This document shows, piece by piece, positions 1-41,521 of a DNA stretch of 41,521 nucleotides. Both the position numbers and the translations under genes were made by a program. The stretch covers positions 1-41,521 of IMG/VR virus record IMGVR_UViG_3300016461_000037. One strand, written 5' to 3'. The DNA comes from a virus. Positions within the stretch are counted from its first letter, which is position 1; each line of letters begins with the position of its first letter. Under the pieces are notes generated by a model that made no database searches, was not told the DNA's origin, and worked only from the letters and a program-made list of their open reading frames with translations.

Positions 1-1152
1 TCAAACCTCGGCCACGCGTTTCTGCCAATCTGGGTGATGATGCCCATACACGTCTTCCAGTGTTTTTACGGACATACCGAGCGACCCGGCCGCTTCCCAA
101 ATATCGATGCCAGCCTGCATTACCCACGTGGCGCGGGTGTGCCTGAGTGTATGCGGTGTGACATCTTCGCCCAGCCACGCGAGTTCGCGGGCAGCGTCCC
201 ACGCGGTCCGGACTGACGCTACCTGGCTGCCACGCCAAGATATAATGTTGAGACAACGATGTGATTCGCGGTTCAACTCGTCAATCTCCCTGTCTCGTTC
301 CCGAGCATCCTTACGGCGCCAGATTTTTAGATGGGAAAGGATGCGCCGGCCGAGTCGCGTGGGTGGTTTTCGCTTCTTTGTGATCTGCTCCGCTGAAGAC
401 CGGCGGTGCATCACACCACGTTCGATATCGACCCAGCCGCCTGTGAGATTGGCCATCCACTGCATCTCTAGGAGAGCGCCGCGCCGGGACCCGGTGTAAA
501 GGCCGAGCAGGATGAATCGGGCCAAGTGCGGGTTGTTTCCCAGGGCATATCTTTTCCACCGATGGTGGATGCGCCGGGTACGCGCATCTGACCACGAGAC
601 TCGATACCATCCCAACGAGCCCGCAAGGAAAAATGCGGCCTCAGTCCGTGTCAGCCAACGCTCACGGGCCTGCCCCTTTTCAGGCAGCGTGACGACCGGC
701 ACCGCCGTCAACGGTCCGTGTGTCTGATGCCAATAATTGATCGCCGCCGCAAGAATCGCCAACTCGCGCCGGGCGGTACCGGATTTCACTGTCTGTAAGC
801 GCGACGCCGTGTAAGCCTTACATTCGTCTTTGCGAACATCGGTCAGCATTTTGGTTGCCCACCATCCTGCAAGGGCCCCGATTGCATAGCCTGTCGACTC
901 CGGCGCCTTGAGACTTTGAGCGTGTTCCCGGCCATAAGCAGTCAAGACTTCCGCGATGGAGAGTCGAGCAGGATCACTTTCCCTGGCGACAGGTTTGAAC
1001 TTTTCTCCAAGGTAGACCGCGAGGGCTTTTTCAGCTCCTTCGCGATCGAGTGCGCCGCAGCGAGTGCGTCTTGTGACCGGCCCGTCGCGGATGAGCCAGA
1101 CCTGCTCTGATTTGTTGAGGTAGAGCCTTGGTGGTTTGGTAGGTTGTGGCAT
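1..1152 (-). CDS. int: Tyrosine recombinase phage integrase
   Basis: Site-specific recombinase that would integrate and, with an excisionase, excise the phage DNA. The 383-residue protein from the ATG at 1152 has the C-terminal catalytic signature: Arg223 in TGSRRGALL, H334-x-x-R337-H338 in HTLRHT, and the nucleophile Tyr369 in VYGHH near the end. The N-terminal part (about 60-150) looks like a SAM-like core-binding domain. I chose 1152 because GGGAG lies about 11 bases upstream; an in-frame start at 1287 would add 45 residues with no family look. The 5' part overlaps the excisionase-like gene (942-1349) in another frame. The stop codon is at base 1, so the attachment site is outside the window. 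Assignment is firm; target site unknown. Confidence 0.95.
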   Translation of the reverse strand: MPQPTKPPRLYLNKSEQVWLIRDGPVTRRTRCGALDREGAEKALAVYLGEKFKPVARESDPARLSIAEVLTAYGREHAQSLKAPESTGYAIGALAGWWATKMLTDVRKDECKAYTASRLQTVKSGTARRELAILAAAINYWHQTHGPLTAVPVVTLPEKGQARERWLTRTEAAFFLAGSLGWYRVSWSDARTRRIHHRWKRYALGNNPHLARFILLGLYTGSRRGALLEMQWMANLTGGWVDIERGVMHRRSSAEQITKKRKPPTRLGRRILSHLKIWRRKDARERDREIDELNRESHRCLNIISWRGSQVASVRTAWDAARELAWLGEDVTPHTLRHTRATWVMQAGIDIWEAAGSLGMSVKTLEDVYGHHHPDWQKRVAEV

Positions 1153-1349
1153 GTTTTCATCATCTCCCTCATTGCGGCCGGCGTAACAAAGTCGGCGCGC
1201 CCTATACGCATCAAGTTCAAGCGACCGCGACGATGCTCCGACCGAAGTGTCGAAACACTGATACGGCCGCGAAAGAACACCTCGCACGCCTCCTTCAGTG
1301 TCATCGGCACGTCGTCGGCAAAGTCCTCAATTCGCATTGTCATCATCAC
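942..1349 (-). CDS. Excisionase-like helix-turn-helix protein
   Basis: 135-residue protein whose first 70 residues look like a small winged-helix/MerR-type DNA-binding domain: LKEACEVFFRGRISVSTLRS then HRRGRLNLMRIGRADFVT, the usual pattern of recombination directionality or DNA-binding helper proteins encoded just before integrases in alphaproteobacterial phages. The C-terminal half is Ser/Lys-rich and likely disordered. It overlaps the integrase start by 211 bases in a different frame. From memory, small HTH genes overlapping int with a similar Ser-rich, ALAAAH-containing tail are common in rhizobial prophages, but I could not check this. GGTGAG lies just upstream of the ATG run at 1349. It could act as Xis or as a local repressor; the role is inferred from position. 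Confidence 0.7.
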   Translation of the reverse strand: MMMTMRIEDFADDVPMTLKEACEVFFRGRISVSTLRSEHRRGRLNLMRIGRADFVTPAAMREMMKTCHNLPNHQGSTSTNQSRSGSSATGRSQDALAAAHSIAKELKKPSRSTLEKSSNLSPGKVILLDSPSRKS

Positions 1350-1406
1350 GATCTCACCATGAGTTCCATAATCTGGTCAGGGTGCGCAAGCACTTGCGCA
1401 GCCCGG

Positions 1407-1772
1407 TTAGCTTGCGAGCATGAGGCCGACCAAAAGCCCGATGACGCCCCAAAAAATGGCCCCGTCTGCATTCGCGACCATTTTTGACCACAAGCGCTGG
1501 TGCGCTGGTTTGGGTTTTGTCGCTTCCGCGCGCGCTGGTTGCTCTTGTTCTGGAAGTGGCAGGTTTGACGCTTTCCAGTGATCAATAGGCAAGACGTGAG
1601 CAACGGCGCAAATATCTGCAACGCGCTGAGTGCGGATTGCCGCGCCCATTGGACCATGGAGGGTCGATATCCGCCGTGCGACGGCATCGAGCAGCATTTC
1701 GGCATGCACGTGATCTAAGTGATGCACTTGCAGGTCGTACACATTGCGTGTGGTGAAGAAGCTGTCCGCCAT
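1407..1772 (-). CDS. Small membrane-anchored protein, unknown function
   Basis: 121-residue protein from the ATG at 1772 (a GTG at 1775 is also in frame). AGGGG about 7 bases upstream suits the ATG. No recognised domain. Residues 1-75 are soluble and His/Asp containing, residues 78-95 are Pro/Glu/Lys-rich, and the last 18 residues (about AIFWGVIGLLVGLMLAS) form one transmembrane helix, so it is probably tail-anchored with the N-terminus in the cytoplasm. The start overlaps the ParB-like stop by one base (TGATG), so it is translationally coupled in the leftward early operon. It might be a superinfection-exclusion or moron-like membrane protein, but nothing in the sequence proves that. Confidence 0.6.
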   Translation of the reverse strand: MADSFFTTRNVYDLQVHHLDHVHAEMLLDAVARRISTLHGPMGAAIRTQRVADICAVAHVLPIDHWKASNLPLPEQEQPARAEATKPKPAHQRLWSKMVANADGAIFWGVIGLLVGLMLAS

Positions 1773-3403
1773 CACTGAGCCCCTGGGCCGGGATAGTGAG
1801 AAGTGCGGAGTTCGATTGGAAGCCAGCCTGTGTCGGGCACATTGGCCAGGGCAAAGGCCACCAGCTCGGGTTTCTTCAGTGATGCTGCCTTGCGGGCCTC
1901 ATCATCGTTGATCGCCTCTGCAATGGCCTTCAGCAGGAATTCTTTGGAAACGGATTTGAAGTAGTCCTCAGCATCGAAGCGCTGGCGCAGAGCAACATAG
2001 GTGTTCCCAGCATCCAACTCCGCTGCCAGAGTGCCGTTGTGCTCCTTGAAAGGCATGCTGTTGCTGCTTTGGCTTCTGATATCCAGAGCAGACGCGGCAA
2101 CAGCCGCAGCGCATTCAAATAGATCTGAATCAGACATCCCCGAAAGCCTTTCGAACGCGGCACTGAAGCTTGTCTCGCCCCTTTCGCCACCGTTCTTTTG
2201 CATTCCTTGGTGGCTAACTTTCACAGGCTTTATCCCGTAGTCGTCGGCCATGAAACCCGCAAGGAGAGCGATGAATCCGATCCGTGGTTCCAGCACGATT
2301 GCATCACGTATCGCTTCCGTTGCGCTGGCTGACAGGCGGTACATGAGCGAGTCGGATATTGCGGCGGGCTTCTTCTCGGCCGGTTCGCCGCTGGTCCCTG
2401 CCGCCCCTTTAGACGGCTTCACTACTCCATGGGAGACTGACACGTCGCCGTTGTGCGAAATGGTAATGACACAGCCCGATTGAGTTTTCTGCTCTGAGGT
2501 GAACGTGTTCTTCTTACCGGCTTTCAACCTCTCCCATGCATAGTTCCAGCTGTAGGGCATGTTGTCCGCAAAATTGACCCAAGCCCAACCGTCGTCGAGC
2601 AGGGCCTCTTGCTTGGCAACCAGAGCCTCCTGGGCGAGCCGCTGCACCAGCTGTGGATCGCTGATTGCATGGTTGTCGCCGAATAGATCTACGACGATGC
2701 CACCGCCCGCAGCTTGGTACGCCTCAACCCCACATATCCTCATCGCTTTTTGGGTGGCATGGTCACCGGCCCCGAATGCTTTGCCCACAGCCCAAGGGTT
2801 CAGATCATCGGACTTTTTCAACTGTTCAAACACACGGATCTGATCCTCTTGCGTTTGCCCCATGGTAAAAGCGCGGATAGTCTCAACAGGCCGGGTGCCA
2901 AGTTCATCTTTGCGCCATGCGTCAAGGACCACGGGGGCAATATTTCCAAGGGCGAGAAATTTCGTTACGCGCGCCGGCTCCACGCCAAAGCGATTGGCGA
3001 TTTGTACTTCGTTGAGATTGCGCTGGGCGAGATCCTTGAACGCGACGTACATGTCTGCCGGATGTAGATCCTTGCGCATAACATTTGCGGCGAGTGACAA
3101 CTCCGCGGCGTCACTGTCGCTTTCATCAACTTCACACTTGATCGGCTCTTCCTTCGAAATGGATTTTTGACCGGCAAGATGCTGAAGCGCAGCCAGGCGG
3201 CGATTGCCGTCTGCAACGAAGTAAACACCGCCGATCTTCTTCACCAGAAGCGGATGGATAAGGCCGTGGGACTCGATTGACTTCGCGAACTCCGCGATCT
3301 CGCTGTCCCGATCGGAAAGCCGCGCGTTGATGGGTGGTACCGCTTCATGCCCGAAATGCAGGTAGTCAAGCGCGATAGTTGTGGATTCGGTTTGCAACGT
3401 CAT
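1772..3403 (-). CDS. ParB-like N-terminal domain protein
   Basis: 543-residue protein with a ParB/Spo0J-type N-terminal fold: VPPINARLSDRD near 22-33, SHGLIHPLLV near 45-54, and the nucleotide-binding box DGNRRLAAL at 65-73, the phage/plasmid version of GERRxxA. A helix-turn-helix follows at about 130-152 (VQIANRFGVEPARVTKFL). The long C-terminal part (about 200-543) is not recognised. ParB proteins bind parS-like sites and slide as CTP clamps; phage homologues without ParA may instead regulate transcription or act as nucleases. No ParA gene is visible, so partition is doubtful. The start at 3403 has AAAGGA eight bases upstream; an in-frame start at 3463 would overlap the methyltransferase gene. 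Confidence 0.85.
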   Translation of the reverse strand: MTLQTESTTIALDYLHFGHEAVPPINARLSDRDSEIAEFAKSIESHGLIHPLLVKKIGGVYFVADGNRRLAALQHLAGQKSISKEEPIKCEVDESDSDAAELSLAANVMRKDLHPADMYVAFKDLAQRNLNEVQIANRFGVEPARVTKFLALGNIAPVVLDAWRKDELGTRPVETIRAFTMGQTQEDQIRVFEQLKKSDDLNPWAVGKAFGAGDHATQKAMRICGVEAYQAAGGGIVVDLFGDNHAISDPQLVQRLAQEALVAKQEALLDDGWAWVNFADNMPYSWNYAWERLKAGKKNTFTSEQKTQSGCVITISHNGDVSVSHGVVKPSKGAAGTSGEPAEKKPAAISDSLMYRLSASATEAIRDAIVLEPRIGFIALLAGFMADDYGIKPVKVSHQGMQKNGGERGETSFSAAFERLSGMSDSDLFECAAAVAASALDIRSQSSNSMPFKEHNGTLAAELDAGNTYVALRQRFDAEDYFKSVSKEFLLKAIAEAINDDEARKAASLKKPELVAFALANVPDTGWLPIELRTSHYPGPGAQ

Positions 3404-3423
3404 GTCGCTGTCCTTTCTTGTGG

Positions 3424-4032
3424 TCAAGCCGCTAGGTTGAATTTGTCGATTTGATCGCCCCACGGAACAATTCCGGGGCGCTGGGTACGAGTGAACATTT
3501 CAAGCACTGCCTTGCCCCGCCCGGCATACTCTCGCGCGGCCGTGTAGAAACCTTCCGGCTTGCGGCTGTGTTCGCGACGCGGTTCGACAATGAGCTGGTG
3601 AATTGATTTGCTGAAACGGCGGGGCCTACCGCGACGACCAAGGATTACGTACTCGGCATTCTGCCGGGTTGTGTGCCCCATACCCATTACGAAGTCTTTG
3701 ACACTCACAGATCCGAGTGGGCGCATTTCGCTGGCGGAACTCTTCTTCAGCTTAATCCAGACGAACGCCATAGACGAAGGTTCAAAGCCCCACGACTGCA
3801 TGATGTGGATGTGGTCGCCCCGTACAAGGTGCGGACCGGTCATCCAAAGCATCAAGTGACAGTTTTTCGCGGCCACTTCTCGCACAGGTATGCTGCAAAT
3901 CGCTGCAAGTTTTGACGTCGCATAGTGACGCTCCGGCGCCCGGCCCAGACCCTTGTCGGAATAGGCGTCGAACTTGTGATTTGGATCAGCGATGATCAAA
4001 TCAAATGGACCTGGGGGAAGCGGTAAGAACAT
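3424..4032 (-). CDS. MT-A70 family methyltransferase-like protein with altered motif
   Basis: 202-residue member of the MT-A70 family, normally SAM-dependent N6-adenine methyltransferases. Family features are present: PFDLIIADP at 9-17, YSDKGLGRAPERHY, a central CHLMLWMTGPHL segment, GTRGRP-like LGRRGRPRRF, the very typical EPRREHSRKPEGFY, and a C-terminal VPWGDQIDKF. The catalytic DPPW motif is replaced by DPNH at residues 16-19, losing the second Pro and the aromatic residue, so activity is uncertain. It follows the coiled-coil gene with a 3-base gap and precedes ParB, a common pairing in alphaproteobacterial phages. It may once have protected phage DNA from restriction or marked GANTC-like sites; now it may be inactive or bind DNA only. 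Confidence 0.85.
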   Translation of the reverse strand: MFLPLPPGPFDLIIADPNHKFDAYSDKGLGRAPERHYATSKLAAICSIPVREVAAKNCHLMLWMTGPHLVRGDHIHIMQSWGFEPSSMAFVWIKLKKSSASEMRPLGSVSVKDFVMGMGHTTRQNAEYVILGRRGRPRRFSKSIHQLIVEPRREHSRKPEGFYTAAREYAGRGKAVLEMFTRTQRPGIVPWGDQIDKFNLAA

Positions 4033-4035
4033 GCG

Positions 4036-4344
4036 CTAGAGGCCGCCATCCTGTTCGAGTTCGAACAACAAGCGCTCCTTGGCCCGACGCAAGCGGGACA
4101 CCATGTCAAGCTTGGCCTCGGCTGCACTCTGCTGGCTCAAAAGATCGGTTTCGATTGCGCGTAGCCGGGCCAACTTGTGTGTTGCGGTGGTCAACTCGCC
4201 CTGCGCTGCGTCCTCGTGACTTTTCAATCGCGTGACGTCCTCGCGTGCGAGCGAAATCTCGCCGTTTTTGATATAGTCGACGCCGAGCGCAGCTGGTTGC
4301 GGCGCTTCGTGCGGAGTGTTTCGATTTATTGCGAAGAGTTTCAT
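4036..4344 (-). CDS. Small coiled-coil protein, unknown function
   Basis: 102-residue protein from the ATG at 4344, chosen because GGAG sits ten bases upstream and the start overlaps the preceding stop (ATGA). After a Pro-containing N-terminus (about 1-25), residues 30-95 form a long charged helix with heptad-like Leu/Ala spacing, ending in RRAKERLLFELEQDGG, so it is probably a dimeric coiled coil. No domain was recognised. It lies in the leftward early operon between a conserved unknown gene and the MT-A70 gene, and may be an accessory or scaffold for one of them. That is inference only. Confidence 0.6.
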   Translation of the reverse strand: MKLFAINRNTPHEAPQPAALGVDYIKNGEISLAREDVTRLKSHEDAAQGELTTATHKLARLRAIETDLLSQQSAAEAKLDMVSRLRRAKERLLFELEQDGGL

Positions 4345-4658
4345 TCTGCTTGATCTCCATATTGTTCGGCCACGAGGACTCCGATCACTTCGTCGGTGAT
4401 TTCGTCGCGCCACCACGGTGTTTTCTTCGAGAGGATTACGTGTGCTGATCCGGCCTTCGGCTTCGGGTATCCCAGGCACATCGACAGACCGATCTTGCGG
4501 GCGCTGGGAAACACGATTGTCAACGCTTCGAGTGCGAAGTGCCGCGCTCGCAGCGTGTTGGGGGCAGTGATCATCAATGGGTTCTCACCGGTGCACCGGC
4601 ATGCGGTCACAATCGCCAACGCGATCTGGTCTGGTGTTGGGAAGGTCTGATCGTCCAT
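4341..4658 (-). CDS. Conserved phage early protein, possibly DNA-binding
   Basis: 105-residue protein from the ATG at 4658 (MDDQTF). No clear Shine-Dalgarno is visible before it, and a longer in-frame start at 4736 is possible but adds low-value sequence. The pattern ACRCTGENPL, then RARHFALEAL, then VFPSARKIGL recalls small proteins found in other alphaproteobacterial prophages. The spacing faintly resembles the helical C-terminal DNA-binding domain of DnaA (R-A-R-H/Q-x-A followed by IG), but this is weak. It is coupled by ATGA to the coiled-coil gene downstream. Function unknown. Confidence 0.55.
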   Translation of the reverse strand: MDDQTFPTPDQIALAIVTACRCTGENPLMITAPNTLRARHFALEALTIVFPSARKIGLSMCLGYPKPKAGSAHVILSKKTPWWRDEITDEVIGVLVAEQYGDQAE

Positions 4659-4722
4659 GATTGCACATTCGAGATAATTGAGGGGGTGGCTCGACGGGTA
4701 CGCGGGAGAGGGACTTTCCCAT

Positions 4723-4746
4723 CCCGCCGAGCCCAAGTCCGGCGGG
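4723..4746 (-). other. Intergenic GC-rich stem-loop
   Basis: CCCGCCG (4723-4729) pairs perfectly with CGGCGGG (4740-4746) around a ten-base loop. It sits ten bases past the end of the 4756-5103 gene in the leftward operon. No U-run follows in the minus-strand transcript, so it is more likely an mRNA-stabilising or attenuating structure than a complete terminator. Confidence 0.5.
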
Positions 4747-4755
4747 GGAACCGGA

Positions 4756-5103
4756 CTATTCGCGTTTGACCTGATAGCTCGGGCCGTACTCTTCGTTGAA
4801 GATTTCTAACCAGATGCGACGCAGAAACGTCGGGAACGGATCGTTGATCTCTGCTGCGTTCGGAAAGTGGTTTGTAGTGAAAAGCAGGTTTTCGACGTGA
4901 TTTAAGCGCTCTTGGACGGTATCAAGGGACAATAACACTTGAAATAGTTCGTCAAATCGCTTGTCAGCCGTGTATTCGCCGGTAGAATCGACAATTGGCA
5001 ACTCTGTGTGCCTGTTCGACCGGAGCGCAAGCGCATCGTTGATGTTCACCGTGACTACCGGTTCGACGAAAGCCAGCTGCGGAGCAAAGATCGATTGATC
5101 CAT
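4756..5103 (-). CDS. Hypothetical early phage protein
   Basis: 115-residue protein. The ATG at 5103 has a strong GGAGGGAAAG immediately upstream that overlaps the stop of the preceding gene, which decides this start over 5166. The sequence is mixed alpha/beta in feel, acidic, without membrane segments or Cys pairs. The C-terminal half (DELFQVLLSLDTVQERLNHV) may be a helical pair. No family recognised. It is part of the leftward early operon under the left operators. Confidence 0.6.
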   Translation of the reverse strand: MDQSIFAPQLAFVEPVVTVNINDALALRSNRHTELPIVDSTGEYTADKRFDELFQVLLSLDTVQERLNHVENLLFTTNHFPNAAEINDPFPTFLRRIWLEIFNEEYGPSYQVKRE

Positions 5104-5114
5104 CTTTCCCTCCA

Positions 5115-5492
5115 TCAGCGGTAAAGCGTGGTGTGGCACGCATCGAAACCGTGCTTTTCCAGGCACTGAGACATCCCGTCGGGAAGGGCCGCCAATATGA
5201 ATAGCGAAAAGACAACGAGCAGACCCAAGCTCAACAGTCTTGCGGGCACTTCGGGCAGTGCCGCAATGGATCGATTATAGACAGCACCGAATGTTTCGTT
5301 GATGCGCCCCTTCTTGCGTCTGTCGTCACCGGCAAGCCGCTCGTGCCAAATTGCCGAGTCATATTCGTCATGAGACTGAACAATCTCGCCACAGATCAGC
5401 GTGGGATAGGACACCGAGCACAGACTGCAGCTTTCAGGCTGCAACAGCAGGTGCTCAACACTACCACGCGCCTCACATTGAAATATCGCCAT
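5115..5492 (-). CDS. Small membrane protein with Cys cluster, unknown function
   Basis: 125-residue protein from the ATG at 5492 (MAIFQCEARG), preceded by GGGGG about eight bases upstream; the in-frame start at 5594 would begin inside the left operator region. The N-terminal third contains four Cys, including CSLC and SYPTLICGE, which may bind a metal. Near the C-terminus (about residues 85-103, LLSLGLLVVFSLFILAAL) is one clear transmembrane helix followed by a short Cys-containing tail. It is the first gene of the leftward early operon, so it would be made first after induction or infection. Function unknown. Confidence 0.55.
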   Translation of the reverse strand: MAIFQCEARGSVEHLLLQPESCSLCSVSYPTLICGEIVQSHDEYDSAIWHERLAGDDRRKKGRINETFGAVYNRSIAALPEVPARLLSLGLLVVFSLFILAALPDGMSQCLEKHGFDACHTTLYR

Positions 5493-5555
5493 TGCAGTTA
5501 CCCCCGTTCCTTGCGCGGTCGACGCAGGGCCGAACCATTCACTGTCAGGGATCGT

Positions 5556-5572
5556 ATATACAAATTGTTTAA
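5556..5572. promoter_or_regulatory. Operator-like palindrome OL-a (imperfect)
   Basis: ATATAC-AAATT-GTTTAA, matching 10 of 12 arm positions of the consensus TTAAAC-N5-GTTTAA. Its centre lies 31 bp (about three helical turns) from the next operator, so proteins bound at both would face the same side of the DNA. It lies in the leader of the leftward early operon. Confidence 0.65.
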
Positions 5573-5586
5573 ATCGCAATCTATCT

Positions 5587-5603
5587 TTAAACAAAAAGTT
5601 TAA
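5587..5603. promoter_or_regulatory. Operator-like palindrome OL-b (perfect)
   Basis: TTAAAC-AAAAA-GTTTAA, a perfect inverted repeat. It fills the spacer just upstream of a perfect TATAAT at 5605-5610 on the plus strand, where a bound repressor would block RNA polymerase. TATAAT can also be read on the minus strand at 5603-5608, so it may serve both directions. Confidence 0.8.
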
Positions 5604-5604
5604 T

Positions 5605-5610
5605 TATAAT
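5605..5610 (+). promoter_or_regulatory. -10 box of a rightward promoter under the left operator
   Basis: Perfect TATAAT 55 bases before the GTG start of the 5666 gene; no good -35 hexamer is visible 16-18 bases upstream, so the promoter may be weak or need help. The perfect operator at 5587-5603 abuts it. Transcription from here runs through 5666-5941 toward the 3' end of the repressor gene. Confidence 0.55.
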
Positions 5611-5665
5611 TTGAACGATCAATACGCATTTGTTGAAAGCAGTTGATTCGGTGAAGGGTGGTAGC

Positions 5666-5941
5666 GTGGGAAATTCGGAGGCAGAAAGGCGAGCAAGGGA
5701 GTTCGAGCTGTGGCAACATGCCATGCAGCTTGTCGGCCAACTCCCTGACAATGCCCAGGACGCTTTGATGGTTCTGAACCTGATGCGCGACGCCTATCAA
5801 GACTTCATCGAGCGCTCAGATCCAAACAGCGCACGCACCGCGCAAAACGACAGTGGACAGCCCGACGCTCCGTCCATGGTAAATGGTGCACGCAGTGCAA
5901 TTCGACTTCTCAAGGATGCCATTGGCGAGACAGAGGATTAA
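5666..5941 (+). CDS. Hypothetical protein convergent with the repressor
   Basis: 91-residue protein, mostly helical and charged (SEAERRAREFELWQHAMQLV, then a helix with DALMVLNLMRDAYQDF), with a Ser/Asp/Asn-rich middle and a helical end. I chose the GTG at 5666 because AAGGG lies at good distance; earlier TTG and GTG codons lack this. Its stop overlaps the stop of the repressor gene on the other strand by four bases (TTAA). It is the only plus-strand gene between the two operator regions. It may be an antirepressor or regulator, or its transcription may interfere with the repressor gene; no domain was recognised. Confidence 0.6.
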   Translation: MGNSEAERRAREFELWQHAMQLVGQLPDNAQDALMVLNLMRDAYQDFIERSDPNSARTAQNDSGQPDAPSMVNGARSAIRLLKDAIGETED

Positions 5942-6243
5942 GCGCGCTTGACGCCAACTTCTGCTACAGACACCTGATTTCCTATCAAGTTCATTAGCTC
6001 GAACGGCATGCCGGACGTATCACCAAAGAGAATGAAGTCGGCCGTCGCGCCCGTGAGTTGCTTGATTTTGGCCAGAACTTCCGTAGGAGGCGTGCTGCGC
6101 CCCTTTTCATACATATACCAGCGCTGCGGGGTTGCCCCCACCGCCTGAGCCATAAATGTGGCCGACCATTTCTTGGCCTTCCGGATCGCAATGATCCGCT
6201 GCGCCATGGCCTCTTTTGCAGTACCGGTTTCGTAATCGAACAT
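5938..6243 (-). CDS. XRE-family CI-like repressor, short form
   Basis: 101-residue protein with one Cro/C1-type HTH at about residues 13-70: RIIAIRKAKKWSATFMAQAV, then TPQRWYMYEKGRSTPP, then VLAKIKQLTG and FILFGD. Its position, facing the Cro-like gene across the right operators, makes it the likely lysogeny repressor. It lacks the S24/LexA-like autoprotease domain of lambda CI, so induction should not depend on RecA-driven self-cleavage. The ATG at 6243 directly abuts an operator-like palindrome (6244-6260) and has no Shine-Dalgarno, so the message may be leaderless as for lambda cI, and autorepression is likely. An internal ATG at residue 13 is the alternative start. Confidence 0.8.
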   Translation of the reverse strand: MFDYETGTAKEAMAQRIIAIRKAKKWSATFMAQAVGATPQRWYMYEKGRSTPPTEVLAKIKQLTGATADFILFGDTSGMPFELMNLIGNQVSVAEVGVKRA

Positions 6244-6260
6244 TTAAACAATATGTTACA
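6244..6260. promoter_or_regulatory. Operator-like palindrome OR-a (imperfect)
   Basis: TTAAAC-AATAT-GTTACA: perfect left half-site, right half-site matches GTTTAA at 4 of 6. It touches the repressor start codon, so binding would repress the repressor gene itself. Confidence 0.65.
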
Positions 6261-6277
6261 TTTTCGCTCGCTTTGCT

Positions 6278-6294
6278 ATAAACAATTTTTTCAA
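6278..6294. promoter_or_regulatory. Operator-like palindrome OR-b (weak)
   Basis: ATAAAC-AATTT-TTTCAA, 9 of 12 arm positions match TTAAAC-N5-GTTTAA. It lies between the other two right operators (centres at 6252, 6286 and 6311), giving a three-site arrangement like lambda OR. This is the weakest of the five sites. Confidence 0.4.
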
Positions 6295-6302
6295 TCTTGT
6301 TT

Positions 6303-6319
6303 TTAAACTATTTGTTTAA
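6303..6319. promoter_or_regulatory. Operator-like palindrome OR-c (perfect)
   Basis: TTAAAC-TATTT-GTTTAA, a perfect inverted repeat 40 bases before the Cro-like start. It overlaps TTTAAT (6315-6320), a possible -10 box for rightward transcription; a convincing -35 is not visible. Confidence 0.8.
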
Positions 6320-6359
6320 TAACGTCCGCAGGGAATCTAATCCTTTCAAGCGGGGCAGC

Positions 6360-6599
6360 GTGTCCACCATTCAAGTTCTCGAATCCGTCGACGCTGTGAT
6401 CAACGAGCTCGGCGGCAATACCGCCGTGTCGCGGATCACAGGCGTCCCCACGTCACAAGCTGTCTGGCAGTGGCGTAATCGTGGGCTTATGCCTCCCCGC
6501 TTCTATTTGCTGATGAAGACTGCACTTGAAGCACGCAACTGCAGCGCATCGCCGTCGCTTTGGGGAATGGTCGAGGGTGTCGATGGCCAAGCACACTGA
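6360..6599 (+). CDS. Cro-like HTH regulator
   Basis: 79-residue protein from the GTG at 6360, which has GGGG five to six bases upstream. The open frame extends back to 6297, but that would start within the operators. The HTH reads INELGGNTAVSRITGVPTSQ, then VWQWRNRGLMPP, then FYLLMKTALE, the usual form of small Cro/YdaS-like proteins in rhizobial prophages. As the first gene of the rightward operon it would compete with the repressor for the TTAAAC-N5-GTTTAA sites and commit to lysis. It overlaps the next gene by 17 bases. Confidence 0.8.
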   Translation: MSTIQVLESVDAVINELGGNTAVSRITGVPTSQAVWQWRNRGLMPPRFYLLMKTALEARNCSASPSLWGMVEGVDGQAH

Positions 6600-6774
6600 C
6601 CAAGCATCAACAGCCGGATCACCGCCGTCCCCCAGGGTGCGAGCAAGTTCGGGAAAATTTCCCACCGAGTATACGACAACAAGCGTTGCCAGCGACTGGA
6701 TCGCCCAGGTTGCTGTCGAAGGATACATTTCATATGACCGCAAAGGGGGGCCGCGATGCAACCGGCCCCGATAG
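6583..6774 (+). CDS. Hypothetical small early protein
   Basis: 63-residue protein starting at ATG 6583 with GAGGG just upstream, inside the end of the Cro-like gene. The N-terminal 35 residues are Ser/Pro/Arg-rich and likely disordered; the rest contains SVASDWIAQVAVEGYISYD, probably a short helix and strand. It overlaps the next gene by 19 bases, so it is part of the rightward early operon. No family recognised; support comes from ribosome-binding site and spacing more than from the protein itself. Confidence 0.5.
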   Translation: MAKHTDQASTAGSPPSPRVRASSGKFPTEYTTTSVASDWIAQVAVEGYISYDRKGGPRCNRPR

Positions 6775-7190
6775 CAATCGAGAAGCACAAGTTTCGCGTC
6801 ACCTATCACGCGGTAACACGATACATTCAACGCATCCTCGGAGTGGTAGTCAGCACCCCAGCAGGGGCTTCTCATAAAGCTATTGCACTCGCTCATTGCG
6901 ACGCTGTCTCCAAAACGATGGATGACATCAAAACGATTATACTTTGCCCGGCGGTGATCACCGCTTGCCTGGCGGGAATGACGACAGTTTCAACGCGTTC
7001 ATTCCGCGTGATTGTCACGCCGGCGACCGGCGTCGTGGTCACGGTGGCGGAACCCCACGGCAGACGGGTACCCAGACGCAAGCTCCAGCTTAAGTCTCGC
7101 CGAGAACATCACAAGATTACCAACGAATTGAACCGGCGTCAGAAGCGGCGGCCTTCAGCTCGACAAGCAGAGCCGGAGGGCGCGGATTGA
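6756..7190 (+). CDS. Conserved phage protein with HAVxRYIxR motif, unknown function
   Basis: 144-residue protein with ATG 6756 preceded by AAAGGGGGG. Near the start is FRVTYHAVTRYIQRILGV, which resembles the DHAxxRYLER motif of a small conserved phage protein family of unknown role. The middle ends with a strand-rich ATGVVVTVAEP, and the C-terminus is very basic (about 100-140, with several Arg/Lys pairs), so nucleic-acid binding is plausible. Its stop overlaps the TTG start of the replication gene (TTGA). Confidence 0.6.
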   Translation: MQPAPIAIEKHKFRVTYHAVTRYIQRILGVVVSTPAGASHKAIALAHCDAVSKTMDDIKTIILCPAVITACLAGMTTVSTRSFRVIVTPATGVVVTVAEPHGRRVPRRKLQLKSRREHHKITNELNRRQKRRPSARQAEPEGAD

Positions 7191-8083
7191 CCATTATTAC
7201 TCGTCAGCGATCCGACAAGTTTGCGATCATACCAAACGCAGTTGCAGAGGATAACCGCTTATCCTTCGCTGCACGCGGCCTTCTGGTTTACCTGCTTGCC
7301 AAGCCGAACAATTGGCAGGTCAAGATCAGCGATATCCGGTCTTCTGGCGGCATTGGTCGGGACCTCGCGTATAAATTGCTCGATGAATTGAAGGTGGCCG
7401 GATACATCGAAATTGAGAAAAAGAGGACGGCGCCCGGCACATTCGCCTCCCACAATTATGTCGTTTACGACAACGCCATCCCCGGAAATCTACCACTTCC
7501 TGAAAATGCGGAAGTGGCCGCGCCACGTACTGAATATCCGGAAGTGGTCAATCCAGTTCCGTGTTTACCGGATACGGATGAGCCGTATCCGGTAAACACG
7601 GACGCTATAATAAATACTAAGAAAATAACAAATACCCATTCTTCCCCCCTACCCCCAGAGCGGCTAGCAGGGTCAAGGTTTGTCGACCTCTGGGATGCTT
7701 GGCCAGCTCGAGAACGGCCGGACAACCGACGCCTGGCTGAAACACTGTTCGGAAAGCTACGAGACCACGACCAGGTTTCGGCGATCAAACACGCTGATGC
7801 CTACCGCAACATGCACGTGCTGCGTTCCTCTCCCTACCGGATGATTCCGTACCTTAAGCAAAAGGGCTTTCGAGAGTTTGAGGGAGCGCCACCCCTTAAT
7901 CGCCATGGCAATTTCGAGATCACACCAGAACGCCCGGAGTGGCGCACTTGGATAAACGATATCCGTGACCGAAACGGAGACCGCGTTGCGGAGATCGCGA
8001 GCGAAAGCAAGGTCCTGTCAGTCAAAACACGCTGGCCCGTCGGTTACACGCCCCTGCCAGAACAACTTTCCACCCACGTCTAG
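7187..8083 (+). CDS. Replication initiator-like protein
   Basis: 298-residue protein. The N-terminal 75 residues are a winged-helix domain of the phage replication/helix-turn-helix type: [39 protein letters not shown], then a helix and YIEIEKKR wing. A Pro/Asp-rich linker (about 95-160) is encoded by DNA with iteron-like repeats, a perfect inverted repeat and an AT-rich run, like the origin inside lambda gene O. The C-terminal part ([20 protein letters not shown]) is a helical domain seen in other phage replication proteins. The start is TTG at 7187, coupled to the previous stop, with GGAGGG six bases upstream. No helicase or primase gene is visible nearby, so host DnaB/DnaC functions are probably recruited. 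Confidence 0.75.
7493..7640. other. Putative replication origin inside the initiator gene
   Basis: Three copies of an octamer lie here: CCACTTCC (7493-7500, inverted) and GGAAGTGG at 7510-7517 and 7540-7547, the last two exactly 30 bp apart and part of a 9-bp repeat CGGAAGTGG. Next is a perfect 19-bp inverted repeat (7559-7577 and 7583-7601) around the spacer ATGAG, then an AT-rich tract from about 7605 to 7637. Iterons, palindrome and AT-rich unwinding region inside a replication gene match the layout of lambdoid origins. No replication data support it here. Confidence 0.6.
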
Positions 8084-8101
8084 CTGAAGAAGGAAACTGT
8101 C

Positions 8102-8179
8102 ATGCCAATAGAACTTCCCCGCGATCATCTCGTCAGGATTGCGGACCAGTTGTCCCGCATCGAGAAGGCCCTTGGATGA
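8102..8179 (+). CDS. 25-residue micro-ORF before the GapR-like gene
   Basis: ATG at 8102 with AAGGAA at good spacing upstream; the stop overlaps the start of the GapR-like gene (ATGA). The predicted peptide [20 protein letters not shown] plus five residues looks like a single amphipathic helix. It could be a real small protein or a leader that couples translation of the next gene. There are no domain data; the ribosome-binding site and ATGA coupling are the support. Confidence 0.5.
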
Positions 8180-8541
8180 CCGGCACTGTTCCGCTTAATA
8201 TCCACGTCAATGTAGCTCCCGCGCGGCCGAGTGGCGGCGAGGTTCCGCTGGCGCAGCGCGGCAACGTCGAAATGTTTGATGCCGATGAAACTGGTGAAAC
8301 CCGCGTTGAGGCAGTCGCCGCGGCGGAATTGCGCCAGTTCATCGAGCGCATCGAACGCCTCGAAGAAGAGAAGGTGACGCTGCAGGATGACATCAAGGAA
8401 ATCATGGGGGAGGCCAAGGGACGTGGCTATGACACCAAGATCATCCGCGTAATCGTCCGCCTTCGCAAAAAAGATGCCAACGAGCGCAAGGAAGAGGAAG
8501 CCATCCTCGAACTGTACTGCAACGCATTGGGGATGGTTTGA
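8176..8541 (+). CDS. GapR-like DUF2312 DNA-binding protein
   Basis: 121-residue protein. Residues 48-121 match the DUF2312/GapR domain closely: [19 protein letters not shown], then [18 protein letters not shown], then [31 protein letters not shown]. GapR is an alphaproteobacterial dimer/tetramer coiled-coil protein that encircles overtwisted DNA ahead of moving polymerases and helps gyrase. The first 45 residues are a poorly conserved Pro/Gly/Ala-rich extension. Its place right after the replication gene suggests a role in phage DNA replication or packaging topology. It is coupled to the micro-ORF before it and to the gene after it (TGATG). Confidence 0.9.
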
Positions 8542-8819
8542 TGGGCCCCGACCGACAAGCGCTGAAGATAATCGAACGGTTCCGCGTCGATATCGTCGCC
8601 AATTTGCTGTTCACTTGGAGCAACGAGGATCTCGCGCAGCCCATCATGCACCATCTGGTGATAGCGTCTGCGCCCTCTCCCACGAAGGACGCCTTGGCGA
8701 ATGGCCTGCTGGCAGGTGATTTGCGCGCTACGGGCCATTCCCTGTCAGGCGAGCTGGAACTCACCGCGCTTGGTCGATTGGCCGTACGCCGGATGCGCAA
8801 GCGCGTCGGTATGAATTGA
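8541..8819 (+). CDS. Hypothetical phage protein
   Basis: 92-residue protein starting at ATG 8541, one base overlapping the GapR-like stop. It is mostly helical: ALKIIERFRVDIVANLLFTW, then NEDLAQPIMHHLVIASAP, ending in ELTALGRLAVRRMRKRVG with a basic tail. The last part could be a winged-helix end, as often annotated in small phage regulators, but I do not recognise a family. It lies between the GapR-like and small-terminase genes in the rightward operon. Confidence 0.6.
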   Translation: MGPDRQALKIIERFRVDIVANLLFTWSNEDLAQPIMHHLVIASAPSPTKDALANGLLAGDLRATGHSLSGELELTALGRLAVRRMRKRVGMN

Positions 8820-8832
8820 CGGTGGTGTTGGC

Positions 8833-9426
8833 GTGAAGACAGCGCATAAGCCTCGCAAGCAGAGCAAGGTTGCAGTCCATCCATTGACGGCGCAACAAGA
8901 GCTTTTTGTTGTTGAATACCTCGTCGACTTGAATGCGACGCAGGCGGCGATCCGCGCTGGATACAGCGCGAAGACCGCCGCGCAGCAGGGATCGCGCTTG
9001 TTAAGCAATGTTAAGGTTCAGTCCGAAATTGCCGCCGCATTCCAAGCGCGCATCCAACGCATTGAATTCGACTCTGATCGGCTGCTCAACAAACTGGTCG
9101 AAGAGGAAGAGCACGCGAACATCAAGGCCATCTACAACGAGGACGGCTCAATCAAGAACGTGCTCGAATGGCCGGACCTCTTCTGTTCGGGCATCGTCGC
9201 CCAGATCGACACCGAGCTGATCTACGAGGGTTTCGGCAAAGACCGAACGCTTATCGGCGAGGTCCAGAAGGTCAAGTTCAATTGGGACCGGATGAAGCGC
9301 CGTGAGCTGCTTGGCCGTCACACGAAGGTCCAAGCGTTCAAGGACAAGGTCGATGTAGACCTCAGTGATCCGCTCATGCAGCTGATGGAGCAGATCGCCG
9401 GCAACAGCATTAAGCCGCGAGGGTAG
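8833..9426 (+). CDS. terS: Terminase small subunit
   Basis: 197-residue member of the Terminase_2 family, which recognises the packaging site on phage DNA and hands it to the large subunit. The N-terminal signature is clear: LTAQQELFVVEYLVDLNATQ, AAIRAGYSAKTAAQQGSRLL (a helix-turn-helix), then NVKVQSEIAAAF. The C-terminal part is a helical oligomerisation region. The start is GTG at 8833 with a weak GGTGGTG upstream. The large subunit starts five bases after its stop. Confidence 0.9.
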   Translation: MKTAHKPRKQSKVAVHPLTAQQELFVVEYLVDLNATQAAIRAGYSAKTAAQQGSRLLSNVKVQSEIAAAFQARIQRIEFDSDRLLNKLVEEEEHANIKAIYNEDGSIKNVLEWPDLFCSGIVAQIDTELIYEGFGKDRTLIGEVQKVKFNWDRMKRRELLGRHTKVQAFKDKVDVDLSDPLMQLMEQIAGNSIKPRG

Positions 9427-9431
9427 CGCTG

Positions 9432-10976
9432 GTGCTGACAACCGATCTCTCCCAAATGACGCCGAAAGAGATGATAGCAAACCTCAGTGATCCTCACTGG
9501 CGGCTGCGCAATCTCTATTGGGTGTCAGACAAGGACGGAAATCCGGTCAAGTTCGTACCGTGGCCCGAGCAAGAACGGTTCCTCAACAATATCTGGTACC
9601 GGAACGTCATTCCAAAGGCCCGACAGCGCGGCTTCAGCACCGTGGTACAGCTGATGATCCTCGACGCCTGCATATTCAATCCGAATACCGCAGCGGCCAT
9701 CATCGCCCAGGACGATACAACCGCACTCCAAATCTTTGCCAAGAAGATCAAGTTCGCATGGGACCGACTGCCAGCGATCGTGCGCGCAATGTTCCCCCTG
9801 AAGTACGACAATCGCCACGAAATGGCGTGGCAGAGCGGGTCGAACATCATCGTCGCGACATCGACGCGCGGCGGCACACTGCAATATCTGCATGTGTCAG
9901 AATTCGGCAAGATTTGCGCCGAAAACCCAATACACGCTACGGAAATCCAAGAAGGCGCTTTGCCATCAGTCGGCCAGTATGGCGTTATCGTCATCGAGTC
10001 CACCGTCGAAAGCCCATTCGGAATATTCTCCGACATGGTGCGCACGGCTGAAGCGACAGAACAGCTCGGGCGCAATCTCTCGCCCATGGACTACCGCCTG
10101 CACTTTGCATCGTGGTGGGATGCTGACGAATACGAAACCGATCCAGACAACGTTATCATTTCGTCGAAAGATAACGCCTATTTCTACCGCATCGAAGGCG
10201 AGATCGGACGTGAAATCAGTCTGCGCAAGCGCGCCTGGTACGTGGCAACTCGTGACAACACCTTCGGCGGTAGCAATGAAAAGATGTGGCGGCAGTATCC
10301 GTCCACGCTGAAGGAAGCCTTCACGGTATCGAGCGAAGGTTTGTGGTTATCCGAGCAAATGGCTATGGCGCGCCGGCAAAATCGCATTTGCCGTGTGCCG
10401 GTTGCGCTTGGCATCCCCGTCAACACCTTCTGGGATCTGCGTGACAACAAGGTTGTCTGGTTTCACCAGCGCGTCGGCCCGTGGGACCATTTTGTCCGGT
10501 ACGTCGAGGCCACAGGAGAGCCGTACAACACCGTCGTCAAGCAGATGAACGAAATCCAGAGCGAAGAAGGGTTTGTCTGGGGTAGGCATTTCCTCCCACA
10601 CGACGGAAACACAAAGATCGACGGTGCGGAGACGATCAAGACCCCGCATGACATCCTCTACGAACTTGGACTTCGCAACATCGAGATCGTGCCACGCGTC
10701 GCTCACTTGACCACAGGTATCGATTTGTTGCGGGCCGACATGGCGAACTATCGCATCGACGAAGTGCACTGCGCGCCAGGCATCCGCCACATGGACGGAT
10801 ACTCGAAGGTCTGGAACAACCGCATGTCGATCTGGAGCGAGGACGTGGCCTCGAACGGCCACGATCACGCTACCGACGCGATCCGCCAGAAGGCCCAGAT
10901 CGCACATGAATTCGCGGCGATCATGGCCGGAACATCAACACCAAAACGCAGAAACAGAAGTGGAATGGCAGCGTGA
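9432..10976 (+). CDS. terL: Terminase large subunit
   Basis: 514-residue packaging motor. The ATPase half shows an adenine-binding region, a degenerate Walker A KARQRGFST at 62-70, a Walker B-like LHVSEFG with Glu157, and a coupling motif VIESTVES near 187-194. The nuclease half has Asp335 in NTFWDLRDN and the late acidic pair in GHDHATDAIR (Asp478, Asp482), as in RNase-H-fold terminase nucleases. It powers DNA translocation into proheads and cuts concatemers. Start GTG at 9432 with GAGGG upstream. The stop overlaps the next start (GTGA). Confidence 0.95.
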   Translation: MLTTDLSQMTPKEMIANLSDPHWRLRNLYWVSDKDGNPVKFVPWPEQERFLNNIWYRNVIPKARQRGFSTVVQLMILDACIFNPNTAAAIIAQDDTTALQIFAKKIKFAWDRLPAIVRAMFPLKYDNRHEMAWQSGSNIIVATSTRGGTLQYLHVSEFGKICAENPIHATEIQEGALPSVGQYGVIVIESTVESPFGIFSDMVRTAEATEQLGRNLSPMDYRLHFASWWDADEYETDPDNVIISSKDNAYFYRIEGEIGREISLRKRAWYVATRDNTFGGSNEKMWRQYPSTLKEAFTVSSEGLWLSEQMAMARRQNRICRVPVALGIPVNTFWDLRDNKVVWFHQRVGPWDHFVRYVEATGEPYNTVVKQMNEIQSEEGFVWGRHFLPHDGNTKIDGAETIKTPHDILYELGLRNIEIVPRVAHLTTGIDLLRADMANYRIDEVHCAPGIRHMDGYSKVWNNRMSIWSEDVASNGHDHATDAIRQKAQIAHEFAAIMAGTSTPKRRNRSGMAA

Positions 10977-11452
10977 CAACCATCGCGTATCGAGAAGGCG
11001 TGCTCGCAGCTGACAGCATGCTCAGCGGAAATGACACCAATTGGGGATCAGTCTCGAAGCTGATCAAATCAAAACATGGTGCAATCGGCGGTGCCGTGGG
11101 GAGACTGGAAAGCACACTTGAATTTCTGGCGTGGCTGGAATTGTTCGACCCGGCGCCGGCAACAGACAGGCTCGACTTCGCGCCAGTGTGTGACGGCGCA
11201 GATGGATTGATCATTACCAGGCTCGGGCGATTGCTACTTTGGACCGGCGGCCGCCAGCTCGTCCTACTTGAAGCACCATTCACCGCCATCGGAACGGGTG
11301 CAAAGATCGCAATGGGAGCCATGGCCGCCGGTGCCGGCGCCGAGCAGGCCGTTCGCATTGCCAGAGAATACGATGTTTACACAGGCGGTAGAATCGTCAC
11401 ACTGCGCAACGATGCACATTCCTCGCCCCAATCGAGGAGTATAGCGCAATGA
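10973..11452 (+). CDS. HslV/proteasome-like Ntn hydrolase
   Basis: 159-residue protein that looks like a 20S-proteasome or HslV beta subunit. It starts MTTIAYREGVLAADSM, so removal of Met exposes Thr2 as N-terminal nucleophile; AADS supplies the usual Asp and SKLIK the usual Lys. The C-terminal part FTAIGTGAKIAMGAM, then AEQAVRIAREYDVYTGG matches the conserved IGSGxxxA and AxxxDxxTGG regions. Such genes occur in alphaproteobacterial phages near terminase genes; the role may be processing of virion proteins or blocking host HslUV. No unfoldase partner is visible here. GTG start, coupled on both sides by four-base overlaps. Confidence 0.8.
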   Translation: MTTIAYREGVLAADSMLSGNDTNWGSVSKLIKSKHGAIGGAVGRLESTLEFLAWLELFDPAPATDRLDFAPVCDGADGLIITRLGRLLLWTGGRQLVLLEAPFTAIGTGAKIAMGAMAAGAGAEQAVRIAREYDVYTGGRIVTLRNDAHSSPQSRSIAQ

Positions 11453-11883
11453 CCAGCGTGATCGATCTATCGTTGCGCCATTTCACCCAGACCCACGGTG
11501 ACATCTTCGTCATCGGGTCATGGGTTGAATTAGAAGGTCGACATCGGCCCTGCCTCATCCTTATCCGTACCGGCGACGAAGGCGGCGAGCACTGCATACC
11601 GTGCGTACTTTCGCTCGATAAGGCATGGATATGGTCTGAAGACGTTGGAGATCCGCAGGCTGCAGCGCGCATGGCTTGGCGGTTCATGCAGGCTCTCCGG
11701 ATGAATGAGCACGACCAGCGCAACTTCTTCCGCATCCACACCATCATCAACGATCACCTGGGCGATTTGCTCACCATACCTCCATACGCCGCGCTGCGCG
11801 GTTCGGAGGTCGTTGCGGAGCTGACCGTCACTGACAATCGCACAGGCAAAACCAAAGAAGTCGAGATTCGCGAAGATGTTTGA
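11449..11883 (+). CDS. Hypothetical protein between Ntn hydrolase and portal
   Basis: 144-residue soluble protein starting at ATG 11449 (ATGA overlap) and ending eight bases inside the portal gene. The N-terminus is strand-rich (GDIFVIGSWVELEGRHRPC), followed by HCIPCVLSLDKAWIW with a CxxC-like pair, a helix with Arg/Met, and a strand-rich end (GSEVVAELTVTDNRTGK). No family recognised. Its fixed position between terminase and portal suggests a head-assembly helper or partner of the Ntn hydrolase. Confidence 0.65.
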   Translation: MTSVIDLSLRHFTQTHGDIFVIGSWVELEGRHRPCLILIRTGDEGGEHCIPCVLSLDKAWIWSEDVGDPQAAARMAWRFMQALRMNEHDQRNFFRIHTIINDHLGDLLTIPPYAALRGSEVVAELTVTDNRTGKTKEVEIREDV

Positions 11884-14176
11884 TCTTTCGGCCACGGATG
11901 GTTCAGTCCGCAAAAAAGCATATGACAGCCCCATCCCGGCCGACAAGGCCAGCGAGCGCGCAATCACGGGCAACGCGCTTGATAGCGGCAAGATGGCCGA
12001 GCTGCATAAGCTGCTGCTCGACATGTACGTCCGTGAGATCGATCGACAGCATGACAACCGCATCGCGCAGGCTGTCGAAGAAGACTTCTACGACAACATT
12101 CAGTGGCGCGAAGAGGACGCCCAGACGTTGAAGGATCGCGGCCAGGTGCCGCTGGTCTACAACGTCATTTCCGCATCGGTCGATTGGGTTACAGGCACGG
12201 AAAAGAAGACGCGCACCGATTACAAGATCCTGCCTCGCCGCAAGGAAGACAGCAAGCCCGCAGAGCGCAAGACCTCGCTCATGAAGTATCTGTCGGACGT
12301 GAACCGGACACCATTCCATACATCTCGCGCGTTCGAGGACGCAGTGAAGGTCGGGATTGGCTGGCTTGAGGACGGCGCGAACCATGATAGCGAACTTGAG
12401 ATCATTTACTCGAGATATGAGAGCTGGCGGAACATCCTTTGGGACAGCGCAGCAACCGAACTCGATTTGAGCGATGGACGCTTCATCTTCCGCTCCAAAT
12501 GGGTTGACCTCGACATTGGACAGGCGATGTTCCCAAAACGCAAGAACCTGCTCGCCCGTTCAGCAGCATACGACAACGAATTTATCGGCCTTGATCAATA
12601 TGGCGACGAGGCCATGGATCAGCAGGAATTCGAGCTCGAACGCAACGGCCAGTCCACCCGAAGCGACAACGTCACCGGCGGCTACCAGCGCAAGCGCGTC
12701 CGGATCATTGAAGGATGGATCAGGCGTCCCGTGCCGACGGACAGACTGCAGGGCGGCATGTTTACTGGCGAAGTTTACGATGCACGTTCAGCTGGTCATC
12801 GCGAGTCAGTTGAAAGCGGCGATGCGGAGATCATCACCAAGCCAACAATGCGCATGCACGTGGTACTTTTCACGGAAATGGGCTTGCTATGGCACAGCCC
12901 GTCACCTTACCGGCACAACAAGTTCCCGTTCACACCGATCTGGGCATACAAGCGCGGCCGGGATGGCCTGCCCTACGGCATGATTCGGCGTATCAAGGAC
13001 ATGCAGGAGGACGTCAACAAGCGTGCTTCCAAGGCCCTCCATATCCTGTCGACCAATAAGACCATCATGGATGAGGGTGCTGTCGACGACATCAACGAGT
13101 ACATCGAAGAAATTGCCCGTCCTGACGCGGTCATCGTCAAGAAGGCCGGAAAGAACATCGAGGTCAATGTCGATCGAGATCTATCGCAGTACCAGCTCGA
13201 CCTCATGTCGCGCTCGATCAGCATGATCCAGCAGGCCTCCGGCGTAACTGACGAGTCGATGGGGCGAACCACAAATGCGAGTTCCGGCATCGCGATCAAG
13301 CGGCGCCAGGACCAAGGTTCTATGGCGTCCGCAAAATACTTCGACAATCTGTTCTTTGCGTCACAGGTGCGCGGCGAGAAACAGTTGTCGCTCATTGAGC
13401 AGTTCATTGAGGAAAAGAAGGCTTTTCGCATCACCAACAAACGCGGCACGCCCGAGTACATCGAAGTCAACAACGGCGATCCGCAGAACGATATTGTTCG
13501 GTCGAAGGCGGATTTCATCATATCCGAAGAGGACTGGCACGCGTCGCAGCGTCAGGCCGCCGTAGACCAGTTGATGGAAACCATGACCCGATTCCCTCCG
13601 GAGGTAATCATGGTCATTCTCGATCTCGTTGTTGAAAACATGGATCTACCGAACCGCGAAGAGATCGTGAAGCGTATCCGTGCCATGACGCATCAGCGCG
13701 ACCCCGACGCGGAAGAGCCGACACCTGAAGAAATTCAGCAGCAGCAGGCCGCCGAAGAGCAGGCAAAGGCGGCGCAGGTTGCGCAGATGGCCCAGCTTAA
13801 ACTCCTGTTGGCGCAGGCCGAAAAACTGTCCGCCGACGCTGCCAAGTCCAATGCCCAGGTCGATCAGATCAAAGCGGGGAGTGTGAACCTTCAGATCGAT
13901 GCGCTTATCAAGGCGTTGTCGGCCGGAATGACAACGGCTCAGACGCCACAGATTGCGCCCATCGCCGATCACATCCTCAGTGAAGCGGGATATGTCGGCA
14001 AGACCGGCCAGGCCGAACAGGCAGCGGCGGAGCAACAGCAGGCACAACCACCGTCGCCGGCAGCTTTGCAATCGCAACCCGGCCTAACTCCAGAAGCACC
14101 TCAACAGGCCTCCTCGCAAGACGGCCAACCACCGCAACCCGCTCTTTCTCAGCAGCCCGGCTTGATGCCAGCTTAA
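11876..14176 (+). CDS. Portal protein, P22 type
   Basis: 766-residue portal, close to the 725 residues of P22 gp1. It forms the dodecameric ring through which DNA enters and leaves the head. Typical regions are the N-terminal FYDNIQWREEDAQTLKDRGQ, PLVYNVISASVDWVTGTEKK, TDYKILPRR, and later FTPIWAYKRGRDGLPYGMIR with an IKDMQEDVNKRASKALHIL stem helix. The C-terminal 150 residues are Gln/Ala-rich with a coiled coil (about 615-670) and a disordered Pro/Gln tail, like the barrel or tail of long portals. It starts inside the previous gene (ATG 11876). Confidence 0.92.
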   Translation: MFDLSATDGSVRKKAYDSPIPADKASERAITGNALDSGKMAELHKLLLDMYVREIDRQHDNRIAQAVEEDFYDNIQWREEDAQTLKDRGQVPLVYNVISASVDWVTGTEKKTRTDYKILPRRKEDSKPAERKTSLMKYLSDVNRTPFHTSRAFEDAVKVGIGWLEDGANHDSELEIIYSRYESWRNILWDSAATELDLSDGRFIFRSKWVDLDIGQAMFPKRKNLLARSAAYDNEFIGLDQYGDEAMDQQEFELERNGQSTRSDNVTGGYQRKRVRIIEGWIRRPVPTDRLQGGMFTGEVYDARSAGHRESVESGDAEIITKPTMRMHVVLFTEMGLLWHSPSPYRHNKFPFTPIWAYKRGRDGLPYGMIRRIKDMQEDVNKRASKALHILSTNKTIMDEGAVDDINEYIEEIARPDAVIVKKAGKNIEVNVDRDLSQYQLDLMSRSISMIQQASGVTDESMGRTTNASSGIAIKRRQDQGSMASAKYFDNLFFASQVRGEKQLSLIEQFIEEKKAFRITNKRGTPEYIEVNNGDPQNDIVRSKADFIISEEDWHASQRQAAVDQLMETMTRFPPEVIMVILDLVVENMDLPNREEIVKRIRAMTHQRDPDAEEPTPEEIQQQQAAEEQAKAAQVAQMAQLKLLLAQAEKLSADAAKSNAQVDQIKAGSVNLQIDALIKALSAGMTTAQTPQIAPIADHILSEAGYVGKTGQAEQAAAEQQQAQPPSPAALQSQPGLTPEAPQQASSQDGQPPQPALSQQPGLMPA

Positions 14177-14198
14177 CTCCCCCAGCCCGAAAGGAACT

Positions 14199-15107
14199 AT
14201 GCATATGCCTCCCTTGAAGTATTCACCAGAAGAGATGGAACTGTTGTCCGACGAGGAACGCGAGGGCCTGCTCGAAGACGTCGACAACGAGGACACGGAC
14301 CTTGAAGACGACGATACCACCGGCGGCACCGAAACCGCACCGATCGTCGAGGATGACACCAGCGGGCTCGGCGCCGATCCGCTGAAACCAGCGCCCACTG
14401 TTGAAGACGTTGTTGACCCTGCGAAGAAGGAAGTGATTTCGGCGGCCTTGGATCATACCGGCGATGCCTCGGATGTTCCTACCACGCCGGCGTTTCCAAA
14501 ATTCGAAGCGCCAGCCGACAGCACGGAAAAGCTCAAAACCATTGAAGAGCAGATTGACGCTCTCGCAGTTAAATTCGATGACGGCGAGTTGTCGGCCGCC
14601 GAATATCGGGCCCAGACCAAACCGCTTGAGGCTGAACAGCGCAAGATTGAGCGGGTGCTGGAGCGCGCCGAGCTATCTCGCGACGTATCGGTCGAGACGT
14701 GGACAGGTTCAACCGTTCCGCAGTTCTTTGAAGCACATCCGCAATACAAGGAAGGCGGTGCGATGTACGCAGCGCTCGACAATCAGGTGCGCATCATCCA
14801 GGCCGAGTCCGCCAACCCGTTTGATCCGTCGATCCTGGCTCGCGCGCACAAAGCGGTGCAGACGGAAATGCGCAAGGCTCTCGGTCTGCCTGACGAAGAA
14901 AAAGACACACAGAAGCAGACGCCGAAGCCAAAGCGCGATCTTCCACCGTCACTCGTCGGCGTTCCCGCGGCGGACATCACTGACACGCAAGACAACAGTG
15001 AGTTCGCATATCTCGACAGACTGCAGGACAAGGGCGGCACGGCGTTCGAGGATGCCTTGGCGAAACTCACGGACGAGCAGCGCGACCGCTACTTGTTCGC
15101 CAATTAA
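14199..15107 (+). CDS. Scaffold-like head assembly protein
   Basis: 302-residue acidic protein with no recognised catalytic motif. The first 90 residues are very Asp/Glu-rich and disordered, residues 100-150 form a helical segment (KLKTIEEQIDALAVKFDDG, then LEAEQRKIERVLERAE), and the C-terminal half has FEAHPQYKEGGAMYAALDNQ and HKAVQTEMRKALGL. Position between portal and capsid plus acidic helical nature fits a scaffolding protein. GAAAGGAAC precedes ATG 14199; a second ATG at 14205 is also possible. Family not identified by name. Confidence 0.65.
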   Translation: MHMPPLKYSPEEMELLSDEEREGLLEDVDNEDTDLEDDDTTGGTETAPIVEDDTSGLGADPLKPAPTVEDVVDPAKKEVISAALDHTGDASDVPTTPAFPKFEAPADSTEKLKTIEEQIDALAVKFDDGELSAAEYRAQTKPLEAEQRKIERVLERAELSRDVSVETWTGSTVPQFFEAHPQYKEGGAMYAALDNQVRIIQAESANPFDPSILARAHKAVQTEMRKALGLPDEEKDTQKQTPKPKRDLPPSLVGVPAADITDTQDNSEFAYLDRLQDKGGTAFEDALAKLTDEQRDRYLFAN

Positions 15108-15131
15108 ACCAGACAGAAAGGCACGACTTAC

Positions 15132-15371
15132 ATGCTCTCACTCACTGTCCGCGTAGGGCAAGCCGTTCAACTTGGCGACGTCGCCGTGATCAAGGTGGAA
15201 GAGAAGTCCGGACGCAATGTCCGTCTTGTCTTTGCCACCGCGATACAGGGCATCACAGTGTTGGCCGACGGCATCATCCCGAAGCGTTTCACCTTGGGGA
15301 TCTCGGGTGAGCGCAAAGTCGTCGACATGCCCATGTCCGCGCCCAATACTCGGCTCCAGGCCGCTGGTTGA
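15132..15371 (+). CDS. CsrA-like small regulator
   Basis: 79-residue protein that aligns along its length with CsrA: MLSLTVRVGQAVQLGD against the CsrA start, then strands with GRNVRLVFA and ITVLADGIIP. CsrA is a dimeric beta-sheet protein that binds GGA in mRNA leaders and controls translation. Two residues important for RNA binding in the E. coli protein, Arg6 and Arg44, appear as Val6 and Ala45 here, so binding may differ or be lost. A 20-residue extension follows. It sits between scaffold and an opposite-strand gene, shortly before the structured capsid leader. AGAAAGG lies upstream of ATG 15132. Confidence 0.78.
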   Translation: MLSLTVRVGQAVQLGDVAVIKVEEKSGRNVRLVFATAIQGITVLADGIIPKRFTLGISGERKVVDMPMSAPNTRLQAAG

Positions 15372-15392
15372 CAGAGCGGCCTCAAATTCGGC

Positions 15393-15422
15393 TTTGGTTG
15401 CTCGAGCTGTTGAGCAACCAAA
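15393..15422. terminator. Bidirectional terminator-like hairpin between convergent genes
   Basis: TTTGGTTGCTC (15393-15403) and GAGCAACCAAA (15412-15422) are perfectly complementary over 11 bp with an eight-base loop. It lies in the 77-base gap between the csrA-like gene (plus) and the 15449-16168 gene (minus), ending transcripts from both. U-tracts are only three bases, so efficiency is uncertain. Confidence 0.6.
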
Positions 15423-15448
15423 CACTTCAAATTTCGTTGTTCGCAACT

Positions 15449-16168
15449 TTAATAAAGCAACAGCTGAAGCACTGCTTCCATTACTGGCAGCACAATCATG
15501 ACTTCTCGCGGGGTGGATTGTTCGCGACTATGGGTGAGTGCACTGAGTTTTTTTTGAAGCGACTCGATCAGTTTGATTGCTCGATCTACGATTTCCGAGT
15601 CATTTTTCGACGGACCGCCCTTTCGGTTATTCATTGCATACTTAATCCGCATAGCGCGTGAGATTCCACTTTGACTGCCTTGTGCGGGGACAAAATCGGG
15701 CTGTGCCTTTATTTTATCCGCAGGGGCGAGGTGATGCAGAAGTTGATCGATAAGTTCGCGTGCCGAACTGGCGGCCTGGCTTGGAGCGTCCGGCAGCGTG
15801 CTTGCGGCCGCAGCCCAAGCGCCACGCCTGCGTTCCGCTAGTTGGGGTGACAGCTCCATTAACATCAAATCTAAATCGTCAGGCGCACCACGTTTCTCTG
15901 CTGATCTTCCCGCCTCTGTTATTCGGAGCCAATTCTCAGGATCAACCATGTCATCATATGTCGGTTCTAAGAGCCCATCTTTGATAAGGTTTGGAAAAAT
16001 CCGAGCTACCTGACTGCGTTCCTCTGGTGTGAACTGTCGGCCAAGTTCCGTTTCTAAAGCCCCGTCTTGATAGGTTCTGCCGAGAACGTTCATCTTGTGT
16101 GCCTTCGGCGTCTTCGCGAAATATCGCAAGACCAGCAAGTTAAGGTCTCTCTCGTTGAGTTGCATCAT
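15449..16168 (-). CDS. Opposite-strand accessory gene, possible defence-related protein
   Basis: 239-residue protein from the ATG at 16168, preceded by GCGGGAA; an in-frame ATG at 16210 lacks a ribosome-binding site. The N-terminal 100 residues look like a winged helix (LNLLVLRYFAKTPKAHKMNV, then FPNLIKDGLLEPTYDD). The C-terminal 150 are helical, with SSARELIDQLLHHLAPADKI, RAMRIKYAMNNRKGG and SALTHSREQSTPREVM ending in VLQLLL. This resembles the C-terminal domain of proteins annotated as predicted pPIWI-associating nucleases, from memory and unchecked. Base composition looks AT-richer than its neighbours. It is transcribed against the late genes, so it is probably expressed in the lysogen as a moron, perhaps for superinfection defence. 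Confidence 0.6.
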   Translation of the reverse strand: MMQLNERDLNLLVLRYFAKTPKAHKMNVLGRTYQDGALETELGRQFTPEERSQVARIFPNLIKDGLLEPTYDDMVDPENWLRITEAGRSAEKRGAPDDLDLMLMELSPQLAERRRGAWAAAASTLPDAPSQAASSARELIDQLLHHLAPADKIKAQPDFVPAQGSQSGISRAMRIKYAMNNRKGGPSKNDSEIVDRAIKLIESLQKKLSALTHSREQSTPREVMIVLPVMEAVLQLLLY

Positions 16169-16188
16169 TCTGTTTCCCGCCGCTCCCG

Positions 16189-16267
16189 TTGCGCTATCTA
16201 AGTTTTCCATGTATCAGTTGATTATTGCGCATGACGTGCTCCTAACTCAATCAGGAGATACGTCATG
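16189..16267 (+). promoter_or_regulatory. Structured late leader 1 (capsid)
   Basis: TTGCGC (16189-16194), 17 bases, TATCAG (16212-16217), then nine bases to GCGCATGACGTGC (16227-16239). CATGACGT (16230-16237) pairs with ACGTCATG (16260-16267), which contains the start codon. CTCCT (16239-16243) pairs with the Shine-Dalgarno AGGAG (16253-16257). The transcript should begin near the conserved block, with the hairpin at its 5' end. Confidence 0.7.
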
Positions 16268-17371
16268 GCCGGTCCTACGACCATCGCATTTGGTGATCCA
16301 AAAGCCCAGAAGAAGTGGTCTGGTTCACTTTTCATCGACACCACCAAGAAAAGCTACTTCGACCGCAAATTTGTTTCCACGGAAGACAACTCTGTTATTC
16401 AGCGTTTGACCGATCTGGAATCGGATGCGGGCGATACGATCGATTTCGATCTGTCCGTTCAGCTTCGCCAAAAGCCCACCACCGGTGACAACCGTCTCCA
16501 GGGCAAGGAAGAGAACCTCAAGTTCTTCTCCGATCAGGTCTACATCGACCAGCTGCGCCATGGTGTGTCGGCCGGTGGCAAGATGAGCCGTAAGCGCACC
16601 GTTCACAATATCCGCAAGATCGGCAAGGATCGCCTCTCCGACTATTGGGCGAAGTATATCGACGAGATGAACTTCATCTACCTGTCGGGCGCGCGCGGTA
16701 TGAACGAAGATTTCACCGAAGAAGTGACCTACGTCGGCCACGCCGGCAATCCACTTCAGGCACCCGATACGACGCATCTGATCTATGGCGGCGTTGCCAC
16801 GAGCAAGCTCACGCTCGCCGCAACCGACAAGATGTCGCGCAACGTCATCGAAAAGGCCGCCGTCGGCGCCCGCATGATGCGCTCGACCGATCCGACCACG
16901 GCGAACATGATGCCGGTCATGATCAACGGCGAAGCTCACTACGTGACGCTGATGTCTCCCTTCCAGGAGCATGATCTTCGCACCGCCGATGCCGGTGGCT
17001 GGCTGGAAATTCAGAAAGCGGCCGCCACCGCTGAAGGCCGAAACAACCCAATCTTCAAGGGCGGCCTTGGCATGATCAACAACGTCGTGCTTCACAGCCA
17101 TGAAAGCGTCATTCGCTTCAGTGATTTCGGCGCAGGCGGCAACGTCGCGGCTGGCCGCGCCCTGTTCCTTGGGCGTCAGGCTGGTGTCGTTGCCTATGGC
17201 TCTTCCAGCGGCCTACGCTTCTCCTGGACGGAAGAAATGCAGGATCACGGCAATGAACCTGTCATCTCGGCCGGTTTGATCCTCGGTGTGAAGAAGACGC
17301 GCTTCAACGACAAGGACTTCGGCGTAGTCGCCATCGACACAGCCGCGAAGAACCCGAACGCTGCCGCCTGA
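16265..17371 (+). CDS. Major capsid protein, N4-gp56 family
   Basis: 368-residue shell protein of the N4-gp56/DUF4043 family. Supporting stretches are AQKKWSGSLFIDTTKKSYFD at 14-33, GDTIDFDLSVQLRQKPTTGD near 56-75, the central QVYIDQLRHGVSAGGKMSRK, and the C-terminal VVAYGSSSGLRFSWTEEMQD followed by GNEPVISAGLILGVKKTRF. It forms the icosahedral head with portal and scaffold. The start codon and AGGAG ribosome-binding site lie in the 3' arm of leader hairpin 1, so translation start should need melting of that stem. A strong hairpin follows the gene. Confidence 0.92.
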   Translation: MAGPTTIAFGDPKAQKKWSGSLFIDTTKKSYFDRKFVSTEDNSVIQRLTDLESDAGDTIDFDLSVQLRQKPTTGDNRLQGKEENLKFFSDQVYIDQLRHGVSAGGKMSRKRTVHNIRKIGKDRLSDYWAKYIDEMNFIYLSGARGMNEDFTEEVTYVGHAGNPLQAPDTTHLIYGGVATSKLTLAATDKMSRNVIEKAAVGARMMRSTDPTTANMMPVMINGEAHYVTLMSPFQEHDLRTADAGGWLEIQKAAATAEGRNNPIFKGGLGMINNVVLHSHESVIRFSDFGAGGNVAAGRALFLGRQAGVVAYGSSSGLRFSWTEEMQDHGNEPVISAGLILGVKKTRFNDKDFGVVAIDTAAKNPNAAA

Positions 17372-17380
17372 TTGATGGAT

Positions 17381-17401
17381 GCCGCAGCCACGCGCTGCGG
17401 C
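17381..17401 (+). other. Intercistronic hairpin after the capsid gene
   Basis: GCCGCAGC (17381-17388) pairs with GCTGCGGC (17394-17401), eight GC-rich pairs, loop CACGC. No U-run follows (TCCTCCCCCTT), so it is more likely a 3' stabiliser or weak attenuator of the abundant capsid message than a full terminator. Confidence 0.55.
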
Positions 17402-17441
17402 TCCTCCCCCTTGTGAATTTCACCATTCGTTGGAGAACGAT

Positions 17442-17894
17442 ATGACCATTTTCCAGAGCGATGCCATCAAGGGCATTGTACCAACGCCCTACCCGGCCTT
17501 TGCCGGTGTGGCAGTTACAACCCGTTTCACAATCACCGTGCCCGCCACGGCCGCTGCGAACGACATCCTTGAAGCCGTAATCATCCCAGCTGGCACCCGC
17601 CCCGCAGACATCTTCATCGATGCTGACGACGTTGACGGCGGTGCCGGCATTACGTTCGATCTCGGTGTCATGAGCGGAGCGGTGGGGTCAAAGGACCCAG
17701 CGCGCACGTGTGGCGCTGAATTCTTCGCCGCTTCCGCGCTGGGGCAGACCGGCGGCGTGGCGCATCCCACGCTTGTCAGCGCGTACCGCGTCGCCGCGTC
17801 CAACGTCGAACGCTCGATTGGCATCAAGATCAAAACCGCCGCCGCCACGCCGCAGGCAGGCGTGATCGGCATCACACTCACCGTCGTAGCGTAG
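17442..17894 (+). CDS. Capsid-associated (decoration or vertex) protein
   Basis: 150-residue protein starting at ATG 17442 with TTGGAG upstream; the longer frame from 17379 has an unlikely Pro/Ala-rich start in the capsid hairpin. The composition is Ala/Thr/Val-rich and strand-forming: AFAGVAVTTRFTITVPATAA, then VIIPAGTRPADIFIDADDVD, then a C-terminal PQAGVIGITLTVVA. The position right after the capsid gene and the beta-rich small size fit a head-stabilising protein. The gene is bracketed by two strong hairpins. Family inferred from context. Confidence 0.6.
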   Translation: MTIFQSDAIKGIVPTPYPAFAGVAVTTRFTITVPATAAANDILEAVIIPAGTRPADIFIDADDVDGGAGITFDLGVMSGAVGSKDPARTCGAEFFAASALGQTGGVAHPTLVSAYRVAASNVERSIGIKIKTAAATPQAGVIGITLTVVA

Positions 17895-17923
17895 AGCTGG
17901 GGCGAGATACGCCACGACGTGAG

Positions 17924-17955
17924 GACGGCAGCTGGTGTCGATATCAGCTGCCGTC
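17924..17955 (+). other. Terminator-like hairpin after the decoration gene
   Basis: GACGGCAGCTG (17924-17934) and CAGCTGCCGTC (17945-17955) form a perfect 11-bp stem with a ten-base loop. It fills the 87-base gap before the next gene. There is no U-tract, so it probably attenuates or protects the upstream capsid-region message. Confidence 0.6.
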
Positions 17956-17981
17956 AACCTTAACCGCAACAGGAGAGCCCC

Positions 17982-18563
17982 ATGCCTCTAATCGAATGCA
18001 CAGTCGGTCCAGCTGAAGCCACCGTAGGCGGCCGGAATTACGCTTTTGAGCGTGACAGTTTCATGCGCTACGTCGCTCGTGTGCACAATGCGCGGCATGT
18101 AGCGTGTTTTCTTGGCTCCCCTGTTTACCGCGAAGTCGACGAAATCCCGGCGGTCGAGCCCGAAGTCGACGAAGACGACACCGAAGACACCGAAGACACC
18201 GAAGACACCGAAGACAATAATCCTCCTGCACCTCCTATTGCGCAAGCGCCAGGCATTCAGGTCATTGTGCCGAGTGAGCTTTTCCCGCCGGTTCCGGTTG
18301 CGCCTTCTACTCTTCCGCCGGTTCCGTCTTCGGATAGCCAGACCGAAGAGAGCGAAGAAGCAAAAGCACTCGCGGCCGCAATTCAGGCGTCGGCCGACAA
18401 GGCCTTGGCCGAACACAAGGCCAAGCTTGTACCGCCGGCTGAACTGGTTGGCTCGGTGCCAGCGGCTCCCGTTGTTCCGAAAGAGACGACTTTTCCTCCG
18501 CTCAGCGAAAAGACCGCCAAGCCTGCGGGCAATCGCGCTGCGCGCCGTCGCGGAAAGAAGTAA
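17982..18563 (+). CDS. Hypothetical head protein with acidic DTE repeats
   Basis: 193-residue protein with AGGAG before ATG 17982. The first 50 residues look folded (TVGGRNYAFERDSFMRYVAR, then CFLGSPVYREV). Residues 55-78 are almost all Asp/Glu/Thr because of a four-fold nine-base repeat. The middle is Pro-rich, then a charged helix (ALAAAIQASADKALAEHKAK), and the end is basic (NRAARRRGKK). The split of acidic and basic ends suggests an internal or assembly protein that contacts DNA or capsid. No family recognised. Confidence 0.6.
   Translation: MPLIECTVGPAEATVGGRNYAFERDSFMRYVARVHNARHVACFLGSPVYREVDEIPAVEPEVDEDDTEDTEDTEDTEDNNPPAPPIAQAPGIQVIVPSELFPPVPVAPSTLPPVPSSDSQTEESEEAKALAAAIQASADKALAEHKAKLVPPAELVGSVPAAPVVPKETTFPPLSEKTAKPAGNRAARRRGKK
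18177..18212 (+). repeat. Four tandem copies of GACACCGAA
   Basis: Exact nine-base tandem repeat (4 units), in frame, encoding Asp-Thr-Glu repeats in the 17982-18563 gene. Slippage here would change the length of the acidic tract by three residues without a frameshift. Confidence 0.85.
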
Positions 18564-18566
18564 TCG

Positions 18567-19271
18567 ATGCCAACCGGCCGCGAGATCATGAAACAGGCCA
18601 GCGTGATACTCAATGACGATGAGTATGTGCGCTGGCCCATGTCTGAACTCAAGGACTGGATCAATGAAGGGGTTCGCGCGATTGTTCTCGCGAAGCCTTC
18701 AGCGTCATCAAAGAGCATTGCGCTGAAGCTTGCCGTCGGCACCCTACAGTACATCTCGGCCGACAGTGCACCAGCCGTTCCATTATCGCTCGTGAAGATC
18801 GTTCGGAACCTCAAATCCGATGTTCTTCCGCGCGTAGGTAGCCGCACGATCACGGCCACGCTCGGCACGCTGCTTGATGCGCAAGACCCCTTTTGGCATG
18901 ATCCCTTGCGGACCCGGTACAAGAAGGAAGCGCTGCACTACGTCTATGACGAGAACAATCCGCTCGAATTCTACGTCTACCCAGGCAACGACGGCACCGG
19001 TGTACTTGAGGCGATCATATCGTTCCTGCCTGACCCGCTGAAGGCGACCGGATCGGAAAACGAGATCGCGTCTTATGCAGGTGAGGTTGGCCTGCCAGAG
19101 CCGTATTCCGTGCCCCTGCTCGACTATGTCCTCTACCGAGCCTTGAGCAAGGACGATTTGACCGGAAATCCGACGCAGGCCGGGGCTCACTACCAGCAGT
19201 TCGCAACAGCCGTTGGTTTGAAGATCCAAGTTGAGGCCGCCACGACGCCGAACGCGCGGAGATCCGCATGA
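18567..19271 (+). CDS. Head-tail connector/adaptor protein, DUF6682-like
   Basis: 234-residue protein starting three bases after the previous stop. MPTGREIMKQASVILNDDEY, then WPMSELKDWINEGVRAIVLA is the usual start of a podoviral adaptor family, followed by strand regions (EFYVYPGNDGTGVLEAIISF) and the late LLDYVLYRALSKDDLTGNPT with a helix around QAGAHYQQFATAVG. It likely binds below the portal as the connector for tail proteins. Its stop overlaps the next start (ATGA). Confidence 0.8.
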   Translation: MPTGREIMKQASVILNDDEYVRWPMSELKDWINEGVRAIVLAKPSASSKSIALKLAVGTLQYISADSAPAVPLSLVKIVRNLKSDVLPRVGSRTITATLGTLLDAQDPFWHDPLRTRYKKEALHYVYDENNPLEFYVYPGNDGTGVLEAIISFLPDPLKATGSENEIASYAGEVGLPEPYSVPLLDYVLYRALSKDDLTGNPTQAGAHYQQFATAVGLKIQVEAATTPNARRSA

Positions 19272-19897
19272 CGTCCATGGTCGATATCGAAGAGTTTCTG
19301 CCGGACGTCTTGGCGTATGCGCCGAGTTGCCCCGTGCCTTTGGCCTACCGTTGGATTCGAGATGCAGCCAAGCAGATCTGTGTCCGGGGCATGATGTGGC
19401 GTGAGTGGGATCAGTTTCAGGTGACGTCTCCGGAGAGCGAAGGCGTCTGCACGTATCCTGATGCCAGCATTGAGCGCATCGAGTCCGCCAAGCTCGACAA
19501 CATCGAGCTGACCGCCGTCACACCTGGTTGGCTCGATAGCAACGTGCGGGACTGGGAATCGTATTCTGACAACGGTCAGGGCAAATGGGTCACCCAGATC
19601 AGCCCGAACACGGTAACCGTTGTTCCGAAAGTGACCGGGATGCTTAAGTTGCGCCTGGTGCTCGTTCCCTCGCGCACCGCCGAAATGCTTCCGGCCTTTC
19701 TGCTCGATCAGCATGCGACCGAGATCAGCAAAGGCGCGGCCGGCCGCGTCCTCACCACTCCCAACAAAGAATTCGCAAATCCCCAATTGGGCTTGGCGAT
19801 GATCGGTGAATTCACCGCAGCACTCGACACCATCGCTGTGAAAGCGGCGAAGGGACAGCAAACGGCGCGCCTTCACACCAAAGGTCGATATTTTTAG
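19268..19897 (+). CDS. Tail adaptor/structural protein
   Basis: 209-residue protein, translationally coupled to the adaptor gene by ATGA. The N-terminus MVDIEEFLPDVLAYAPSC, CPVPLAYRWIRDAAKQICVR is typical of a helical connector-type protein in this gene order; the middle is strand-rich (KLDNIELTAVTPGWLDS) and the C-terminus has a helix (EFTAALDTIAVKAAKGQ). Probably part of the neck or tail tube in the same complex as the previous protein. Function inferred from order. Confidence 0.65.
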   Translation: MTSMVDIEEFLPDVLAYAPSCPVPLAYRWIRDAAKQICVRGMMWREWDQFQVTSPESEGVCTYPDASIERIESAKLDNIELTAVTPGWLDSNVRDWESYSDNGQGKWVTQISPNTVTVVPKVTGMLKLRLVLVPSRTAEMLPAFLLDQHATEISKGAAGRVLTTPNKEFANPQLGLAMIGEFTAALDTIAVKAAKGQQTARLHTKGRYF

Positions 19898-19908
19898 GAG
19901 ACTATGGC

Positions 19909-20325
19909 ATGGCCGCTTCAACGTATGCCGCCAACAAATTGCTCGATCTGCTTCTGCGCGGTGTGGCCTTTGTGCCTCCGACACGGGTCTACGTATCCTT
20001 GCACACCGCTGACCCGGGCAACGCTGGCGGAAACGAGATCACTCTCACCGCCTGGCCCGCTTACGTTCGCAAGGACCCGGCGAACGGCGGCGCAATCGGG
20101 ACGGGTTTCTCGGTTGCCGCGAATAAGGCTTCAAACAATCTTCAGGAAATGCTGTGGGGCGCGCAGGACGGCGCTGCGCCGATCACCGCGACCCATTTTG
20201 CGATTTGGGATGCACTGACAAACGGCAACCTGCTGGTTTATGGCCCATTGACCGTATCAAAAATCGTGGGCCCGACGGACGAACTTGTAATCCACTCACC
20301 CGAACTCAAAATTACGGTGCAGTGA
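19909..20325 (+). CDS. Tail structural protein (fibre-attachment type)
   Basis: 138-residue protein with AGGAG just before ATG 19909. The pattern VYVSLHTADPGNAGGNEI, a mid segment VRKDPANGG, then ITATHFAIWDALTNGNLLVY and a beta-rich end is that of small phage tail proteins found next to fibre genes. It is likely a beta-sandwich domain in the tail. It overlaps the next gene by one base (TGATG). Confidence 0.65.
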   Translation: MAASTYAANKLLDLLLRGVAFVPPTRVYVSLHTADPGNAGGNEITLTAWPAYVRKDPANGGAIGTGFSVAANKASNNLQEMLWGAQDGAAPITATHFAIWDALTNGNLLVYGPLTVSKIVGPTDELVIHSPELKITVQ

Positions 20326-20837
20326 TGTTCAGTCGCGGCTCCATAAACGGCGAAGTATTGAACGCGCTTCCCCTGAACGGCGGCAGCTTTGTCGAAGAGG
20401 CATCTGGAGCCTGCGAATTCTCGGTGGTTGGATCTATTCAAGCAAATCGCCGCTTGACCGCGACTGGAGCTGCTTCGATCGCTCTTGTGGGCACTGCCGG
20501 CATCTCGCTCCGTTTGCGCGTCGGTGGTGTGTCCAGCGTTGGCATGGTTGCATCTGGGTATGCCGCACGCCGCGCGGCCGCGCGAGGGGTGTCCGAACTT
20601 GGTGTGGATTTGCTCATGACCGCTGCTCGGCGCGTCAACTTGCAGGGCACCTCGCCAATTGCAATCGACGGTATGCTCGTGCTCTCGCACACCTTCTTGC
20701 GTCGTACCGCGCCGCGGCGAATTATGGAAATGCGCCCGGAGCTCCGCAACCTCGATCATCACGGCGGCCGCAGACAAGTCACGGTTCCTAGAGAACTCAC
20801 GAACCTGACGGTCGCCAAAGATCGGAGATCGGTATGA
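20325..20837 (+). CDS. Hypothetical tail protein
   Basis: 170-residue protein starting at ATG 20325, coupled to the preceding stop; an upstream in-frame start at 20154 is a frame extension only. It begins FSRGSINGEVLNALPLNGGS, a pattern seen in small tail proteins, then Ala/Val/Gly-rich strands with repeated small-residue blocks, ending in an Arg-rich tail (APRRIMEMRPELRN). Position suggests a fibre-proximal structural protein. It ends four bases into the next gene. Confidence 0.6.
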   Translation: MFSRGSINGEVLNALPLNGGSFVEEASGACEFSVVGSIQANRRLTATGAASIALVGTAGISLRLRVGGVSSVGMVASGYAARRAAARGVSELGVDLLMTAARRVNLQGTSPIAIDGMLVLSHTFLRRTAPRRIMEMRPELRNLDHHGGRRQVTVPRELTNLTVAKDRRSV

Positions 20838-21115
20838 GCCTCGGCAGCTTCGAAAAATCTCCGGACGATGTTCTTGATTATGACGTCCTATTCGACCGCT
20901 GGTTGCCCGCCGGCGATCGCATCAGTGCGTTTACGGCCACGGTAGCCCAAACCACTGCGTCATTTCGGTCAAGCGAGTTTGCCGACACTTCCGTCAAGGT
21001 TTGGATCGCGGGCGGCGTGGCCGGTGAAAACGGCGTAGTGACCGTGGAAATCAAGACACTGCAGGGCAGGACAAAGGAAGCGTGCTTCCGACTTCGCATA
21101 AAGGATTGCAGCTGA
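20834..21115 (+). CDS. Fibre-tail adaptor-like protein
   Basis: 93-residue protein starting ATGA-coupled at 20834. It has the pattern KSPDDVLDYDVLFDRWLPAG, then a strand region VKVWIAGGVAGENGVVTVEI and TLQGRTKEACFRLRIKDC, which I recognise as the small family often annotated as phage fibre-tail adaptor. It probably joins the fibre encoded next to the tail. It overlaps the fibre gene by one base. Confidence 0.75.
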   Translation: MSLGSFEKSPDDVLDYDVLFDRWLPAGDRISAFTATVAQTTASFRSSEFADTSVKVWIAGGVAGENGVVTVEIKTLQGRTKEACFRLRIKDCS

Positions 21116-22239
21116 TGACCGTGAAATTCTCGAACAATGCGACTTCGACTCTGGCGGCAAGCATCACGGCCGCCGCTAGCACGCTAGCCGTGGTCTCCGC
21201 TGACGCCGATAAGTTCCCCACGCTTGCAGTCGACGAATGGTACCCGCTGACAATCGTTGATGGTGCCGGCAATATGGAGATCGTAAGGGCCACGGCCCGC
21301 GCCGGAGCCGTCATCACGATCACACGTGGCCAGGAAGGCACAACTGCCAAAGCCTTCACGGCAGGCGCGCGTGTCGACCTTCGACCAACAGCGCAAGCAC
21401 TGGCTCGATTTGCCCAGATCGGAGATGACGGCAAACTTCAGGCGTCGCAAATTCCTGATAGCGTTCAGAAGAATCTGAACGCAGTCAACAATTTTGAGTT
21501 GAACAGTTGGCTGACCGCCGATTCCCCAGCGTATATCGATTTCCACGCCAGTTTCCCGCTCAAGGATTTTGATCTGCGCATTTTTCGCAATGCCGGTGTC
21601 AATGGGGGAGCTGAAATTTCTAATCTTGGCACCGGAGGCATAATACACCGGGTCGAGGGCGGTTCATTCAGCTTTCTCGGCGGCGACGTCTTTACGGAAA
21701 AGAGCCTTCAGATCAACAGCGGTTCGCTCAATATTCAAGCGCTGAATAGTACCGCGAACGCACATACATGGTATAGGCATTCCGACGGTGCGTGGCGGGC
21801 CATAACTTACGCCGACGCGGCTGACAATTTCTTGATTGTCACGAAACGCGGCACCAAAACCTATAGCTTTTCAGAGGGCAATTTAGTGGTTCCCGGCACT
21901 GTAGCCGCCGCAAATGGTGCCGCTTACATCAACACCGACGGTAACGTCTACGGGCCGCGTTGGAATACGTGGGGTTCGTATTATGCATTTGACGCTACGA
22001 ACGCGCAAATTGAACGGCGAGCACAGGATTGGGCCAATACCCGCGTGAGCGACAGTCGCATGGCTGGCGAAATCAATCTGGACATGAACGTAAATGGCCA
22101 GCCATTCGGCGACCTCCACAATAGCGGCTACGTCCTTACAAGGGTTCAACACAGCCGTGATTTCGGCCTGCTGTTCGGCTCGCGTCAGCCCCAGCTCTAC
22201 ATCCAGAATCGCGGTTGGTTTGCCGCGTTCCCATACTGA
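21115..22239 (+). CDS. Tail fibre protein
   Basis: 374-residue receptor-binding candidate from ATG 21115 (TGATG coupling). The N-terminal 95 residues (TSTLAASITAAASTLAVVSA, then EIVRATARAGAVITITRGQE, GTTAKAFTAGARVDLRPT) form the anchor domain typical of phage fibres that sit on the tail. A coil follows, then a Ser/Asn/Gly-rich beta region and a C-terminal FGLLFGSRQPQLYIQNRGWF. No pectate-lyase or S74 motif is seen. It determines adsorption; the gene after it is probably its partner. Confidence 0.75.
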   Translation: MTVKFSNNATSTLAASITAAASTLAVVSADADKFPTLAVDEWYPLTIVDGAGNMEIVRATARAGAVITITRGQEGTTAKAFTAGARVDLRPTAQALARFAQIGDDGKLQASQIPDSVQKNLNAVNNFELNSWLTADSPAYIDFHASFPLKDFDLRIFRNAGVNGGAEISNLGTGGIIHRVEGGSFSFLGGDVFTEKSLQINSGSLNIQALNSTANAHTWYRHSDGAWRAITYADAADNFLIVTKRGTKTYSFSEGNLVVPGTVAAANGAAYINTDGNVYGPRWNTWGSYYAFDATNAQIERRAQDWANTRVSDSRMAGEINLDMNVNGQPFGDLHNSGYVLTRVQHSRDFGLLFGSRQPQLYIQNRGWFAAFPY

Positions 22240-22251
22240 CGGAGACTGACT

Positions 22252-22911
22252 GTGAAAAATTTCGGCAAACTTGTCCAAACAACCGAGACGGTTTCAATCG
22301 TTATTTCCCCAGAAAGAACGACTGACGTTCCACCCGTCTTTGATCAGGACGGCAATCTCGTAACACCTGGCCGCACGGAAACAATACCCGAGGTTCGGGA
22401 GGTTAAGCAGATCATGGTACTGCGCAACGCCGATGGCGTAGAATGGCACGAACTTTTCAAGCAGTTTCCGCACCCCTGGTACATCGCAGTTATGGATGAC
22501 GGACGGATCATTTCGATGGAAAGTGATCCGGAACAATCGCAGATTGCAGAGTGCACTCTGTGGGGAATTGATAGCAACTTTGGTTTTACCAGAGGCACGG
22601 GCGGCACGGTCTATGGCAAGATTTGGGACGGTATCAAGATCGCACCTCGCCCCGTCCTGCCGCTGACCTCGCCACTGTCGCCAGACAAATTTTACGGGTG
22701 GTTGGACAGCTTGGGAAAGCTAGATCCATTTGCTGCAGCAATCGAACAGGTGACGCCGGTAGCGAAAAAAATGACCTGCCGAAACCAGTTCAACAATTCG
22801 ACATCGTTCACCTGGGACATGGTGCTCATGACCCTTGTTGCCCCATTGGTATGGGATGCCAACTGGCAGGATCAGGTTAGCGGCTCGTGGGTCGCGGCAA
22901 GTCAGGCATAG
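22252..22911 (+). CDS. Fibre-associated protein, unknown family
   Basis: 219-residue protein with a GTG start at 22252 preceded by GGAG. The N-terminal part is strand-rich (VSIVISPERTTDVPPVFDQD, an I-P-E-V repeat region), the middle VLRNADGVEWHELFKQFPHP, WYIAVMDDGRIISM. Placed directly after the fibre it may be a second fibre component or a chaperone. The 3' end overlaps the opposite-strand acyltransferase by ten bases. Confidence 0.6.
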   Translation: MKNFGKLVQTTETVSIVISPERTTDVPPVFDQDGNLVTPGRTETIPEVREVKQIMVLRNADGVEWHELFKQFPHPWYIAVMDDGRIISMESDPEQSQIAECTLWGIDSNFGFTRGTGGTVYGKIWDGIKIAPRPVLPLTSPLSPDKFYGWLDSLGKLDPFAAAIEQVTPVAKKMTCRNQFNNSTSFTWDMVLMTLVAPLVWDANWQDQVSGSWVAASQA

Positions 22912-24038
22912 GCGAGCGCAATTGCGAAATACGCAGCCAAATACGCGGTTATAGCAAAGAGGGTTGGCAAACCCTTTGCGTGAGTTGCCACCCGGCGAGA
23001 CCAGTTGTGGATGACCATATCGATCTGTCCAAGCACTGCACCGCCTGCCACAGCAGCGGCAATGCGGATTACCAAAAAGGACGGACCAAGCTCCTTGAAA
23101 GCCGGCTGATACAAGACAAACAGCACCGGGATATGTATCAGATAGAGGCCATAGCTCCAGTCGCCGAGCTTCTTAAACACCGGTCGCACTATGGTGGGCA
23201 TAAAGTCCGGAATGCGAATAACTGCTGCGACGAGGAAAACTGCGCTAATTCCGGCAGCCAATTGTTCGTAGGCCAAGGTGGGCGCAAAATAGGCCAACAC
23301 CAACGCCAATCCGGCAATCGCGAAGGCAGAATTGGTGCCAACACGTTTGATATGATGGATCAAAAGGCCGCCTGCAAGCCCAATGCATACAACTTGCAGA
23401 GGCAGATTGGCAATCGTGGGGAAGCCCAAGGTTTGAATGCCGAGCATCGCTGCCAGGATGATTGAGATGGCCCAGACGCCAGCAATGAGGGCAACGTGGC
23501 GCCGTAGGCCTACCACGCTGACCGCGAACAAGCCTACGTAGAAAAAGACCTCATAAACCAGTGTCCATTCGACCTTGCCAAGCGGGTACTTTGTTTCCCC
23601 GACAGGTGCGAGAGACATGCTCGCGAGGTTGTACTCACCCCATATTTTCGGATGCGCAACCATGATTGCGACGGTAGCCAGAATGAATAGAGGGTAAATT
23701 CGCAGACAGCGCCGCACAAGGAATTCCACCGGTCCTTGTGTCTGTACGAGCGTCGACATCAGATTGCCCGAGATCGCGAAGAATACCGCAACGCCGTAAA
23801 TCCCGAAAAGCTCCAACGCATGCATCGGCATTATGCTGACGCCGTATTCGGAAGCATGGAAAAGAGCCGCGTGAAAGAACGCCACTGAAAGTGCCGCGAG
23901 GCCACGCAGGTAATGGATGTTTGGATTATATCCTATGGTGCCGGTTGAAGCGGTTTGCTCAACTGGTGTGATCTTAAGTGTTGCGTCTAACAGAATGCTT
24001 CCCCCGGCGAATACAATCGTAGGTAGCACCGTTTTCAC
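22902..24038 (-). CDS. Acyltransferase 3 family membrane protein (serotype conversion candidate)
   Basis: 378-residue polytopic membrane protein of the acyltransferase-3 (OafA/NodX-like) family, which O-acetylates surface polysaccharide. It has about ten hydrophobic helices and the family start NIHYLRGLAALSVAFFHAAL with its conserved Arg and His, then GIYGVAVFFAISGNLM, and the late WSYGLYLIHIPVLFVLY. Phage copies usually modify lipopolysaccharide O-antigen in the lysogen and block further adsorption. It lies against the late direction, next to the fibre genes, and its end overlaps 22252-22911. The GTG at 24038 lacks a strong ribosome-binding site, so the true start may be downstream. By eye, less GC-rich than neighbours. 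Confidence 0.85.
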   Translation of the reverse strand: MKTVLPTIVFAGGSILLDATLKITPVEQTASTGTIGYNPNIHYLRGLAALSVAFFHAALFHASEYGVSIMPMHALELFGIYGVAVFFAISGNLMSTLVQTQGPVEFLVRRCLRIYPLFILATVAIMVAHPKIWGEYNLASMSLAPVGETKYPLGKVEWTLVYEVFFYVGLFAVSVVGLRRHVALIAGVWAISIILAAMLGIQTLGFPTIANLPLQVVCIGLAGGLLIHHIKRVGTNSAFAIAGLALVLAYFAPTLAYEQLAAGISAVFLVAAVIRIPDFMPTIVRPVFKKLGDWSYGLYLIHIPVLFVLYQPAFKELGPSFLVIRIAAAVAGGAVLGQIDMVIHNWSRRVATHAKGLPTLFAITAYLAAYFAIALAYA

Positions 24039-24069
24039 GCCGTTGCCAGACGATCAGCAGCAAGTAGCT

Positions 24070-24149
24070 TTGCGGTTCCCCGAACTTCCGATATAAGAGT
24101 TTGACCAGCGCATGATGTGCTTTCCCTTGTTCGGAAGGTATATTCATGC
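24070..24149 (+). promoter_or_regulatory. Structured late leader 2
   Basis: TTGCGG (24070-24075), 16 bases, TATAAG (24092-24097), ten bases, then GCGCATGATGTGC (24108-24120). CTTTCC (24120-24125) pairs with the Shine-Dalgarno GGAAGG (24133-24138, one G-U). GCATGA (24110-24115) pairs with TCATGC (24144-24149) across the start codon at 24146. Confidence 0.7.
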
Positions 24150-25891
24150 CCGCAATTAAGCTGATTGGTTTCTCTGGCGAGCAGCCCCGCATTATTCCGC
24201 GTATGTTGCCAGACACAGCGTCACAGGCGGCAATCAACACGCGGCTCGACGACGGCGGGCTGACACCCATGCGCCGACCGGTGCAAGTCGACACAGTACC
24301 CAGCAAGACCGCAAAAACGATATATAGAAAGAACGGCGCTTGGCTCGCTTGGGAAAGCGTGGTGGACGCGGCGCCCGGTCCGGTCGCTGAGGATCGCCTT
24401 TACTTTACTGGCGATGGCGTTCCAAAGGTGATGATCGGAACAACGACCTACCCGCTCGCCGTGCCATTCCCAGCCAATGCGCTGGTCGCCGCAGTCTCAG
24501 GAACAAGCACCTCAGACATTGTCACGCGCACCTATGTTTATACTTATGTCACATCATTCGATGAGGAATCGGAACCAAGCCCCGCCAGCGTGCCCGTAGA
24601 TTGGCGCCCCGGACAGACGATGACCCTTTCCGGCTTCGCAGCACCGCCGGCTGGCACCAGGGTCAATCGCCGTCGCATTTACCGTTCCCAATCGGGGAAG
24701 AGCGGGACGTTCTTCTATTTCATTGCCGAGCAGCCGGCCACCGCGGCGAACTTTGTCGATGCCGTCGCTGTCGACGCATTCCAAGAACCGCTGCCGTCCA
24801 TCAATTACAATGCCCCACCCAACGACCTGAAGGGGCTGATCGCCCTTCCAAACGGCATCATGGCCGCCTTCGCTGGCCGAAAAGTCTATTTCTCCGTCCC
24901 GTATCGACCGCATGCTTGGCCGGAGAAGTACGTGATGACCGTTGATTATCCCGTGGTGGGCCTTGGGGCTATCGGCTCGTCCATGGTCATTATGACCACC
25001 GGCACGCCCTACTTTGTGTCCGGCTCGACGCCCGATTCTATGCAGCAGGTAAAGATCGAACAGAATCTGCCTTGCATCAACGCAAGGGGAATTGTGGATC
25101 TCGGAATGGCGATTGTCTATCCTTCCAACGAAGGACTGGTTGCCGTCCGCGCCGATGGTTCAATCTCGCTCATATCACAGCAGCTCTTCAGTCGGGATGA
25201 CTGGCTCGCCCTTTCGCCAGCGACCTTCATTTCGGGTCAAATTTCAGGTCGCTACATCGCGTTCTATGAGACAACCGATACCGACGGCGCGTTACAATTC
25301 GGCTCGATCTTCATCGACATTGCCGGCACGCCTTTCCTGATACGTTCCTCGACGCGGGTTACTTCCGTGTTTTTCGAGATTGGCAGTGGCGCGCTATACT
25401 TCCTTCAGCACGGCAGCAACAACATCTACCGCTTTGACAGCCCCGATGGCATGCGGGAAACGATGTACTGGCGCTCCAAGAGGTTCGTGCTTCCATATCC
25501 GGAGAATTTCGGAGCAATCCTCATCGATGCAGACAGCGCGCTATCCGGCGAAGAACTCAAAAATCAGGAAGCGGCCCGAACTGGTATGATTGCTCGAAAC
25601 AATGCGGCGATTGCGGCCGGTTCAATTGGCGGCGACGTAAACTCATTGCCGTTGAACTCCGTGGCGGTAGCCGGGGATATCCTTGAAATACTGCCAAGAC
25701 AGTATGGCACGATCAACGTTGGCGTTTTCGCCGATGGCAAAAAGGTTGCCCAGGTCTCGCGAACGAACAAGGTCTGCCGCCTTCCCCCCGGGTTCAAGGC
25801 CCGCACGTGGGAGATCGACGTATCCGGCGATATCGAAATCACTCAGATCGTGATGGGTAAAACCGTAGCGGACATTCAGCAAACAGCATGA
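24146..25891 (+). CDS. Tail structural protein, beta-propeller-like
   Basis: 581-residue virion protein. The start SGEQPRIIPRMLPDTASQAA, INTRLDDGGLTPMRRP is typical of a family of large podoviral tail proteins. A fibronectin-like segment follows (TYVYTYVTSFDEESEPSPAS, WRPGQTMTLSGFAAPPAGTR), then repeats of four-strand blades (for example KVYFSVPYRPHAWPEKYVM and NEGLVAVRADGSISLISQQL). It may form the tail nozzle or plug. Expression is set by leader 2, which hides the start codon. It is coupled by ATGA to the next gene. Confidence 0.75.
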   Translation: MPAIKLIGFSGEQPRIIPRMLPDTASQAAINTRLDDGGLTPMRRPVQVDTVPSKTAKTIYRKNGAWLAWESVVDAAPGPVAEDRLYFTGDGVPKVMIGTTTYPLAVPFPANALVAAVSGTSTSDIVTRTYVYTYVTSFDEESEPSPASVPVDWRPGQTMTLSGFAAPPAGTRVNRRRIYRSQSGKSGTFFYFIAEQPATAANFVDAVAVDAFQEPLPSINYNAPPNDLKGLIALPNGIMAAFAGRKVYFSVPYRPHAWPEKYVMTVDYPVVGLGAIGSSMVIMTTGTPYFVSGSTPDSMQQVKIEQNLPCINARGIVDLGMAIVYPSNEGLVAVRADGSISLISQQLFSRDDWLALSPATFISGQISGRYIAFYETTDTDGALQFGSIFIDIAGTPFLIRSSTRVTSVFFEIGSGALYFLQHGSNNIYRFDSPDGMRETMYWRSKRFVLPYPENFGAILIDADSALSGEELKNQEAARTGMIARNNAAIAAGSIGGDVNSLPLNSVAVAGDILEILPRQYGTINVGVFADGKKVAQVSRTNKVCRLPPGFKARTWEIDVSGDIEITQIVMGKTVADIQQTA

Positions 25892-26148
25892 CAAACTATT
25901 CGCTCGAGCAGCTGAAAGAAAAAGTCGAGATCCTCGCCGGTACAAGATCGCCGGAGAGAACCGGCGCGGCCGTCCGGATCGGCGACCTCGACGGGTTGAT
26001 TTCGATGGTAACGACTATGAAATCGGCAAAGGCCAATGGAACAACGCCAACCAAGGCCGAATACGACGCGCTGGTGTCCGACCTTCAGGTCGTGTTTCAG
26101 GCGATCATAGCACTTCAATCTGCGTTGCTGGAGAGGCTACAACCTTGA
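25888..26148 (+). CDS. Small helical phage protein
   Basis: 86-residue protein coupled by ATGA to the tail gene before it and by TTGA to the nuclease gene after. Mostly helical (SLEQLKEKVEILAGTRSPER, then TKAEYDALVSDLQVVFQAII), with the second helix probably a coiled coil. No motif recognised. It may be a structural partner of the preceding tail protein or of the nuclease. Confidence 0.55.
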   Translation: MTNYSLEQLKEKVEILAGTRSPERTGAAVRIGDLDGLISMVTTMKSAKANGTTPTKAEYDALVSDLQVVFQAIIALQSALLERLQP

Positions 26149-26567
26149 AGGCCGCAACTTTGCTTCGATTGATGGCGTGGACGAAGCTGGGAAGCACGCT
26201 CAAGCTCGGGCCGGAAGACCTGATCGCAATTGAATTTGCCAATCGCTTGCGTGCCTGGACGCTGGAAGGCAAATTGACGGCCGTCTGGTCCCACGTCAGC
26301 AACGAACTTGCCGGCGGCACCAAGAATGCTCGCATTCGGTATTCGATAGCAAAGGCCCTCGGTATGATCACGGGTTTTGCGGATTATGTGATCCTATGGG
26401 ACAGCGGATCGGCAGCGATAGAAGCCAAGTCCAAAACCGGAATGCAGACTGCAGGACAGTCCGACTTTGAAGAGTGGTGTCGCGCTCGAGGTGTTCCCTA
26501 TTACTTGATCCGATCGGCCGACGAAGGCGAAGCCATTCTCAAACAGCTTGGAGTTCTGCGGCCTTGA
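26145..26567 (+). CDS. VRR-NUC-type nuclease
   Basis: 140-residue PD-(D/E)xK nuclease of the VRR-NUC/Holliday-junction type. The core is GFAD80 YVILW, IE93-A-K95, then Q105 in TAGQSDFEEW, with a GVPYYLIRSADEGE end; Glu30 in IAIEF may join the site. VRR-NUC nucleases cut branched or structured DNA. Its place among tail/internal proteins is unusual and may mean it is a recombination or packaging cleaner, or ejected. TTG start with GGAGAGG eight bases before. It is coupled at both ends. Confidence 0.78.
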   Translation: MKAATLLRLMAWTKLGSTLKLGPEDLIAIEFANRLRAWTLEGKLTAVWSHVSNELAGGTKNARIRYSIAKALGMITGFADYVILWDSGSAAIEAKSKTGMQTAGQSDFEEWCRARGVPYYLIRSADEGEAILKQLGVLRP

Positions 26568-26989
26568 ACATCATCTATGGCGAGGATGAACGGTTTATCG
26601 ATTGGGCCCAGACGATCATGCCAGACGTGACGTTCCGCGACGACGCCTATGCTTTGGGGTGCGAGCGGGATGGGCAAATAGTTGGCGCTGTGATCTTTGA
26701 CACTTTTGGACCTTCGGATTGCCTGATCCATGTCGTTACTGACGGAAAGAGGCGCTGGTTCAGTCGCGAGCTTGCAACGCGCGTGTGTGCCTTCACATTC
26801 ATTCAGTGCAAATTCAGGCGCATCACGGCGATGATTTCGGCCGACAATGAGGCATCGTTGCGCTTCCTGGAGGGGTTTGGGGGCTGGGTGCAAGAAGGTG
26901 TGCTTCGCCAGGGTGGAACGAACGGCGAGGATCTAATCCTGTTCGGCATGCTTCGTCGTGACTGTCGCTGGTTGCCACTGGCATTTTGA
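26564..26989 (+). CDS. GNAT family N-acetyltransferase-like protein
   Basis: 141-residue protein from the TTG at 26564 (TTGA overlap, GGAG nine bases upstream). The middle has strand regions QIVGAVIFDTFGPSDCLIHV and the GNAT-like part ITAMISADNEASLRFLEGFG followed by GWVQEGVLRQG, a typical motif B region (N-x-A-S-x-x-x-L-E-x-x-G). These enzymes transfer acetyl from acetyl-CoA to amines. Phage members of this form usually sit next to tail or lysis genes with unknown target. Confidence 0.75.
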   Translation: MNIIYGEDERFIDWAQTIMPDVTFRDDAYALGCERDGQIVGAVIFDTFGPSDCLIHVVTDGKRRWFSRELATRVCAFTFIQCKFRRITAMISADNEASLRFLEGFGGWVQEGVLRQGGTNGEDLILFGMLRRDCRWLPLAF

Positions 26990-27001
26990 CGTCGGGCGAG
27001 A

Positions 27002-27058
27002 TATAAAAATCCATCACTGCGCATGAAGTGCAGTTCCTCACTTTAGGAACGCACCATG
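27002..27058 (+). promoter_or_regulatory. Structured late leader 3
   Basis: TATAAA (27002-27007), 11 bases, then GCGCATGAAGTGC (27019-27031). GTGC (27028-27031), a bulged A, and GTTCCT (27033-27038) pair with AGGAAC-GCAC (27045-27054), loop CACTTT; the Shine-Dalgarno AGGAA is buried in a ten-pair stem and ATG 27056 follows immediately. No good -35 hexamer is seen. Confidence 0.68.
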
Positions 27059-28216
27059 GGAAAAGGCAGTTCATCCGCTCCTAGTCCAGATCCACAGATC
27101 GGCAAAGCCGCGCTCGCGCAGGCGCAAACCGGTCAGGATTGGCTTAACTTCGCGCGAGAGTCCTTTGCGGTCTCGACGGAGAGGCAGAAGGATCTTGATG
27201 CCATCACCAAGAAGGTGACGGATCAGCAGCTGGGGGTGGCGACCGAGCAGGCCGCCAATGCCCGGAAAGATCGAGAGCGATACGATACGGTCTACAAGCC
27301 GGTTGAAGATCAGTTCATCAAAGAAGCGACGAACTACGACAGCCCCGAAAAGCAGGCGGAAGCAGCGGCCACGGCCAAAGCCGATGTCGCGTCGGCGAGC
27401 GCCGATGCCAGGGCGCAAGCGGATCGCAATGCCGCATCGATGGGATTGAGCCCAACGTCGGGCCGATACGCCGGCATCGACAGGGCTGGCGAGCTGGGGA
27501 CCGCATTGGCTTCATCAGCTGCCCAGAATGGGGCGCGCCAATCGGTTCGCGATAAGGGCCTCGCGCTGAAAGCCGATGTTGCCAATCTCGGCCGCGGATT
27601 GCCTGCGCAGTCTGCGCAGGCCGCAGCGTTGGGACTCACCGCTGGATCAAGTGCGGTGGGATTGACCGGCCAGGCCAACGCTCAACAGATGGCGGCTGGT
27701 AACGTCATGAATTCTGGTTTTCAAGGCCAGATGGCGGGATACGGAGGTCAGGCCAACGCCCTCAACGCGCAATATGGTACTCAAGTCGAGGCTTGGAAAG
27801 CGCAACAGGCGGCCAATGCGGCCAGCGCCGGTGGTTTCGGTACGTTCCTTGGTGGCATCACCGGTCTGATCATGAAGTCGGATGAAAATGCGAAAGAGGA
27901 CAAGTCGCCAGTCGATGATGGAGCTGGACTTGACGCAGTAAATGCGATGCCTATCGAGGAGTGGTCATACAAGCCGGGCGAGGGCGATAAAGGTCGCCAT
28001 ATCGGCACTTATGCTCAGGATTTTGCGAAGGCAACGGGCAAGGGTGATGGAAAGACTATCAACGCTGTTGATGCGATCGGCGTCACAATGGCAGCCGTGC
28101 AGGATCTCAGTAAGAAGATCGACAAGGTCGCCAACGCCGTTGGTCTAGGCCAGAAGAAAGCGGCCCAGATTGTGCCGCGTCGTCAGATGTCCGTGGGATT
28201 GGGAGCAGCAGCATAA
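27056..28216 (+). CDS. Internal virion/tail protein with S74 intramolecular chaperone domain
   Basis: 386-residue protein. The first 265 residues are Ala/Gln-rich helical, with a small-residue-rich part (QMAAGNVMNSGFQGQMAGYG). Residues 273-350 match the peptidase S74/intramolecular chaperone domain: SDENAK with Ser275 and Lys280 at the expected five-residue spacing, PVDDGAGLDAVNAMPIEEW, RHIGTYAQDF and DAIGVTMAAVQDL. S74 domains fold trimers and cut themselves off. The S74 domain normally ends fibres; here it ends a helical protein. It is translated after leader 3. Confidence 0.78.
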   Translation: MGKGSSSAPSPDPQIGKAALAQAQTGQDWLNFARESFAVSTERQKDLDAITKKVTDQQLGVATEQAANARKDRERYDTVYKPVEDQFIKEATNYDSPEKQAEAAATAKADVASASADARAQADRNAASMGLSPTSGRYAGIDRAGELGTALASSAAQNGARQSVRDKGLALKADVANLGRGLPAQSAQAAALGLTAGSSAVGLTGQANAQQMAAGNVMNSGFQGQMAGYGGQANALNAQYGTQVEAWKAQQAANAASAGGFGTFLGGITGLIMKSDENAKEDKSPVDDGAGLDAVNAMPIEEWSYKPGEGDKGRHIGTYAQDFAKATGKGDGKTINAVDAIGVTMAAVQDLSKKIDKVANAVGLGQKKAAQIVPRRQMSVGLGAAA

Positions 28217-29520
28217 TGAGCAGCTTGGGAATCGGCCTTGGGTCATTTATGGGCGGCTTTGAAAAGGGTTACGGGCTCGGTAGGGAGATTGAAGATCGGA
28301 AGCGCACAGACAAACTCCGCGACGAGGCGGACGCCAGCCGAGCAAAGCTGAAAAATATCGAGACCGATACGAAGGCTCAGTTCGACAAGGGTGTTTCCTC
28401 TGGTGCATTCAAACCAGAGCAATATGACGACTTCTGGCTCAAGTACGCATTGCCAAAACGCAAAATGGCATTGCTTGAGCAGGGCGACGTTGAAGGTGCG
28501 AAGGCGTTGATGGATTGGGGTCGCAGCGAGGATGCGCTGAAGGGCGGACGCTTGTTCGCCAGCTCGCTCTTCAAAGCACAGACGGGTGATGTTGAAGGCT
28601 CATTCGGTGACGCCATCAAGGCCGGTCAGTTGAAGGGATACATCGACCATGGGTATACCCTCGATGGCAAGGACGATCTCCAGCAAGACGGTAAAACGAT
28701 CGGCTTCCGGGTGCGCTTGAAAGACCCCGACGGAAACATCACCAGCCAGGACATTCCAGTCGGGCAATTGGGTACGGCAATTTCTACGTTGCTCAGCCCT
28801 GACGCCGCTATTGCCCAGAACGCCGCGGCAAGGGCCGCTGCCACCAAACGCAGTCAGGATCTGGAAGACTATACCACCAAGAAGAAGATCGACCAGAAAT
28901 ACTCCCCCGACCGAAAGGACGTGCATGCCGAAGCGTATAGCAAGGCACACGACGAACTGTTGAAAAACGACCTCGATTTCGCGGGGCTCTCACCGGAAGA
29001 ACAGGACAAGAAAGTCCGCGCCACGCTGGGGAAGGCCGATGCTTATTCGCAGTCGAAGTCAGACCGCGCGCCCGGTCTTGGTAGATCGAACCGCCCCGCG
29101 CCGCCGCAAAAGATACTGGTGGACCAGCAAACAGGGCGTCCAGTCCAAGCACCTCAGCAAGCTGCACCCGTACAGCAGGTGCCGCAAGAAGCGGCACCAG
29201 CTCAGCAGCCCGTCGGCCTTGGTCAATCGCCTGCGCAGCAACCAGCTGCGACGGTTGCACCGTCACAGGGCCAGCCAGTGGAGCAACAGCAAGCGCCACA
29301 ACAGGCCGGGCCCGCACCGCAACGCGCGCCCAGCGATCCCGTACTGATCCGACAGCAGATGATCGCGGATGCAGCCGACCGAATGGCACAGGGCGGCAAT
29401 CCGAACGCAATCGCTCAGGCGCTTATCAATGCTGGGATCAGTCAAGATCAGTGGCCGCCGGCTATTCAGAATGCCGTTCAGCGCTCGCAAGCACAGCCTG
29501 GCCCCGGCTTGCCGCAGTGA
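28216..29520 (+). CDS. Internal virion protein, Pro/Gln-rich
   Basis: 434-residue protein coupled by TAATG. It starts GIGLGSFMGGFEKGYGLGRE, a Gly-rich hydrophobic start seen in ejected podoviral proteins, followed by long charged helices (about 25-290), then a Pro/Gln-rich disordered region (about 300-380) and a helical end (MIADAADRMAQGGNPNAIAQ). It probably is packed in the head or tail and ejected before DNA. It ends exactly at an opposite-strand gene stop (TGATCA). Confidence 0.65.
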   Translation: MSSLGIGLGSFMGGFEKGYGLGREIEDRKRTDKLRDEADASRAKLKNIETDTKAQFDKGVSSGAFKPEQYDDFWLKYALPKRKMALLEQGDVEGAKALMDWGRSEDALKGGRLFASSLFKAQTGDVEGSFGDAIKAGQLKGYIDHGYTLDGKDDLQQDGKTIGFRVRLKDPDGNITSQDIPVGQLGTAISTLLSPDAAIAQNAAARAAATKRSQDLEDYTTKKKIDQKYSPDRKDVHAEAYSKAHDELLKNDLDFAGLSPEEQDKKVRATLGKADAYSQSKSDRAPGLGRSNRPAPPQKILVDQQTGRPVQAPQQAAPVQQVPQEAAPAQQPVGLGQSPAQQPAATVAPSQGQPVEQQQAPQQAGPAPQRAPSDPVLIRQQMIADAADRMAQGGNPNAIAQALINAGISQDQWPPAIQNAVQRSQAQPGPGLPQ

Positions 29521-29694
29521 TCAGGGTTTGCTGGCGCTTGATTTTCGCCAAAAGAAAACGGCGCCAGCAGCAGCAACAATCGCCAGGGCGCCGAGCGATG
29601 CCATAGCGGCGCCGATCGCTCCAAGCCCGCAGACGACGGCGATGCTCAGATAGAAGTTCTCAGGATTTTCTTTGAGCTGGTTGAACGGTTCCAT
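29521..29694 (-). CDS. 57-residue opposite-strand membrane protein
   Basis: Short gene with ATG 29694 and a strong AAGGGGG six bases upstream. The peptide starts MEPFNQLKENPENFYL, followed by hydrophobic helices SIAVVCGLGAIGAAMA and LGALAIVAAAGAVFFW, then a basic tail RKSSASKP. Two transmembrane helices and a short charged end resemble holin-like or membrane-moron proteins. As it is transcribed against the late genes, it is more likely a lysogen-expressed membrane protein than the phage holin. Its stop touches the end of the 28216 gene. Confidence 0.65.
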   Translation of the reverse strand: MEPFNQLKENPENFYLSIAVVCGLGAIGAAMASLGALAIVAAAGAVFFWRKSSASKP

Positions 29695-29768
29695 TTGAGC
29701 CCCCTTGTGTCGCTGACCTTATCCAGAGCGTTGCAACGCATCAACCGAATATTACCGCCGGTACCCTC

Positions 29769-29851
29769 TCGCGCGAGCAGGCGAGTGCATCTATAGTCGC
29801 CAAATCAAGGCGCATGACGTGCCAATTCTCCTTATGTGGAATCACGTCATG
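29769..29851 (+). promoter_or_regulatory. Structured late leader 4
   Basis: TCGCGC (29769-29774), 17 bases, TATAGT (29792-29797), 12 bases, then GCGCATGACGTGC (29810-29822). CATGACGTG (29813-29821) pairs perfectly with CACGTCATG (29843-29851), which includes the start codon. ATTCT (29825-29829) pairs with GGAAT (29838-29842, one U-G) and so covers the GGA used as Shine-Dalgarno. Confidence 0.7.
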
Positions 29852-32800
29852 GCCGTTATCAAGATTGATGAAAACTACAAACCAGAAGATCCGCTTGGCC
29901 TGCTTAAGGGTGGAACTGGTTTCGGTCAGCAGCCCGCGACAACACAGCAGACACCGCAGCAAGCCAGACAGGCACCAGCGCCAACTTCGACCAACCTTGA
30001 CCCTCGCGACTACAATGACGTCGTAAACACCGTCATTGCTGAAGCCGGCGGTGAAGGCCCCGACGGCATGGCGGCCGTAGCGTCGGTCATCAAAAATCGC
30101 TCGGCCAGGCGCTATCAGGGGATCGGAGACGTCGTTCGCGCTCCCAAGCAGTTCGAGGGATATGAAAACCCCGGCGAAGGCTCCAGACGCGCCCAGCAAG
30201 ACCCCAAGGTCCGCAGCGAAGCCGAACGGATCGTCAATGGCGTTCTGGATGGGTCATTGCCAGACCCAACGGGCGGCGCTGATCATTTCAAGAACGATAC
30301 TGTAGACCCGGATTGGTCACGCAAGATGCCCGCCGTAGCGCGGATCGGTGGCCAGACCTTCTACAATTCCGGCGCAGGTTCCGGAGAGCCGACAAAAGCT
30401 CCAGCTGCACAGGCAATCGAGCACGTGCTTGGGCTCAATCAGCCATCGGCAAACGAAGTGAAGGAACCCGATACCCGTCGCGGCTTGGCGCGGCTGGTGC
30501 CTGAAGAACCGGCACCCAAATATGAAGGCGCAGGCGGCGCTCTGCGTTTCAACCACCCTGAACAAAACAAACTCAATCCTGCCTTTGACGCCATCTTGCG
30601 CGAAACGTCGAAGGCCATGGGCATGGATTTCACGATCACATCGGGCTTTCGTTCCGCACAGCACCCGGTTGAGGCGGCAAAAGCATCGCCCGGCGAACAC
30701 TCGAAAGGCGAAGCCTCAGATATCGATTTGCGCGGCATGAATGATCAACAGCGCATGCAACTGGTTCAGGATCTGCGCGCACGCGGCGTGAAGCGGTTCG
30801 GCACATATTCCGATTCCCCAAACATGTTGCATGTCGACATGAAGGATCAGACGGGCAGTGGCAAAGAATGGTTCATGCATGATCGCACGGCGCGTCGCAT
30901 GGGAAGTGCACCAGAATGGTTCCGGCAGGCCGCTGAAGGCAAGGCTCCATCCCCGGCTGGCAAATCGTCCGGGCAAGCCATCGAAGTCGGTGCGGACTTC
31001 GCGCCCTCAGATCCGCTTGGCATCCTAGCCGGGCAACAGAACCCGTTCGGGTTGGCTCAGCCACAACCCAAGACAGAAACCGAAGCCACACCTGTCGCGA
31101 CACAAGCCGAAGCTGTCAATCCGGAGGCGCAGCAGCTCGTGGCAAAGGAGCCTGGGCGCTACAAGGAAATGACGCAGGAGGAGTACGATTCCTTCAAGGC
31201 GGATTTCGATAAGAAACAGCCATGGCTCATTACCGACATGGCAAACATGTTCGTGGGCGGCACGTTCAAGGGGATTGGGCAGACCATTCGCGGCGCTGGT
31301 GCTCTGGCGAACTCCCTCGCCTCCCCGACAATCACGGATATCATCAATCCGATCTTTGGTACCGACTACAAGCCGAGCAATCCGCTAACGATGCCAGCGG
31401 ACTGGATGAAGAAATTCGGCCAGGACATTCAGGAAAATCCTGTCGGTGTTTCGGCGGCGACCAGAGAGGCTATTGCCGATTCAAACCCTGACGGCGATAT
31501 CTTGAAACCGTCGACATGGACGCTTGGCAAGAAGCCCAGCCTGCGGGGCTATACGGCGCTCGGCCTCGACGTGTTCGGTTCAATGGCTCCAGTCGTCGCT
31601 GGCGTCGTGGCGAGTGGTGGCGGTGCAACCACTGGTATGGCTGTTGGCGGTCTACAGGGCGGTGGCGCAGCTGAAGAAACGGCGCGAGACGTCATCGACG
31701 AGATGGCGCGCCAGCCCGGCATGCTGGAAAAGGAGTCGGCATATTTCCGCGAGCAGATCGCCGCCGGAAAAACTCGTGACGAAGCCGTTGCGGCAACAAA
31801 GGAAGCCGCTGGTCAGTCTGCTTTCATCTGGGACTTGCCGGTTTCGGCACTTGGTGGCGCGGCCACGGCCAAGCTTATCCACCCGGCGTCGCACGTTTTC
31901 GAAGGCGGACGTTTGGCAACCCGTGTCGCTGGTCGGACTGCAGCATCCGCATTGGAGGAAGGGGCGCAGGAAGTCGGTGAAACCATTGCCACCCGCCATG
32001 GCGTCAATCAAGGCGTTGGCACAGATCTCAATCTGACAGATGGCACGTTCTCTGACTTCCTTCTTGGAGCCATTGGTGGCGGTATTCCAGGCGCTGGTGG
32101 TGGATTGATGAGCAAGCGGGCTGAAAGCCACGCACGCGACGAAACCGCCCCGGCGCCGGGCGACGAACAAGATGCCCCCCAGCCTGCCAGCCCAGACGCG
32201 CCTGTTGCCCCGCCAAAAGGTCCGCTGGCGCGCGCCGCGGAGTACGGCCGTCAGCAGAATGTCCAGAAATTCACGATCAATGATGGCCCAATTGCGGGTA
32301 TGGGGCCCGGACCGCTCGACGGTCAGACGGTAAGCCTTGCTCCGGATCAGAGCGGCGTGTCGACGAATATGCGGCGCGTTGTGCTTCCGGACGGGCAGAT
32401 AACTGTTGTCGGCAACAATCTGCTCACAGCGCACAGCCCCCGCCCACTCGCTGCCAAGAATGCAGCTCCAGATGGTGCGCCACGTCCGGGCGCAACGGTT
32501 CGCGTTGATGCTCCCGGTATCGAACCATTCATGGGGCGCATTGAGGGCTATGCCGACGGCGAAGCCACAATTATCGATTCCGGCACCGGCGAGGTTATGC
32601 AGATCCCGGTTGGTAGCCTGACAGAAATAGCCAAGGCACCCGACGAACTCGCCGCCGGAACGCCGAATGAACGTCCGATCATCACGCTAGGGATGCGCGG
32701 CCAGCTTGAAGACATGGGATATTCGCCCGAAGCGGTTCGGAAAATGACACCCGAGCAGGCGGATGACATTCTAAAGAATGACAAGGCCGCAGTGACCGAG

Positions 32801-35800
32801 CAGACAATGCCGGCCGCCGAACCCGTTGGCAGCGAGCACAAGTCTGAACTCCCACCGGAATCGGACCAGATCAAGGCTGCATCACGCCCGCAGGGACCGC
32901 CGATGGCAGGCGAGCGCGTCATCATCCAGGCGCCGGGGGTCGAGCGGTTTAGCGGACGCATAGAGCGATACGAGGATGGTGCGAATGGTCCCGAAGCCGT
33001 CGTCACCAGCGAAGCTGGCACAGAGATGCAGGTGCCACTCGACAATCTCTATGTCACCAAAGTCACGCCCAAGCAGGCCGAACAGGCCGAACTGAAAGCA
33101 AACCCGCCGCTCGAGCGCGAGCCGATAGCCTCAGCGCCGGAGAACCGCACCGTTGGCGGCAAGCAGGTGATAATGCCCAACGCGCTGCATGCGCAGCTGT
33201 TCGACCTTGGCAAGGAGCGACTGACATCCAAGCGGCTTCTCGGCACATCGATGTTGGATATCGACAAAGCTTTTGCACCGAAGCAGGGCGAGCTGGCCGA
33301 CAAGCTCGGGGTAACTCCTGAAAGCCTTGGCAAGCTCGCTGATGATTATCGCTACCGAGTCGAACGCGCTGCAAAGGAAGCTCGTTCCGAGTTGCCGATC
33401 AGCATGCACGAGTTGAACGCCGAGCGCTTGAAAAACGCCCGTGCCGAACGTGCCGCGTCCGATCCACTACCAATTGACCCGGCAGTCGAGGCCAAGCGCG
33501 AAGTGGCGAATTGGTGGGATGGCGAACTGAACGACGAACAGCGCAAGGACATTCTTGCAAAGGCAGGCGTGAAGCGGTCCGAAAAGTTCCTCTGGAAAAA
33601 CCACAAGCCCAACATTCAGGCGAGGCTGGTCAAATTCCGTGAAAGTCCGGCAGCGCCGGTTGACCTTGCCGCGCGCGAGGCGGCCACATCGCCGCACAAC
33701 AGGCTTCCGGAACCGACACAGGCACAGAAGGAGGCCGGAAACTATGCCAAGGGGCACGTGCGTCTTGGCGGCATGGACATTTCGATTGAAAACCCCGCCG
33801 GATCGACCCGCAAGGGCAGCGATGCCAAGGGCAAGGCTTGGATGACCACCATGAAGAGCCATTATGGCTACTTCAAGGGCACCATTGGCCGCGATAAAGA
33901 TCACATCGACACTTTCATCAAGCCAGGCACGGCCGCCCTCACAGACGCCTCGCCAATCTTTGTCGTCGATCAGAAGAACGCGAGTGGCGCGTTCGACGAA
34001 CACAAGGTCATGACCGGCTACGGCAACGAAGTCGAAGCCCGTGTTGCCTACAATGAGAACTATTCCAAAGGCTGGAAGGGGATGGGCGATGTCACCGCGA
34101 CAACGCTCGGAGAATTCAAGTGCTGGTTGAGCGAGGGTGACACCACAAAGCCATTTGCGAAGCAGTCCCAAGAGACAGCTACTGACACGCCAAAGGTGGG
34201 AACACCTGAGTACCGTGCCGCGCTCGATGACGATATCGAGCAAGCCAAAGCAGCTGCCAAGAACTTCAATTCTGGTGATGAGGTGGAAACTACCGGTGAG
34301 GGTCGCACTTTGCGCGGTACGATCGCTGGTAAAGCAGATTCCATAGGAAGCTTCACGGTCAAAAAAGACAACGGCAGCACGTTCTACGCGCGTGCCTCAA
34401 TGTTGCGTAAGGTTGCCACCGAGATAACTTCTGAAAGCGATTTCGTGGGCAATCCGCTTCCAGAACGGGGAGTGGCACCCGCCACTCGCGGCAGCGATGG
34501 TAAAATCTACGTTGGTAGACCAGGAGGGGTACATTTCGAGATCGAGCGGCCGGACGGCGTTGAATGGAGCGATATCGGTTTTGTAACGCCGTCCGGTGAG
34601 TTTCTTGATCGAAAGCAGGCGTTCGACTGGGTTGAGAAAAATGAAAAGCCGGTAACGCCTTCTGACAACATGGGCCGATCGCTTGACGCGCTCGACTACC
34701 GTGAGCAGGTGCCGGAGCGCTCGCGAAAATCCGCAAATACCGATCCAGTTGGCCGTGACGGCGATACAGTCGACCAGGCGTCGCCAGCGCCCGCCGAGTG
34801 GGGCGCATCCAACAAGCTGGTTTCCCGCGATCGCGCAGACGAAATTCGAAAGAAGTTGCGCGAGAAACTGACCGGACAAATCTCGTCGGGCATTGATCCA
34901 GAGATTTTGGCACTTGGTACAGAACTTGCCGCGTTCCACATCGAAGCGGGCGCGCGCCGCTTTGCGGATTTTGCGCGTGCCGTCGCAGCCGACATGGGTG
35001 TTTCGGTAGAAAAAGTTCGACCATTTCTTCGTGCATGGTATAACGGTGCACGGGATTTGATGGAGGACTCCGGCGTCGATATTGCCGGAACCGACAATGC
35101 TGACGCTGTTAGGACCGCGCTCGCCGCGCTGAAGGATGAGGAACCGGCAAATGGCCGATCTGCAAAACTGGATCAACGACGCCCGTCAGCACTGGAAGGA
35201 ATTCCTGCCGAAACGGTACAGCGAGCTGAAGAAGGCGGGAGTGCTCGAAAAGGCACTGAACGACGCAGCGAACCAGACCTATTTGGAAACGAACCAGTTG
35301 GAAGAGAACGGATTCCAGCCGGACGAGGCATGGCAGATGGTTCGCGAGAACTATCTGATGTTGCCGGCGGAAGACCAGCACCAGACGACAGCGGAAAACC
35401 AGTCGCTAAGCCATCAGATGAGGCAAGCAGTTCGGAACGGCCAACGCGAGATGCCAATCGAGTAACATCGAAGGCGGACGCTTCACAGTCTGTCGCGGTA
35501 CCGGCCGCCGATCGCCAGATCGACTACACGCTTTCCGAAGCTGACGAACTCGGCCAGGGCGGGGCCAAGACCAAATTCCGAAACAACGTCGCGGCAATCA
35601 AACTCTTGCGGGAGCTTGCCGACGCAAACCGACCAGCGACACGGGACGAACAGTCCGTTCTTGCAAAGTGGGTTGGTTGGGGCGGCCTGCGCGCTGCATT
35701 TCCAAGAGAAGATGGCTCGGTAAACAAGGGCTGGGAAAAGGAAGCTTCCACACTCCAGGAACTGCTCACGCCGGAAGAACTTCGCGCCGCGGAATCGTCG

Positions 35801-38800
35801 ACGCGCAACGCTCATTACACGTCGCCTGAAGTGGTCGACGCCATGTGGCGCATCGCGCAGCGTCTTGGTTTCCAAGGCGGCCAGGTGCTTGAACCGTCGG
35901 TCGGTGCTGGCAACTTCCTTGGTTTGATGCCTGGCGCGCTGCGCGAGGGTTCAAACATCACCGGGGTGGAGCTCGATCACATCACCGGTGGTATCGCGAA
36001 GAACCTCTATCCGGCCGCCAACATCCAGGCACCTGTCGGTTTTCAGGAGTTTGCTGTCCCAGATCAGCACTTTGACCTTGCGATCGGCAATCCGCCATTT
36101 GGTAGTGAACGCCTCTATGACAAGCAGCGCCGCGCCCTCAACAAGTTCAGCATCCATAATTTCTTCTTTGCCAAGAGCATCGATGGCCTGAAGCCACACG
36201 GTGTGCTCGCGATGGTCGTAACCAATGCGTTCCTTGACGCGGCCGACGGCAAGGCGCGCCAATATATTTCTGACCGTGCGGATCTGCTTGGCGCAATCCG
36301 ATTGCCCAACAATGCATTCCAGAAGAATGCCGGAACTGAAGTGACAACTGACGTTGTTCTGTTTCAGAGGCGCGAGCCAGATGCCGCACCAAAGGATACA
36401 TCTTGGACCGAGATTGGCTCGGTAAAGGACAAGGAGGGCCGCTCTGTCCCGCTAAATTCATACTTCGTCGCGAATCCGCAGATGATGCTCGGTGATTTTG
36501 GGGCATATGGCTCGATGTATCGTGCAGACGAGCCGGCGCTGGTTGCCCGGCCAGGCGAAGTGTTGAGCGAAGAACTCAACAAGGCGATATCGGCAATGCC
36601 TGAGAATGTCATGAAGGCACCGGGCACTGCTGTCGTTTCCGAAGTTATCACGGTGCCGGACACCGTCGAGGAAGCTCAACAGGGATCAATGTTCCTCTCG
36701 CCAGATGGAACAATCCACCTCCGCACGGCGGATTCGCTGGGCCAAGCACAGTCTACGGCTGTTGATCTCGGAAACGAAAAGGCAAAGGAACGCGTCAGCG
36801 GCATGATCCGTATACGTGATGCTTTCGCCCGATTGCGCCGCGCTCAAATCGATGCAGCAAGCACAGATGCGAAGCTGGACAATCTGCGTAAGCGTCTCAA
36901 CGATTTCTACGACGCCTTCGCAAAGAAACACGGACCCATCAATTCCGACGCCAACAAGCGTCTGTTCCGCGACGATCCGACGTGGCCGCAGATATCTGCG
37001 CTCGAAGATGGTTTCGACAGAGGGATCAGCGCGGCTATCGCCAAAACGACCGGTGAGACCCCCCGCGCGCCGTCGGCACGCAAAGCGCCGATCTTCACCA
37101 AGCGCACGCAAGAGCCATACAGCCCACCAACGAAGGTAACGTCGGCCAAGGACGCATTGGCAACCGTGCTCGCGGATCGTGGGCGCGTGGATCTCGACGC
37201 CATGTCCAGGCTCTACGGAAAGCCTGCCGACGAGGTTGTGAAAGAGTTGGGCGCGCTGGTCTACAAGACACCCTCGGGTGCCTTTGAGACGGCTGATGGC
37301 TATCTGTCTGGCAACGTCAAACAGAAGCTTGCAGAAGCCCAACGTGCCGCAGAAACTGATCCAGATTTCCGCCGGAATATTGCAGCGCTGCGCGATGTTA
37401 TTCCGGCCGATATCGAGCCAGTTGATATCGACGTAAAGCCCGGCGCGCCATGGTTGCCGGCGAACCACGTAGCCGACTTTATTGACCACGTCATGGATAC
37501 AAAGGGTTCGCGCGCATTCTACTCGAGCGCAAACGCGAAGTGGGCCATCGATGGCGGTCGGCCGACGGAGGCCGCGGCCGCGCTGTGGGGCACCGCGCGC
37601 ACCAACGTCCAAACAATCCTCGACGCCGCCGTAAATGGACAGTCCATCACTGTCCGTGACCAACACAGGGACGGAACGTCGACAGTCAACCAGGCTGCAA
37701 CAGATGCAGCGAACGAAAAGCTCGAGCGCGTGAAGGCCGAGTGGAAGAAATGGCTTTGGCAGGACGATTCTCGGCGCGAGCAGCTGGGCCGGTTATACAA
37801 TGATACGTTCAACACCGATGTCCTTCGGGTGTTCGACGGCTCGCATCTCTCGTTTCCGGGCAAGGTCGGCGACGACATTGTCACCTTGCGCCCGAACCAG
37901 AAGAACTTTGTCTGGCGGACGCTGCAGTCCGGCACGTCGCTTGCCGATCACGTTGTGGGCGCTGGCAAGACGTTCGCGCTAATCGCTTCCGTTATGGAAA
38001 AGCGGCGCATCGGCCAGGCCAAGAAGCCGCTGCTGACTGTTCCCAATCATCTTGTCGGGCAGTGGGCGTCGGATTTCATTAAACTCTACCCAGGCGCGAA
38101 GGTGCTTGCCGCCACGAAGAAGGACTTCGAGGCCGAGAACCGCAAGCGGCTCTTTGCGCGAATTGCAACCGGTGATTGGGACGCGGTGATTGTCGCTCAT
38201 TCATCGTTCGGCAAGATCGGGGTAACACCCGAATTCGAAGCCAAATTCATACGCGAGCAAATCGCCGATATCGAAGCGTCGATCAAAGCGCTGCGCGCCG
38301 CTACCGGCGAGAAGTCCCGCAACGTGGCACAGCTTTCCAAATGGCGCGACAATATGGAAGCCAAGCTTCAGCGTTTGTTGGACGCAGGCCGCAAGGACGG
38401 TGGGCTGTATTTTGACGAGCTGGGCGTCGACGCCTTGTATGTTGATGAATTCCACGAATTCAAGAACCTCGCGTTCAGTACGTCGATGCAGCGTGTTGCT
38501 GGTCTGGGAAATGCGGCCGGAAGCCAGAAGGCCGCCGACATGTACATGAAAATGTCGATGGTGTTGGAGCGCACCGGCGACAAGAACGTGGTGACAGCCA
38601 CTGGCACGCCGCTCTCCAACACAATGGCCGAGATGTACACGCTCCAGCGGTACCTGGACAACAAGGCGCTGAAGGCGCTCGGCGTCTCGCATTTCGACGC
38701 CTGGGCACGTTTATTCGGTGACGTCGTGACGGATTGGGAACTCTCCCCCTCCGGGATGTACAAGCTCAACACACGCTTCGCCAAATTCGTAAACATGCCG

Positions 38801-41521
38801 GAGCTGATGCAGCGTTACCTGAGTTTTGCTGACGTCATCACCAATGATGATATCAAAGCCCAGCTCGCTTCGATCGGCAAAAAGTTCCCGCTCCCAAAGG
38901 TCAAGGGCGGAAAGCCTCAGAACGTCGTGGTTGAACGCTCTGCGGAGCAAGCGCGTTTCATTGGCGAAGGCACTACTGACGACAACGGTGTGCTGTCGTT
39001 CCCTGCGGGATCGCTGGTTTATCGCGCCGAGAATCTGCCGAAGAAAGCGGAAAAGGGCCGCGACAACATGCTGAAGGTGATGTCCGACGCCCGCAAGGCC
39101 GCCCTGGACATGCGCCTGATCAATCCGGCGTATCCGGATACTCCCGGTTCTAAGGTCCATATCGCTGCTGACAATATCCTCCGCGTTCACGGCCAGTGGG
39201 CAGAGAAGAAGGGCACACAGCTAGTGTTCATCGATCTCTCCACTCCGAAAAAGGCGAAGGCAAGAGAAGAGGCGGCAATCCGCGAATTGGTCCGGAAGGC
39301 CGACGCGGGCGACGAGGCCGCGCAGACCAAGCTCGACAATATGTCGCCGGACGAATTCATGGCACTCGACGGCAAATTCAGTGTCTATGACGATCTGAAA
39401 GAGAAACTGATCCAGCGGGGCATTCCCGAATCCGAAATCGCCTTCATTCATGATGCGAACACGGACCTTCAGAAGGAAGAGCTGTTCGGCAAGGTTCGTT
39501 CTGGTCGCGTTCGCATTTTGTTTGGCTCTACGCCGAAGATGGGTGCCGGCACAAACGTCCAAAACCTACTCGTGGCCCTGCACCATCTCGATGCACCGTG
39601 GCGGCCTTCGGATCTCGAACAACGCGACGGCCGGGGCATCCGCCAGGGCAACGAGCTTTACAACGAAGATCCCGATGGGTTTGAGATCGAGATACTGCGA
39701 TACGCAACCAAGAACACGCTCGACGCGCGTCAATGGCAGACAATCGAGGTCAAGGCACGGTTCATCCAGCAGATGCGCAAGGGTGGCATCAAGACGCGCG
39801 AGATAGAAGATATCTCAGGTGAAGCTGCCAATTCAGCGGAGATGAAGGCCGCTGCGTCCGGCAATCCACTTATTCTTGAAGAAATGGACCTTCGCCAGAA
39901 GGTGCGCCGTCTCGAGAGCCAAGCTGCAGAGCATGATCGGGAACAGCACCGCATCGTGCGGCGCGCGCGGGAAATGACTGAAGAGAAACAACGCCTGACC
40001 AAGCGCCTTGCAGCGGCACAGGGCGACGCCGACACAGCACTTGAAGCTGCAAAGTTGCCATTCTCGGCGGTGGTTTCGGGCGAGACGTTTGAGAAACCAA
40101 AAGACTTCGGCGCCGCGCTGGTCGCCGCCGGCCGCGCAATGCTCAAGGACAACACAGATGAGGTCCAGCTGGGCAAGTATGCGGGGTTCGATCTGTCGCT
40201 GGTCCACGATCACACGACGGCGCTGACAATCAACGTCGATGGAAAGGAAACTCACGAAGTGCCGATCCAAGATGTGGAGTCGGCTGACCCGCTCGGCGTA
40301 GCAATGAGGGTGATCAACACCGTCCGCAAACTGCCCGATGCACCGTTGGTGATGGAAGAGCGTATATCTGAGATCGACAAGCAGATTCCGCAGTTGGAAA
40401 AGCAGCTGGGGCCATGGCAAAACGCAGAGCAGCTCGATGAGACTGCGAAGCGCCACCGCGAAGTTTTGGACGCTCTTAAGCCGAAACCAAAGCCCGCCGC
40501 ATCCCCTGCCCCAGAAGCAAAGAACTCCGTTGCTCCGGAAGGTCCACGCGAACACGGGATACCCGCCAGAACACCATTCCTTTCCTCGCATTCGGATGTC
40601 TCCAAACTTCAGTCGCATCCGGATTACGAAATGGCCAAGGCCGGCGACAAAGCCGCCGCGGTTAAGGTCGTTCAAGATGTGGTAACGCCGAATTCAATCG
40701 AGCAAGCCCGCGCGCATTTCGGTTCCGACGTGATCTACGCTCCTGTCATCGCAATGGAGGCTTCTGGAAAGAACGCGCTCCCCGCCATGGCGGCCGCACT
40801 TTATGCTCAGAGTACCGGAGCCCAGGTGTCGAAGGAGATATCGCAGGTCAATCGTGCGTACCATACCGGCGCGAAACCGATGGAGCGACTTGCTGTCCGG
40901 GCACGCTTCGGTGGGCCAGTGGTCAAAGGCGCCCGATATGTTATAGTCGACGATGTCACCGTTATGGGGTCCACCATTGCAGAGATGGCGAACCATATCA
41001 GCCAGAACGGTGGCGAGGTTGCAGGCGTCGTCACACTTGTAAATGCTTCAAGACTTGATAAAACAGCGCCAACCAACGTTCAAATCCGCGAGATTGAAAG
41101 GAGATTTGGTGATGTCATCCAAAATGAACTCGGCCTCACGCCTTCCAGTCTCACAGCCTCAGAAGCAGGATACATCCTCAACTTCAGAGATGCTGACGCC
41201 CTCCGAGCTCGCATCATTGCGTCAAGAGGCGAACGAGCAGATCGACTACGGGCTAAAGGCATTCGCCCATCTCAGGCCGACGAAGGCAAAGAAGGCGGCT
41301 TAACGCCCGAAACCCTGCGCGCCGAACTTGAGAACGGCGCTGCATCCTCCCTCATTGGAAAACTGGTCGACCAGGGCAAACTCGTCATCGGCACAGCCAC
41401 GAAAAACGGTGGCGTCGCTGGTGTCCAGGCGTGGACGAACACCGATGGTACGATCACACTTATCTCGGATCGCATAGCGCCGGGGCAAGCGCAGGCCGTG
41501 CTGCTCCACGAAGCGTTCCCC
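29849..41521 (+). CDS. Giant polyvalent virion protein (partial, runs off the right edge)
   Basis: Open for 3891 codons without stop. Domains: SleB/CwlJ-type wall hydrolase about 55-180 (Glu65 in VIAEAGGEG, QF at 101); M15-type peptidase about 225-335 (His284, Asp291, His328 in EHSKGEASDIDL and MLHVDM); a Gly-rich hydrophobic region about 560-740; repeated SH3-like modules near 880 and 1020; pyrophosphatase-like module about 1300-1430; the conserved GIDPEILALGTELAAFHIEA part; a methyltransferase near 2010-2150 (EPSVGAGNF, IGNPPFG); an SNF2-type helicase about 2640-3290 (VVGAGKT, DEFHEF, TATGTPLSN, RDGRGIRQG); a phosphoribosyltransferase near 3640-3760 (VIVDDVTVMGST). The visible end reads LLHEAF. 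DarB-like proteins of this class enter the cell with the DNA and counter restriction. Confidence 0.9.
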   Translation, partial: MAVIKIDENYKPEDPLGLLKGGTGFGQQPATTQQTPQQARQAPAPTSTNLDPRDYNDVVNTVIAEAGGEGPDGMAAVASVIKNRSARRYQGIGDVVRAPKQFEGYENPGEGSRRAQQDPKVRSEAERIVNGVLDGSLPDPTGGADHFKNDTVDPDWSRKMPAVARIGGQTFYNSGAGSGEPTKAPAAQAIEHVLGLNQPSANEVKEPDTRRGLARLVPEEPAPKYEGAGGALRFNHPEQNKLNPAFDAILRETSKAMGMDFTITSGFRSAQHPVEAAKASPGEHSKGEASDIDLRGMNDQQRMQLVQDLRARGVKRFGTYSDSPNMLHVDMKDQTGSGKEWFMHDRTARRMGSAPEWFRQAAEGKAPSPAGKSSGQAIEVGADFAPSDPLGILAGQQNPFGLAQPQPKTETEATPVATQAEAVNPEAQQLVAKEPGRYKEMTQEEYDSFKADFDKKQPWLITDMANMFVGGTFKGIGQTIRGAGALANSLASPTITDIINPIFGTDYKPSNPLTMPADWMKKFGQDIQENPVGVSAATREAIADSNPDGDILKPSTWTLGKKPSLRGYTALGLDVFGSMAPVVAGVVASGGGATTGMAVGGLQGGGAAEETARDVIDEMARQPGMLEKESAYFREQIAAGKTRDEAVAATKEAAGQSAFIWDLPVSALGGAATAKLIHPASHVFEGGRLATRVAGRTAASALEEGAQEVGETIATRHGVNQGVGTDLNLTDGTFSDFLLGAIGGGIPGAGGGLMSKRAESHARDETAPAPGDEQDAPQPASPDAPVAPPKGPLARAAEYGRQQNVQKFTINDGPIAGMGPGPLDGQTVSLAPDQSGVSTNMRRVVLPDGQITVVGNNLLTAHSPRPLAAKNAAPDGAPRPGATVRVDAPGIEPFMGRIEGYADGEATIIDSGTGEVMQIPVGSLTEIAKAPDELAAGTPNERPIITLGMRGQLEDMGYSPEAVRKMTPEQADDILKNDKAAVTEQTMPAAEPVGSEHKSELPPESDQIKAASRPQGPPMAGERVIIQAPGVERFSGRIERYEDGANGPEAVVTSEAGTEMQVPLDNLYVTKVTPKQAEQAELKANPPLEREPIASAPENRTVGGKQVIMPNALHAQLFDLGKERLTSKRLLGTSMLDIDKAFAPKQGELADKLGVTPESLGKLADDYRYRVERAAKEARSELPISMHELNAERLKNARAERAASDPLPIDPAVEAKREVANWWDGELNDEQRKDILAKAGVKRSEKFLWKNHKPNIQARLVKFRESPAAPVDLAAREAATSPHNRLPEPTQAQKEAGNYAKGHVRLGGMDISIENPAGSTRKGSDAKGKAWMTTMKSHYGYFKGTIGRDKDHIDTFIKPGTAALTDASPIFVVDQKNASGAFDEHKVMTGYGNEVEARVAYNENYSKGWKGMGDVTATTLGEFKCWLSEGDTTKPFAKQSQETATDTPKVGTPEYRAALDDDIEQAKAAAKNFNSGDEVETTGEGRTLRGTIAGKADSIGSFTVKKDNGSTFYARASMLRKVATEITSESDFVGNPLPERGVAPATRGSDGKIYVGRPGGVHFEIERPDGVEWSDIGFVTPSGEFLDRKQAFDWVEKNEKPVTPSDNMGRSLDALDYREQVPERSRKSANTDPVGRDGDTVDQASPAPAEWGASNKLVSRDRADEIRKKLREKLTGQISSGIDPEILALGTELAAFHIEAGARRFADFARAVAADMGVSVEKVRPFLRAWYNGARDLMEDSGVDIAGTDNADAVRTALAALKDEEPANGRSAKLDQRRPSALEGIPAETVQRAEEGGSARKGTERRSEPDLFGNEPVGRERIPAGRGMADGSRELSDVAGGRPAPDDSGKPVAKPSDEASSSERPTRDANRVTSKADASQSVAVPAADRQIDYTLSEADELGQGGAKTKFRNNVAAIKLLRELADANRPATRDEQSVLAKWVGWGGLRAAFPREDGSVNKGWEKEASTLQELLTPEELRAAESSTRNAHYTSPEVVDAMWRIAQRLGFQGGQVLEPSVGAGNFLGLMPGALREGSNITGVELDHITGGIAKNLYPAANIQAPVGFQEFAVPDQHFDLAIGNPPFGSERLYDKQRRALNKFSIHNFFFAKSIDGLKPHGVLAMVVTNAFLDAADGKARQYISDRADLLGAIRLPNNAFQKNAGTEVTTDVVLFQRREPDAAPKDTSWTEIGSVKDKEGRSVPLNSYFVANPQMMLGDFGAYGSMYRADEPALVARPGEVLSEELNKAISAMPENVMKAPGTAVVSEVITVPDTVEEAQQGSMFLSPDGTIHLRTADSLGQAQSTAVDLGNEKAKERVSGMIRIRDAFARLRRAQIDAASTDAKLDNLRKRLNDFYDAFAKKHGPINSDANKRLFRDDPTWPQISALEDGFDRGISAAIAKTTGETPRAPSARKAPIFTKRTQEPYSPPTKVTSAKDALATVLADRGRVDLDAMSRLYGKPADEVVKELGALVYKTPSGAFETADGYLSGNVKQKLAEAQRAAETDPDFRRNIAALRDVIPADIEPVDIDVKPGAPWLPANHVADFIDHVMDTKGSRAFYSSANAKWAIDGGRPTEAAAALWGTARTNVQTILDAAVNGQSITVRDQHRDGTSTVNQAATDAANEKLERVKAEWKKWLWQDDSRREQLGRLYNDTFNTDVLRVFDGSHLSFPGKVGDDIVTLRPNQKNFVWRTLQSGTSLADHVVGAGKTFALIASVMEKRRIGQAKKPLLTVPNHLVGQWASDFIKLYPGAKVLAATKKDFEAENRKRLFARIATGDWDAVIVAHSSFGKIGVTPEFEAKFIREQIADIEASIKALRAATGEKSRNVAQLSKWRDNMEAKLQRLLDAGRKDGGLYFDELGVDALYVDEFHEFKNLAFSTSMQRVAGLGNAAGSQKAADMYMKMSMVLERTGDKNVVTATGTPLSNTMAEMYTLQRYLDNKALKALGVSHFDAWARLFGDVVTDWELSPSGMYKLNTRFAKFVNMPELMQRYLSFADVITNDDIKAQLASIGKKFPLPKVKGGKPQNVVVERSAEQARFIGEGTTDDNGVLSFPAGSLVYRAENLPKKAEKGRDNMLKVMSDARKAALDMRLINPAYPDTPGSKVHIAADNILRVHGQWAEKKGTQLVFIDLSTPKKAKAREEAAIRELVRKADAGDEAAQTKLDNMSPDEFMALDGKFSVYDDLKEKLIQRGIPESEIAFIHDANTDLQKEELFGKVRSGRVRILFGSTPKMGAGTNVQNLLVALHHLDAPWRPSDLEQRDGRGIRQGNELYNEDPDGFEIEILRYATKNTLDARQWQTIEVKARFIQQMRKGGIKTREIEDISGEAANSAEMKAAASGNPLILEEMDLRQKVRRLESQAAEHDREQHRIVRRAREMTEEKQRLTKRLAAAQGDADTALEAAKLPFSAVVSGETFEKPKDFGAALVAAGRAMLKDNTDEVQLGKYAGFDLSLVHDHTTALTINVDGKETHEVPIQDVESADPLGVAMRVINTVRKLPDAPLVMEERISEIDKQIPQLEKQLGPWQNAEQLDETAKRHREVLDALKPKPKPAASPAPEAKNSVAPEGPREHGIPARTPFLSSHSDVSKLQSHPDYEMAKAGDKAAAVKVVQDVVTPNSIEQARAHFGSDVIYAPVIAMEASGKNALPAMAAALYAQSTGAQVSKEISQVNRAYHTGAKPMERLAVRARFGGPVVKGARYVIVDDVTVMGSTIAEMANHISQNGGEVAGVVTLVNASRLDKTAPTNVQIREIERRFGDVIQNELGLTPSSLTASEAGYILNFRDADALRARIIASRGERADRLRAKGIRPSQADEGKEGGLTPETLRAELENGAASSLIGKLVDQGKLVIGTATKNGGVAGVQAWTNTDGTITLISDRIAPGQAQAVLLHEAFP
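32486..33060 (+). repeat. Diverged repeat of an about 50-codon module in the giant gene
   Basis: Two related segments (about 32486-32635 and 32905-33060) share the order PG-x-x-V-x-V-x-APGIEPFMGRIEGY and APGVERFSGRIERY, then an acidic turn, EV/EM-x-MQ-I/V-P and a short end. A third, weaker copy lies near 34265-34415. They look like small beta-barrel (SH3-like) modules duplicated in the linker part of the protein. Confidence 0.6.
35151..35465 (+). CDS. Nested small gene inside the giant ORF (different frame)
   Basis: 104-residue protein in another frame than the giant ORF. ATG 35151 has GAGGA eight bases upstream. The sequence has a normal protein look: LQNWINDARQHWKEFLPKRY, then SELKKAGVLEKALNDAANQT, NGFQPDEAWQMVRENYLMLP, with Trp/Tyr/Phe and GC-rich third positions, while the giant frame across the same bases is low-complexity linker (Arg/Gly/Ser/Pro-rich). 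From memory, similar short helical proteins are encoded beside DarB-like genes in other phages. It stops at TAA 35463-35465. The giant frame stays open through it, so both may be translated. Function unknown. Confidence 0.7.
   Translation: MADLQNWINDARQHWKEFLPKRYSELKKAGVLEKALNDAANQTYLETNQLEENGFQPDEAWQMVRENYLMLPAEDQHQTTAENQSLSHQMRQAVRNGQREMPIE
41112..41303 (+). CDS. Second nested small gene candidate inside the giant ORF
   Basis: 63-residue protein in another frame. ATG 41112 is preceded by a strong AAAGGAG eight bases upstream. The last 37 residues (MLTPSELASLRQEANEQIDY, ending in LRPTKAKKAA) look like a short helical phage protein with basic end; the first 26 are Ser/Gln-rich. A later start at ATG 41190 is possible. 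In the giant frame this covers the end of the phosphoribosyltransferase domain and a linker, and that frame also looks coding at first. It is less certain than the nested gene at 35151. Confidence 0.45.
   Translation: MSSKMNSASRLPVSQPQKQDTSSTSEMLTPSELASLRQEANEQIDYGLKAFAHLRPTKAKKAA

Follow-up and report, generated by a model that had tools for sequence, protein, structure and literature searches.

Repeated leaders on virion genes of a short-tailed phage form a CsrA-type RNA family whose partner is probably the phage's own CsrA-like protein

Introduction

Why do four late genes of one phage begin with the same 13 bases, followed each time by a hairpin that reaches the ribosome-binding site? We addressed this question in the viral record IMGVR_UViG_3300016461_000037, positions 1 to 41,521; this whole stretch of 41,521 nucleotides is referred to as the window. 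An original prediction, made from the letters, described a late regulon with a common translation switch. The analysis presented here makes it quite likely that the window leaders belong to a phage-wide family of CsrA-type leaders and that the factor acting on them in trans is the CsrA-like protein encoded by the phage itself.

Results

The same leader precedes four late genes

The 13-base block is present in four exact plus-strand copies in the window (16227, 24108, 27019 and 29810), each 5' of a late gene. These are the positions originally proposed. The number expected from 100 dinucleotide shuffles is 0.01, and none of the shuffles contained at least four. The predicted starts at 16265, 24146, 27056 and 29849 likewise each open a long frame. 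The capsid assignment at 16265 was correct; the "tail protein" at 24146 is instead an internal virion protein, and the gene at 27056 encodes a virion structural protein. The elements, in order along the window, are as follows.

16212..16217, + strand: -10-like TATCAG of leader 1, read from the sequence and missed by a strict scan
16227..16239, + strand: block of leader 1, mini-hairpin GCGC-AUGAC-GUGC (exact match, fold, relatives)
16227..16267, + strand: leader 1, major capsid gene; predicted fold -18.2 kcal/mol, Shine-Dalgarno (SD) 1.0 and AUG 0.98 paired
16265..17371, + strand: major capsid (major head) protein gene, phrog_334, E=1.4e-128
24092..24097, + strand: -10-like TATAAG of leader 2, read from the sequence
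24108..24148, + strand: leader 2, internal virion protein gene; loop AUGAU, SD GGAAGG (24133-24138) in the stem
24146..25891, + strand: internal virion protein gene, phrog_511, E=6.9e-185
27002..27007, + strand: -10-like TATAAA of leader 3, read from the sequence
27019..27058, + strand: leader 3, virion structural gene; loop AUGAA, SD AGGA (27045-27048) in the stem
27056..28216, + strand: virion structural protein gene, phrog_8003, E=3.4e-143
29792..29797, + strand: -10-like TATAGT of leader 4, read from the sequence
29810..29851, + strand: leader 4, giant gene; loop AUGAC, GGA (29838-29840) in the stem
29849..41521, + strand: giant open frame that leaves the window at its end, at the place of a DarB-like gene in relatives

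The original prediction proposed a search for the block 5' of other alphaproteobacterial phage genes and named homologues lacking the block or the stem as evidence against it. Among 125 unique block sites in relatives and the window (loci L005-L105 and L107-L114 plus the window, sites identical from -20 to +60 merged), 117 lie just 5' of a start codon with an SD, as compared to 2 of 21 sites for five control motifs at the same kind of position. Both the block and the long hairpin recur in many related phages. The distant capsid relatives KLEP18-1 and RHph_Y1_10 have neither block nor hairpin, and no CsrA-like match was found in the stretches searched. A separate candidate, a multi-copy regulon of canonical GGGCATGGANGTCC in genomes G043-G046, was rejected: the exact copy is present just once per genome and two-mismatch matches are scattered.

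As had been predicted, a TATA-like hexamer precedes each block, ending 9, 10, 11 and 12 bases ahead of it in leaders 1 to 4. In 30 of 75 non-redundant sites, the closest match to TATAAT in the 30 bases searched begins at -20 to -18 relative to the block. The proposed -35 elements exist as TTGCGC, TTGCGG and TCGCGC, 17, 16 and 17 bp from the hexamers of leaders 1, 2 and 4, but a stricter sigma-70 consensus scan called 0 of 4 leader promoters, and its number of matches in the region was no more than chance. Because the block lies close behind the -10-like box, it probably marks the 5' end of the mRNA or lies close to it. This location would suit a model in which bound protein or the hairpin alone shields late mRNA from RNase E, a role with a precedent in CsrA on flhDC (PMC7492729). 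However, such protection has no need for pairing with the start-codon stretch, and we regard it as improbable. The block could also be a DNA site, an operator or late-promoter element whose hairpins are by-products of a near-palindrome. It is near-palindromic, common to late promoters and also present on divergent promoters. Against this, it lies 3' of the -10-like box at a variable distance, its loop is asymmetric and conserved, and in the arm-swap test described below the block is accompanied by the distant 3' arm at the start codon. We therefore assign a DNA site very little probability.

A long hairpin covers the Shine-Dalgarno sequence in most leaders

In the predicted fold of leader 1, the 3' half of the block, the SD (16253-16257) and the AUG are all paired in one long hairpin. 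Predicted SD pairing is 0.97-1.0 across the four window leaders, and the pairings originally drawn form in these folds. The start codon had been described as paired in three of four leaders, an understatement because AUG pairing is 0.92-0.98 in all four. Among 60 non-redundant leaders the predicted folds have the SD mostly paired in 47 and not in 13 (for example PEp14 and SopranoGao). Of the late regulon with a translation switch, what is supported is that late genes have a structured leader in common, one that fits translational control; hiding of the SD is not general.

The original prediction further argued that the letters change while pairing stays. An arm-swap test on 60 non-redundant of the 117 leaders bears this out clearly: a leader's own arms outpair swapped arms on average, and 0 of 5000 permutations were as good for either the outer or the inner stem. 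Counting against it, the leader's own arm ranked in the best 10% for just 16 of 60 (outer) and 19 of 60 (inner). MAFFT alone did not follow the stems (38 of the 60 leaders plus variant leaders L066 and L060), and a covariance model was therefore used, with searches covering 85 locus sources. Eight of its 138 matches (L006, L007, L045, L047, L061, L065, L124 and L246) were rejected as leaders; all eight are weak, fall within the coding part of the capsid gene and resemble a conserved coding stretch. Because these eight had entered a first count (123 both-side-changed cells against 82.5 in shuffles, 0/500), the count was redone with an E cut-off of 0.04, which leaves 110 matches (96 of them distinct) and none of the eight. 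Pairing cells make up 61.8% of this alignment; shuffles give 58.9% (sd 0.6; 0/500), and sliding the structure gives 32-52%. The covariation score is 0.147 versus 0.114 in shuffles (0/500); a slide of +1, however, gives 0.165. Both-side-changed cells number 78 versus 59.1 (23/500), and both-side-changed pairs 5 versus 4.8 (305/500). By a rigid pair count, covariation is accordingly no more than modest.

The block is a mini-hairpin with a CsrA-type loop

As an alternative to the long hairpin, the block can fold into a short one, GCGC-ANGA(N)-GUGC. The original prediction, correct in calling the leader structured, missed this property and the CsrA-like gene near the capsid gene, and had taken the block as the probable mRNA 5' end and, in three of four leaders, as a strand of the outer stem. 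The bacterial protein CsrA recognizes ANGGAN in a short hairpin, and repeats in the RNA CsrB read CAGGA(U/A/C)G (PMC7652899, available part). The window loops are AUGAC, AUGAU, AUGAA and AUGAC, all without GGA. In diverged relatives the stem varies while the loop stays ANGA or becomes ANGGAN, and the two stem strands change together (GGCU/GGCC, GCUCCGC/GUGGAGC, GAGCGU/GCGCUC and ACGC/GUGU). We examined capsid leaders, a set of 121 unique leaders from 280 loci with a capsid match (ctDrO704, which has no usable leader, was left out). Among 33 non-redundant ones without the strict block, the loop A.GA ranked first of 64 patterns, with 11 cases (mean 1.1, shuffle maximum 4); one of these hairpins, in L149, lies 5' of an ANGGAN hairpin in the same leader. 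In the same 33, the hexaloop A.GGA. ranked first of 256, with 5 cases (mean 0.125, shuffle maximum 2). The ANGGAN hairpin is present in 6 of the 121 capsid leaders. Within a locus the loop is identical in 29 of 60 copy pairs, as compared to 16% between loci.

Each of the four window leaders has a GGA within the SD or next to it, as a candidate second site. Its distance from the loop is 18, 16, 18 and 19 nt, inside the 10-63 nt bridging range given for CsrA (PMC7652899). Counting against the CsrA reading, GGA, a triplet required by CsrA, is absent from the four window loops and from 86 of 117 sites (31 of 117 have AGGA), and folding the mini-hairpin costs a median of 5.5 kcal/mol over the best fold.

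A divergent CsrA-like protein is encoded near the capsid gene

The proposed regulator lies upstream of leader 1.

15132..15371, + strand: gene of a divergent CsrA-like protein, 79 aa (PF02599 E=3.6e-5; AF2/Foldseek)

As in relatives, this gene follows the one downstream of the portal gene; in the window an antisense gene (15449-16210) separates it from the capsid leader. Its PF02599 score of 24.1 bits is below the curated cut-off of 27, which counts against the assignment. In an AF2 monomer model, residues 1-50 have block means of pLDDT 89-97, with a pTM of 0.56. The best 15 Foldseek PDB matches are all CsrA, RsmA or RsmE, with probability 0.99-1.00 at ranks 1-14 and E values of 0.02-0.16, none <=0.001. 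VIA gave 1vpz_B with Z 5.0, rmsd 3.8 and 51 aligned, against Z 2.4 for the best unrelated row; the absence of other families from that listing carries no weight. On the strength of these models, the product of 15132-15371 is predicted to have the CsrA fold. Of the RNA-contact residues, L4 is present, but no arginine aligns near position 44, where many relatives have one.

The wider family supports the assignment. PF02599 is detected in 46 of 64 members, and a profile of the 64 matches RsmE (2jpp) at 8.3e-11. The relatives L148, L149, L150, L168, L248, L186 and L075 are over the Pfam cut-off. A CsrA-like protein was found in 45 of 51 records and in all of those >40 kb, the six misses being records of 16.8-39.5 kb (the 51 include PBC5, PEp14 and Parlo twice, as judged by length and hit place, and two complete bacterial genomes; proteins from eight of the records had supplied rows of the profile). 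The gene usually lies 5' of the capsid gene, directly so in the annotations of six named phages. Counting against a strict partnership, the stretches searched for 29 of the 121 capsid leaders gave no CsrA-like match. PA8, D65, YMC11/07/P54, VvAW1, PSTCR8lys and D279 were rejected as comparators; their proteins are closer CsrA relatives, but the neighbours of csrA are early or hypothetical genes and not the capsid gene.

All five ANGGAN phages examined have a CsrA-like protein above the Pfam cut-off. The association between GGA loops and CsrA score in 48 phages (two without a Pfam match entered as 0) has a raw p of 2e-5, but is not significant after PGLS phylogenetic correction (p=0.18). A K-x-G protein motif, picked post hoc and uncorrected for kinship, is present in 0 of 6 ANGGAN versus 60 of 71 ANGA cases (p=5e-5). 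Because all carriers share one capsid lineage, the co-occurrence of CsrA and leader may be plain co-inheritance.

These findings bear on a protein-free RNA switch, a thermometer or ligand sensor, with the CsrA-like gene as an unrelated moron. In the window the long hairpin covers SD and AUG, and the JC1 and CSP3 papers term csrA a moron (PMC9144972, PMC10269572, available parts). However, an ANGA/ANGGAN loop kept as stems change is needless for an intramolecular thermometer, and the csrA-like gene is present in every record >40 kb among the 51. Rfam release 15 at the gathering score, with no match in the window, also argues against such a switch; a permissive search of leader 1 returned one chance-level match and nothing else. 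A protein-free switch is, in our judgement, very unlikely, if slightly less so than a DNA site.

A proposed two-fold switch

Computation establishes the leader family, its competing folds, the conserved CsrA-type loop and the CsrA fold of the partner. From these we infer the binding of the CsrA-like protein, its second site, the direction of control and its timing. In the proposed mechanism, a mini-hairpin with an ANGA(N) loop would sit at the 5' end of the mRNA or close to it. Its 3' strand could alternatively pair with bases that overlap the start codon or immediately precede it, and this pairing would form the long hairpin that covers the SD in most leaders. A CsrA-like dimer would bind the mini-hairpin and probably also the GGA of the SD as a second site. 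Because mini-hairpin and long hairpin would be mutually exclusive, dimer binding would select the fold and therefore decide whether ribosomes start.

The favoured direction, with about half of our expectation, is activation, in which the hairpin that hides the SD is opened; classical two-site repression comes next, with about a third. A plain repressor would bridge the 5' hairpin and the SD, block ribosomes and delay the genes for virion and lysis proteins; the long hairpin would do no more than tune basal translation. CsrA acts mostly by repression (PMC7492729), and the window's loop-to-GGA spacing of 16-19 nt is within bridging range (PMC7652899). Furthermore, repression makes more sense in PEp14-type and SopranoGao leaders, whose SD is mostly free in predicted folds (0.17 and 0.28 paired). 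Plain repression nevertheless leaves unexplained the recurrent SD-covering helix that shares the block in most leaders, and we consider it a serious but less probable reading.

Discussion

The closest known counterpart to the proposed switch is E. coli ymdA mRNA, whose leader has two CsrA sites, one overlapping an SD-sequestering hairpin that CsrA binding opens (PMC7492729, available part). An SD-sequestering hairpin overlapping a CsrA-type site is likewise predicted in 4 of 4 window leaders. However, ymdA is a host gene under host CsrA, whereas the protein here is a divergent phage-coded one, one leader type is repeated on several virion operons, and the loops are often ANGA without GGA. RsmE-hcnA (PDB 2JPP) and CsrA-CsrB (PMC7652899) also use a short hairpin with an A-N-G-G-A-N or CAGGANG loop, and some diverged family phages carry this exact loop; by contrast, the window loops are one G short and GCGC/GUGC stems are strongly conserved.

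Phage CsrA homologues have been noted before. Those of Lessievirus JC1 and CSP3 belong to the same protein family and occupy the same place 5' of the major capsid gene, but the available portions of these papers treat csrA as a moron and describe neither leader nor target (PMC9144972, PMC10269572). One peptide of the JC1 protein was detected in virions (PMC9144972). Table 3 of Sobrero and Valverde 2020 lists DC1, Bcep22, BcepIL02, BcepMigl, PEp14, Parlo, SopranoGao, Pavtok and Skulduggery, with no targets proposed in the available portion (PMC7366521). We found no description of the leader in the literature; the founding Bcep22/BcepIL02 paper (Gill et al. 2011) may contain an earlier mention of the hairpin.

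More tentatively, and at somewhat less than even probability, this may be a private Csr system of the phage lineage, in which the specificity of the protein and the sequence of its sites drifted jointly between ANGGA(N) and ANGA(N). The protein would then be dedicated to late translational regulation: it would control capsid, internal virion, ejected and lysis genes by means of a two-fold RNA switch, and virions may contain it.

Phage CsrA homologues have so far been annotated without a target. The target proposed here is a leader carried by virion genes of the phage itself, which often occurs more than once per genome, and phages of this short-tailed virus family thus probably control their own virion genes at the RNA level. 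Natural variants running from the textbook loop to the shortened one provide a series for studying how a protein and its sites change together. The leader would also be a compact element for translational control that works in hosts, Burkholderia and Sinorhizobium among them, described as lacking a chromosomal csrA (Sobrero and Valverde, PMC7366521).

A structured leader precedes four late genes and recurs in related phages

The 41.5-kb virus record contains exactly four matches to GCGCATGANGTGC, all on the plus strand, where shuffles yielded a mean of 0.01. As the original prediction held, a start codon follows each block, and each lies ahead of a long open frame.

Leaders and other features of the window
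1-1287, minus: integrase (PF00589)
3424-4032, minus: MT-A70 methyltransferase (PF05063)
15132-15371: CsrA-like ORF, 79 aa (PF02599, 3.6e-5, under the curated cut-off)
15449-16210, minus: 253-aa ORF, predicted pPIWI-associated nuclease domain (PF18165, 6e-24)
16227, plus: block of leader 1, major head protein
22902-24038, minus: 378-aa acyltransferase (PF01757, 4.3e-19)
24108, plus: block of leader 2, internal virion protein
27019, plus: block of leader 3, virion structural protein
29810, plus: block of leader 4, giant open frame extending past the window end

Predicted folds pair both the Shine-Dalgarno (SD) and the start codon in all four leaders, in agreement with the proposal that the structure hides the ribosome-binding site. 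The proposed promoters fared less well: TATA-like hexamers precede all four blocks, but a strict sigma-70 scan called none. Across 75 non-redundant sites, a TATAAT-like hexamer at variable spacing was the sole recognisable feature 5′ of the block; in 30 of these sites the best match begins between -20 and -18; the block therefore probably lies at the mRNA 5′ end or close to it.

Among the remaining window genes, the integrase suggests a temperate phage. The nuclease ORF, an antisense insert separating the CsrA-like gene from the capsid leader, is perhaps defence cargo; phage POI1126 has different small antisense genes in its place. The acyltransferase, antisense, 3′ of the tail-fibre gene and just 5′ of leader 2, is possible surface-modifying cargo.

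Capsid relatives of the window are the Bcep22-like phages and their kin (BcepIL02, DC1, JC1, PEp14, Pavtok, Parlo, Skulduggery, Itty13, LASTA, SopranoGao, PBC5 and POI1126). In the loci compared, 117 of the 125 unique sites of a relaxed block (GCGCA.GA.?GTGC) have an ATG 12-60 nt downstream with an SD and open frame, compared with 2 of 21 sites for five control motifs. A whole-record search with GCGCANGAN{0,2}GTGC matched 50 of 51 records, with one to five matches in most virus records and many chance matches in the two whole bacterial genomes included. In Ochrobactrum phage POI1126 the block lies ahead of four genes matching the window's four in place and name; for gp26, an ATG at 18563 fits better than the annotated start at 18530, which falls inside the leader. 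Within the stretches scanned, the gammaproteobacterial phages PEp14, SopranoGao, Itty13 and Parlo carry the leader only at the capsid gene. Among rhizobial phages, the capsid leader is matched by a second, divergent copy on the opposite strand, at a distance of about 80 bp (capsid-relative loci L009, 3295-3448; L019, 5554-5706; L086, 3248-3400; similar pairs elsewhere). In PBC5 this copy precedes the endolysin gene, making the element common to lysis and capsid genes. Matches to GCGCATGAGTGC (L009, 285; L016, 961; L086, 253) overlap, rather than precede, the integrase start codon (PBC5 gp03, start 965) and are probably due to chance, or else mark an early target. Mwe-JY07 (L112, PP395639.1), recorded from the cyanobacterium Microcystis, keeps the leader; the family is otherwise proteobacterial, and this host label may be worth checking.

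Leader pairing is probably maintained

The conserved leader is most likely an RNA element. Long hairpins are predicted in 60 non-redundant leaders: the block's 3′ strand has a downstream partner in 55, the SD is mostly paired in 47 and the start codon in 24. When arms were exchanged between these leaders, mean pairing was weaker in every one of 5000 permutations, both for outer arms (own -6.79 versus swapped -5.57 kcal/mol, sd 0.23) and inner halves (-6.86 versus -5.29 kcal/mol, sd 0.24), with a leader's own arm among the best 10% in only 16/60 (outer) and 19/60 (inner). The swaps thus support the claim that pairing persists as letters change, but the signal was weaker when pairs were counted rigidly on a covariance-model alignment of 96 distinct rows. 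Pairing cells made up 61.8% versus 58.9% in shuffles (sd 0.6; 0/500) and 32-52% with partners slid; the covariation score was 0.147 versus 0.114 (0/500), below the 0.165 obtained at a slide of +1. Cells changed on both sides numbered 78 versus 59.1 (23/500), with no excess over shuffles in pairs changed on both sides (5 versus 4.8; 305/500) or in further pair types (25 versus 24.0; 186/500). We infer that loop and spacer lengths varying between leaders weaken this count. An earlier, seemingly stronger 122-row count took in eight false matches.

The block has the form of a CsrA-type hairpin

By its sequence, the block is a hairpin of the CsrA type. GCGC-ANGA(N)-GUGC folds back on itself to form a mini-hairpin; passages of PMC7652899 give the recognised CsrA site as ANGGAN on a short stem and the CsrB repeat as CAGGA(U/A/C)G. 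Loops at the 117 sites were AUGA (37), AUGAC (19), AGGAC (17), AAGAC (12), AGGA (11), AUGAU (7) and others (14). The strict block occurs in 87 of 121 unique capsid leaders, and in another 16 a hairpin has A.GA or A.GGA. as its loop (variants listed below). To avoid circularity, loop patterns were tested in 33 non-redundant capsid leaders lacking the block: A.GA was the most frequent of 64 patterns (11 leaders; mean 1.1, shuffle maximum 4), and A.GGA. led the 256 hexaloop patterns (5 leaders; mean 0.125, shuffle maximum 2).

Variant hairpins, by locus
GGGC-AUGGAA-GUCC: L147-L149
GGGC-AUGGAU-GUCC: L150, L168
GGUGC-AUGGAU-GCGCC: L248
GGCU-AUGAC-GGCC: L124, L220
GCUCCGC-AUGAC-GUGGAGC: L060
GAGCGU-AGGAC-GCGCUC: L066
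ACGC-AGGA-GUGU: L180

Loops were identical in 29 of 60 pairs within a locus versus 16% between loci, and equal in length in 50 of 60 versus 50%. Four GCGC-AGGA-GCGC sites occur in one phage record, and two GCGC-UGGA-GUGC sites in another (gene placement examined at the capsid gene only). Such likeness would be the expected trace of a trans-acting reader, to which common ancestry of the copies could contribute.

A CsrA-like gene usually accompanies the capsid leader

A CsrA-like regulator is annotated directly upstream of the capsid gene in BcepIL02, PEp14, SopranoGao, Itty13, Parlo and Skulduggery; POI1126 and the window keep this order, with opposite-strand small or cargo genes intervening before the capsid leader. 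Within the compared stretch the gene accompanies 92 of 121 capsid leaders; the other 29, whose whole records were examined in part, include short fragments and rearranged PBC5-like phages, which carry it elsewhere in the genome. A profile of nine CsrA-like proteins matched 45 of 51 records, the six others being 16.8-39.5 kb long. A 64-member profile matched RsmE (2jpp, 8.3e-11), and PF02599 was detected in 46 of the 64. For the window protein model, the first 15 Foldseek rows were all CsrA/RsmA/RsmE, 0/15 at E<=0.001.

All five proteins tested from ANGGAN phages exceeded the Pfam cut-off (31.7-48.3 bits). Among 48 phages, the median CsrA score was 31.3 with GGA loops versus 21.4 without (p=2e-5), and 16/22 versus 5/26 lay above the cut-off. 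The slope after PGLS on the capsid tree was positive and non-significant (p=0.18; 48 phages), so this association is mostly a between-clade trend.

Passages of the JC1 and CSP3 papers (PMC9144972, PMC10269572) list csrA as a moron, and report one CsrA peptide in JC1 virions; those of the UHKP paper annotate csrA and nothing more. Phages carrying csrA, and some hosts missing the chromosomal gene, appear in passages of Sobrero and Valverde 2020 (PMC7366521). Among papers listed by searches of open-licence PMC literature, titles and passages yielded no description of the leader or of a target of these CsrA-like proteins.

A model for translational control

The mini-hairpin and the long hairpin share the GUGC strand and so are mutually exclusive; in predicted folds the long hairpin is more stable by a median of 5.5 kcal/mol. 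A protein holding the mini-hairpin would free the SD, close to the SD release by bound CsrA on E. coli ymdA mRNA described in passages of PMC7492729. The main alternative is repression, with a putatively bound protein bridging mini-hairpin and SD, which suits the PEp14-type and SopranoGao leaders better, their SD being mostly free. The leader is a real, conserved regulatory element. Within the family, the window's loops and CsrA-like protein lie at the diverged extreme, and the CsrA assignment there therefore rests on homology to less diverged members. Virion genes are most likely under phage-coded CsrA-type translational control.

Follow-up and report, generated by a model that had tools for sequence, protein, structure and literature searches.

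The giant ORF at the right end of this viral sequence contains, at the junction of its two halves, a short ORF read in another frame. The questions that this arrangement raises are whether the short ORF is a gene in its own right and, if so, which of the two readings of the same bases is the older. The window, by which we mean the whole stretch of DNA that was analysed, corresponds to a single IMG/VR virus record, 41,521 bases long, in which terminase, portal, major head and internal virion genes are present. Pfam assignments place a cell-wall hydrolase, an M15 peptidase and an InPase domain before a linker in the giant ORF, and an Eco57I-type methylase, an SNF2/helicase and a phosphoribosyltransferase (PRTase) domain after it, which confirms the position, between a virion-type N-terminal half and a DarB-like half, that the earlier note had given to the short frame. 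With an Eco57I/TaqI-type methylase followed by an SNF2 helicase, both joined to virion-type domains, the host ORF encodes a polyvalent protein that is DarB-like and of the PBC5/Bcep22 type. The locus is a clean natural case of a broader question, whether the linker of a fusion protein can arise from the out-of-frame reading of an older gene.

Features of the giant ORF and of the small gene nested within it (positions in the window)
Feature	Position	Strand	Remarks
Giant DarB-like ORF	29819..41521	+	runs off right contig end
Cell wall hydrolase (Hydrolase_2), giant N-half	30050..30364	+	Pfam E 8e-14
InPase polyvalent-protein domain, giant N-half	33719..34129	+	Pfam E 9e-53
In-frame TGA	35130..35132	+	18 nt upstream of small ATG; blocks entry from upstream in small frame
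Shine-Dalgarno AAGGATGAGG	35132..35141	+	GAGG 9 nt 5' of ATG; -6.3 kcal/mol with anti-SD
Linker in giant frame, same bases as small gene	35150..35464	+	low-complexity, GC3.31, stop-free
Nested small gene, 104 codons + stop, +1 frame relative to giant	35151..35465	+	homologues in 99 delimited loci, conserved start, purifying selection in small frame
Predicted four-helix core, residues 4-68	35160..35354	+	AlphaFold2, pLDDT 92-95 per block over residues 11-70
Eco57I-type methylase, giant C-half	36041..36280	+	Pfam; helicase and PRTase domains come after

The two readings differ distinctly in composition. By codon position, the GC content is.62/.32/.75 in the small frame and.74/.61/.31 in the giant frame over the same bases, compared with a third-position value of.63-.66 in the rest of the giant; both the GC-rich third positions of the small frame and the odd, low-complexity character of the giant frame here, to which the earlier note drew attention, are borne out. 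An alternative in-frame ATG is present at 35136, and the start is assigned to 35151 instead because the homologues and the Shine-Dalgarno sequence favour it. In the giant frame the T of this ATG falls at the third position of an Asn codon, so that the small start could be abolished with the giant protein unaltered. Across the homologues the start codon, ATG and at times GTG, occupies one alignment position. The ribosome-binding site, already judged good from the window alone, is conserved in these relatives, with a median Shine-Dalgarno energy of -6.6 kcal/mol against -2.3 at other +1-phase ATGs, and -5 or lower is reached by 92% of the former and 16% of the latter.

Homologues of the small protein proved abundant, contrary to one of the outcomes that had been taken to speak against a gene. 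A tblastn search against phage records yields 21 records with a homologue, at 38-62% identity; among 11 phages examined, the giant DarB frame encloses the homologue in 10, and in PBC5 the homologue lies at the end of a split N-half. Profile scans give 68 viral loci and 21 genome loci, which are partly repeats of the same phages. Over these loci 99 genes were delimited, reducing to a non-redundant set of 58 at <85% identity. In 53 of the 58 the gene is nested, in the same +1 phase and at the same junction, with the giant frame open throughout, and the other five are free. None of the phage-record regions covered by the tblastn set has the small gene as an annotated gene. The plasmid collection holds no copies, and four group searches of cellular genomes returned only their seeds, plus one nested prophage-type copy (L120) in 401 genomes of one family, so any cellular reservoir of the small gene is rare. 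Gene finders forbid such overlaps, with the result that a conserved gene has been missed in phage records that include studied isolates (Bcep22-like phages, LASTA, PEp14, Atu_ph08 and PBC5). In Pseudomonas phage Itty13 (NC_070969; locus L006, 4902-16160) it is the giant gene itself that is misannotated: three long antisense ORFs have been called in its place, and the giant's true frame is open on the opposite strand.

Substitution rates were compared in aligned pairs of giants at low divergence, with fourfold sites of the neighbouring methylase region as the control. In the three closest bins, the rates at giant-silent sites, where a change leaves the giant protein unaltered (small position 2), are.011,.018 and.048, against.188,.381 and.523 for the control, just 5-10% of the neutral rate. 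At small-silent sites, where it is the small protein that stays unaltered (giant position 1), they are.132,.228 and.339, or ∼60-70% of the fourfold rate. It is thus the protein of the small frame that is constrained. The earlier note had named constraint in the giant frame alone as the pattern that would tell against the small gene; the result is the opposite, with selection acting mainly on the small frame. The giant is nevertheless also read through, since over the overlap its frame has no stop in any of 53 sequences where 57 would be expected from within-gene codon permutation or 188 from giant codon usage, although in these pooled counts over related sequences independence is overstated, the sequences being phylogenetically non-independent. 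The slowing at small-silent sites persists in part once stop-prone contexts are removed, and a weak amino-acid constraint on the giant linker is possible from these alignments.

Length contributes nothing to the case for a gene and was set aside as evidence. Seven further nested ORFs of at least 80 codons occur within this giant, whose longest +1 ORF is equalled or exceeded in 88% of synonymous codon shuffles (P 0.88), as would be expected if the ORF were no more than a chance open frame in a GC-rich giant gene. What chance does not account for is that the protein, its start, its Shine-Dalgarno sequence and the frame-specific constraint are conserved in dozens of divergent phages, or that free homologues occur elsewhere; the near-frozen state of the giant-silent sites refutes this explanation, to which we attach practically no probability. 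As a negative control, other large nested ORFs are open in 4 of 46, 8 of 41 and 6 of 49 relatives where this was testable, whereas the small gene has tblastn matches in 52 of 52. One ORF of this kind, with 118 codons and an ATG start at 39450-39806 of the window, lies in the helicase part of the giant and has tblastn matches in 39 relatives; as its frame is open in just 6 of 49, the similarity tracks the conserved giant protein.

The small frame might alternatively be entered from upstream, by a programmed frameshift in which ribosomes translating the N-half slip into it and produce a short virion protein with the small domain at its end. Sinorhizobium phage PBC5 (locus L003, 8880-9306) encodes just such a fusion in a single frame, and the PHROG profile phrog_938 (endolysin) ends in the small domain, its positions 2085-2183 matching the small protein at E 1e-32 as the sole strong PHROG match. 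The PBC5 fusion, however, results from a 4-base insertion that is absent from all of its close kin, and which joins the N-half to the small frame and splits the giant; the insertion is either a real mutation or a sequencing error. The phrog_938 match most likely stems from fused records such as PBC5, and the small domain is not an endolysin domain. The frameshift would also require an open run upstream of the domain, and 13 of the 53 nested genes have a small-frame stop 0-30 nt upstream of the ATG (in six of them, 0-6 nt), leaving no room to slip in. The Shine-Dalgarno sequence and ATG are conserved while the distance to the upstream stop varies. A programmed frameshift product was rejected on these grounds and appears highly improbable.

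The locus thus presents an ORF that lies complete, and in a different frame, within another coding gene; it has its own translation start signals, and both frames are under selection. We conclude from the comparative sequence evidence that 35151-35465 is very probably a genuine protein-coding gene, out of frame within the giant and with its own Shine-Dalgarno sequence and ATG, as the earlier note had supposed. The other side of the arrangement is the giant itself. A separate restart of its DarB half was considered and rejected, there being no conserved ATG or GTG with a Shine-Dalgarno sequence in the second half of the giant, and for this reason the giant must be made in one piece. In phage JC1 the giant has been detected in the virion by mass spectrometry (PMC9144972); a small gene left out of the annotation would be absent from the database searched.

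Which reading is older is a harder question. Coding potential is greater in the small frame than in the giant frame in 52 of 53 cases, with codon usage and composition closer to those of the phage itself. The small protein is folded, in contrast to the low-complexity linker, and the junction brings together modules that are otherwise combined elsewhere. These three observations favour an order in which the small gene came first, and the fusion of two large genes by reading through an older gene between them, proposed in the earlier note, would be the better account of origin. The intermediate that this proposal predicts, a small gene standing free with an N-half gene on one side and a separate DarB gene on the other, was not found among the homologues. 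The only split giant found is that of PBC5, by its 4-base insertion. The five free copies (Corticibacter, Marinimicrobia, a Hyphomicrobiales MAG, Pseudidiomarina and Variovorax) are polyphyletic on a poorly resolved tree, and at least one of them, the Variovorax copy (L100), falls inside a supported nested clade. In the Corticibacter and Variovorax copies the giant frame is still mostly open, as recent escapes predict. The free copies look like later escapes or remnants, and their candidacy as the ancestral state is unsupported by the tree, poorly resolved as it is.

Some observations lend weight to the reverse order, in which the giant was fused first and its linker is the older, the small gene having arisen de novo on top of it by overprinting. 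Nearly all copies are nested, very distant ones included; the free copies are polyphyletic and a separate-gene ancestor was not found; and an unrelated ORF occupies this slot in Pseudomonas phage 8P. Against this order, it is the small frame that has typical codon usage and composition, and the giant frame that departs from them, in those 52 of 53 cases; the highly constrained, folded protein is the small one and the low-complexity one is the linker; and the small gene is missing from DarB-type ORFs in which the region preceding the methylase is shorter or of another kind (L117, L119, L131 and L133). We regard an origin by overprinting as unlikely, though as a serious contender. It is quite possible, if somewhat short of an even chance, that an ancient small gene was trapped by the fusion of two large genes in a whole class of phages, those of alpha-, beta- and gamma-proteobacteria, cyanobacteria and possibly Campylobacterota, that all of its descendants are obliged to keep both readings, and that a new small fold works with the giant at a level hard-wired to the giant mRNA.

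The slot is also filled, in the same phase, by a small gene in distant DarB-like giants that lay beyond the reach of the first search. In Bcep22-like phages (8 phage records and 8 viral loci) the slot protein has 107-112 residues, and its Shine-Dalgarno sequence is of the AAGGAGGT type in nearly all copies and near-perfect in 8 of 8 viral loci. Profile comparison relates the USP_25 type to the main family (hhalign E 2e-7), and the Bcep22 type only weakly by sequence (hhalign probability 37%). The two nevertheless share their first three predicted helices, which span residues 3-17, 19-28 and 31-59 in the Bcep22 type and 4-18, 20-29 and 32-52 in the main family. Bcep22-like and USP_25-like phages thus carry divergent small genes in the same slot. 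A Helicobacter ganmani prophage (38% GC; locus L132, 5513-5917) has a 134-codon +1 slot ORF behind AAAGGAGAGG in its AT-rich giant, with only a marginal profile match, and may extend the arrangement to Campylobacterota phages. The ORF of phage 8P (locus L112, 4675-4947) is a different one, with 90 codons and a Shine-Dalgarno sequence in the same +1 slot of the giant; searches with the slot ORFs of 8P and Y7 gave no further relatives. A convincing slot gene is absent from the gut and streptococcal DarB-type ORFs and from Dfl-JY45.

Beyond its compact predicted helical core, the small protein has a C-terminal tail that is of low confidence in the AlphaFold2 model and flexible. Foldseek finds no significant fold match in the PDB (best E 2.0). 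The one significant match in BFVD is Q8W6J4, a 1093-residue record with 56% identity over the small domain; the PBC5 small domain gives the same identity value, and we take Q8W6J4 to be the PBC5 fusion ORF. The best Pfam match, DUF3243, scores 15.2 bits (E 0.027), below the gathering cut-off of 27 bits, and the defence, NCBIfam and Pfam libraries contain no meaningful match.

We envisage that the small protein is translated from its own Shine-Dalgarno sequence and ATG on the late mRNA that encodes the giant, its frame encoding the selected, folded protein (four-helix core and flexible tail). The giant frame over the same bases would serve as a permissive, disordered linker that mainly needs to stay open for the virion/peptidoglycan half to be synthesized in a single chain with the methylase-helicase half. 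In evolutionary terms, the linker would have arisen when the two large modules fused across the older small gene. Made together with the giant, the small protein may act as a partner that helps to fold it, assemble it or package it into the capsid. We advance this tentatively as the likeliest role, because synthesis of the small protein is obligatorily coupled to that of a capsid-entering giant and the two are co-inherited, the distances between small proteins and those between DarB proteins being correlated (Mantel r 0.69). Such a role would point to an unstudied partner of the DarB-type injected antirestriction proteins. The free copies show that the small protein can exist away from the giant, and a partner role is thus not the sole option. 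That the protein is instead a stand-alone anti-defence or host-takeover factor, merely sharing the DNA of the giant, would suit the antirestriction type of the locus, the existence of free copies and the Pseudidiomarina domain, which is fused to membrane helices and adjoins an McrBC pair. The defence library offers no match for such a factor, however, and late co-expression and co-inheritance suit a partner of the giant equally well or better; we consider a stand-alone factor rather unlikely, though the chief alternative to a partner role. The domain may have been put to a use linked to defence in Pseudidiomarina sediminum (locus L099, 7974-8759), where it is joined to what appear to be several membrane helices and is followed downstream by an AAA protein and McrC.

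Among known systems, the small gene resembles fully nested overlapping phage genes such as Rz1 inside Rz, described as embedded in JC1 (PMC9144972): each is a whole gene that is read in a different frame from the gene around it and carries start signals of its own. Here, in contrast, the outer gene is a fusion of 12-15 kb, constraint is stronger on the inner frame, and the outer gene contributes no more than a linker to the overlap. The host ORF, with virion lytic and peptidase domains, a methylase and an SNF2 helicase, is like the DarB-like giant polyvalent proteins, such as phage P1 DarB and Bcep22 gp75 (Iyer et al. 2017, PMC5512222); a gene inside such a giant is absent from the descriptions in the phage records and papers covered, the 2011 Bcep22 genome paper lying outside that scope. 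In P1, DarA and Hdf are required for DarB to enter the head (PMC12810830). They offer a possible functional analogy to the small protein, and no more than an analogy.
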